Origin: Bacteroidaceae bacterium
GTDB taxonomy: Bacteria; Bacteroidota; Bacteroidia; Bacteroidales; Bacteroidaceae
Assembly: GCA_017965425.1 (NCBI GenBank)
Contig: JAGCPY010000087.1
Coordinates: forward strand, 1 to 38,852
DNA length: 38,852 bases
Direction of reading: 5' to 3'
The notes under the pieces are model-generated. The model did not search any database. It was not told where the DNA came from and was given only the letters and a program-made list of their open reading frames with translations. The position numbers were made by a program, and so were the translations under genes. Below are positions 1 to 38,852 of this stretch, piece by piece; within the stretch, counting starts at the first letter, position 1; each line of letters starts with the position of its first letter.

Positions 1-3000
1 AATGTTCCCGTCACCGTCACATCCTCTGCTGGCATCGTTGCAGGTATCTCGCTCCAACCGCTGAAGGTGTAGCCATCCTTTGTGGGCTCTTCCATCAAGG
101 TCAGTTCTGTGCCATAGGCGATGGAGTCGGTTTGCAAGGTGTCACCATCAACGGTATAGGTCAGGAGGTAGTGGTTCACAACAAACACACCTGTCACCGT
201 CACATCCTCTGCTGGCATTGTTGCAGGTATCTCGCTCCAGCCGCTGAAGGTGTAGCCTTCCTTTTCTGGCGTGGGAGCCGAAGCTATTTCCGAGCCGAAC
301 AGCAGGCTATCGGTTTGGTATGCCTCACCGTCCACAAGGTAAGTCAGCTTGTAGCTGTTGATGGAGAAGGTGCCCGTGATGGTCACATCGTGGGAGGGCA
401 TGGTTGCAGGTAGCTCACTCCATCCACTGAAGGTGTAGCCTTCCTTTTCTGGCGTGGGAGCCGGAGCTATTTCCGAGCCGAACAGCAGGCTATCGGTTTG
501 GTATGCCTCACCGTCCACAAGGTAAGTCAGCTTGTAGCTGTTGATGGAGAAGGTGCCTGTGATGGTCACATCGTGGGAGGGCATGGTTGATAGTAGCTCA
601 CTCCATCCACTGAAGGTGTAGCCTTCCTTCGTGGGTTCTGGCATCAAGGTCAGTTTTGTGCCATACGCGATTGAGTCGGTCTGCAAGGTGTCACCATCGA
701 TGGTATAGGTCAGGAGGTAGCGGTTCACAACAAACACACCCGTCACCGTCACATCCTCTGCTGGCATGGTTGCAGGTAGCTCGCTCCAGCCACTGAAGGT
801 GTAGCCTTCCTTCGAGGGTTCTGCCATCAAGGTCAGTTCTGTGCCATAGGCGATGGAGTCGGTTTGCAAGGTGACACCATCAACGGTATAGGTTAGGAGG
901 TAGTGGTTCACAAGGAACGTCCCTGTCACCGTCACATCCTCTGCGGGCATGGTTGCAGGTAGCTCACTCCAACCGCTGAAGGTGTAGCCTTCCTTCGTGG
1001 GTTCTTCCATCAAGGTCAGTTCTGTGCCATAGGCGATGGAGTCGGTTTGCAAGGTGTCACCATCAACGGTATATGTCAGGAGGTAGCGGTTCATCACATC
1101 CAGAGGTATGTCTTTTACACTGACTTTGTCATTTACAACAAAGATCCACTGATTATGAATGTTGTCACCAAAAACGATACCGTTCTTTCCATTATCTATC
1201 GTAATAGCATTGGGAGTTCTTGTGAGTTTCAACAATCCTTCAGCATTTAGTTGAGCAAATTTTTTTGCTCCAATATTATATAGATATTTTTTGTCGTCAT
1301 CTTCAATGATTTGCCAACAATTATTTTCCGAATTCTCGTCAACTTGATAATAGGCATCTCTAATAGCTGTCGTATCGTTTATTGCATCATATACTACATA
1401 ATTGAAGGTGTTGGCCCCCATGAGTGTATAGGCCTGCTTTGAAGATAACTCATCAGAATTCGTAACCGTCTCTCTTATATTGATAAAACGCCAAAAATCT
1501 CCATGATAAACTGCATCCGACCAACTGCCTTTAGGAATATATAACATAGTATGATTGTAAGAAGCTGGCGAGAAAGAACGCTCATTCAAGTGTGTGCCAG
1601 TATTTTTCACAAAAACATGTTCAAGCATGCAGCCATAAAAGGCAGATTCGCCAATGAATAATAAATTCTCTGGTAGGGTTATGGATACCAAATTCTCACA
1701 TTTCGAAAAGGCAGAGTCACCTATGCGGGTCACATCGAAAGAAGTGCCATCTTTAGTTACCGTAGAAGGAATGGATACTTGACCCGTAAACCCATCAGTC
1801 ACATCAAATCCAACAATTTCTGCTGTTTTTTCTTTTACCCAAAGTGTGTATTGTATTCCGTCAAGTGCTAATTGCTTAGTTGTCAAAGTAAATGAGCCTG
1901 TTACGGTGACATCATTCTTAGGCATTCTCTCCGGTATTTCACTCCATCCAGAAAAAGTATAGCCTTCTTTTTCAGGTGCAGGTTCCGGAGTGATATATTC
2001 TCCTTCTTCCAGGGTGAATGATTTATACAAAGCGCCATCAACATAATAAGCAAGCTGGTGCTTGGGGATATTTAGAGTCACTATGTCATAAAAATCCGAC
2101 CAAGGTGTTTTACTGCTATACGCTTCGATGGCAGCGCTCGGCACATAGAGGATGGCCTGATCCTTAATGGCACTATCAAAACTGTTGCTGGTTGTGCTGG
2201 GAACCTTTCTGGGCAGAGATGTCAGCGAGGTCATTGCCGAGCAACCATAAAAAGCCCAACCGCCAATATTGGTAACATTCTCGCCTATGGTGATTGAGGT
2301 GCAATTCTTACAGCCATAGAAAGCCGATGTGCCAATGCGGGTGACACTCTCTCCCATGGTGACAGAGGTTATGTTGGTGCATCCCCTAAAAGCATAATCA
2401 CCAATATATGTAACGTCGTCAGGAATAATAAGGTCTGTTATTTCTTCGTCATTAATCTTCAATGTCTTAGTCGTTGTCAAGGGATTAGCATTATAATCCC
2501 CAAAATTGATCATCGACCACGCAGAGAGGTCTGTGATTAAAACAGATTTCAATGCATAACAATCACCAAATGCTCCCCTGCCTACGTAAGTGAGACCTCT
2601 TGACATCTCGACATACGTAAGACCTTTACATAAAGCAAATGCCCAATCTTCTATCCTTGTGACAGAATGGGGAATAATCAGAGAATCTAAGCTATAGCAG
2701 CTATTAAATGCCGAGTTATCAATAAGAGTTACGCCTTCAGGAATGACAACTCGTCTCAAGCTTTCGCAACTTGCAAAACACATGTCTCCTATGACAGTCA
2801 ATTTCTCTGGTAATACGATTGAATCCAATCGTTGACAATATATAAATGCTGAATTGCCGATTGATGTGATACTGTTAGGAAAGGTAATGGACGTGATGTC
2901 TCTTTGGGAGAATGCACCCTGTCCAATTGCTGTTACAGTATATTCTTTGCCTTCATACGTAATGGTTTCTGGTATCACGATATCTCCCGTGTACTGGTGG

Positions 3001-3134
3001 GAAGTATTGGCGGCTACTTCTGTAAGGCCAGTTTTTACATTAATATTATACATGATTCCGTCAATCTCGACATTAATGGCTCTAACCACGAGCGAGAAGA
3101 ACAAAATAACAGAAAGTAGGTAGAATCTTTTCAT
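1..3134 (-). CDS. BspA-type LRR / InlB B-repeat surface protein, C-terminus off the left edge
   Basis: An uninterrupted reading frame runs from an ATG at 3134-3132 to the window edge (1044 codons visible). I checked the frame at several internal sites. Residues 1-20 form a Sec-type signal peptide (MKRFYLLSVILFF...). BspA-like leucine-rich repeats follow (units such as 'ITSIGNSAFIYC' and 'LTVIGDMCFASC'), to about residue 330. A first InlB B-repeat ('KEGYTFSGWSEIPERMP') and a second, shorter LRR block (about 450-520) come next. A non-repetitive stretch covers about 560-680. From residue 681 there are about six near-identical 60-residue InlB B-repeats ('PTKEGYTFSGWSELPATMP') encoded by 180-bp DNA units. 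In the family these are cell-surface or secreted adhesion proteins; the ligand here is unknown. The 3' end, and any C-terminal sorting tail, lie outside the window. Confidence 0.9.
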   Translation of the reverse strand, partial: MKRFYLLSVILFFSLVVRAINVEIDGIMYNINVKTGLTEVAANTSHQYTGDIVIPETITYEGKEYTVTAIGQGAFSQRDITSITFPNSITSIGNSAFIYCQRLDSIVLPEKLTVIGDMCFASCESLRRVVIPEGVTLIDNSAFNSCYSLDSLIIPHSVTRIEDWAFALCKGLTYVEMSRGLTYVGRGAFGDCYALKSVLITDLSAWSMINFGDYNANPLTTTKTLKINDEEITDLIIPDDVTYIGDYAFRGCTNITSVTMGESVTRIGTSAFYGCKNCTSITIGENVTNIGGWAFYGCSAMTSLTSLPRKVPSTTSNSFDSAIKDQAILYVPSAAIEAYSSKTPWSDFYDIVTLNIPKHQLAYYVDGALYKSFTLEEGEYITPEPAPEKEGYTFSGWSEIPERMPKNDVTVTGSFTLTTKQLALDGIQYTLWVKEKTAEIVGFDVTDGFTGQVSIPSTVTKDGTSFDVTRIGDSAFSKCENLVSITLPENLLFIGESAFYGCMLEHVFVKNTGTHLNERSFSPASYNHTMLYIPKGSWSDAVYHGDFWRFINIRETVTNSDELSSKQAYTLMGANTFNYVVYDAINDTTAIRDAYYQVDENSENNCWQIIEDDDKKYLYNIGAKKFAQLNAEGLLKLTRTPNAITIDNGKNGIVFGDNIHNQWIFVVNDKVSVKDIPLDVMNRYLLTYTVDGDTLQTDSIAYGTELTLMEEPTKEGYTFSGWSELPATMPAEDVTVTGTFLVNHYLLTYTVDGVTLQTDSIAYGTELTLMAEPSKEGYTFSGWSELPATMPAEDVTVTGVFVVNRYLLTYTIDGDTLQTDSIAYGTKLTLMPEPTKEGYTFSGWSELLSTMPSHDVTITGTFSINSYKLTYLVDGEAYQTDSLLFGSEIAPAPTPEKEGYTFSGWSELPATMPSHDVTITGTFSINSYKLTYLVDGEAYQTDSLLFGSEIASAPTPEKEGYTFSGWSEIPATMPAEDVTVTGVFVVNHYLLTYTVDGDTLQTDSIAYGTELTLMEEPTKDGYTFSGWSEIPATMPAEDVTVTGT
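3..1094 (-). repeat. About six 180-bp tandem units encoding InlB B-repeats
   Basis: The 3' visible part of the LRR gene consists of 180-bp units; the CATCCTCTGCTGGCAT-like segment recurs near 20, 201, 379, 561, 741 and 921. Two sequence classes are interspersed. Units around 240-600 carry an 'EAYQTDSLLFGSEIAP' variant, whereas the others carry 'DSIAYGTELTLM'. Near-identity within a class points to recent duplication or gene conversion. A closely similar unit recurs in the neighbouring gene fragment (3957-4090). Confidence 0.85.
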
Positions 3135-3235
3135 TATAACTATATGATTAACGTAAGTAGCGAGATTCCAAGTACCTTTGCAACGACTAAAACAGCAAAT
3201 GTTCACTAAGAGATATCGCTAATGTTTAGCGAGGA

Positions 3236-3243
3236 CAAAGTTA
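3236..3243 (-). promoter_or_regulatory. Bacteroidetes-type -7 element upstream of the LRR gene
   Basis: On the minus strand these bases read TAACTTTG, matching the TAnnTTTG -7 consensus. They lie about 100 bp upstream of the LRR gene start. No convincing TTTG -33 element is seen at the expected distance, so the promoter assignment is moderate. Confidence 0.4.
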
Positions 3244-3541
3244 CAGGATTTTTTTGTATGGCAGATGATTTTTTCATTTTTTTTGATTCAATGATGGTAA
3301 AATATACGATTTCCACTCCCCAAAAGCACAAATACCACCGTTCTGGCACACTTTCCAAGTCAGAAGTCATGTTGATCATGATTCTGTTTCATGATTCAGG
3401 CTACCGCCCCGCCTGAAGCATTTCTCTCTGCAGCATCACTATTGTCCACAAAAGCCATTAAGAATTCGCTAGAAGCCCTCTGAATACGATGTTTTTTCAG
3501 CTATAGTCTCACTCGGAGAAAAGAAAGTTATCAGAATCAAG

Positions 3542-3580
3542 AACTGCCGAATCCGCATCAAAAGTGCGGGTTCGGCAGTT
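3542..3580. terminator. Strong hairpin downstream of the LRR fragment
   Basis: 16-bp arms (3542-3557 and 3565-3580) pair with a single T/G wobble around a 7-nt loop. It lies 25 bp beyond the stop of the minus-strand LRR fragment. A T-rich run (TTTCCTTTT) follows on the plus strand only, so it may act as a bidirectional terminator; the minus side lacks a clear U-tract. Confidence 0.6.
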
Positions 3581-3605
3581 TCCTTTTACAATCGAGATGA
3601 TGATG

Positions 3606-4385
3606 CTATCTCGCCATCAACTTCTTGACGCTTCCGTCTTTCATCTTCAGCACATTAACTCCGCGCTTTGGTTTTGCCACCTTCCGACCAGATGCATCGT
3701 AGAAGGCTTCAACGCCATTCATGCCAGCCAAGTCAGCGATGCCATCTGCGATGTTGGCATGATACTCGATGTCGTGAGCCGGCATCGTCTCATACTTCTC
3801 GCCTTCCCATCCGACAAAGCTATAGCGGCTGGCATCTTCTGGTATATAGTCGCGTAGTACCACCTCAGCACCATACTCCACCTCGTCCTCAGCTACAAGT
3901 TCATCACCAACGTAGTAGCGGATAAAATACTTGTTCACGGTGAATGTTCCCGTCACCGTCACATCCTCTGCAGGCATCGTTGCAGGTAGCTCGCTCCAGC
4001 CACTGAAGGTGTAGCCTTCTTTTGACGGAGTGGGTTCTGGTATGACTGCCATGCCAAACTCATAGTCATAGGTCTTATATTCCGCGCCATCGACCATGTA
4101 AGTCATTTTATGAAGGAATCCCATTTCCACCTCTTCCATGAAGAAGAAGTCTTTCCATTGCTCTACGGATTGATAGCTTTCAATCTTTCCTTTAGGCACG
4201 ATAAGGCTGCAGGTCCATTTGTTGATGTCATCCAATGCCTGTACACCACATGTGGGAGGCGTGGTTGCACGACTGATAATCTGGGTAACGGAGTTGCAGT
4301 CAGAGAAAGCTTCCTTGCCGATGCTCTTGACACGAGCGCCAAAATATGTATTTGTGACATCTATGACACTCTTGTTTTCCATCAA
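3606..4385 (-). pseudogene. 5'-truncated LRR / InlB B-repeat protein remnant
   Basis: The open frame begins at a TTG/ATG pair (4385/4382) directly after an in-frame TAA (4391-4389). The product has no signal peptide. It starts in the middle of a BspA-type LRR unit ('VKSIGKEAFSDCNSVTQI'), continues through an LRR cap ('ATTPPTCGVQALDD') and one InlB B-repeat almost identical to those of the upstream gene, then a diverged repeat. It ends in a tail 'FYDASGRKVAKPKRGVNVLKM', resembling the C-terminal tail of other secreted proteins in the window. All domains are extracellular types, yet the export signal is missing. I therefore read it as the 3' remnant of a larger surface-protein gene, probably left by recombination between repeats. 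Expression as a cytoplasmic protein cannot be excluded. Confidence 0.65.
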
Positions 4386-4533
4386 TGTTTAGGTGTTAGG
4401 CTGAGGCTGCATCTGCTGCCATATACAGGTGTTTTGCCTTGCTGTTTCAAGAGAAGTTTTCCTGCTCTATATGGAAGATTTCGTCATCGATTAGAGAAAT
4501 GTGGCGTTTTACGTGGCGAAAAAGAGTAGATTA

Positions 4534-4565
4534 TTTGGTGATTCGATCGCTTTGCCGTAACTTTG
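4534..4565 (+). promoter_or_regulatory. Promoter for the GT2-pyrC-MetH-activation run
   Basis: A TTTG (4534-4537) is followed after exactly 20 bp by TAACTTTG (4558-4565), a full match to the Bacteroidetes primary-sigma consensus. Transcription would start near 4572, giving a leader of about 20 nt before the ATG at 4591. Confidence 0.8.
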
Positions 4566-4590
4566 CACCAACAAATAACAATCGTGAACC

Positions 4591-5352
4591 ATGCAAGCAG
4601 ACAGCATTGTCATCATCCCGACCTACAACGAGAAGGAGAACATCGAGAACATCATCCGCGCCGTCACCAGCCGTGAAGAACATCGCTTCGACATCTTGGT
4701 GATTGACGACGGATCGCCTGATGGCACTGCTGATATTGTGAAACGACTGATGGCTGACGAGTTCAAAGAACGCGTGTTTCTCGTTGAACGCCAAGGTAAG
4801 TTGGGATTGGGTACAGCCTACATCGCTGGCTTCAAATGGGCTTTGGCTCATGACTACGAATACATCTTCGAGATGGATGCCGATTTCAGCCATGCTCCTG
4901 CTGACCTGCCGCGGTTGTTATCTGCCTGCAAAGACGAGGGTTATGACATGAGCATCGGTTCGCGCTACATCACAGGCGTGAACGTGGTGAACTGGCCAAT
5001 GGGACGTGTGTTGATGAGCTATTTTGCTTCCAAATATGTGCGCCTCATCACGGGTTTGGATATTCACGACACCACAGCAGGCTTTGTCTGTTACCATCGT
5101 CGCGTCCTGGAAACCATCGACCTCGACGACATCCGTTTCAAGGGCTATGCCTTCCAGATTGAGATGAAATTCACGGCCCACCAGTGCGGCTTCCGCATCA
5201 AGGAAGTGCCAGTCATTTTCGTCAACCGTGAGTTGGGCACAAGCAAGATGTCAGGCGGCATCTTCTCAGAGGCAGCCTTCGGTGTGATGAGACTGAGATG
5301 GGACGGATGGTTCAAGAAGTATAAGAAGCCCCTCTCCTCCCCCACCCTTTAG
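4591..5352 (+). CDS. Polyprenol-phosphate sugar transferase (DPM1-like GT2)
   Basis: The 253-residue protein is a family 2 glycosyltransferase of the dolichol/polyprenol monophosphomannose synthase type. It would transfer a sugar from a nucleotide donor to a lipid phosphate at the inner membrane face. The N-terminus has the classic 'VIIPTYNEKENI' (residues 7-18). The donor-binding 'VIDDGSPDGT' lies at about 37-46 and the metal-binding D-A-D at 96-98. No C-terminal membrane helices are seen, so this is the single-domain bacterial form. It is the first gene after a strong promoter. Its stop codon (5350-5352) lies 30 bp before the pyrC ATG, so the two are probably co-transcribed. The exact sugar (mannose, glucose or another) cannot be told from the sequence. 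Confidence 0.88.
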   Translation: MQADSIVIIPTYNEKENIENIIRAVTSREEHRFDILVIDDGSPDGTADIVKRLMADEFKERVFLVERQGKLGLGTAYIAGFKWALAHDYEYIFEMDADFSHAPADLPRLLSACKDEGYDMSIGSRYITGVNVVNWPMGRVLMSYFASKYVRLITGLDIHDTTAGFVCYHRRVLETIDLDDIRFKGYAFQIEMKFTAHQCGFRIKEVPVIFVNRELGTSKMSGGIFSEAAFGVMRLRWDGWFKKYKKPLSSPTL

Positions 5353-5382
5353 GTGAGGAGTTTTTCACCTCGATGCCGGCTT

Positions 5383-6813
5383 ATGGAACATTTGTCTTTC
5401 AACAATATCCTGTATGTATCCGACGGCAAGATTCTCAGGGCAGATATTGTTGTGGAGAATGGTTATATCGCAAAGATAGACCACAAGGAAGAGATTCCAT
5501 CCTCAGAGGTAATTGTGTCCTCTCTCGATAAAGGGTGTGGGTTGGATATTCTTCTCCCCGGCATTATTGACGACCATGTGCATACCCGTGAACCAGGCCT
5601 CACCCATAAAGGAGACCTCAGCACCGAGACTCATGCGGCAGCTGCGGGTGGCGTCACGTCCATCATGGACATGCCAAACGTGGTGCCTCAAACCACAACC
5701 CTCGAAGCATTGGCCGACCGCCAACGCTTGGGACGTGAACACGCTTTCGTCAACTATGCTTTCCATTTCGGTGCCACCAACTCAAATGCCTCTCTCCTAC
5801 CCCAGCTCGACCCTACCTCTGTGCCTGCCGTCAAGCTCTTCATGGGCAGTTCAACAGGAGGAATGCTTGTTGATCACGGCGAAGCTTTAGAAGCCGTCTT
5901 CCGCCTGTCACCCCTGCCAATCATGGTACACTGCGAGGATTCTTCCATCATCGCAGAAAACATGCGGCGCGCACAAGCCCTCTACGGAGACGATCCCAGC
6001 GTAGGCCATCATCCCGAAATCCGTAGTCGTGAAGCCTGTTTGGCTTCTTCCCGGCTGGCGGTTGAACTGGCCAGAAAGACCGGAGCCCGCTTGCATATAG
6101 CACATGTGACAACGAAGGAAGAACTGGAAGCCCACTCCCAGCCCCTCCTTGGGGAGGGAAGTTCGGACAGGTTGCCATCCTCTATGGTCTCTCCTCCCCA
6201 GGGAGGGGCTGGGGGTGGGCTAACCACCCTTGAAGCGTGCGTTCCCCATCTTCTGTTCTGCGATGAAGACTATGCCACGTTGGGAACGCGCATCAAATGC
6301 AATCCCGCCGTGAAGACACGTGCCGACCGCGACGCCTTGCGGCAGGCCTTGACAGACGGACGCATCAACATCGTCGCCACCGACCATGCGCCGCATCTGC
6401 TTTCGGAGAAAGAAGGCGGCTGCAAGCGTGCTGCGTCAGGAATGCCGATGGTGCAGTTTTCGCTTGTAGCCATGCTCGGCTTGGTGGAAGAGGACGTGCT
6501 TAGCTTGCCACGTTTGGTCGAATTGATGTGCCACAACCCCGCCCGCCTTTTTCAGATTCGCGACCGTGGCTTCATCCGCGAGGGCATGAAAGCCGACCTC
6601 GCCTTGATTCACCGCCAAGCGTGGACGATGACGGGCAAAGACATCGTGAGCCGCTGTGGATGGAGTCCACTGGAAGGACGCACCTTCCAATGGCAAGTCA
6701 AAAAGACTTTCTGCAACGGTCGCCTAATATATAATAAAGGTGTGTTCGCCGACGGGAACAGTCATGCGCAAGCGCTGAAGTTCAGAGACGCCTCCAGCTC
6801 TCTTATACTGTAA
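5383..6813 (+). CDS. pyrC: Dihydroorotase, class I
   Basis: Cyclises carbamoyl-aspartate to dihydroorotate in pyrimidine synthesis. The ATG at 5383 is chosen over an upstream in-frame GTG (5353) because the usual N-terminus begins here. Metal-binding DxHxHxRxPG is seen as 'DDHVHTREPG' (about residues 63-72). Further metal-ligand histidines lie in 'MVHCEDSS' and 'HIAHVTT', and the catalytic aspartate in 'VATDHAPH'. The product has 476 residues. Between 'HVTTKEEL' and 'TLEACVPHLLF', normally a short linker, about 30 extra Gly/Pro/Ser-rich residues are encoded by an imperfect palindrome (6130-6220). The frame is kept and all catalytic motifs are intact, so the enzyme is probably functional. It lies between the GT2 gene and the MetH reactivation gene on the same strand. 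Confidence 0.93.
   Translation: MEHLSFNNILYVSDGKILRADIVVENGYIAKIDHKEEIPSSEVIVSSLDKGCGLDILLPGIIDDHVHTREPGLTHKGDLSTETHAAAAGGVTSIMDMPNVVPQTTTLEALADRQRLGREHAFVNYAFHFGATNSNASLLPQLDPTSVPAVKLFMGSSTGGMLVDHGEALEAVFRLSPLPIMVHCEDSSIIAENMRRAQALYGDDPSVGHHPEIRSREACLASSRLAVELARKTGARLHIAHVTTKEELEAHSQPLLGEGSSDRLPSSMVSPPQGGAGGGLTTLEACVPHLLFCDEDYATLGTRIKCNPAVKTRADRDALRQALTDGRINIVATDHAPHLLSEKEGGCKRAASGMPMVQFSLVAMLGLVEEDVLSLPRLVELMCHNPARLFQIRDRGFIREGMKADLALIHRQAWTMTGKDIVSRCGWSPLEGRTFQWQVKKTFCNGRLIYNKGVFADGNSHAQALKFRDASSSLIL
6130..6220. repeat. Palindromic element inserted in frame inside pyrC
   Basis: The arms at 6130-6158 and 6192-6220 match as inverted repeats at 26 of 29 positions, separated by 33 bp. Each arm has its own small hairpin (CCTTGGGGAGG; CCTCCCCAGGGAGG). 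The element translates as a Gly/Pro-rich insertion of about 30 residues at about residues 250-279 of dihydroorotase. Its composition (G- and C-runs) is unlike the flanking codons. Confidence 0.85.
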
Positions 6814-6818
6814 AAAGA

Positions 6819-7769
6819 ATGGAACCCGCATATCTCTCATCCTCCGGAGAATCCGCTTCCTCTCAACAAGGAAGGGCACAAGGAGAGTGTACCACTATCC
6901 ACTATCCCATCGCTGAAATCGCGCCCTACATCAACTGGGTGTACTTCTTCCACGCCTGGAACTTTCCAGCCCGCTTTGCAGCCATAGCCCACGTTCATGG
7001 CTGCGACTGCTGCCGTGCGGTGTGGCTGGCCGACTTCCCCCTCGAAGACCGACAACGGGCAGCCGAAGCCATGCAACTGCACAAGGAAGCACAAAGGATG
7101 TTGACAGATCTGGAAAGTAAAGGCTTTCGTGCCCACGTCCGCTTCGGCCTCTTCGACTGCAACAGCGAAAACGAAGACATCCTCATCAACGACTGCCGCC
7201 TTTCCTTTCTTCGCCAGCAAACCCCGCCCTACCTCTGCCTGGCAGACTTCATCCGACCCGTGAATGCCGAGGGGAAACAAGACCGCATCGGCATCTTTGC
7301 AGCCTCAACAGACGAGGCCATCGAGCACTCTTTCGACGGCGAAGACGACTACCGCCACCTCCTTTGCCAGACGCTTGCCGACCGTCTGGCAGAAGCTGCT
7401 ACGGAACGGGCTCATCAGTCCATCCGCAAATGCTACTGGGGATATGCTCCTCTCGAGAACCTGAGCATCGCCGACCTCCACGCCGAACGTTTCCAAGGCA
7501 TCCGCCCTGCCGTGGGCTATCCTTCCCTGCCCGACCAAAGCCTCAACTTCGATCTCAACCGCCTCATTGTCTTTTCCACCATCGGCATCCGCCTGACCGA
7601 GAACGGAGCCATGCAGCCCCACGCCAGCGTCAGCGGCCTCATGTTTGCTCACCCGGAGGCTCGCTATTTTTCCATTGGACGCATCGGCGAAGACCAGTTA
7701 CTCAACTACGCCCGACGCAAAGGGCGCACCCCAGAAGAGATGCGCCCGTTCTTGACGGCCAATCTGTAA
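6819..7769 (+). CDS. Stand-alone cobalamin-dependent methionine synthase activation domain
   Basis: 316 residues, about the size of the C-terminal reactivation module of E. coli MetH, which binds S-adenosylmethionine and re-methylates oxidised cobalamin. Diagnostic motifs are 'APYINWVYFFHAW' near the N-terminus, the AdoMet-binding 'RPAVGYPSLPDQ', 'LTENGAMQPHASVSG', 'HPEARYFSIGRI' and 'DQLLNYARRKG'. No catalytic MetH domains (homocysteine, folate or B12 binding) are adjacent. The organism would therefore use a split system in which this protein acts in trans on a shorter MetH encoded elsewhere. It begins 5 bp after the pyrC stop and is probably in the same transcript. Residues 5-27 are extra Ser/Gln-rich sequence before the conserved part. 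Its stop is only 3 bp from the convergent pfkA stop. Confidence 0.87.
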   Translation: MEPAYLSSSGESASSQQGRAQGECTTIHYPIAEIAPYINWVYFFHAWNFPARFAAIAHVHGCDCCRAVWLADFPLEDRQRAAEAMQLHKEAQRMLTDLESKGFRAHVRFGLFDCNSENEDILINDCRLSFLRQQTPPYLCLADFIRPVNAEGKQDRIGIFAASTDEAIEHSFDGEDDYRHLLCQTLADRLAEAATERAHQSIRKCYWGYAPLENLSIADLHAERFQGIRPAVGYPSLPDQSLNFDLNRLIVFSTIGIRLTENGAMQPHASVSGLMFAHPEARYFSIGRIGEDQLLNYARRKGRTPEEMRPFLTANL

Positions 7770-7772
7770 GCT

Positions 7773-8750
7773 TCACAAGCTCAACACTTCCAAGGCCGTA
7801 ATCAGTTCTTTCTTCAACGGTTTGTCGCTCTTCACGGCGCTGGAGAAAGGAACGTAAACCACTTCATCGTTCTTGATGCCCACCATGACATTTCGCTGCC
7901 CGTCGAGCAACGCATTGATGGCGCCCACGCCAAGCCGCGAAGCAAGGATGCGGTCGCCAGCGGACGGAGAGCCGCCACGTTGCAGATGGCCGAGAATACT
8001 GACGCGGACATCGTATTCCGGATATTCGTTGCGAACACGCTCGGCGTAGTACATAGCACCGCACTTAGGGCTTTCCGAGACGATGACGATGCTGCTGGAT
8101 TTAGACTTTCTGATGCCACGACCTATGAAGTGAGCCAGCTGGTCAACAGCCGTGGAATCTTCGGGGATGATGGCCGCCTCGGCACCAGCGGCGATGGCCG
8201 AGTTCTGAGCCAGGAAACCAGCATCGCGTCCCATGACTTCCACAAAGAAAATGCGCTCATGGCTGTTGGCCGTGTCGCGAATCTTGTCAACACAACCCAT
8301 GATGGTGTTCAGCGACGTATCGTAGCCTATGGTCAAATCCGTGCCGTTCAGGTCGTTGTCAATTGTGCCAGGAAGACCGATGCACGGCACGTCATACTCC
8401 GCCGCGAACAAGCGGGCACCCGTCAGCGAACCGTTGCCGCCGATGATGACCAGCGCATCAATGCCAGCTGCCACCATGTTGTCGTATGCCAACTTGCGAC
8501 CCTCCTCGGTCATGAAGTCCTTGCTGCGAGCCGTTTTCAAGATGGTGCCTCCGCGACCGATGATGTTCGACACGCTTTCGGTCGTGAAATCCTTGATCTC
8601 GTTGTGAATCAGTCCTTCGTAGCCACGATAGATGCCTTTGACCGTGAAGCCGTTGGCGATGGCAGCACGTGTGACAGCACGAATGGCGGCGTTCATGCCA
8701 GGAGCATCGCCGCCAGACGTGAGAATTCCGATACAGTTAATCTTTCTCAT
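7773..8750 (-). CDS. pfkA: ATP-dependent 6-phosphofructokinase
   Basis: 325 residues, standard for bacterial PfkA. It phosphorylates fructose-6-phosphate in glycolysis in the cytoplasm. The N-terminal '[18 protein letters not shown]' forms the nucleotide-binding loop, and the catalytic 'GTIDND' is present. '[11 protein letters not shown]' occupies the phosphate-binding loop. Here the usual Asp of GGDGS is Asn, while the following Gly, which goes with ATP rather than pyrophosphate use, is kept. '[17 protein letters not shown]' near the C-terminus is typical. The gene lies 26 bp downstream of the secreted-protein gene on the same strand and may be read from the promoter at 9597-9627. Confidence 0.95.
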
Positions 8751-8776
8751 TCTGTTATTGCTTTATAATGTGATTA

Positions 8777-9541
8777 TCACCGATTACCGCGTCTGGAACT
8801 GCCATTGGCTGCACCCGAGGACTGCGGTGTCGAGGTGGTCGTGGCAGCCGAGCGAGAAGAGCTATTGGCACGTCCGTTTCCATTGACGGTGGAACGATCC
8901 TGCACGGGAGAGGCCGTGGAACCATTGACGCGGTTGCTATTCTGGTTCGCTGCAGAGGCTCCTCTTGAAGAACGTCCGGAAGGAATCGCATTCACGGTGT
9001 GTTCATTGGCTCTGCCCGTATTCTTGCCGAGATTATTCCGCATGGACATCCTTTCATCGCGAGGATGGTTGGGAGTTGAAGGAGCTCCATAGTTGCGATT
9101 GGCATAGTAGCTTTCCTTTCTCGTGTTATGTCCGCCCTGATACGTTCCGTATGCCGAAGGACGATAATAATAGTACTGGTTCTGGTTGGTGTAGCGGGTG
9201 CGAAGACCAAGCGTGAAGCTATTGTGCATCCAAGACATTGGGCGATAGAAATCTACGATGCTGCAATAGGCATTCCACTGCCAGGCATTGAGGACATAGC
9301 GGAGATCCGAGTTTCTGCGGATCCAATAGACACCGCCCAGATCCGTTGGCGAGTGCAAGGTCAGCAGATAGTCGAGGTTGATTTCATAGACAGCTTCATA
9401 TTGCTCAAGACTCAAGCTCAGTTCATACGCCATTTTGTCGGTGAGGAACAAGGCTTCATTGCGTGCCTTGGAGAAGCTCATGGCTGCGGCGGAGGCGACC
9501 ATCATCACCATCACTGCCAGGGTTGTCATTAAGCGTTTCAT
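8777..9541 (-). CDS. Secreted protein with Ser/Asn-rich low-complexity tail, unknown function
   Basis: I place the start at the ATG 9541-9539, since it opens a clear signal peptide (MKRLMTTLAVMVMMVASAAA). The longer frame to 9703 would run through the promoter. The mature N-terminal half (about residues 21-130) is conserved-looking and rich in aromatic residues ('LSLSLEQYEAVYEINLDYL', 'YRPMSWMHNSF'). The C-terminal half is low complexity, with Asn, Ser, Gly and Arg ('NGNGRANSSSRSAATTT'). No enzyme motif is recognised. An envelope or periplasmic location is inferred from the signal peptide. It has its own well-formed promoter and precedes pfkA by 26 bp. Confidence 0.75.
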   Translation of the reverse strand: MKRLMTTLAVMVMMVASAAAMSFSKARNEALFLTDKMAYELSLSLEQYEAVYEINLDYLLTLHSPTDLGGVYWIRRNSDLRYVLNAWQWNAYCSIVDFYRPMSWMHNSFTLGLRTRYTNQNQYYYYRPSAYGTYQGGHNTRKESYYANRNYGAPSTPNHPRDERMSMRNNLGKNTGRANEHTVNAIPSGRSSRGASAANQNSNRVNGSTASPVQDRSTVNGNGRANSSSRSAATTTSTPQSSGAANGSSRRGNR

Positions 9542-9596
9542 GTCATTTAGTCTTTTAGGGTGATACTTTTGTTGCCTTTTCTCTGTTTTGACAGTG

Positions 9597-9627
9597 CAAA
9601 GGAACACATTTTCCCGCACATCACAAA
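9597..9627 (-). promoter_or_regulatory. Promoter for the secreted protein and probably pfkA
   Basis: On the minus strand, TTTG (9627-9624), a 19-bp spacer and TTCCTTTG (9604-9597) fit the Bacteroidetes -33/-7 pattern, with one mismatch in the -7 (TT for TA). The predicted leader is about 45-50 nt before the ATG at 9541. Confidence 0.65.
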
Positions 9628-9713
9628 GGAAAAAGCCCGAAACCATGCAAGGAAAATCCCTATCTCGAAGAAGGATTCCCCAAACCAACCTGAAGATGCA
9701 CACCTAAAGCCAA

Positions 9714-9751
9714 GAAGGTGCACACCTTCCATAAAGAAGATGCACACTTCT
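9714..9751. repeat. Pair of small palindromes (GAAGGTGCACACCTTC type)
   Basis: GAAGGTGCACACCTTC (9714-9729) has 7-bp arms. A related AGAAGATGCACACTTCT lies at 9735-9751, and a third partial copy (GAAGATGCACACC) at about 9692. An almost identical palindrome, GAAGGTGTACACCTTC, lies at 24852-24867. In both places it precedes a GGTGAGGGA module, suggesting that they travel together. Confidence 0.75.
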
Positions 9752-9805
9752 AGACAGAATGCGAGGCACCGAACCACTCCGCCTACTCACTCTTTTTTGA
9801 TCATC

Positions 9806-9900
9806 ATCCCTCAATCCCTCACCTTTTCATTCATCTTCCTGTAAACGAAGCACTTGTGGGTGAGACTTTGGTGAGGGATAGGTGAGGGATGGTGAGGTTT
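9806..9900 (+). repeat. GGTGAGGGA module A (left block, 35-bp spacer, iteron array)
   Basis: The left block ATCCCTCAATCCCTCACC is at 9806-9823, the variable spacer at 9824-9858 (35 bp), and the right block of GGTGAG-type iterons at 9859-9897, ending in TTTT. The block next to the spacer is inverted relative to the right block, so the RNA could form a hairpin with a 35-nt loop. It is followed head-to-head by module B. Confidence 0.85.
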
Positions 9901-10006
9901 TCGCCATTTCCCTCACCATCCCACACCTATCCCTCACCAAAGCCTCACCCATAAACAGCTCGTTACCAACGCAGTACGTCAAAAGGTGAGGGATTGAGGG
10001 ATTTTG
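9901..10006 (-). repeat. GGTGAGGGA module B, inverted to module A
   Basis: Read on the minus strand, the left block is 10006-9985 (ATCCCTCAATCCCTCACC core), the spacer 9984-9950 (35 bp), and the iterons run from 9949 to about 9908. Together with module A it makes a 200-bp near-symmetrical inverted structure centred on about 9903. The two spacers differ in sequence although both start with TTTT. Confidence 0.85.
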
Positions 10007-10017
10007 CATAAAAAAGT

Positions 10018-10312
10018 TATTGGTGTCCGGTAAACTTATAGTTGGTACCTCATCATGCCCGTCTCCATAGGTCTTTTCGTTGATTCCGCCTTAAGGAGGC
10101 TTGGAGGAACGGCCTAAAAGGCCAACAGCAAAAAGCCCAGGGCAGCGCCCTGGGTATCAAGGTGGTAGGTATATGCGCCCTGAAAGGGCAAAAGCCTTAT
10201 ATTCAACGCTTTTGCCCCTTCAGGGCGACTTTATTCTATTCATCATACCCAGGGCGATGCCCTGGGCTGACTGCTCATTGGCCTTTCAGGCCGTTTTTAC
10301 CGGACACCAATA
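10018..10312. mobile_element. 295-bp foldback (MITE / REP-cluster-like) element with 17-bp perfect terminal inverted repeats
   Basis: TATTGGTGTCCGGTAAA at 10018-10034 is exactly inverted at 10296-10312. Inside, the halves 10111-10195 and 10208-10292 are long inverted copies of each other. Each carries three short hairpins in matching order: GGCCTAAAAGGCC / GGCCTTTCAGGCC, CCCAGGGCAGCGCCCTGGG / CCCAGGGCGATGCCCTGGG and CGCCCTGAAAGGGC / GCCCCTTCAGGGCG. No transposase is encoded. A decayed relative is found in 25322-26047. The element abuts the rpsA terminator. It is non-autonomous and would need a transposase elsewhere. Confidence 0.85.
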
Positions 10313-10356
10313 TAAAAAAGTCTGTGTCAGGAAGCGCTGTTGCGTCCTGACACAGA
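10313..10356 (-). terminator. Rho-independent terminator of rpsA
   Basis: TCTGTGTCAGGA (10321-10332) pairs perfectly with TCCTGACACAGA (10345-10356). On the minus strand the hairpin is followed by CTTTTTTATA (10320-10311). It lies about 30 bp downstream of the rpsA stop codon. The foldback element begins directly at the end of the U-tract. Confidence 0.9.
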
Positions 10357-10388
10357 ACATCTATGATACCAAGTCTTTTAAACCTGTC

Positions 10389-12188
10389 TTATTCGCCTTG
10401 CTCGAGCTTAGCCTTCAGTGCAGCCAGCGCGTCGATGTCACCGAGGGTGGTGCTGGCAGCCTGATTCTGGATAACGGGCTGTTCCTCACGTGCCTTGGCG
10501 GGACGCTTCGTGGCAGCGCGCTCTGCCTTGCGAGCCTCGCGGGCTTCGCGACGAGCCTCATCCTCAAAGATGCGGCTGTGGCTGAGGATGATGCGCTTGC
10601 TGTCCTTGTTGAACTCAATGACCTTGAACTGCAGCTTTTCGCCCTGCTGTGCCTGGCTGCCATCTTCCTTGACAAGATGCTTGGGAGTGGCAAAACCTTC
10701 GACACCATATTCGAGCTGGATGACGGCACCCTTGTCGAGCAGTTCGGTGATGGTTCCCTCGTGGACACTGTCAACAGTGAAGACCGTCTCAAAGACATCC
10801 CAAGGATTCTCTTCCAGCTGCTTGTGACCAAGGCTGAGGCGACGGTTGTCCTTGTCGATTTCGAGGACAACGACCTCGATGTCGGAACCAATCTGCGTGA
10901 ACTCGCTGGGATGCTTCACCTTCTTCGTCCAGCTGAGATCGCTGATGTGGATGAGACCGTCAACACCCTCTTCGATTTCGACGAAGACGCCGAAGTTGGT
11001 GAAATTGCGGACGCGGGCAGTGTGCTTGGAACCAACGGGGTAGCGCTGTTCGATGTTCTCCCACGGATCTTCCTTGAGTTGCTTGATACCCAAAGACATC
11101 TTGCGTTCCTCGCGGTCGAGGGTGAGGATAACGGCTTCTACCTCGTCGCCCACCTTCATGAAGTCCTGAGCGCTGCGGAGGTGCTGGCTCCATGACATCT
11201 CGCTGACGTGGATGAGACCTTCGACTCCAGGTGCGACCTCGATGAATGCACCATAGTCGGCCATGACGACGACCTTACCATGCACGTGGTCACCCACCTT
11301 GAGGTTAGGATCGAGAGCGTCCCAAGGATGAGGTGTGAGCTGCTTGAGGCCGAGGGCGATGCGCTTCTTTTCCTCGTCGAAGTCAAGGATGACGACGTTG
11401 AGTTTCTGGTCGAGTTCGACCACCTCGTGCGGATCGCTGACGCGGCCCCAGCTGAGGTCTGTGATGTGGATGAGACCATCGACACCACCCAAGTCGATGA
11501 AGACACCGTAAGAGGTGATGTTCTTGACGGTTCCCTCGAGCACCTGACCCTTTTCGAGCTTGGAGATAATCTCCTTCTTCTGCTGCTCGAGTTCGGCCTC
11601 GATGAGTGCCTTGTGGCTGACAACGACATTGCGATAGTCCTGATTGATTTTCACAATCTTGAACTCCATGGTCTTGCCGACGAATACGTCGTAGTCACGA
11701 ATGGGCTTCACGTCAATCTGGCTGCCGGGCAGGAATGCCTCGATGCCGAAGACATCGACAATCATGCCACCCTTGGTGCGGCACTTGATGAAACCCTTGA
11801 CGATTTCCTCGTTCTCCAAAGCGGCGTTGACACGCTCCCAGCTCTTGGTGGCGCGAGCCTTCTTGTGAGAGAGGATGAGTTGTCCTTTCTTGTCTTCCTG
11901 ATTTTCGATATAGACCTCCACGGTGTCGCCCACCTTCAGGTCTGGATTGTAGCGGAACTCGCTGACAGGAATGATACCATCGCTCTTGTAGCCGATGTTG
12001 ACAACGACCTCACGCTTGTTTACGCTGATGACCGTACCGTCCACGACGTCGTGGTCATTGACGTTGTTCAGGCTTTGTTCGTATGCCTGCTGTTGTTGTT
12101 CGCGGCTCTCGCCGGTCGTTGAGCCACCCTGCTCATAGTCTTTCCAATCGAAGTCGGCAAGGGGCTGAATGTTGTTTAAGTTTGACAT
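10389..12188 (-). CDS. rpsA: 30S ribosomal protein S1
   Basis: 599 residues with six S1 (OB-fold) RNA-binding repeats at about 47-115, 130-197, 215-283, 302-370, 389-457 and 476-545. Repeats 3-5 are the most canonical ('GVFIDLGGVDGLIHITDLSW', 'GAFIEVAPGVEGLIHVSEMSW', 'GVFVEIEEGVDGLIHISDLSW'). S1 binds mRNA leaders and helps deliver them to the 30S subunit. An N-terminal acidic and Gln-rich extension (1-45) and a basic Ala/Arg/Glu tail (about 546-599) flank the repeats. The gene stands alone, with its own promoter motif and a strong terminator. Bacteroidetes mRNAs often lack Shine-Dalgarno sequences, so S1 is thought to matter greatly there (general knowledge, not shown here). Confidence 0.97.
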   Translation of the reverse strand: MSNLNNIQPLADFDWKDYEQGGSTTGESREQQQQAYEQSLNNVNDHDVVDGTVISVNKREVVVNIGYKSDGIIPVSEFRYNPDLKVGDTVEVYIENQEDKKGQLILSHKKARATKSWERVNAALENEEIVKGFIKCRTKGGMIVDVFGIEAFLPGSQIDVKPIRDYDVFVGKTMEFKIVKINQDYRNVVVSHKALIEAELEQQKKEIISKLEKGQVLEGTVKNITSYGVFIDLGGVDGLIHITDLSWGRVSDPHEVVELDQKLNVVILDFDEEKKRIALGLKQLTPHPWDALDPNLKVGDHVHGKVVVMADYGAFIEVAPGVEGLIHVSEMSWSQHLRSAQDFMKVGDEVEAVILTLDREERKMSLGIKQLKEDPWENIEQRYPVGSKHTARVRNFTNFGVFVEIEEGVDGLIHISDLSWTKKVKHPSEFTQIGSDIEVVVLEIDKDNRRLSLGHKQLEENPWDVFETVFTVDSVHEGTITELLDKGAVIQLEYGVEGFATPKHLVKEDGSQAQQGEKLQFKVIEFNKDSKRIILSHSRIFEDEARREAREARKAERAATKRPAKAREEQPVIQNQAASTTLGDIDALAALKAKLEQGE

Positions 12189-12252
12189 AAAGTTAATTAA
12201 AAAAGAGATAATAATTGATAGAGTTAGACATTATGTTGTTGAAACTCGGGCG

Positions 12253-12260
12253 CAAAGGTA
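12253..12260 (-). promoter_or_regulatory. -7 element of the rpsA promoter
   Basis: Reads TACCTTTG on the minus strand, a perfect TAnnTTTG, about 65 bp upstream of the rpsA ATG. The -33 region at about 12281 reads only GTTG, a weak match. Confidence 0.6.
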
Positions 12261-12358
12261 CAAAAAAGAGCCGAAACACAACAACGAAAGTACTACTTTT
12301 TATCAAGAAACCACCTTTTTTCCCCTGAACGACCTACAAAAAAAGATGAAAGAGGGAA

Positions 12359-13063
12359 TTATTCGTTCATCTTCTCCATATTATCCCGAGCCATACGGAT
12401 GTATTCCTGCACATAGGCATCTTCGAGAAATGCGGGGCTGGCAAGCGTGATGAGTTCTTCTATTTGGGGATTGAGGACAGGATAAGGGAAGCCCGAAGTA
12501 ACAATCATGAAGACACCCGGCCCAAGGACATTGTCCATGTTGTCCTTGATGAAACGAACAACGAGTCGGTCCTCCTGCTTTCCCAAGACAGCAGCTTCCT
12601 GATTTAACTGTCGGATAATGTCGTCGTGATCCATACCTTCAAGAATCATGCGGCTTTCCTTTCGTGGAAGCTCGGCCAGCTGCAAATCAAGGGCAGTCTT
12701 GCGCTTGATGAAGGCGAAAAGCGTGTCGTTCAGTTCAGAACCAATGACTTTGCGCTCGTTCTCGTTGAGCAGGATGGTGAGCGGATGACCGTCCAGCACA
12801 ACCGGCATGATGCTCTCGTCGCCGAGGAACAAATTGGCCATCACGACGGAATCGAGTGCAGCCCCGTTGAAATGGAACTTACCATGCATGATGCGTGTGG
12901 AGTCAATAGAGACCAAATCGCCATCGTGAAAGACGCGCAAGGAGAGCACTTTCCCTTCCAGCTCAGCAATGGTAGTTGAGCCTTGAATCTCCAAGCGGTC
13001 TTTACATGCTGTAAGAAAGAACACGCAGAACGATAATAGGAAAAAAGATATTCTGTTCGTCAT
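12359..13063 (-). CDS. DUF4369-type lipoprotein
   Basis: 234 residues. A lipoprotein signal peptide ends in the lipobox 'FFLTAC' with Cys20, so the protein is probably anchored in the inner or outer membrane. The region about 26-115 ('IQGSTTIAELEGKVLSLRV', 'DSTRIMHGKFHFNG', 'GHPLTILLNENERKVIGSELND') matches the DUF4369 pattern common in Bacteroidetes, where it often precedes a thioredoxin-like domain. Here the remaining C-terminal part is helical, with no CxxC, so the redox domain is absent. It is the last gene of a minus-strand run (DivIC, small membrane protein, plsC, this gene) with gaps of 3-20 bp. Function is unknown. Confidence 0.8.
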   Translation of the reverse strand: MTNRISFFLLSFCVFFLTACKDRLEIQGSTTIAELEGKVLSLRVFHDGDLVSIDSTRIMHGKFHFNGAALDSVVMANLFLGDESIMPVVLDGHPLTILLNENERKVIGSELNDTLFAFIKRKTALDLQLAELPRKESRMILEGMDHDDIIRQLNQEAAVLGKQEDRLVVRFIKDNMDNVLGPGVFMIVTSGFPYPVLNPQIEELITLASPAFLEDAYVQEYIRMARDNMEKMNE

Positions 13064-13083
13064 AAATAAATCCTGTTATGGCT

Positions 13084-13854
13084 TCAATCCTCGGGATTGT
13101 AGGTGCCTGAAGGCGGTGCTGAGGGTTGGGTTGTCAGGCTTCCATTGATGACATCGAAAGCCTGCTGCATCATGGCGTGTTCATCTTCCACGCCTGTTCC
13201 GCGAGGTTGAATAGGAGTGTGAATGGTCAAAGAAAGGGGATGCCACGTGACAAAATTCATGCCACGTGAACGCGGGAGGACATCAAAAGACCCGTTGATG
13301 GTCACGGGCAGCAACGGCAACTGCAACTCATCGGCCAGCTGAAAAGCGCCACGCTTGAAACGTCTCATGCGGCCATCCCACGTTCGGGCTCCTTCAGGAA
13401 AGACCACCAACGACATTCCGTCCTGCAAGACGGCACGAGCACGGGCATGAGTTTCTGACAATGCCTTTGGACCTCCCTTTTGATCGACAAAGATAAAACC
13501 GGCTGACTCGCAAGCCTTCCCTATGAGAGGCATGTCGCGCAGTTCTTTCTTCATCATCCACTTGAAATGGCGACCAAGAAAGCCATAGACAAGGAAGATG
13601 TCGAACGCGCCCTGATGGTTGGGAATGATGATGTAACTCTGGCGTGGATCCATGTGTTCACGTCCCCTGATATGAACAGGCAACAATAGCACGCGGATGA
13701 AGGCCCGCGACCACCATCGGCCTGGATAATAACTCCACCAAGAAGCATCCAGCAGCGTACATCCAATCGTCACGGAAAAAGCCGTCACAATGGTCAATAT
13801 CAACAGGATAGGCGCTGCAATGAACAGCTGATAGCATCGATAGATGAACTTCAT
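13084..13854 (-). CDS. plsC: 1-acyl-sn-glycerol-3-phosphate acyltransferase
   Basis: 256 residues. It acylates lysophosphatidate to phosphatidate in membrane phospholipid synthesis. The catalytic HX4D motif is 'NHQGAFD' (His80-Asp85). The substrate-binding 'VVFPEGART' lies at about residue 150. An N-terminal membrane segment (about 10-33) would anchor it to the inner membrane. It lies 20 bp upstream of the DUF4369 gene and 13 bp downstream of the small membrane protein gene, so it is probably in one transcript. Paralogous PlsC-like acyltransferases exist in Bacteroidetes, so the exact acyl acceptor is inferred from motifs only. Confidence 0.9.
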   Translation of the reverse strand: MKFIYRCYQLFIAAPILLILTIVTAFSVTIGCTLLDASWWSYYPGRWWSRAFIRVLLLPVHIRGREHMDPRQSYIIIPNHQGAFDIFLVYGFLGRHFKWMMKKELRDMPLIGKACESAGFIFVDQKGGPKALSETHARARAVLQDGMSLVVFPEGARTWDGRMRRFKRGAFQLADELQLPLLPVTINGSFDVLPRSRGMNFVTWHPLSLTIHTPIQPRGTGVEDEHAMMQQAFDVINGSLTTQPSAPPSGTYNPED

Positions 13855-13867
13855 GACATCTTGTTTT

Positions 13868-14248
13868 TCATTGTTCCCCGTCTCTTTCCTTTTTCAGTTC
13901 AGAAGGAATCCTGAACGCAGTATAGAGTTCCAATACACAGCCAATGGCCAGACAAACGACCCACTCGTTTCGACGTGCAAATCCAAACTGCCCCACCTGC
14001 ATGGCCATACAACAGGCAGCACACAGGAAAGCCACTTGCCCCAACAACTGCTGACGCCGCAGACGACGGATGGTGAAGTTGCGTCCTTCATAACGCTGTA
14101 ACATTCGTGTTGGACAATAGGCCAATGCACCTATACTATAAATGAAAGTCGCCCATAGAGGCTTCCACATAAACAACGCCGCCCCTAACGGCATAAAGAC
14201 AGCTGCCATTTGCTGCAAGACAACGAGTCGCTTATCCAATTCTTCCAT
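13868..14248 (-). CDS. Small integral membrane protein, unknown function
   Basis: 126 residues from the ATG at 14248; an in-frame GTG at 14257 would add three. Four hydrophobic segments are visible (about 15-28, 31-44, 68-84 and 92-107), with a basic cytoplasmic-type loop in between ('RYEGRNFTIRRLRRQQLLG'). No family is recognised with certainty. It sits between divIC-like and plsC genes with tiny gaps (12 and 13 bp), so expression is probably coupled to cell-envelope genes. Confidence 0.75.
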   Translation of the reverse strand: MEELDKRLVVLQQMAAVFMPLGAALFMWKPLWATFIYSIGALAYCPTRMLQRYEGRNFTIRRLRRQQLLGQVAFLCAACCMAMQVGQFGFARRNEWVVCLAIGCVLELYTAFRIPSELKKERDGEQ

Positions 14249-14260
14249 GATTCCCACACA

Positions 14261-14581
14261 TTATTGGCCTGTACTGGCTGAATCTGCGTCCATGATGACA
14301 AAGACATCTTCGTTCGCACGTTTCATAAAGTAGCGTTCCCGCGCCATCTTTTCGACAGTGGAGGGGCTGGTTTCCAAGGCTTCAAGTTGCGCCGTTTCCG
14401 CTTCGTATTGAGCTTGGAACTTATCAATCTCGCGCCGCAGGTTGCCGATTTCCACGTTCCGTTCATAACGAACCCATAGGCTGTTCTCATCCAACACTCC
14501 CAAGATGAGCAGGAAAATAAAAATAGCTACTACATATTTGTAGCGGCGCACATAACCCCATAAAGTAAATAGTCGTCCCAT
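14261..14581 (-). CDS. FtsB/DivIC-family septum formation protein
   Basis: 106 residues: a short cytoplasmic N-terminus, a single membrane helix (about 17-31), then a coiled coil ('IGNLRREIDKFQAQYEAETAQLEALE', about 42-70) and the conserved 'VEKMARERYFMKRANEDVFVI' that is typical of FtsB/DivIC proteins. These bitopic proteins belong to the divisome FtsQ-FtsL-FtsB subcomplex. It is the first gene of the four-gene minus-strand run and is divergent from dnaX; the 143-bp spacer between them carries tandem 14-bp repeats. Confidence 0.85.
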   Translation of the reverse strand: MGRLFTLWGYVRRYKYVVAIFIFLLILGVLDENSLWVRYERNVEIGNLRREIDKFQAQYEAETAQLEALETSPSTVEKMARERYFMKRANEDVFVIMDADSASTGQ

Positions 14582-14626
14582 GTCTCTTGAGCCTTATTTT
14601 CTTGTTTGATGCCGCGAAGATACGCA

Positions 14627-14665
14627 AAACTTTAAACATTAAACTTTAATCATTAAACTTTTTTT
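14627..14665. repeat. 14-bp tandem repeat in the divIC-dnaX divergent spacer
   Basis: AAACTTTAAACATT (14627-14640), AAACTTTAATCATT (14641-14654) and a partial AAACTTT copy (from 14655) follow one another. They lie between the two divergent starts and upstream of the dnaX -7 element, so they could be a regulator site or simple AT-rich slippage. Confidence 0.7.
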
Positions 14666-14696
14666 CCATGAACGCTGTTTTTTCAATCTTTTTATG

Positions 14697-14718
14697 TATT
14701 TTTGCACGCAAAAAGGAG
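14697..14718 (+). promoter_or_regulatory. dnaX -7 element and ribosome-binding site
   Basis: TATTTTTG (14697-14704) fits TAnnTTTG. AAGGAG (14713-14718) stands 6 bp before the ATG at 14725. The promoter and RBS decide this start over the in-frame ATG at 14668, which lies upstream of the -7 element. Confidence 0.7.
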
Positions 14719-14724
14719 AAAAAT

Positions 14725-16155
14725 ATGTCCGAATACATCGTTTCTGCACGCAAGTACCGCCCCATGACGTTCGATACTGTGGTTGGACAAAGTTCCATCG
14801 CCACCACTTTGAAGAACGCAATCCATACGGGCAAGCTTGCTCATGCCTATCTTTTCTGCGGTCCTCGTGGTGTGGGCAAGACCACCTGCGCACGAATCTT
14901 CGCAAAGACCATCAACTGCCTCCATCCAAGAGAAGACGGCGAGGCATGTAATGAATGTGAATCCTGCCGTGCCTTCAATGAGCAACGCTCTCTGAACATT
15001 CATGAACTGGACGCTGCCTCCAACAACTCTGTCGATGACATCCGCAACCTCATTGACCAAGTGCGCATCCCGCCTCAGATTGGTAAATACAAAGTCTTCA
15101 TCATCGACGAGGTTCACATGCTCTCCACAGCCGCCTTCAACGCGTTCCTGAAAACGCTCGAAGAACCACCGGCACACGCTATCTTCATCCTCGCCACCAC
15201 TGAGAAGCACAAGATTCTGCCTACCATCCTCAGCCGATGCCAGATTTATGACTTCCAGCGGATGACCATCACGGACATCGTTCGCCATCTGACCCACGTC
15301 GCAGAGCAGGAAGGCTATACTTGTGAACCCGCCGCCCTGAACATCATCGCCCAGAAAGCCGACGGCGGTATGCGTGACGCGCTTTCCATCTTTGATCAGG
15401 TCGTCAGTTACACCGGCGGTAACATCACCTACCAACAGGTTATCGAAAACCTCAATGTTCTTGACTACGACTATTACTTCCGCCTTATCGATTTCCTGCT
15501 TGAGAAAAAGATTTCCGAAAGTCTTCTCCTCTATAACGAAGTGCTCAGCAAAGGCTTTGAAGGTGGACCGTTCATCAGTGGTTTAGCTTCTCATTTGCGC
15601 GATTTACTCGTCAGTCGCGATGCTCAGACGACACAACTTCTCGAAGTCAGTGAAGACATCCGCCAACGATATGCACAGCAAGCACAGCGCTGCAAGCCCC
15701 AATGGCTTTATCGAGCCATACGCCTCTGCAATGACTGCGACCAAGCCTATCGCACCAGCCGCAACAAACGCTTGCAAGTGGAACTGACGCTCATCGAAGC
15801 GGCACAGGCCACTGATGATGACCCTGGTGCGGGGCGTCGCCCTGCACGTCATATCCTTAAACCCATTTCAGCCACTTGGCAGCAGCTGCCAAGAAGGCTA
15901 CTCCTGTTGCCCCCTCGGTTCAACAGCCACCCGTTCTCGCCACCCCAAAAACGACTCCGCTTCCCCACGATGATGAGAGAGGCGGAGAGCCTTCATCCCC
16001 ACCAGCCAAGCTTAAAACATTTAAGCTCGGAAATCTTACTCCTTCCATCCGAACAGGAAAAGCTCCTTCATCACCTTCTGAAACATCTTCTGCTTCGGGC
16101 TCCCCTTCCGCTCCAAGTACGTCGTCCGACAATGTCACAAATGAGGCACCTTTGA
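14725..16155 (+). CDS. dnaX: DNA polymerase III gamma/tau subunit, zero-frame part
   Basis: Clamp-loader ATPase. The ATG at 14725 follows a good RBS. Walker A 'GPRGVGKTT' (residues 46-54), the zinc-binding cysteine cluster ('CLHPREDGEACNECESC'), Walker B 'VFIIDEVHML', sensor 1 'LATTEKHKI' and the collar domain are all normal to about residue 380 ('PGAGRRPARHILKPI'). After about 15865 the zero frame turns into Leu/Pro/His-rich nonsense ('RRLLLLPPRFNSHPF') and stops at 16155. The true C-terminal domain continues in the -1 frame (see 15861-16562). dnaX is a classic gene for programmed frameshifting, but I see no perfect slippery heptamer in the window where the shift must happen. A single-base deletion (real, or from assembly) near the TTT at 15866-15868 is the simpler reading. 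Confidence 0.93.
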   Translation: MSEYIVSARKYRPMTFDTVVGQSSIATTLKNAIHTGKLAHAYLFCGPRGVGKTTCARIFAKTINCLHPREDGEACNECESCRAFNEQRSLNIHELDAASNNSVDDIRNLIDQVRIPPQIGKYKVFIIDEVHMLSTAAFNAFLKTLEEPPAHAIFILATTEKHKILPTILSRCQIYDFQRMTITDIVRHLTHVAEQEGYTCEPAALNIIAQKADGGMRDALSIFDQVVSYTGGNITYQQVIENLNVLDYDYYFRLIDFLLEKKISESLLLYNEVLSKGFEGGPFISGLASHLRDLLVSRDAQTTQLLEVSEDIRQRYAQQAQRCKPQWLYRAIRLCNDCDQAYRTSRNKRLQVELTLIEAAQATDDDPGAGRRPARHILKPISATWQQLPRRLLLLPPRFNSHPFSPPQKRLRFPTMMREAESLHPHQPSLKHLSSEILLLPSEQEKLLHHLLKHLLLRAPLPLQVRRPTMSQMRHL

Positions 16156-16562
16156 CTGATTTGTCCACAAATCTTGACCAGCCTGTCCGACAAGCAGATA
16201 TTCCGCTCCAATGGCAAGCTTTTATCAATACTATGCCACAAGCAGAAACGGCGTTAGCTCAGCGGATGCGGATTATGCAGCCCACACTTTCTGCTGAAGA
16301 GGATGCTCAAACAAAGCCTCATCTTCTCGTGATGACTGAAAACGAGGAAGTGGCTACGATGATGCAACAACTCAAGCCACGTCTATTGAGTTTCCTTCGA
16401 CAGCAACTACAAAACAAACAGCTGGACATTAGTTTCAAAGTAAGCAAGCCTGAAAACAAACCGGCACGCACCTATGACAAGCGTGAGTTGCTCCAACATT
16501 ACTGCGATGTCAATTCTGCACTCATCACCCTTGTGAAGGACTTTAATTTAGAGCTCTCTTGA
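15861..16562 (+). CDS. dnaX: dnaX C-terminal part in the -1 frame
   Basis: This frame opens right after a TAA (15858-15860). It begins 'THFSHLAAAAKKATPVAPSV', a natural Pro/Ala linker joining onto the 'ILKPI' of the zero frame. It then encodes a tau-type C-terminal domain ('IPLQWQAFINTMPQAETALAQR', 'ENEEVATMMQQLKPRLLSFL', 'DVNSALITLVKDFNLELS'). In Bacteroidetes DnaX this segment normally follows in frame. There is no own start or RBS, so it is expressed only if the ribosome shifts by -1 or if the genome really carries one more base. It ends 34 bp before the next gene. Confidence 0.85.
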   Translation, partial: THFSHLAAAAKKATPVAPSVQQPPVLATPKTTPLPHDDERGGEPSSPPAKLKTFKLGNLTPSIRTGKAPSSPSETSSASGSPSAPSTSSDNVTNEAPLTDLSTNLDQPVRQADIPLQWQAFINTMPQAETALAQRMRIMQPTLSAEEDAQTKPHLLVMTENEEVATMMQQLKPRLLSFLRQQLQNKQLDISFKVSKPENKPARTYDKRELLQHYCDVNSALITLVKDFNLELS

Positions 16563-16596
16563 TGTATTCCTGCCGGCTGACCTTTCCTCTTAATAA

Positions 16597-16920
16597 ATGA
16601 TTATCAATCGCTTCATTCCCTTTGCAGGTTTCACAGCCATCAACCTTTTTGGCATCATCTTCGTGCGAAAAGGGAAACAGTTCACTCCCACTGACCTCTG
16701 CCATGAACGAATACACACCCGACAGATGCTGGAGCTGCTCTTTCTCCCCTTCTACCTTTTCTATTTCATAGAATGGAGCTTGCGACTTCTGAAAGTGCAC
16801 AATGGTTTGCGTGCCTACCAAGAAATATCTTTCGAACGCGAAGCCTATGCCCATCAATCAGACCCTGAATACATCAACAAACGTCAACCATACGCATGGC
16901 TACGTTATCTTAGCAAGTGA
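16597..16920 (+). CDS. Small conserved membrane protein with HExxH motif
   Basis: 107 residues. A hydrophobic N-terminal segment (about 5-24) is followed by 'LCHERIHTRQMLELL', which holds an HExxH zinc-protease signature (His-Glu-Arg-Ile-His). A second membrane segment ('LLFLPFYLFYFIEW') comes next, and then 'ISFEREAYAH', whose glutamates could be the third metal ligand as in gluzincins. Similar short proteins seem common in Bacteroidetes but, to my knowledge, have no assigned function. It lies 34 bp after dnaX on the same strand and converges with the RluA-like gene. Protease activity is inferred from the motif only. Confidence 0.8.
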   Translation: MIINRFIPFAGFTAINLFGIIFVRKGKQFTPTDLCHERIHTRQMLELLFLPFYLFYFIEWSLRLLKVHNGLRAYQEISFEREAYAHQSDPEYINKRQPYAWLRYLSK

Positions 16921-16931
16921 AAGACGTTCCT

Positions 16932-16965
16932 TGGCACTTCAAAATGGAGCTGGCACTTCAAAATG
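16932..16965. repeat. 15-bp direct repeat, 19-bp period, at the 3' end of the RluA-like gene
   Basis: On the minus strand CATTTTGAAGTGCCA occurs twice (16965-16951 and 16946-16932), separated by four bases. The first copy is read in frame as 'HFEVP'. The second is read in another frame and supplies the TGA stop at 16941-16939. This looks like a recent tandem duplication that changed the C-terminus. Confidence 0.8.
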
Positions 16966-18609
16966 AAGTTGCTTATGGCTGATTGGATGTTCAAAATCAA
17001 TCGCTTCAGCATGCAAATAAAGTCGGTCGGCAACATGTCCATATAGACGATCCCCCACAATCGGTGCATTCAGTCCTTCGGGTGCCGCCGCGTGTACACG
17101 TAACTGATGTGTTCGCCCTGTTTGTGGATAGAATACCACACGTACACCTTTTGTCGTCTGCCCCTTCAATTCATACCGCGTCACCGCCTCCTTCCCGTGC
17201 TCGAAGTCCACCCGCTGATGTGGCATGTTCTCCAAATTAGGTCCTATTGGCAAGGAAATAAAAGCACCTTCTTGTCCATCTGCGAACACTACGTTTGTCT
17301 CGCTTTCACGGAAGTGGTCGGTGGTGGGGCTTTCAATCATCGCCACATATCGTTTCTTAACCTCCCGCCTCTCAAACTGCTGACAAAGCGCACGATGGAT
17401 TCGGGCATTCTTGGCTATGACCATCACGCCTGACGTATCTTGATCCAAACGGTGCACTACAATACTGCCGGTGATATCCGGCCACAGGCGATGTGCTTCG
17501 TCCACAAGATTTGCCTGATCACTCCTACCTGGAATGCTGCACCACCCTTCGGGTTTATCAATGACAGCCAGATACTCGTCCTCCCAAATTACACGCACAG
17601 GCGCGAGTACCTTATTATCATAATGCGACGCCGGATCTGGCTCGACATCCAGACCTTGAAGCATGTGTGTTAAAATCGGATAGCATTTGCTGCGACAAGC
17701 AGGGAAAAAAGCGCCAGGCTCACGATAATGACCTGGTTTGGAATTTCCCCACCAAAACTCTGCCATTGCCAATGGCTTCAGCCCCAACAGATAAGCTGTC
17801 TGCAACAGCTTTGGGGCACAGCATTCACCGGCTCCTGACGGAATATAGTTTCCCTTCAGACAAGAAGCATTGGGGGCAGAACTGAATATCTCCACCAGCC
17901 CTTTTTGTTCCCCTCGCCCATTGAGAAATACAAACTGTTCGAATAGCCACTGTTGCAACGCTTCACTCCTACGTTTGCGTTCCTCAAAAAGCTCGTGAAT
18001 AGCTGTGTTGTGCCTCGCCAACTTCGCCTCTAAATCCATTATCTCTTGCCTATGCAGTTGCTTGGCACGATGAATGTTTGCTTTCTGGAATTGCCGCAGA
18101 CGGATATAGGCATCCTTGTTAGCAGAAATCTCATCCCCCGTCTTCTCTTCTTTATACACTCGTTTCGCCTCGGCAACTGCTGCTGCTTGCTCTCCTCTAA
18201 GTTGCTGCACCCGAGACTGACAAGCCTTTCTATCTTCACTCCCTTTCATCTCCTCTATCTTGCGTCCAAGCTCCACAATTTCCGCCTGCTCTTTCTGGAA
18301 ATGACCCTCTGGATCAAGATAATCAACTACGGGTGGCACAAACCACGGATGGTCGTAGCTACCATTCAGTTGACCTGAGTAGGCGGCAAGGAAAAACAGG
18401 GAGGGAGGAGAGCCCACTACAAGCACACCATACATTTTCCCTTCCTCTATACCCATCTCCTTCAACCGCTTCTGCACTACAAGAGCTGCCCGCTGACACA
18501 GCGGATGCGGCGTGTAACGAAAAGGATACGTGAACTGTGAAGGCAGTTCCTCACCGTGCCACTCCAACTCATGCAAAAAGGGAAGCAATGCCTTTACGTC
18601 CTCACTCAT
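16939..18609 (-). CDS. RluA-family pseudouridine synthase with long N-terminal extension
   Basis: 556 residues, against about 220-330 for typical RluA enzymes, which isomerise uridine in rRNA or tRNA. The catalytic domain is C-terminal (about 340-556): 'VIDKPEGWCSIPGR', the active-site 'HRLDQDTSG' with the catalytic Asp, 'KKRYVAMIE', and 'PQTGRTHQLRVHAA'. The N-terminal 340 residues hold an unassigned globular start ('FRYTPHPLCQRAALVVQKRL'), a long coiled coil (about 105-225, Glu/Lys/Arg/Gln-rich) and a Cys-containing segment ('GAGECCAPKLLQTAYLLG'). This architecture is not the S4-domain type. The start ATG overlaps the last 8 bp of a 49-codon gene, so translation is probably coupled. The exact target uridine is unknown. 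Confidence 0.9.
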   Translation of the reverse strand: MSEDVKALLPFLHELEWHGEELPSQFTYPFRYTPHPLCQRAALVVQKRLKEMGIEEGKMYGVLVVGSPPSLFFLAAYSGQLNGSYDHPWFVPPVVDYLDPEGHFQKEQAEIVELGRKIEEMKGSEDRKACQSRVQQLRGEQAAAVAEAKRVYKEEKTGDEISANKDAYIRLRQFQKANIHRAKQLHRQEIMDLEAKLARHNTAIHELFEERKRRSEALQQWLFEQFVFLNGRGEQKGLVEIFSSAPNASCLKGNYIPSGAGECCAPKLLQTAYLLGLKPLAMAEFWWGNSKPGHYREPGAFFPACRSKCYPILTHMLQGLDVEPDPASHYDNKVLAPVRVIWEDEYLAVIDKPEGWCSIPGRSDQANLVDEAHRLWPDITGSIVVHRLDQDTSGVMVIAKNARIHRALCQQFERREVKKRYVAMIESPTTDHFRESETNVVFADGQEGAFISLPIGPNLENMPHQRVDFEHGKEAVTRYELKGQTTKGVRVVFYPQTGRTHQLRVHAAAPEGLNAPIVGDRLYGHVADRLYLHAEAIDFEHPISHKQLHFEVPAPF

Positions 18610-18751
18610 TGATATAACTCTTGGTGGACATGTCGTAGTACAGCGCCTCCAGTTCTTCTATTGTCAAGTTCTCCAGCGCATGTCCTATTTTACGTATTAG
18701 TTCCTCACGCCGATATTCCTCTGTTTGAGTGAAGCTTCCAAAATAATTCAT
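18602..18751 (-). CDS. 49-residue protein overlapping the RluA-like gene
   Basis: ATG at 18751-18749, TGA at 18604-18602. The product begins MNYFGSFTQTEEYRREELIR, continues as an amphipathic helix ('KIGHALENLTIEELEALYYD') and ends 'MSTKSYINE'. The last 8 bases, ATGAGTGA, contain the ATG of the pseudouridine synthase, a typical translational-coupling arrangement. The amphipathic, acidic and aromatic composition looks like a real protein. No family is recognised. It could be a small partner of the downstream enzyme or a leader gene. Confidence 0.6.
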   Translation of the reverse strand: MNYFGSFTQTEEYRREELIRKIGHALENLTIEELEALYYDMSTKSYINE

Positions 18752-18774
18752 TGTCGTTTCTGTTCACAAGGTTA

Positions 18775-20418
18775 TTACTTCACTACAACCGCCAAGACGG
18801 GTGCGATGTCGCCGCCAGGACGTGCGGTTGGCAGAGTCACATGTAAGCCACTGGAATCCAGGGAATATGACACCTTTCCATAGCCTAATAACTTGACGCT
18901 ACGCACCTTCTTTCCATTAAGGACGGATGAACCAATGGCGAAGCTCTTGATGGTGGTTGTATTTGTTGCAGGCCATCCCATGAGAGTGGCATAAACGGTA
19001 TTCTTCTTCGCGTTGAAGCGGATGTCCTGAGCGGTGTACTTGATGCCCTCGTTGAATCCTTGGTCCTTCAGCGGGTTGGAGTTTTCCGCAAGCGGCCCTT
19101 CGCCGAAGGTCGTCCAAGGTCGTGTGCCGAAGATGCTCTCTCCGTTGACGTCCATCCATGCTTTCAAGTCGCCGAGAATGGCGCGTTCCTTCTCGTCGAT
19201 GCTGCCGTCACCTTTCACGGGAATGCTCAGGAGCAGACAGCCGTTCTTGCTCACCACGTCCACGAGCATCTTCACCACACGGGCGGCCGACTTGTAGTCG
19301 CCACGGTTGTAGATACCTTTATCGTAGTGCCATGAGCCGATGCAGGTGCAGGTCTGCCAAGGCAAGGGCTGAGCGCGGTCTGGCACGCCGCGTTCCACGT
19401 CCCAGAGCATCAGCTGCTTCTGTTCGTCGGTCAGGATCTTGCCCATCGCCACCACCTGTTGCTTCCCGCCGTGGCGGTTGGCGCTGTGGTTGTAGAAGTG
19501 TGTGAGGATGTTCTTTCCCACTTGGTCGTCACAACCGTAGAAGGGCAGTGCCGTGTCGTCAAAGTAGAGCATCTGCGGATCGTAGTCGTTGATGAGTTGC
19601 AGCACGCGGTTCTGGAGCTTGCGCTTGTAGGCTTCGGAGGGCAGCGAGGCTCCATTTTTCCATTCCCACTGGCGATGAATGCTTCCTGCGTTCTCCCAGC
19701 CCTGACTGGGTTCGTGCCTTTGAGCGTAGAGTTCCTGCGGGTCGAGGCCCTTCCACCATTTCTCGGAACCGTCGGGGTTGGGTTTGTAGCCGTCTTCCTT
19801 CGAAAGGTTGCCATCGAACTTCTGTGCCAACTCAAACCATGTCCAGGCATGTGCACCGTGGATGCTGACGCCCAGCGGGAGCTTATACTTCTTGCACGCT
19901 TTAGCCCACTCGCTCACGATGTCGCGCTTCGGTCCCACGCGCACGGAGTTCCATTCCTGGTACGGCGAGTCCCAAAGGTCGAAGTTGTCGTGGTGCTGCC
20001 CGAGGGTGAAGAAGAACTGCGCCCCGCACTCCTTGTAGAGTTTCACGAGAGCTTCGGGTTCCCACTTCTCGGCTTTCCAGGCGTTGCAGAGGTCCTTCAT
20101 GCCAAAATCGGCGGGCGAGCCGTAGTGCTCCACGTGGTACTTGTACTGCCATCCGCCTTCCTGGTACATGCCGCGGCCATACCAGTCGCCCGACTCTGCC
20201 TGACACTGAGGTCCCCAGTGCGCCCAAATGCCGAACTTGGCATCGCGGAACCATGCTGGACACTCCCATGCTTTCAGGCTTTCCCAATCGGCCTGAAAGG
20301 GTCCGCTTTCTACGGGTACGTCGCTCCGTGTCTGCGCCTGTGCCGTCAGGACGGAGAATAAGGCCACGGCGGCCACGGCCACCCAGCCCTGCAAGTTGTT
20401 TTTTCTCTTCTTTTCCAT
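18775..20418 (-). CDS. Secreted alpha-L-fucosidase (GH29)
   Basis: 547 residues with a signal peptide (about 1-28, ending 'VLTAQAQ'). The GH29 TIM-barrel motifs are clear: 'WFRDAKFGIWAHWGPQC', 'GAQFFFTLGQHHDNFDLWDS', and 'DPQMLYFDDTALPF', whose Asp (about 283) is in the position of the catalytic nucleophile. A beta-sandwich follows ('FNAKKNTVYATLMGWPA'). GH29 enzymes release alpha-linked fucose from glycans; substrate linkage cannot be read from the sequence. The Gln in 'WGPQ' replaces the residue usual in many fucosidases (G-x-Y), a subfamily trait. It is 11 bp downstream of the GH105-like gene, so the two probably act on one polysaccharide. No SusC/SusD or regulator gene is present in the window. 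Confidence 0.92.
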   Translation of the reverse strand: MEKKRKNNLQGWVAVAAVALFSVLTAQAQTRSDVPVESGPFQADWESLKAWECPAWFRDAKFGIWAHWGPQCQAESGDWYGRGMYQEGGWQYKYHVEHYGSPADFGMKDLCNAWKAEKWEPEALVKLYKECGAQFFFTLGQHHDNFDLWDSPYQEWNSVRVGPKRDIVSEWAKACKKYKLPLGVSIHGAHAWTWFELAQKFDGNLSKEDGYKPNPDGSEKWWKGLDPQELYAQRHEPSQGWENAGSIHRQWEWKNGASLPSEAYKRKLQNRVLQLINDYDPQMLYFDDTALPFYGCDDQVGKNILTHFYNHSANRHGGKQQVVAMGKILTDEQKQLMLWDVERGVPDRAQPLPWQTCTCIGSWHYDKGIYNRGDYKSAARVVKMLVDVVSKNGCLLLSIPVKGDGSIDEKERAILGDLKAWMDVNGESIFGTRPWTTFGEGPLAENSNPLKDQGFNEGIKYTAQDIRFNAKKNTVYATLMGWPATNTTTIKSFAIGSSVLNGKKVRSVKLLGYGKVSYSLDSSGLHVTLPTARPGGDIAPVLAVVVK

Positions 20419-20429
20419 AGTCTAAATAT

Positions 20430-23400
20430 TTATCTTCTTTGTATCCATTTCTTGTGATGGGTGAGATAGAGGCCACCCTTGACAGGTCGCGAGATGCAGC
20501 GGCCGCATAGGTCATACCATGTCCCCTTTGCCGCCTGGTGCTCCACACCCTGAGCGAGTCCGATGCCGGTGGTCACGCTCTCGAAGATGTCGGCAATCTC
20601 GTCGGCGGTCAGGCAGAGACCGTAGATACGGAAATTGTCTATTGTGCCGACATAGTCGCCGTTGTCGTTCCTGGACGATGTGTCCCACCACTGGGTGCGA
20701 CCAATGTAGTTGCGGGTGTCTTCGCCGTTGGCCAGCAGCTGACAGGGCTCGTACTTAATGTCCTGACTCTGTGCCACCTGGCAGCCATCGACATAGATGG
20801 TTGTGGTTCGAGTGCGTGCGTCGAAGCTGACGGCGATGCGCTGTTCGGTGCCCACCTGAAGTTCATCGGCACGGATGAGCGTGGTGGTCTTTCCGCCAAA
20901 CTTGCAGCCTGCGGCGAAGGTGCCGGCACGGAGGAAGAGGCTGTTTGCCGAGCCGCTGCCGAAGTCGTAGAAGCGCTGCAGACGGTCCAGTTCGTCGGGC
21001 GTGGCGCTGAAGAGGACGGTGTAGCTGCGCAGAGAATCCAGCAGATGGCTGGGCAGCAGCAGGTAGCCGTTGGTGTCGAAGTCGGTGGAGATGTTGTCCG
21101 TGAGGTTCAGCGTGCCGTCCACCAGGCAGCGGTCACCCTTCAGCTGGGCATCGCGCTGGTGCCGCGAGAGGTCGCGCAGCCAGCGCGTTTCTCCGTCGCC
21201 GTAGACATCTTCTGTCTCGAAGTCGTAGCGCAACAGCAGTGTCTGCTCCGGGTCGCGGGGCATGACGGTGACGGCGTAGTCGCTGCTGATGCCGTCGTAG
21301 TGGGCTGTCAGGGTGACATGCTGCTCATGCTCTGCCGGCGCGACGAGACCGTCGGCGGTCATCACGTCGGGGGCCGAGCTCGTCCAGGTGATGGCCTGCC
21401 CAGACTTGGTGCTCTGTGGCAGGAGGATGTCGGCAAAGACGAAGTCGGGGATGTTCAGGCGCGACTGGGCGTCGTCGACGCGGATGCGTGCCTCGGTGAT
21501 GCTGTTCCAGGGGCTGGTGCTGGCGCCGTTGCAGACGATGCGCACGTAGCGTGCCTCCACGGCATCGGGCAGGCGGTAGCGCTCGAGTTCCGTGGTGAGG
21601 CCGCTGCTCACCAGACTGCTGAGAGCCTCTGTCCACGACTGACCGTCGAGGGAAGTCATGATGTCGAAGTAGTTCACGCGTGTGTTACCTAAATAGAAGG
21701 CGATGTCCACGGCGGTGACGTGTTCCGCCTGACCGAGGTCGAACTGAATCCACTGTTCCATGCCTTCCTGGCTCCAGCGGGTGGAGTAGTTGCCGTCGAT
21801 GACGTTGACGGCAGGGTTGCCGCTCTGTGCGCCGATGGCTGTGACGGTCATGTCTATGGAGTTAGGTGTGAGGGGAACGGTGCGGACGAGGAAGTGTTCG
21901 TTGTCGCCTGCGATTTCCATCCCTTCTGTGTTTCTTACGTTCTGGACAGAGAGCCGGTAGACGCCGTAGTCGAGCGGGGCATTGAGCGTGAGGACGATGG
22001 TCCGCAGTCCGTCGAAGTCGACGCGCTGGATGTCCGCCGTCTGGCCGTTGATGAGATAGTGTGCAGGTGACTCCAGCCCTTCGGAGTCGGGTACGGAGTT
22101 GAACTTCAGGGTAATCTTGTCGGCCGCCGTAAGCTCGGCACTGGCGAGACGCATCGGCGTAGCACTCTGATGGCCTACGGCATAACGGCTCATCTCTGCC
22201 GTGGCAAGCAGGAAGGCTCCGACGCCGAAGTCTGCCGTCTGGCTGGCTGAGATGTAGGTGCCGGGAGCGGCATTGGAACCGATGGGCTGGACGTAGCCTA
22301 CCGACCCGTTTTCCTGCAGTGCCACACGCGTCAGGTAGTGCCATCCGCGTTGCAGCGTCTGGCCGTAGGTTGCCTCGTCCAGCAGGCCGTGGTTGATGCC
22401 CCATGCGAAGCCAAAAACATACAGTGCCGTGCCGCTGGTCTCGTAGCCGGGAGCGTAGTCTTCGTCGAGCAGCGAGCGGCACCAGTAGCCGTTGCCCTCG
22501 GCGTCCGTGCGCTGGCATAGGCGCAGGCTCTCCGCCATGCGCCGATAGTAGCTGATGTACTCCTCACGGTGCGGGTCGTCTGCCGGCAGCTCGTCCAGCA
22601 CACGGGCGAAGGCAGCGAAGATCCATCCGTCGCCGCGCGCCCAGAAGTCCTTGCCGCCGGCAGCTGTTGTGTGCTTGGGATAGACGTAGCTGCCGTCGCG
22701 GTAATAGAGTCCCTCTTCCTCATCCCACATCAGGTCTGTGCCCCATCGCCAGTATTCGTACATCTTCTCGAGGTAGAGTGGGTTGCCGGTGATGAGGTAG
22801 AGCTTTGTCATGACGGGCATGACCATATACAGGCCGTCCACCCACCAGAGGTAACCGCTCTCGTCGGTGCTCATCTCGTATTCCATCACCTCCCTGGCAC
22901 GGGCTATCTTCTCTTCGCCGCCCAGCAGGTTGTAGAGGTCGGCATAGATCTGGAAGCATATCTGGTTGTCGCCGAAGAGGACGTAGTCCGCCGACTCACC
23001 GTAGCTGAACTTCCAGCGGCTCTTGTCCGTGCCTGTCTGTCCCCAGTAGCGGTTGCGCTCGGCCCAGGCCACGGAGTAGTCGAGGAACTGGTGCTCGCCC
23101 GTCGCCTTGAAGGCTTCCATGTTGCCGGTGTGGTAAACGGCGCGGTTCCAGAAATGGTCGCCATGCGTCGGGTGGGTCTGCTGCCAGTGGAAGTTGGCCT
23201 TGTAGATGAGGGCGACTACGTCGTCCTTCTGGGGCAGTTCGTCCTGCCAAGAAGTGAGGGTCAGCGGATGGTCCACTTGCGCCTTGAAACGCTCCAGCGC
23301 GTCGAACCAGTCCTCGTCGCAGGCGAAGTCGCCCTGTGGAAATGCGCTCCAGCCGCCGCCGAAGTAGTAGGTCAGTTCCGTGCCGGGCATGTAGTCCACG

Positions 23401-24383
23401 CAGACGCAGAGGTGATGGTCGATGACTTCGGGCGCGGTGGCGGCGGAGGGTACGTAGCATCCTTGGTAGAAACGGGCTCCGGTGCTGCTGACGGAGCCTT
23501 CGCTCTTGTTCTCTGCCCAACCTGCCAAGCCTGCCGTCTCGGCATAGCTCACGCCTTCAGGCTTCACTCCCGACATGTCGGTGTGCTGGTACAGCGCCAC
23601 CGCCAGACGCATCGGCTTGCCGGTGCCGGCTTGAACGGGTGTGTAGCAGACCGTGGCTTTGTTGAGCAAACTGCCTGCCGAAGTGGTGACGACGAGGGTC
23701 TTCGTGTACGTCACCCCGTCCACGTTTATATTATAATAGGTAAGGCGGAAGCGGCTCTGCAAAGCTCCGTTCTCCTCGACATCGCAACGGTCGTGGGGTG
23801 CGTGGATGACGAGCTTGCCAGCTGCGACATGACTCACGCCGCCGCACCCCAGACGTTTGCCGTTGACGCTGAAAGCGTCCACGCCGTAGTCACTCTCGGA
23901 GTGGTAGTTGGAGAGGCTGTACATGTTGTCGATGACGGGTGTGGGCTTCTTCTTCGACCACATGTCCACGCCGTTGCCCGTGTTGGGTTCGCCCACCAGC
24001 AGCACCGACGAGTACATGCGGAACGCCGCGCGGTCGTTTTCCCAGGAGATGTCGGCACGCGACGACGGCACCTTGACGGCAGCGTAGGTCAGCTTCTGAG
24101 GCTGCCTGCGGACACCGTCGCTGAGCACATAGCCCATTGTCGCCCCGTGGGCGACGGAAGCCTGGAAGCGGATGCCGTGCTGCCCACTGAGTTCAAAGGA
24201 CAGCGTGTGCCCCTCCTCATCGCTCAAGGTCATGTTGTTCAAGTTGAGGCCTTCAGGGACAGCCACTTCCACCGTCTCGCCTTGTCGCGAGAAACCGAGT
24301 TCGTTTTTCAAACGAAACTTATACTCGCCCGCCATCGCCTGCAACGCCGCAAGTGAAAGTATCAAAATGAAAGCACTTCTCAT
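20430..24383 (-). CDS. Large secreted GH105/GH88-like hydrolase with F5/8C and LamG domains
   Basis: 1317 residues with a signal peptide (1-18). Domains in order are an N-terminal beta-sandwich resembling DUF4861 (about 19-370); an (alpha/alpha)6 hydrolase of the GH88/GH105 type (about 380-745), with 'WNRAVYHTGNMEAFKATG' (about 408), 'ADYVLFGDNQICFQIYADLY' containing the likely catalytic Asp, and 'FWARGDGW' (about 580); a linker; an F5/8 type C (discoidin) domain (about 845-985, 'NVIDGNYSTRWSQ'); an Ig-like strand segment; a LamG-like domain (about 1048-1270, 'YDFETEDVYGDG', 'GTIDNFRIYGLCLTADEI'); and a tail 'WYDLCGRCISRPVKGGLYL'. GH105 enzymes remove unsaturated galacturonate from pectin (rhamnogalacturonan) oligosaccharides. 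With the adjacent fucosidase this suggests degradation of a fucosylated pectic glycan, but the substrate is inferred. Confidence 0.85.
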   Translation of the reverse strand: MRSAFILILSLAALQAMAGEYKFRLKNELGFSRQGETVEVAVPEGLNLNNMTLSDEEGHTLSFELSGQHGIRFQASVAHGATMGYVLSDGVRRQPQKLTYAAVKVPSSRADISWENDRAAFRMYSSVLLVGEPNTGNGVDMWSKKKPTPVIDNMYSLSNYHSESDYGVDAFSVNGKRLGCGGVSHVAAGKLVIHAPHDRCDVEENGALQSRFRLTYYNINVDGVTYTKTLVVTTSAGSLLNKATVCYTPVQAGTGKPMRLAVALYQHTDMSGVKPEGVSYAETAGLAGWAENKSEGSVSSTGARFYQGCYVPSAATAPEVIDHHLCVCVDYMPGTELTYYFGGGWSAFPQGDFACDEDWFDALERFKAQVDHPLTLTSWQDELPQKDDVVALIYKANFHWQQTHPTHGDHFWNRAVYHTGNMEAFKATGEHQFLDYSVAWAERNRYWGQTGTDKSRWKFSYGESADYVLFGDNQICFQIYADLYNLLGGEEKIARAREVMEYEMSTDESGYLWWVDGLYMVMPVMTKLYLITGNPLYLEKMYEYWRWGTDLMWDEEEGLYYRDGSYVYPKHTTAAGGKDFWARGDGWIFAAFARVLDELPADDPHREEYISYYRRMAESLRLCQRTDAEGNGYWCRSLLDEDYAPGYETSGTALYVFGFAWGINHGLLDEATYGQTLQRGWHYLTRVALQENGSVGYVQPIGSNAAPGTYISASQTADFGVGAFLLATAEMSRYAVGHQSATPMRLASAELTAADKITLKFNSVPDSEGLESPAHYLINGQTADIQRVDFDGLRTIVLTLNAPLDYGVYRLSVQNVRNTEGMEIAGDNEHFLVRTVPLTPNSIDMTVTAIGAQSGNPAVNVIDGNYSTRWSQEGMEQWIQFDLGQAEHVTAVDIAFYLGNTRVNYFDIMTSLDGQSWTEALSSLVSSGLTTELERYRLPDAVEARYVRIVCNGASTSPWNSITEARIRVDDAQSRLNIPDFVFADILLPQSTKSGQAITWTSSAPDVMTADGLVAPAEHEQHVTLTAHYDGISSDYAVTVMPRDPEQTLLLRYDFETEDVYGDGETRWLRDLSRHQRDAQLKGDRCLVDGTLNLTDNISTDFDTNGYLLLPSHLLDSLRSYTVLFSATPDELDRLQRFYDFGSGSANSLFLRAGTFAAGCKFGGKTTTLIRADELQVGTEQRIAVSFDARTRTTTIYVDGCQVAQSQDIKYEPCQLLANGEDTRNYIGRTQWWDTSSRNDNGDYVGTIDNFRIYGLCLTADEIADIFESVTTGIGLAQGVEHQAAKGTWYDLCGRCISRPVKGGLYLTHHKKWIQRR

Positions 24384-24413
24384 GTTATTGACTCGTCAGT
24401 TTGTATGCGTCAG

Positions 24414-24443
24414 CAAAGATACATACATTCAGGCACATGCAAA
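24414..24443 (-). promoter_or_regulatory. Promoter of the GH105-GH29 pair
   Basis: On the minus strand, TTTG (24443-24440), an 18-bp spacer and TATCTTTG (24421-24414) are seen. The -7 is perfect, and the spacing is slightly shorter than the usual 19-21 bp. The leader would be about 25 nt. Confidence 0.6.
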
Positions 24444-24612
24444 AAACATTCTGAACTTTTCTTCTTTTTATGCAGTTTATTTAACATAAAGACGACCTCT
24501 GGTCACATACCCTCTGTCTCATAAAGCCATAGAATTGAAGTGTTACTGCACGCGCGAGTACTTAGGATTTTCCAAGATATCTATCACTTCCATCACTCAT
24601 TGAAACACAAGC

Positions 24613-24636
24613 CTTGGAGAAAGGGCAGCAAGCAGT
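24613..24636 (+). repeat. 24-bp direct repeat, copy 1
   Basis: Begins CTTGGAGAAAGGGCAGCAAG and is identical over 24 bp to 25939-25962. Both copies lie in the gene-free zone, 1.3 kb apart, bracketing modules C and D. Confidence 0.8.
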
Positions 24637-24851
24637 ATTGAGCAGTATAAAGCTTGCTTTGATGCCCGAAGCGTAGCCGAGATTATGCAAAAGAGGCCAA
24701 AGCGAACAAAGATTATTCATTGAGAATTTATTCATTAATAGAACACACCTATAAGATATTCAGCTATTTGGGAGATAAATGTACACCATAAATTAACGTG
24801 AATTCCATAATTTCTTCACGATTTTCCGTGAACGTATAGACGAGTCGGTGA

Positions 24852-24867
24852 GAAGGTGTACACCTTC
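24852..24867. repeat. Perfect palindrome GAAGGTGTACACCTTC
   Basis: A 16-bp perfect palindrome, one base different from 9714-9729. It is followed by AGATGCATACACC (24876-24888), similar to GATGCACACCT near the first locus. It lies 40 bp before module C. Confidence 0.75.
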
Positions 24868-24907
24868 CGACTTTTAGATGCATACACCCATAAAATGCCA
24901 AAAAAAG

Positions 24908-25000
24908 CCTCAATCCCTCACCAATGACGATAAGACTCAGTCAATGAAATGTTTACAGGTGAGGGATTGGTGAGGGATTGGTGAGGGATGGTGAGGGTTT
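24908..25000 (+). repeat. GGTGAGGGA module C
   Basis: Left block CCTCAATCCCTCACC (24908-24922), spacer 24923-24957 (35 bp), then four iterons from 24958 (GGTGAGGGATT, GGTGAGGGATT, GGTGAGGGATG, GTGAGGG) with an 11-bp period, ending in TTTTC. It is the cleanest copy of the module. The inner blocks can pair over 12 bp (CAATCCCTCACC with GGTGAGGGATTG). Confidence 0.88.
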
Positions 25001-25070
25001 TCTCCATCGAAAGTCAAAAGCGACTGTCAAGAAGGCAAAAAACAGCAAACGACGGTACTCAACTTACATT

Positions 25071-25207
25071 ATTCATGAAGATTCAATCGCTTTTTATCAG
25101 TAAATGCATAAAAATAGTTTATATAATAAATTGATGAAGATTGAAGTTGATTGACGTCTAAATCAAAATCAACCAATTGTTTAAATTGGACGTGAATCTT
25201 CATGAAT
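25071..25207. repeat. 137-bp segment bounded by 15-bp perfect inverted repeats
   Basis: ATTCATGAAGATTCA (25071-25085) is exactly inverted at 25193-25207. Inside is a related GATGAAGATTGAAGTTGATT copy and its partial complement AAATCAAAATCAACC. It could be a very short MITE or a regulatory hairpin; no target-site duplication is obvious. Confidence 0.65.
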
Positions 25208-25321
25208 CTAATCGTCATCTATGCCAATATTTTATGTTCGACTACTTAAGACACAAATTACCATTATTTATCGTAATTTATTCAAGTTTCGGATGTTTGA
25301 GCAAGTGTATTGTATTTAACG

Positions 25322-25397
25322 AAAGGCCAAAAAGCACATAGCACAGGGCATTGCCCTGGGTACAACGTGGAACCGATAATTCGCCAAGGGCAAAAGC
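25322..25397 (+). repeat. Decayed left-arm copy of the foldback element
   Basis: It follows the same order as the arm at 10115-10195: AAAGGCC, the hairpin CAGGGCATTGCCCTG (25344-25358), then GCCAAGGGCAAAAGC. Many substitutions are present, and the 17-bp terminal repeat is not found on its left side. Confidence 0.65.
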
Positions 25398-25620
25398 ATT
25401 TGATGCGCATAAATTCATGGCCATTTACTTGAAAAAGAATCAGTTGATGACATCAAGGATAATGGTCATGAATATTACTGGCTAAAACAAACGAACATAC
25501 ACGAAAAGCAGTAAAAACAAACGAAAACGGCCCCTTGCTTGCTCTTGCTTCCCTGGTTTTCCTTTGTTTTTGTGGTTGATTAGCGAATGCTTTCTGCCTC
25601 ATTCTCATTTAGTTAATGTC

Positions 25621-25720
25621 AATCCCTCACCTTCCCTCACCAATCCCTCACCAATCCCTCACCTGCAAGCACCTTTCTTTCAGGCGATTATAGCATTCGG
25701 TGAGGGATTGAGGGATTTTG
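25621..25720 (-). repeat. GGTGAGGGA module D, inverted to module C
   Basis: On the minus strand the left block is 25720-25699 (ATCCCTCAATCCCTCACC core, preceded by CAAA), the spacer 25698-25664 (35 bp), and the iterons run 25663-25621 with the same 11-bp phasing. Modules C and D lie 0.6 kb apart in opposite orientation. Confidence 0.88.
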
Positions 25721-25938
25721 TTTAAAATGAAGGGAGGTGGTGGGTATTGCAGCAGTGAGCTCTTTCATGAAAACGGATAATTGCTGTCCGGGATATAGCC
25801 TATAGAGGAAAGTGGTTCCTCGGGTTCAAGCTGCATATCGTATGCCAGGAGAAAGGCGGGATTATGAAATATAAGTTTCGCCAATATGAACAAACAACAA
25901 CGAAACTGCCTGCGCTCTGCCCGAAGGGACGCTCCACA

Positions 25939-25962
25939 CTTGGAGAAAGGGCAGCAAGCAGT
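25939..25962 (+). repeat. 24-bp direct repeat, copy 2
   Basis: Identical to 24613-24636. It lies just upstream of the right-arm remnant of the foldback element. Confidence 0.8.
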
Positions 25963-26047
25963 CAGCCCAAGGCCGCTCGTTGGCCTTTCAGGCCGATAAA
26001 TACCACAGAGAGGGGCTTTCAGGCCGCTTTTTTAGCGGACACCAATA
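25962..26047 (+). repeat. Decayed right-arm copy of the foldback element with terminal repeat
   Basis: Contains GGCCTTTCAGGCC (25982-25994), another TTTCAGGCCG, and at 26031-26047 the sequence TTTAGCGGACACCAATA, which matches the 17-bp terminal repeat of the 10018-10312 element at 16 positions. With 25322-25397 it may delimit an older, interrupted copy. Confidence 0.7.
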
Positions 26048-26221
26048 ATACAGAATCTGTCAGCCGTTAATGAGAATAACGATGATGGTAATCGTGAGTA
26101 CCACAAATAATGATTCTATATTTTTCACCAAGAAAAGTCTAACAGGCAGGTTAAGCATGGCTTTATAATAGAAGAATGTTACCTTATATGAGGTTCCACT
26201 AAGTAAAAAAAACGGATTATG

Positions 26222-26253
26222 TTTGGCCTCTATGGGTTAATTTCATACCTTTG
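26222..26253 (+). promoter_or_regulatory. Promoter of the EEP-domain gene
   Basis: TTTG (26222-26225), 20 bp, TACCTTTG (26246-26253): a full consensus match. The start point is expected near 26260, giving a leader of about 30 nt before the ATG at 26291. Confidence 0.85.
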
Positions 26254-26290
26254 CGGCGAATATTCCAAAATCACCTAAAGTTATATCAGA

Positions 26291-29200
26291 ATGAGAACTA
26301 TGAAATGGGTCGTTGCAGCGTTGTGTGCGCTCACGACGTCCTTGTCTTCCTTTGCGGATGACTACACCACTTTCCTCACTAATGATCGTGGCTTCACCGA
26401 GGTGACCACGACAGAAGGATTTACCGGCTATGCCGATGACTACTACATCCTCACCTCGGCAGAGAACACGGGACTCATCGTGGGTGTTGGTGCCTACCAA
26501 GCCAAGCCCGACTGGGCAAGCACGGAATCCAAGGCGCTGCGCTACAAGTCTGCCGCCACCGACCCGGTGCTGGACCTCACCAACTTCTTCACCATCGAGA
26601 AGAGCGGACAGTACATCGGCCTGCGCAACGTGGTTTATAGTGCTGATATGTTCCAGACGCACATCGACGCAGGTTTCATGTACGTCAACACCTTCACAGA
26701 CAAGAACTTTGACGAATGGAGCTACCTGACACCTACTTATCAGGACGACGGCTACTGGCTCTTCGAGAGCGGCAAGTACCCGTTGTCCAGCGGCAACTGG
26801 GCAAGCGGTTACCTCGGGCCGTGGAACAACCGGGTGGAGGCAGGCGAACCGATAGCCCTCAATCGCAAGAACACTGCGGATGACGCCGCTGGCCACTACC
26901 GCCTGTTTCGTATCACGAAGGCTGACCTCTTAGTTCAGCAACGTCAAGCCCTCTGCAATGCCTCTCCTTCCAAACCCCTCAATGCCACATGGCTCATCAC
27001 GAATCCCTCCTTCGAAACGGGCGACGAGACCGGTTGGACACTGATAGGTAAGGATCCCAACGGAAACGATGAGTTCAAGGCGCGCGACTATGGAATGTCA
27101 AACAAGGACGGCTACTACTTGTTGAATGCCTTCCAATGGTGGGCTACCAACCTCGGCGTCACCCAAACCCTGACTGACATTCCCAGTGGTGAATACACGC
27201 TGTCAGCTGTTGTTGCCACGTGGGAGAATCGCACCGCCTATTTTACAGCTAATGCCACAACCATTACCCAAGCAGGCACAAACGATGCTACCGGCATCCC
27301 CGTCTCCATCAATGTCAACATCGGCATAGACAGCAAGCTCACCATCAGCGCAGGAAGCACAGGACAATGGTGGGTTTCAGGCCATGAAGGCGAGACACAG
27401 ACTTTCTTCAAGTTCGACAATGTCCAGCTTACCTGCAAGGGTCTGTACCTCAATGGAACAGCAAAGCCCCTTCCTAACGACGAGACAACAGTGCTCGAAG
27501 CCAACCAATGGTATTACTACGATGTAAGCTACGGCACTGACTTCCGACTTATCGGTAATCTCTCGGACATGATCTATAGCACGGACGGGGATAAGATATT
27601 GAGCAACATTACGACAGCCGCAGCTGCACGCGAGATGACGATCAACAAAGGCCGCATCTACTTCAAGACCACCCGCAGCGACGCGACGCTCAAGGTGATG
27701 CCGAAACGGGAAATCGTTGAGAGTAATAGTTTTTCTGTGGTAGCCCTCAACGTAGATGGTCTGCCAAACAAGATCTTAACAATAAATTTAAATGAAGACG
27801 GACCTGGTGAGGAAGGGACAAAGAAGATAAGCCAGTACCTCGCTTCCAAGAACTACGACTTCATTGGCTGCAGCGAAGACTTCAACTACAACGGTACGCT
27901 GATGGGGCAGCTGAACAGCAATTACAGTTGTGGCGCTACCCGTGCCACGCTCAGTGCTTCAGGCTTGAGTATTAATATGCTTTTGAATGGTTTCCGCTTT
28001 GATACAGACGGTCTCAACCTCATTTGGAAGAACAGCACATGCAGTGCTGCCAATGAGAGCTGGACACAGTGGAACAGTATGGAAGAAACCGATGGCAACC
28101 AGTATGTGAAGAAAGGCTATCGCCATTACGACATGACCATAGGCGGACAGACCTTCGACGTCTATATCCTCCACATGGATGCCGGCGACACCAATGCCAC
28201 AGCATCGCGCGAAGATCAATGGCGCCAGCTTGCCGCAGCCATCAACAACGCCGATGCATCCCGTCCCAAGCTCATCATCGGCGACACCAACAGCCGCTGG
28301 ACACGTGAGGACATCACGGCGAACTTCATGAACCTGTTGAATGCCAACCTCACGGCCTCCGACGTTTGGGTGGAGTTCTGCCGCGGCGGCATCTATCCCA
28401 CCATGGACATGGCCGACCTGACCGACGCTTCTGACCCCACGAACTACTCCAACTACGAAATCGTGGATAAGATCATCTACATCAACCCCAAGGCCGCCAA
28501 CACGCAGCAGCTCGTGCCGCAGAGCTTCCGCATCGAGCAGGACTACACCTACCTCGACAACGAAGGCAACGCCAAACCTCTCGGTGACCACAACCCGGTT
28601 GTCGTAGAGTTCAAGACCATCAAGGCAGGTGATGTCGTTCCCCTGGCTCTTGACTTGGCCAACAATGCCACGGACAATAGTACGGCCATTGCTAATGCCA
28701 ACGGTGCAACCGCCGACGTCACCCTTAGCAGCCGCACACTCTTCAAGGACGGCGAATGGAACACCATCTGCCTGCCCTTCAACCTCACCCTCGAAGGCAG
28801 CCCGTTGGCAAGTGCTACAGCCATGGGGCTTGCAGAAGGTTCTATTACTGGCACACATGTAGATCTCACCTTCGAAACCGTGAACTCGCTCACTGCCGGC
28901 ACACCTTATATTATTAAATGGAATAACGGCACCCACATCGTGAATCCGACTTTCAGTGGAGTCACAATCGACCAAACGACCCATGACGTTGCCTTGGATG
29001 AGAATCGTGTGCAGTTCATCGGCTACTACGACGCCTTGGACATCACGTCTGCCAATAGCGACATCTATTACCTGACCTCTGGTAACGAACTGAAATGCAC
29101 CAGCATCGACCGCACGCTGAAAGCCTGTCGCGCCTACTTCCGTTTCACGCCAGAAGACGGCAATGTCAAGGCACTGACCTTCCACCTCAATTTCGGCGAC

Positions 29201-29341
29201 GGCGATGTCACCTCGGTCAACAACTTGCAGCAAACGTCAAGCGCCGACCGTTGGCATACTCTCGATGGAAGAAGACTCAACGGGACACCGACACAGCCAG
29301 GCATCTACATCAACAACGGACGCAAAGTAATTCTCAAATGA
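26291..29341 (+). CDS. Secreted endonuclease/exonuclease/phosphatase-fold protein
   Basis: 1016 residues with a signal peptide (1-22). An N-terminal beta-rich part is followed by a carbohydrate-binding-like module beginning 'LITNPSFETGDETGWT' (about 235-400). An EEP hydrolase domain occupies about 480-775: 'VVALNVDGLPN' (483), the metal-binding Glu in 'CSEDFN' (528), the catalytic His in 'ILHMDAGD' (625), 'IIGDTNSRW' (663) and 'GDHNPVVVEF' (764). The EEP family includes DNases, sphingomyelinases and lipid phosphatases that cut phosphodiester bonds; I cannot choose among them. The C-terminus carries a module ('RTLFKDGEWNTICLPFNL') also found in the protein at 31925-35185, and the tail 'WHTLDGRRLNGTPTQPGIYI'. 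Extracellular nuclease or phospholipase scavenging is a reasonable inference. Confidence 0.85.
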   Translation: MRTMKWVVAALCALTTSLSSFADDYTTFLTNDRGFTEVTTTEGFTGYADDYYILTSAENTGLIVGVGAYQAKPDWASTESKALRYKSAATDPVLDLTNFFTIEKSGQYIGLRNVVYSADMFQTHIDAGFMYVNTFTDKNFDEWSYLTPTYQDDGYWLFESGKYPLSSGNWASGYLGPWNNRVEAGEPIALNRKNTADDAAGHYRLFRITKADLLVQQRQALCNASPSKPLNATWLITNPSFETGDETGWTLIGKDPNGNDEFKARDYGMSNKDGYYLLNAFQWWATNLGVTQTLTDIPSGEYTLSAVVATWENRTAYFTANATTITQAGTNDATGIPVSINVNIGIDSKLTISAGSTGQWWVSGHEGETQTFFKFDNVQLTCKGLYLNGTAKPLPNDETTVLEANQWYYYDVSYGTDFRLIGNLSDMIYSTDGDKILSNITTAAAAREMTINKGRIYFKTTRSDATLKVMPKREIVESNSFSVVALNVDGLPNKILTINLNEDGPGEEGTKKISQYLASKNYDFIGCSEDFNYNGTLMGQLNSNYSCGATRATLSASGLSINMLLNGFRFDTDGLNLIWKNSTCSAANESWTQWNSMEETDGNQYVKKGYRHYDMTIGGQTFDVYILHMDAGDTNATASREDQWRQLAAAINNADASRPKLIIGDTNSRWTREDITANFMNLLNANLTASDVWVEFCRGGIYPTMDMADLTDASDPTNYSNYEIVDKIIYINPKAANTQQLVPQSFRIEQDYTYLDNEGNAKPLGDHNPVVVEFKTIKAGDVVPLALDLANNATDNSTAIANANGATADVTLSSRTLFKDGEWNTICLPFNLTLEGSPLASATAMGLAEGSITGTHVDLTFETVNSLTAGTPYIIKWNNGTHIVNPTFSGVTIDQTTHDVALDENRVQFIGYYDALDITSANSDIYYLTSGNELKCTSIDRTLKACRAYFRFTPEDGNVKALTFHLNFGDGDVTSVNNLQQTSSADRWHTLDGRRLNGTPTQPGIYINNGRKVILK

Positions 29342-29366
29342 CCAACCATTTAACATGAACTCCATT

Positions 29367-29558
29367 ATGAAAAAGACATATATCAACCCAAGAATGACGA
29401 TGTGCTTCATTGCACAGCAACAGATTATTGCCCTCAGTGGCGGAGACAAGGCCATCAATCTCAGAATCTCTGAACAGGCAGATGCCAGCACCGACGACAA
29501 CCGAGTGAAGTCTGGTGGCAGTGGCTATAATGTCCGGGACGACGATTGGAACCAATGA
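29367..29558 (+). CDS. Small 'MKKTYI' Bacteroidetes peptide
   Basis: 63 residues from the ATG at 29367 (an ATG at 29355 would add four). It begins MKKTYINPRMTMCFIAQQQI and ends in an acidic/aromatic 'NVRDDDWNQ'. The pattern 'MKK-x-Y-x-x-P ... I-I-A-x-S-G-G ... D-D-W' is one I recognise as recurring in short Bacteroidales proteins of unknown role, often just downstream of secreted-protein genes. It follows the EEP gene by 25 bp, so the two are probably on one transcript. It has no clear signal peptide or membrane helix. Confidence 0.65.
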   Translation: MKKTYINPRMTMCFIAQQQIIALSGGDKAINLRISEQADASTDDNRVKSGGSGYNVRDDDWNQ

Positions 29559-29616
29559 CTCATCATTCTACCTTTCAGCAGAATCATCTTAATCTTACCT
29601 AAACCTTACACGCTCT

Positions 29617-31800
29617 ATGAACATTCCTTCTGCTTTCTGGCTTGTCCCCGTGGCCTCCGTGGTGGCACTGGGCATGGCCTACTACTTCTTCCGCACGATG
29701 ATGGCTGCGGACGAGGGTACGCCTCGCATGCGTGAGATTGCTGGCCACGTGCGGCGTGGTGCCATGGCCTACCTCCGACAACAGTACAAAGTGGTGTGCT
29801 ACGTCTTCGTTGTGCTGGCCGCCATCTTCGCCTTCATGGCCTACGTGCTTCACGCCCAGAACCCCTGGGTGCCGTTTGCGTTCCTCCCCGGCGGTTTCTT
29901 CTCCGGCTTGGCAGGCTTCTTTGGCATGAAGACCGCCACCTACGCCAGCGCCCGCACCGCCAATGCCGCACGACGTAGCCTCGACGGAGGCTTGAAGATT
30001 GCCTTCCGCAGTGGAGCCGTGATGGGTCTGACCGTCGTCGGACTCGGCCTCCTCGACATCGCCATCTGGTTCCTCGTCCTCAACCGTTTCGACACGGGCG
30101 GACTCATCTCCATCACCACGACGATGCTCACCTTCGGCATGGGTGCCTCCACGCAGGCGCTGTTTGCCCGTGTGGGCGGCGGCATCTACACGAAAGCCGC
30201 CGACGTGGGAGCCGACATCGTGGGCAAGGTGGAAGCCGACATTCCCGAGGACGACCCGCGCAACCCCGCCACTATCGCCGACAACGTGGGCGACAACGTG
30301 GGTGACGTAGCCGGCATGGGAGCCGACCTCTACGAGAGCTACTGCGGCAGCATCCTCTCCACAGCCGCGCTCGGTGCCACGGCCTTCGCCCTGCAAGGCG
30401 ACATGCAGCTGCGCGCCGTCATTGCCCCCATGCTGATTGCCGCCGTGGGCGTCTTCCTCAGCATCTTCGGCATCTATCTCGTCCGCACCAAAGAGGGAGC
30501 CACCATGCGCGACCTCCTGCGCTTGCTCTCCGTGGGGACGAACGTGGCGGCCGTGCTCATCGCCGCTGCCACCTTCGCCATCCTCTACCTCCTCGGCATC
30601 GAGAACTGGCTCGGACTCAGCTTCTCCGTCATCACTGGCCTGGCAGCCGGCGTCATCATCGGACAGGCCACCGAGTACTACACCAGCCACTCCTACCGCC
30701 CGACGCAGAAAATCAGCGAGGCGGGCCTGACAGGCTCCGCCACCGTGATTATCAAAGGCATCGGCACAGGTATGATTTCCACCTGCATCCCCGTCGTCAC
30801 CATCGGCGTAGCCATCATGCTCAGCTACCTGTGTGCCAACGGCTTCGACATGGCCATGAGCGCCACAGCCCTCTCCAAAGGCTTGTACGGCATCGGCATC
30901 GCCGCCGTGGGAATGCTCTCCACGCTGGGCATCACCCTGGCCACCGACGCCTACGGTCCCATCGCCGACAACGCGGGCGGCAACGCCGAGATGAGCCAAC
31001 TGGGAGAGGAAGTGCGCCACCGCACCGATGCCCTCGACGCCCTCGGCAACACCACCGCCGCCACAGGCAAGGGCTTTGCCATCGGCAGCGCCGCACTCAC
31101 CGCCCTCGCCCTGCTGGCATCCTACATCGAGGAAGTGAAAATCGCCATGGAACGTGCCGGCATGACCCTGACGAACCTCAAGGGTGAAATCATCAACGCC
31201 GCCGACGCCACCATCCCCGACTTCATGAACTACTTCCAGGTGAACCTGATGAACCCGCGCGTCCTCGTGGGTGCTTTCATCGGTGCCATGGCAGCCTTCC
31301 TGTTCTGCGGCCTGACGATGGAAGCCGTAGGTCGCGCTGCACAGAAGATGGTGGAAGAGGTGCGCCGGCAGTTCCGCGAAATCAAGGGCATCCTCGAAGG
31401 CAAGGCAACGCCCGACTACGGCTCATGCGTCCAGATTTCCACCCGTGCCGCCCAGCACGAGATGATCTTCCCGTCGCTGCTGGCCATCGCCATCCCCATC
31501 GTCGTGGGCATCGTCCTCGGCGTGGCAGGCGTACTCGGCCTCCTCGTCGGCGGTCTCGCTGGCGGCTTCACGCTGGCTGTCTTCATGGCCAATGCAGGCG
31601 GCGCGTGGGACAACGCCAAAAAAATGGTGGAAGAGGGCAACTTCGGCGGCAAGGGCAGCTTCGCCCACAAAGCCACCATCGTCGGCGACACCGTCGGCGA
31701 CCCCTTCAAGGACACCAGCGGACCCAGCCTCAACATCCTCATCAAGCTCATGTCGATGGTCAGCATCGTCATGGCAGGACTCACCATCGCCTTTGCCTGA
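29617..31800 (+). CDS. hppA: Membrane-bound ion-pumping pyrophosphatase
   Basis: 727 residues and about 16 membrane segments. It hydrolyses cytoplasmic pyrophosphate and uses the energy to pump H+ and/or Na+ across the inner membrane. The signature 'DVGADIVGKVEADIPEDD' and 'NPATIADNVGDNVGDVAGMGADLYESY' bind Mg-pyrophosphate. The second set is 'DAYGPIADNAGGNAEMS' and 'GDTVGDPFKDTSGPSLN'. In 'GNTTAATGKGF' (about 477-487) the Ala in the key position indicates the K+-dependent class. Dual Na+/H+ pumps are known from gut Bacteroides and Prevotella; sequence reading alone does not settle the ion here. The gene is 58 bp after the small peptide gene and is followed by a strong hairpin. Confidence 0.96.
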   Translation: MNIPSAFWLVPVASVVALGMAYYFFRTMMAADEGTPRMREIAGHVRRGAMAYLRQQYKVVCYVFVVLAAIFAFMAYVLHAQNPWVPFAFLPGGFFSGLAGFFGMKTATYASARTANAARRSLDGGLKIAFRSGAVMGLTVVGLGLLDIAIWFLVLNRFDTGGLISITTTMLTFGMGASTQALFARVGGGIYTKAADVGADIVGKVEADIPEDDPRNPATIADNVGDNVGDVAGMGADLYESYCGSILSTAALGATAFALQGDMQLRAVIAPMLIAAVGVFLSIFGIYLVRTKEGATMRDLLRLLSVGTNVAAVLIAAATFAILYLLGIENWLGLSFSVITGLAAGVIIGQATEYYTSHSYRPTQKISEAGLTGSATVIIKGIGTGMISTCIPVVTIGVAIMLSYLCANGFDMAMSATALSKGLYGIGIAAVGMLSTLGITLATDAYGPIADNAGGNAEMSQLGEEVRHRTDALDALGNTTAATGKGFAIGSAALTALALLASYIEEVKIAMERAGMTLTNLKGEIINAADATIPDFMNYFQVNLMNPRVLVGAFIGAMAAFLFCGLTMEAVGRAAQKMVEEVRRQFREIKGILEGKATPDYGSCVQISTRAAQHEMIFPSLLAIAIPIVVGIVLGVAGVLGLLVGGLAGGFTLAVFMANAGGAWDNAKKMVEEGNFGGKGSFAHKATIVGDTVGDPFKDTSGPSLNILIKLMSMVSIVMAGLTIAFA

Positions 31801-31855
31801 CAGCGCCGTACCACACACTTTGCACCATTACTCGTTGGTAACTGAAGGAAACAGT

Positions 31856-31901
31856 TTTAGCCCAACTTTAACGCTTTGCATAGCGTTAAAGTTGGGCTAA
31901 A
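31856..31901. terminator. Bidirectional terminator between hppA and the FnIII gene
   Basis: A 19-bp perfect stem (31856-31874 with 31883-31901) and an 8-nt loop (TTTGCATA). The stem begins TTTAGCCCAACTTTAACGC, so the A/T-rich ends can serve as U-tracts in either direction. It lies between convergent genes, 55 bp after the hppA stop and 24 bp from the stop of the opposite gene. Confidence 0.85.
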
Positions 31902-31924
31902 GTGTAACTCAAGAAGGTGTGTTG

Positions 31925-34900
31925 TTATGGATTAACAACGACCTTCATGCCTCGATGGATGTAAAGGCCCTTGGCGGTGGGCTTTCCCTCCAGCTTGCGG
32001 CCGTCCAGCGTGAACCAGCCGTTGGCAGCTTTTCCTTGCCCACCAGACTCTGTAGATAGAGACGCAATACCCGTAGCGTAATCCCCGAAGTTGAGCACGA
32101 AGGACTTGATATGGCTTTCGCCGTCTTCGTTGCCGTCGAGTTGGAAGTAGGCACGGCAGGCGTTGAGGTGGTAGTTGCCGTCGGCGTTATTGGAGTCACT
32201 GGGATAGTAGAGCGTGTTGGCAGCCCCAAGGAAGAGGCAGCTCTTGTCATCGACGGCGAGGACAACAGGGTTGTATGTTCCCACAAAACGACCGCCGTTG
32301 AAGGTGACGGACGCCGGAGCAACCGCATTGACGGTGACACCCTCGAACACAGGGTTGGTGATGTCGGCAACGCCACCAGAGGCGATGGTGCCTTGCAACG
32401 TCAGTTCAGCCAACTGGATATACTCGCCGCCAGTATTGTACACTTCCAGGCGGAAGAATTGGTAGATGCCCTGCTTGTCGGCATCGATGGCGTAACTCGT
32501 CGGGGTGTTGTCATTGATGGACATGGCGTCGGTGCTGTTCTCGGAGACGTTGCGGAGGTCGATGAGAATCCATTCGTCATTCTCGTTGGCTTTGGCTTTC
32601 AGTGTCCAGGTCCTCGGGGCGCGGTCCGGGTTGTCCTGCATGCCGCTGCCAGGAATGAGGGTATAGCCCGTTATGCTGAGGGGATTGGAGGTGGTGAAGT
32701 CACAGAACCATCGGTCATTGGTCTGCTCGTCTTTGGTCTGCTCATAATAGTGGGTGTACCACTTCGTATCCGGGTTGCCGTCCACAAGGTTAAAATAATC
32801 CGAGCCGCTCTGTGCATCTGAGCCACGCTGGGCATGATACGTTAGGTGGCTGGCATCGGCTCCGACCGGCCCTTCATACTTCACGATGTATGGGCGTCCG
32901 GGCAAGATGGCAGTAGCATCCTTGAAGTTCAGGTAGAGCGTACCGTTCTCTAAGCCGGTGGCATGACCGCCCGAAATGCTCTCGGTGTCGAGTTCCTTTA
33001 CGACAAACCCGTCAAGGGGCGTGCCGCTGAAGCTGTTCAGCGTAAACGGCACACAGAGCGTGTTCCAGTCGCCGTCGCGATAGAGCGTGCGGCCGTCAAG
33101 GTACACGTCACACGAAATACGTCCATCCTTATTGCTGATGGCCGTCGTGTTGTCGGCATTGTCGGCAAGGTGAAGATAGGTTGTTCCCTCAAAGCGGAAG
33201 TCGTCCAGCATGAGGAAATACCCCCCTGGCAGCCATTTAATGGCCACAAACTTGGTGCCCTCCGGGAAATAACAGACATATTGCTGCCAACCCAAATTAG
33301 TGATATCCTCCCTGTTAAGCCACTGGAAGTCGTCAATGGCGTTGGATTTAGTGGAATAGCCCATCTGGAATGCGGCAGGGAGGAAGTAGTCCTCATCATC
33401 CCCTATCTGGTAGTAGAACGAAACCTTCATGGTTGACTCGCAGTCAAACTGTGGAGAAATGAGGTATTGAGGCGTACTCTGATACCCTCCGAGTGAACCG
33501 TTGGTGGGCGAGAATCGGAAGGCATGGTTGCCTTGGTGCCAAGTGAAATTGACGTATCGTGTATCATGAACATTGTTCACCACGCGGAAGCCGTCCAGCC
33601 CGCCCTCGAAGCCCCACTCGTAGGGCAGCGACTGAATACCGCCATCAGATTCGAAGAAGACTGTTTCGAAATTGCTGGATGTGCCATCGGCATAGCGTGC
33701 CTTCACGCGGAACTGGTAGTCCGTGTTGACCGTCAGGCCGCTAAGGGTGACCGTCGTGGCTGTTGTCGGGGTCAGGTCCGACCAAGTGTCCTCTACAGCT
33801 TTCTTGTATTGGTAGGCATAGTCGGTGAACGATGCGTTAGGTGCAGACCATGTTATCTGTGTGGCCAGCTGGTCAACAAGGTCTGTGGCTGTCAGATGGG
33901 TGGGTGCGGCTTTGTCGGAATACGCGTCGATGCTGAGATTGTCAATGAGGACACCAAATTTATCATTGGTTAAATACCTGATTGCTACGTAGCGAGCATC
34001 CGCAGGAGCTATCATTTCGTACTTCGTGTATTGTTCAAATTCCAAAGTCTCAACCTCTGGCTCCCACGTGAAGGTGGCCGGGTTGTTAGACGTTGTGGAG
34101 TATCCCACTTGGAACCGCTCGTGATAACCCATGCCATTGGTGCGATAGTAGAAGGTCAGCTTCTTAACCACATTTTGTGGCAACAGCTGCGACATCAGGT
34201 ATTGGGGTGACTGACCGCTTAAATGGAAATGGAATAAGAACGCATGGTCTCCATCGAGTTGTGCTTCCGGTCGGCTGTTGCCAGAATCACTGATTCCCGT
34301 TTCATAGTAAGTGTCAAGCATGGCCAAACCCTTCAGCCCATTCTCGAAGCCACACTCGAAGGGCAGTTCCCACACTTCTGGCGTAGAGAAGTAAAAGGTG
34401 GCAAATGGGCTGTCTCCTTCAACGTAATGGGCTTTCACGCGGAACTGATAATACTTGTTGGCTGTCATCCCGCTAAAGGACGCCGTGGTAGTGGTCACAC
34501 CCACATTCGTCGCTGCCGACCAGTCGCTGTCGCCATATATCTGGAACTGGTAGGTGTAGCCAGTAAGGGTGAATTCAGATGCTGGCGCCGTCCAGGAAAC
34601 CGTTGCCGTCTGGTCCGTCAAATCAGTCACATAAAGCTGATCGGGTTGGGGCAAAGGCGTGGTGTGGAAGCTGCCGTTCAAGTATTTGCTATATGTATTA
34701 TCCTCGTAAATGGCATATACGCGGAAATCGTAAGACGTGTCGGGGGAGAGTCCGTTGAGGGTGATGGTCAGGTTGCTCACCGTCTGCTCGTCCGACCATT
34801 CCTCATCCCCCGTCTTCTTATACTGGTACCTATAGCCCAAGATGTTGGACGATGTTTCCGGCGCCGCCCATGCCAGCGTTGCATTTAAGGGGTTCTGTTC

Positions 34901-35185
34901 AATGACCGTGAATTCCTTAGGTGCGATATTGTAATTTGTCGTTATGTTGAAATTGTCAATGTCGTTCGTTCCACGATTGCAATGTATAGCGATATATTTG
35001 GTACCTTCGGGGGCTTCAAATTCATAATGCCGCCATCCATCGGTCATTTGACCCGTTTCCCACTTGAACTCGTTGGGGTCGTTTGTTGTCTTTGAGAACC
35101 CGAAGTAGAAAGGATAATAACCGGATCCATCTGCATCAAACTCAACTTTCATCGGAGCATCGGTGTCAAACAGCGGGGAAATCAA
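31925..35185 (-). CDS. FnIII / cleaved-adhesin surface protein, 5'-truncated
   Basis: The 1086-residue frame is counted from a TTG at 35185. It is open to 35236 but blocked by a TGA at 35239-35237, and the sequence just before (AIRLKDEYFHIAQSDVYLIS) is clearly still adhesin-like. There is no signal peptide. Order: the end of a cleaved-adhesin domain; FnIII (about 85-170); FnIII (about 175-265); a full cleaved-adhesin domain (about 266-420); FnIII (about 425-510); another cleaved-adhesin domain (about 515-665); and a C-terminal module ('RTLYRDGDWNTLCVPF') shared with the EEP protein but interrupted by a discoidin-like domain ('NLVDGNPDTKWYTHYYEQTK'). The tail is 'WFTLDGRKLEGKPTAKGLYI'. These parts are cell-surface adhesion types. 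The missing start suggests a pseudogene or a gene cut by recombination. Confidence 0.8.
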   Translation of the reverse strand: MISPLFDTDAPMKVEFDADGSGYYPFYFGFSKTTNDPNEFKWETGQMTDGWRHYEFEAPEGTKYIAIHCNRGTNDIDNFNITTNYNIAPKEFTVIEQNPLNATLAWAAPETSSNILGYRYQYKKTGDEEWSDEQTVSNLTITLNGLSPDTSYDFRVYAIYEDNTYSKYLNGSFHTTPLPQPDQLYVTDLTDQTATVSWTAPASEFTLTGYTYQFQIYGDSDWSAATNVGVTTTTASFSGMTANKYYQFRVKAHYVEGDSPFATFYFSTPEVWELPFECGFENGLKGLAMLDTYYETGISDSGNSRPEAQLDGDHAFLFHFHLSGQSPQYLMSQLLPQNVVKKLTFYYRTNGMGYHERFQVGYSTTSNNPATFTWEPEVETLEFEQYTKYEMIAPADARYVAIRYLTNDKFGVLIDNLSIDAYSDKAAPTHLTATDLVDQLATQITWSAPNASFTDYAYQYKKAVEDTWSDLTPTTATTVTLSGLTVNTDYQFRVKARYADGTSSNFETVFFESDGGIQSLPYEWGFEGGLDGFRVVNNVHDTRYVNFTWHQGNHAFRFSPTNGSLGGYQSTPQYLISPQFDCESTMKVSFYYQIGDDEDYFLPAAFQMGYSTKSNAIDDFQWLNREDITNLGWQQYVCYFPEGTKFVAIKWLPGGYFLMLDDFRFEGTTYLHLADNADNTTAISNKDGRISCDVYLDGRTLYRDGDWNTLCVPFTLNSFSGTPLDGFVVKELDTESISGGHATGLENGTLYLNFKDATAILPGRPYIVKYEGPVGADASHLTYHAQRGSDAQSGSDYFNLVDGNPDTKWYTHYYEQTKDEQTNDRWFCDFTTSNPLSITGYTLIPGSGMQDNPDRAPRTWTLKAKANENDEWILIDLRNVSENSTDAMSINDNTPTSYAIDADKQGIYQFFRLEVYNTGGEYIQLAELTLQGTIASGGVADITNPVFEGVTVNAVAPASVTFNGGRFVGTYNPVVLAVDDKSCLFLGAANTLYYPSDSNNADGNYHLNACRAYFQLDGNEDGESHIKSFVLNFGDYATGIASLSTESGGQGKAANGWFTLDGRKLEGKPTAKGLYIHRGMKVVVNP

Positions 35186-35336
35186 ATAGACATCGGATTG
35201 CGCAATATGGAAATATTCATCTTTTAGGCGTATGGCTCATTTTGCAGGATAAAGAGGTTCATTTTTCATACATTTCCTCTCAATAAGGACCTTTTGGCTC
35301 TGTCCATCCCCTACACCCAGCTCACGCTCACGATGC

Positions 35337-36035
35337 TCACCGAGCGGTCGGGCTGGGCGGCCAGCCGTCGGGAAGCTGCGAATAGTCGGCTATAGCTTCT
35401 GCCACAGCACGTACCGTGCATCCATTGAACCGACGGGTGCTCTTGAAATTGGGATGCGCAATCAGGCGGGGAGTGAAGCGCAGGCAATAGGCATCATCGG
35501 GGATAAAAAGGCTTTGCGACGTCCAATAGTAGCCTTCATACCCATTGTACATCAGTTTTGAGCCCGTATAGATGCCTGCCGCTGGTAGGAAGATGGAGTT
35601 CCCGTTAGGCCCCGTCACACGATAGCCTGGGTGGGCCTCGTCGGCAATCCACTCCCAGGTACATGAATCAGCGAGTTCCTGAAATTCCTTGCGGCGTGGT
35701 AATCTCCAGCCACTGCCAAGCATAACTGTTGCCACGTCGTCCTCTGGTTCAAGCACGGTCTTGCCGTCGGGCTCGGTAAAGGTTTCATTGCCATCGTAGG
35801 CGAAATATTTTGTAGGCGAGCTAAATTCGCCCGCGCAGAAACGATAGTTCTTCATCAGATATTCGTCCTTGGGCTGCAGTTCGCCCCATGCCACGTAGAT
35901 ACCTGCGTCTTCGGGGCCGGCAGCCCCCACGTTGCTGTCGGCCCACAGCACACTGAGGCCGAGGTCAACCGCTTGCTGCGCCACTACGTTGCCTGACAGC
36001 AGCAGGACAGTAACAATACATAGTAAGTTCTTCAT
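35337..36035 (-). CDS. FISUMP-like secreted protein
   Basis: 232 residues with a signal peptide (1-19, 'LLLSGNVVAQ'). The pattern 'AVDLGLSVLWADSNVGAAGPEDAGIYVAWGE' and later 'SGWRLPRRKEFQEL', 'YYWTSQSL', 'CTVRAVAE' is typical of the major-paralogous (FISUMP) domain found in Bacteroidetes and Fibrobacter surface proteins. The family's role is unknown, probably surface recognition. Its ATG overlaps the CotH stop by 4 bp (ATGA), so the two are translationally coupled. The C-terminus ('DGWPPSPTAR') does not look like a sorting tail. Confidence 0.8.
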   Translation of the reverse strand: MKNLLCIVTVLLLSGNVVAQQAVDLGLSVLWADSNVGAAGPEDAGIYVAWGELQPKDEYLMKNYRFCAGEFSSPTKYFAYDGNETFTEPDGKTVLEPEDDVATVMLGSGWRLPRRKEFQELADSCTWEWIADEAHPGYRVTGPNGNSIFLPAAGIYTGSKLMYNGYEGYYWTSQSLFIPDDAYCLRFTPRLIAHPNFKSTRRFNGCTVRAVAEAIADYSQLPDGWPPSPTAR

Positions 36036-37522
36036 TTGATAAGCATTTTTCTGTTACTGTTGATAAAGATACCCTTCTGCAGTTTGCCATTTGCGACTTT
36101 GCGACCCTGCAGGTCAAACCATTTACTATTTGACGATTTCTTCAAGTGTGAAGCGTCCCCTTGGGACGAGCGACTATTTACGATGGGGTCTTGTTCAATC
36201 TCTTCTATGCCGTCCGTCTGATAAGGTGTCAGCAGTTCAGAGAGAGCCTTGTGGTTCGCCTCATACCATTCCACCATATAAGCGGCTTCATCACGGGCCG
36301 TAGGCCCCATCGTCACAGGATTGTAGTTCCACGCTTCATGTTCATGCTGCCAACTGTCAGTATGATCGAACAAATCGGCATAGCTGTACATCAGATGCGA
36401 GACGCTTTCTACCGACAGCGGCCCGTCGCGCAATTCCGCCCACCGATCAGCCAATGCGGTGAGGAATCCGAAGTCAGCATTTTGGAGCAGACGTTTGAAT
36501 GGCGGTACCTTGCTCCAGTTGGATTGTCCGAGCAGTGTCGAGGTGTCCATCAGGGGCGTACCACAATAGGTGGCGCCAAAGCTGTGGTCCATGTCCCAGG
36601 GTGTGATGACAAAGCGCTGGTCGGCAGTGTGGTCAGGCTGGCTCAGGTAGCTGTTCTTGTAGCCCGCATCGGCCACGCCCGCCATCAGCGTGAGGAGATA
36701 GAGATCAACGAGGTTATCCCAATAGAAGTGCTGGCGCACCAGACTGACATACGTCGCATCGGGTTCGGTGTCCCACGGGGCATCCATGAGGTCTTGCAAA
36801 GGTTTCCATACCTCCACAGGATATTCATTGGGGTATTTCACCTCCCAGGCGTTCCAGGCGTTGTTGCCTTCTTCTGGCTGGGTGACGTCGGCAGTCAGGA
36901 AGCATCCGTTGCCAAAGGCCTTACATTTATAAACGACACCCCTGACCACACCGTTCTTGACCTTCTTGCCGCCCATCAGCTTGCGGTTCACGCGGTCGGT
37001 GAGGCAGTACAGCCCGCAGTAGCGGCCTTCTGTCCACACCTCAACGTATGTTCCGATAATGCCATGCCTTCCGCTTAGGTCAGTGGCGTAGGGCAGGCGG
37101 GAATAGCTGTTGAAGAGATCCATAGCCATACGATTACGAATACGTGAGCGGTCTATGCTGGCTGCATCCAGATTGTATTTGTCGCTGGTGCGCTCCAGTC
37201 CGGGCAGACGCACGTCCAACTCTCCGTCGCCCTCCTGCTTCAGAAAAGCTATTTTCATCGATTTCTTATCAAACCTGATTGATGTGGCACCACGAAGACT
37301 GACAAGACAACGGAATCGCTCTTCACGGGGCTGACCCGTTGTCTCGTCTGTATAGTTTATCGTGAAGGTGGCCTCCACAGGCATCTCTTTAGTGAGGGTT
37401 CCCTTCAGATTGTCAATGCTGACCTTCGGCAAAGCGATGTTGGAAGGTTGAGCATATAGGACATGGGTAGCGCCAAGCGAGAGAATCACGGCGATCATCC
37501 ATAGTTTCAGCTGCTTTATCAT
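36032..37522 (-). CDS. CotH-family protein, secreted
   Basis: 496 residues from the ATG at 37522. An upstream in-frame ATG at 37555 is rejected because the -7 promoter motif lies between the two. The signal peptide is about 1-25 ('AVILSLGATHVLYAQ'). CotH motifs seen are 'LRGATSIRFDKKSMKIAF', 'DRSRIRNRMAMDLFN', 'YVEVWTEGRYCGLYCLTDRV', and the Mg-binding 'VITPWDMDHSFG' (about 306). CotH of Bacillus spores is an atypical protein kinase; bacterial secreted relatives may modify surface proteins. A C-terminal tail 'WFDLQGRKVANGKLQKGIFI' is shared with other secreted proteins in the window. A partner substrate might be the coupled FISUMP protein or the adhesin that follows, which is inference from gene order. 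Confidence 0.88.
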   Translation of the reverse strand: MIKQLKLWMIAVILSLGATHVLYAQPSNIALPKVSIDNLKGTLTKEMPVEATFTINYTDETTGQPREERFRCLVSLRGATSIRFDKKSMKIAFLKQEGDGELDVRLPGLERTSDKYNLDAASIDRSRIRNRMAMDLFNSYSRLPYATDLSGRHGIIGTYVEVWTEGRYCGLYCLTDRVNRKLMGGKKVKNGVVRGVVYKCKAFGNGCFLTADVTQPEEGNNAWNAWEVKYPNEYPVEVWKPLQDLMDAPWDTEPDATYVSLVRQHFYWDNLVDLYLLTLMAGVADAGYKNSYLSQPDHTADQRFVITPWDMDHSFGATYCGTPLMDTSTLLGQSNWSKVPPFKRLLQNADFGFLTALADRWAELRDGPLSVESVSHLMYSYADLFDHTDSWQHEHEAWNYNPVTMGPTARDEAAYMVEWYEANHKALSELLTPYQTDGIEEIEQDPIVNSRSSQGDASHLKKSSNSKWFDLQGRKVANGKLQKGIFINSNRKMLIK

Positions 37523-37542
37523 CTTTATTAAACGTTTGCGTG

Positions 37543-37550
37543 CAAAGGTA
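37543..37550 (-). promoter_or_regulatory. -7 element of the CotH-FISUMP promoter
   Basis: Reads TACCTTTG on the minus strand, 21 bp before the ATG at 37522. A TTTG at 37566-37563 is too close to be a standard -33, so only the -7 is supported. Confidence 0.6.
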
Positions 37551-37555
37551 CACAT

Positions 37556-38172
37556 TTCTTAGCAAACATCGTCAGGAAAGCTTGTTTTTATCGCATATTC
37601 AGACGCATTCTCCTTCATTTATCCCTAAAACGACATGTTGTAGCATGAATGATCCTACAAAATGATGTAAAGCTTCTCATAAGCTCTTCAAATGGCTGAA
37701 GCAACATTTGCGAGTCAAAGTATTCTATGGCACATCAGAGAATGCCGCTAAGATAGAGGAACAGCCCGTGCTTATACCACGGACGTGCGTCTGTCTTTTC
37801 CTTTGGCGTCTCTGAGTGTCTGGCGGTTTTCTGAGACCGAAAGAGAGGACTTACGTCTTTCTTTATCCAATAAGTTTGCGCCAACGGATGAGGTAAATCA
37901 TCGGTTTTACGGCGTAAAGATACAGATAAATTCGTTACGTCGGTCATCGCACGGGCTGTTTTTTCGTTCTACGGGTTCTTTTTCTTGTTTTTTAGGGTCA
38001 GCGCCGATGGCGGCACCCTTCGCGGGTGCAATGATGAGAAAAGAATAAAGAATGAATATTCCGTAGAATTTTACGGGAAGCAGGGCTTTTCTACAGCCGA
38101 CGACCCGAAATCATCTTTTGCCGAAAACCCTACGCGGTTTACGACGCTTTACCATTCATCGGTTCCACAGGT
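37556..38172. other. Gene-free region between CotH and DUF1232 genes
   Basis: No convincing gene. Minus-strand frames exist (a 70-codon frame at 37735-37947 and a signal-peptide-like 'FYGIFILYSFLIIAPAKG' frame around 38030-38085) but lack good starts or conserved motifs. Small hairpins are present, such as GCACCCTTCGCGGGTGC (about 38015-38031) and CCGTAGAATTTTACGG (about 38061-38076). Confidence 0.5.
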
Positions 38173-38523
38173 TCAACCAAACCATTCACTTGCTTTAGCT
38201 TTCGCCGCAGCCTCCACTTCAGGATCAGAGCAGCACGCCAGCAAGCCAACAACAGCGGTAAGGACACCTGCATCATCGGTCAACCCGCCGGGTAATAGGT
38301 CTGGTATGGCGTCGGCGGGAAAGATCAAATAGCCAAGGGCACCAACGATGATGGACACCTGAGTCGGACTTGCCTTTCCCAAAGCAACTGCATAAAATAG
38401 TTTCAGGGCATTCTCCACCGTTGCTCTGCCCATCTTCTTCGCAGAACTTGCCAGTGCCACCTTGAAGCAAGTGGCGGACTGGTTTGTCTGGCTGGCAAGC
38501 ACTTTGGGCAGGTTCAATGCCAA
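38173..38523 (-). CDS. DUF1232 (YkvA-type) membrane protein
   Basis: 116 residues from a TTG at 38523; another TTG lies at 38517 and no in-frame ATG is suitably placed, so the start is uncertain. The conserved part is 'VSIIVGALGYLIFPADAIPDLLPGGLTDDAGVL' (about 57-89), the DUF1232 signature, with a hydrophobic helix and the 'D-x-I-P-D' and 'TDD' motifs. The C-terminus 'DPEVEAAAKAKASEWFG' is also typical. The function of the family is unknown, although members often lie near membrane or transport genes. Upstream, in another frame, a hydrophobic stretch ('SLLELLYSLIISAIGNVVDF', in 38600-38700) may be a remnant of the original N-terminus or of another gene. Confidence 0.75.
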   Translation of the reverse strand: MALNLPKVLASQTNQSATCFKVALASSAKKMGRATVENALKLFYAVALGKASPTQVSIIVGALGYLIFPADAIPDLLPGGLTDDAGVLTAVVGLLACCSDPEVEAAAKAKASEWFG

Positions 38524-38776
38524 CGAACGTTTTCGCTAAGCCAAATGAGCAGAATGAAGCTCGCTTCAATTCTGCCATGGCGAGAAAACGAAGGATGAAA
38601 TCCAACTCAGACGTGCCGACCATGAAGTCCACGACATTGCCGATGGCAGATATGATGAGCGAATACAGAAGTTCCAACAAGGACTTACGAGATAGGTTAA
38701 TGTCACAAAGACCCTCCCCGTTACTTGCAGTAGCAAGCAAACGGAGAGGTATGCTTATTGGTACTGGTGCAATTAA

Positions 38777-38852
38777 CTATAGCCCACCATCAGCTACCCA
38801 GATATGCTTTTCGTTGTCGTTTCTGATAGCGATGTGCTTCTGCTCTTGTTTC
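38777..38852 (-). CDS. C-terminal end of an unidentified gene running off the right edge
   Basis: The minus-strand frame from the window edge reads 24 residues ending 'RNDNEKHIWVADGGL' and a TAG stop (38779-38777). The polar composition looks like coding sequence, but too little is present to name it. Confidence 0.4.
   Translation of the reverse strand, partial: KQEQKHIAIRNDNEKHIWVADGGL

Follow-up and report, generated by a model that had tools for sequence, protein, structure and literature searches.

What keeps a spacer at one length while its letters drift? The window analysed here, the whole 38,852-bp stretch of contig JAGCPY010000087.1 from a Bacteroidaceae bacterium, probably of rumen origin (assembly GCA_017965425.1), contains four non-coding modules, A to D, in which short repeats face each other across such a spacer. 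An earlier note, made from the sequence alone, had suggested selection by a binding protein or a structured RNA loop, with ends of non-autonomous mobile elements, nucleoid or partition sites, and small-RNA genes as possible roles.

Results

A letter-by-letter check confirmed the positions of the four modules and the length of each spacer, exactly 35 bp (Table 1). A full module measures ∼115 bp, and in 50 modules the spacer is flanked by inverted CTCACC/GGTGAG, one outside and usually four inside, at 0, 11, 22, and 32, the outer site being inverted relative to the inner GGTGAG sites. The first inner units read GGTGAGACTTT in A and GGTGAGGCTTT in B. The 11-bp period noted earlier for the inner units holds for two of the three steps, but the third is 10 bp, and each module has four units, not two to four. 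The pattern CCCTCACC-N20-50-GGTGAGGG matched five times in the window and never in 100 dinucleotide shuffles. In a scan with a position matrix trained on this genome's modules, the window's own four included, modules A to D scored 132–140 bits, compared with about −87 for the best hit in shuffled window sequence.

Table 1. Coordinates of module parts and of the associated dispersed repeat in the window.
Feature	Position	Strand	Basis
Module A outer putative binding site CTCAATCCCTCACC	9810..9823	+	sequence read
Module A spacer, 35 bp; half-sites (9-18 and 24-33 within the spacer) form an IHF/HU-like dyad	9824..9858	+	sequence and consensus
Module A inner array, GGTGAG x4, steps 11, 11, 10	9859..9896	+	sequence read
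Centre separating A and B inner arrays, 15 bp	9897..9911	.	
Module B inner array, units x4, third altered (GGTGTG)	9912..9949	-	sequence read
Module B spacer, 35 bp	9950..9984	-	sequence read
Module B outer putative binding site	9985..9998	-	sequence read
Module C outer putative binding site	24909..24922	+	sequence read
Module C spacer, 35 bp; CAG at 16-18 versus YTG in most modules	24923..24957	+	
Module C inner array, units x4	24958..24995	+	sequence read
Module D inner array, units x4	25626..25663	-	sequence read
Module D spacer, 35 bp	25664..25698	-	sequence read
Module D outer putative binding site	25699..25712	-	sequence read
Dispersed repeat, ∼1 kb, with C and D as subterminal modules	24810..25870	.	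comparison with eight other genome stretches

The four modules are not the only copies, as the genome contains 200 strict matches, and spacer lengths are not broadly distributed: among the matches listed, the distance from CCCTCACC to GGTGAGGG was 35 bp, or 46 bp (35+11) to the second inner repeat. For pairing, spacer consensus, spacer types, and intervals, 179 of the 200 were used; seven rows were left out because they repeated solo sites on the opposite strand, 14 more, by difference, were not included, and for two modules (C49:87782 and C85:36669) the strand was reversed manually and the coordinates were moved by 2 bp. When modules up to 1.5 kb apart were counted as one locus, the 179 modules formed 119 loci, so that the genome has at least this number; in 60 of them the strict pattern picked up both modules. 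These 60 strict pairs were all convergent, with distances of 124–897 bp among the pairs listed. Weakened partner modules were found in L030 (55 bits), L024 (92 bits), and C61 (81 bits); across the 482 kb surveyed there were one weakened copy and one solo, and all other modules were intact. Pair distances showed helical phasing (period 10.2, R = 0.61; 39 distances), which was weak when repeated lengths were counted once (22 distances, power 4.5) and is confounded by common descent; centre lengths alone peaked at 9.15 rather than 10.2 bp (19 pairs).

The 179 spacers yielded the consensus YA-N5-YT at positions 9–17 and AR-N4-TTR at 25–33 around a dyad at position 21, the best of all dyad centres (p = 0.005; 2,000 column permutations). 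The half-site NARN4TTR was present in 166 of the 179 and its mirror YAN5YT in 156, strict CARN4TTR in just 69, and WATC, which also belongs to the IHF consensus, was weak (W21 89%, A22 42%, T23 36%, C24 41%). All the letters earlier listed as common to modules A to D (A10, G18, A21, A25, and TT at 31–32) are indeed shared by the four, but across the 179 spacers only T32 is strictly invariant. The published IHF site (PMC8421141) spans 35 bp in total, is bent at two points separated by 9 bp, and has the consensus WATCARNNNNTTR; the spacer length agrees with this ∼35 bp. Judged by its letters, the spacer thus resembles a symmetric IHF/HU-type bending site, in which the kinks, if placed at the mirror-related steps 16|17 and 25|26, would be 9 bp apart. 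Mutual information was found at some dyad position pairs (9-33, 13-29, 18-24, 19-23, and 20-22), and complementary letters were at expectation or lower at all 14 dyad pairs in the 179 spacers.

Three other readings of the spacer were discarded. Positions 16–18 and 31–33 look like leucine codons, but there is no codon rhythm and T9A10 spans a codon border (by eye, 97 modules). CRISPR-like spacers were ruled out by the fixed letters that the spacers have in common and by the single spacer per module, and tyrosine-recombinase inversion sites, by eye, by 5-bp spacer centres that usually differ within a pair.

Constraint was gauged on the C-D unit, with eight copies of each end (the C ends L101 and L102 being near-identical and at contig ends). 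The inner GGTGAG letters showed no difference in 1,344 pairwise comparisons, the outer site 2.7–4.7%, array linkers 5.6–6.7%, free spacer positions 22–23%, and flanks 13–32%. Selection by a binding protein, as suggested earlier, is thus well supported by the fixed length, the half-sites about the dyad, the helical steps, and the unchanged inner GGTGAG. Parts of the ∼1-kb C-D repeat matched in all eight other genome stretches compared; at the end of the unit, a translation read by eye contains KWFLGFKLH, which looks like part of an IS transposase. A-type spacers were paired with T-type spacers in 20 of 60 pairs, compared with 11.9 expected (p = 0.002, the types being defined on the same data as tested). 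Pairs therefore appear to have spread as units, which points to a mobile history.

None of the 69 inter-locus intervals measured was shorter than 7.75 kb (median 15.8 kb), and when 62 intervals in 16 contigs were reshuffled, none of 20,000 trials reached a 7.75-kb minimum. A minimum distance with an exponential tail fitted better than regular (gamma) spacing, so that the intervals suit an organised pattern of domains no better than they suit exclusion at insertion; the minimum is compatible with immunity, and selection on spacing would give the same.

Predicted coding segments overlapped one of 34 loci (L031, which is among the seven whose ranges were estimated by hand) and left 33 free. Flanking genes, callable on both sides in 19 of the 34, were convergent in six cases, divergent in five, and tandem in eight. 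No transposase was seen inside the loci, 33 of which are without a coding segment, and no offset pair indicative of target-site duplication exceeded shuffles in 28 pairs (three shuffles per word length), a sample in which L026/L098 is one locus entered twice and in which old insertions could have lost their duplications. No HU-like protein turned up in a crude motif search that covered ∼0.5 Mb of the genome, and no partition gene was seen when the ORFs in the window and in contigs of two relatives were inspected by eye. Y1_Tnp (PF01797) matched twice in the genome, at C21:58693-59031, within ∼0.4 kb of a module pair, and at C49:41537, ∼3.3 kb from the nearest module among the matches listed; both genes adjoin a different, CCCAGGGC-type repeat (by eye, ORF translations). 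No Rfam family reached its gathering score anywhere in the window, nor did one module pattern match viral contigs, or window positions 24880-25760 match plasmids.

The relatives searched yielded few or no module matches, and the high copy number is known in this species only. The reversed control pattern gave up to 27 matches in some relatives, traced to another repeat. An apparently independent species with the element (JAGCYV010000072.1, RGIG10247) was dropped, the queried 8 kb being 100% identical to contig C63 of the genome under study (G000:C63); the assembly has four strict matches, all of them on this single contig. Comparable pairs occur in some relatives, built from different repeats and with different spacer lengths. 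In G073, five of the seven modules read contain the core YAA-N4-YTG-N5-NAR, with other distances and other repeats, and in two of the seven GAT replaces YAA (by eye); this core also matches elsewhere in the same stretches and is not rare in itself. By eye, the symmetric IHF-like core could not be fitted to the spacers of G010, G102, G038, and G058.

Discussion

How might such a module work? An HU/IHF (DNABII) protein, probably a homodimer, would occupy the 35-bp spacer and fold the DNA back in a U-turn, which would put the single outer site CCTCAATCCCTCACC beside the four inner GGTGAG sites; these (0, 11, 22, 32) lie roughly on one helical face and would be recognised by another protein, dedicated to them. 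Two facing modules in one intergenic region would pair into one complex per locus, and chromosomal (supercoil) domains would most likely be bounded or anchored at the loci, which are at least ∼8 kb apart, as proposed for E. coli BIMEs. The molecular part, a protein-bound bend flanked by the sites of a second protein, is probable; the domain role, even with that part granted, is held with less confidence. Taken as a whole, the reading of the modules as bent, paired nucleoprotein docking sites, perhaps domain boundaries, is tentative, at somewhat short of even confidence. Rather unlikely is the full extension of this idea: a dedicated domain-boundary system, in which each of at least 119 boundaries would typically consist of two convergent iteron modules bent by HU/IHF, with no two boundaries less than 8 kb apart. 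Some relatives would then keep the same bent core with different repeats, the boundary protein and its sites co-evolving quickly and the architecture persisting.

The main rival, possible if less favoured, is that the loci are miniature non-autonomous transposons whose modules correspond to Tn7/CAST- or Mu-like ends, with transposase sites on either side of an IHF/HU bend. Target immunity is known from Tn7, and the minimum distance between loci would be its trace; the shifted-exponential spacing above 7.75 kb and the apparent spread of pairs as units (20 of 60) are in its favour, as is, at motif level, the IHF/HU-type site between outer and inner sites as in CAST ends. Correia/NEMIS elements, too, contain IHF sites (PMC2229807). 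Against transposons stand the lack of a target-site duplication signal in 28 pairs, the inverted outer site, and the small, gene-free units (33 of 34 loci without coding segment, 897 bp being the longest pair distance listed), as well as the 482 kb nearly without decayed relics and the strict retention of GGTGAG after duplication of a larger unit that ends outside the modules. A further alternative is a population of REPIN/BIME-like elements that would depend on a RAYT (Y1) transposase for movement and upkeep. The ∼100 loci with inverted pairs and solo copies resemble REPINs, and one of the two Y1_Tnp matches is close to a module pair; yet the other is not, both genes adjoin that different repeat, the modules are ∼115 bp rather than short hairpins, and their consensus (50 modules) contains no short GTAG-tagged palindrome unit, which makes this explanation very improbable.

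Less improbable, though still not likely, are partition, replication, or gyrase sites, where a protein of segregation type or one associated with a topoisomerase would bind the iteron arrays. Several plasmid centromeres have helically phased 11-bp arrays around a bend, and the sites are constrained and, where checked, between genes, but more than 100 sites would be unusual for centromeres, and the ORFs inspected by eye contained no partition gene. Structured RNA or small-RNA genes are the least credible, a far-fetched explanation: a 35-nt loop could be closed by CCCTCACC and GGTGAGGG as arms, and some dyad pairs carry mutual information, but the window is without an Rfam match, complementarity at the dyad is not above expectation, and gene orientation is mixed (19 of 34 loci). 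The interpretation of the earlier note as a whole is thus partly supported: its RNA options find no support, and the modules can still be read either as ends of mobile elements or as nucleoid or partition sites.

If the loci are domain boundaries, the chromosome would carry a sequence-coded map of its domains, with sites readable from the genome, and what sets the borders of bacterial supercoil domains would become directly testable. If they are transposon ends, the genome would record target immunity as a clean ∼8-kb exclusion zone, left by a mobile element with ends still under selection. Under either reading, the fixed 35 bp would have a physical explanation, namely the length of one bent HU/IHF-type complex.

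Among known systems, the modules are similar to E. coli RIB/BIMEs in their many intergenic copies, inverted repeats around an IHF-type site, and proposed role as domain barriers. RIB elements, reportedly described by Boccard and Prentki in 1993, are said to be BIMEs with an IHF site. Unlike RIB/BIMEs, which are flanked by REP hairpins, the modules have phased GGTGAG arrays and a symmetric dyad in a spacer of constant length, 35 bp; they form convergent pairs, and the shortest interval measured between loci is 7.75 kb. Nor are the loci restricted to the 3′ ends of transcription units, as 5 of the 19 that could be classed lie between divergent genes. BIMEs are presented as barriers to supercoil diffusion and topological insulators in PMC6907758.

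In the left end of type I-F CAST, the first TnsB site is separated from the second by an IHF site, and the sites are spaced according to helical pitch (PMC10201428). The modules share with such Tn7-like ends a terminal site, an IHF-type bend, and further binding sites in helical spacing (all putative in the modules), but differ in the inverted outer site, the small units (pair distances of 124–897 bp), and the loci without transposase seen or target duplication found. Correia/NEMIS elements of Neisseria (∼107 and 155 bp), the longer form of which is mostly intergenic and has the IHF site, are reported with TA termini and target duplications in PMC2229807, whereas no target duplication was found for the modules. 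PINSR, a 188-bp consensus with 177–184 lineage-specific intergenic copies in Prevotella, ∼three-quarters of regions being common to two strains, is reported without an assigned function and described as without terminal inverted repeats (Naito et al, PMC4755523), and is similar to the modules by description alone. With REPIN populations (PMC8049555), the modules share the nature of a long-lived intragenomic repeat population and copy numbers of the same order; REPINs, however, are short hairpins with a RAYT gene, an anatomy different from that of the modules.

Modules and their copies in the genome

The four non-coding modules that the earlier note had described in the window were borne out, in existence and in description, when the sequence was read directly. 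In 50 modules, the order from the outside inward was a pyrimidine-rich, loosely conserved segment near TACACATG, TTTT-N4-AAAA, the outer site CCTCAATCCCTCACC, the 35-bp spacer, and an inner array of usually four GGTGAG units at offsets 0, 11, 22, and 32. The modules of each pair in the window face each other, across a centre of 15 bp (A-B) or 630 bp (C-D).

Features in the window and apparent solo modules elsewhere in its genome
Feature	Position	Strand
Module A	9810-9896	+
Module B	9912-9998	-
Module C	24909-24995	+
Module D	25626-25712	-
C-D unit (~1 kb repeat)	24810..25870	
Second repeat family, adjoining modules	10087-10300, 25330-25400, 25960-26010	
AAGGTGTACACCTTCC, palindromic GGTGTACACC-like repeat just outside module	24853	
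Fragment KWFLGFKLH	25790-25870	
Apparent solo modules (contig:position)	C14:18014, C25:28949, C32:71833, C36:6650, C47:52941, C78:146155, C26:49576	

The genome to which the window belongs spans 3.73 Mb in 96 contigs, and a search of it for the palindromic pattern, allowing a gap of 20-50 bp, gave 224 matches per strand; among the matches listed, this gap was 35, or 46 when counted up to the second repeat of the inner array. The oriented pattern gave 200 matches, with at least seven solo sites counted twice, and 179 modules of these, falling into 119 loci, entered the locus analysis. Both modules were recognized by the strict pattern in 60 loci, convergent in every case, and one module only in the other 59. 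Partners overlooked by the strict pattern were usually there when 482 kb (contigs C61 and C26, the G139 contig equal to most of C63, and the window) were scanned with a position matrix: pairs were present at 10 of 10 loci of C61 and at five of six of C26, the remaining one being a solo palindrome of 32 bits. Within the 482 kb, scores between -20 and 100 bits were confined to this palindrome and a single weakened partner (81 bits); two further weakened partners, outside the scan, scored 55 and 92 bits. The apparent solo modules have a single spacer flanked by two outer sites, as if one module of a pair had been lost via direct-repeat recombination.

Neighboring loci within contigs were at least 7.75 kb apart (69 intervals; median 15.8 kb, mean 19.8 kb). 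For contigs carrying at least three loci (16 contigs, 62 intervals), ∼17 intervals below 7.75 kb would be expected from a random layout, and none of 20,000 reshufflings was free of them. The intervals were better described by a minimum distance with an exponential tail (log-likelihood -717.6) than by a gamma law (-726.4), the minimum having come from the data itself, which favors that fit. Pair distances (39) clustered at a period of 10.2 bp, a signal inflated by common descent and not repeated by centre lengths alone.

No predicted coding segment was found inside 33 of the 34 loci examined. Neighboring genes, callable on both sides at 19 of the 34, were convergent at six, divergent at five, and tandem at eight. 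The second repeat family, CCCAGGGC..GCCCTGGG with GGCCTTTCAGGCC, has similar sequence flanking, by eye, both Y1 (RAYT-like) transposase genes of the genome. GGTGTACACC-like palindromes, sometimes serial, also lie just outside the modules at four other loci (L018, L025, L026, and L027).

Sequence constraint and the spacer

Parts of the repeat holding the C-D pair recur elsewhere, mostly at 81-92% identity. Eight copies of each unit end, drawn from nine loci, were compared, and the GGTGAG letters of the inner arrays did not differ once in 1,344 pairwise comparisons; pairwise difference was 2.7-4.7% in the outer site, 5.6-6.7% in the array-internal linkers, 4.5-9.4% at conserved and 22-23% at free spacer letters, and 13-32% in the flanks. 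Since gene conversion would be expected to take in the linkers as well, we read this pattern as the result of selection after the copies separated. The KWFLGFKLH fragment, within a stretch common to some copies (L101, L105), resembles by eye part of an IS transposase.

Information across 179 spacers lies in T9 A10, Y16 T17 G18, A25 R26, and T31 T32 R33, letters that are mirror-symmetric about position 21, the best of all centres (p = 0.005 versus column permutation). Position 16 is almost always Y and 26 almost always R, without covariation between them; certain other mirror pairs share information, as subfamilies would. Complementary letters were not above expectation at any of the 14 mirror pairs, which excludes a stem. 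Conservation of both halves points to a homodimer as the putative binder, and the DNA would be kinked at the mirrored steps 16|17 and 25|26, which lie 9 bp apart.

Relatives

Among 139 genomes of the genus, CCTCACC-N35-GGTGAGG matched in four: 168 times per strand in the window's genome and once in each of three others. A looser pattern matched at least once in 39 of the 139, some with families of other repeats; many of the single hits resemble chance matches, and a reversed control also yields matches. Convergent pairs with CCCTCAC repeats occur in G038 and G058, with 29 bp from CCCTCAC to GTGAGGG (37 bp in the window's genome when measured likewise); CTCACC and GGTGAG are 36 bp apart in G102, and the repeats of G073 about 24-25 bp. 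The core YAA-N4-YTG-N5-NAR is present in five of seven G073 modules (GAT replaces YAA in two), so that it is kept there alongside repeats and distances unlike those of the window's genome. The symmetric core could not be fitted in G010, G102, G038, and G058. By the patterns used, these relatives carry few copies (four matches in G102, one in G010, and no match in six more genomes).

Another inverted repeat, GGGAGTGC...GCACTCCC, found in G080, G131, G075, G074, G027, and G071, often has total lengths of 44 or 55, that is, 11 bp apart, and may be a site of this type built from different repeat letters. Palindrome arrays TGTCTCAC..GTGAGACA lie near or between modules at L149 (G102), L150 (G055), and L044 (G010), the last with further short tandem repeats. 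Contig JAGCYV010000072.1 (L052; filed as Bacteroidales RGIG10247, yak rumen) is identical to C63 of the window's genome over the 8 kb compared and looks misbinned.

Possible function and known counterparts

From their anatomy and constraint, and because the core reappears in G073, we consider it very likely that the modules are bent nucleoprotein sites. A role in chromosome architecture would fit; the quoted size of bacterial supercoil domains is of the same order as the locus spacing. A BIME can hinder the diffusion of supercoils (PMC6907758). Alternatively, the modules could be the ends of miniature Tn7/Mu-like transposons, for which an IHF site amid transposase sites has a documented precedent (PMC10201428). 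Transposition immunity would produce an exclusion zone, and the locus spacing is of the exclusion type.

Pairs also appear to have spread as units, as suggested by an excess of A-type with T-type spacers (20 of 60 strict pairs versus 11.9 expected, p = 0.002, with classes set by us on the same data) and by centres of such pairs that are alignable in part. Nearly identical spacers (at least 28 of 35) were found in seven of the 60; the centres of three near-identical-spacer pairs (L028, L037, and L040, the last outside the 60) measure 145-157 bp and look unrelated by eye. Spacing and spread keep the transposon reading alive, but strict constraint with hardly any relics, the lack of target duplications at the pairs compared in the window's genome, and loci without a transposase inside lead us to lean toward an architecture site.

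Literature searches returned no recognizable description of the element among the matches listed, and a search with the literal sequence gave 46 papers, the eight listed being unrelated. Among repeats already described, those nearest to it are PINSR of Prevotella intermedia, RIB/BIME of enterobacteria, and Correia elements. The spacer has a counterpart in the site of the published IHF complex, which is 35 bp long, is intercalated at two points separated by 9 bp, and is bent by ∼160 degrees (PMC8421141). The IHF consensus WATCARNNNNTTR has as its core the AR-N4-TTR seen in the spacer, both sites are 35 bp long, and the mirrored spacer steps, as putative kinks, would match the 9-bp distance of the intercalations; the likeness is one of motif and geometry.
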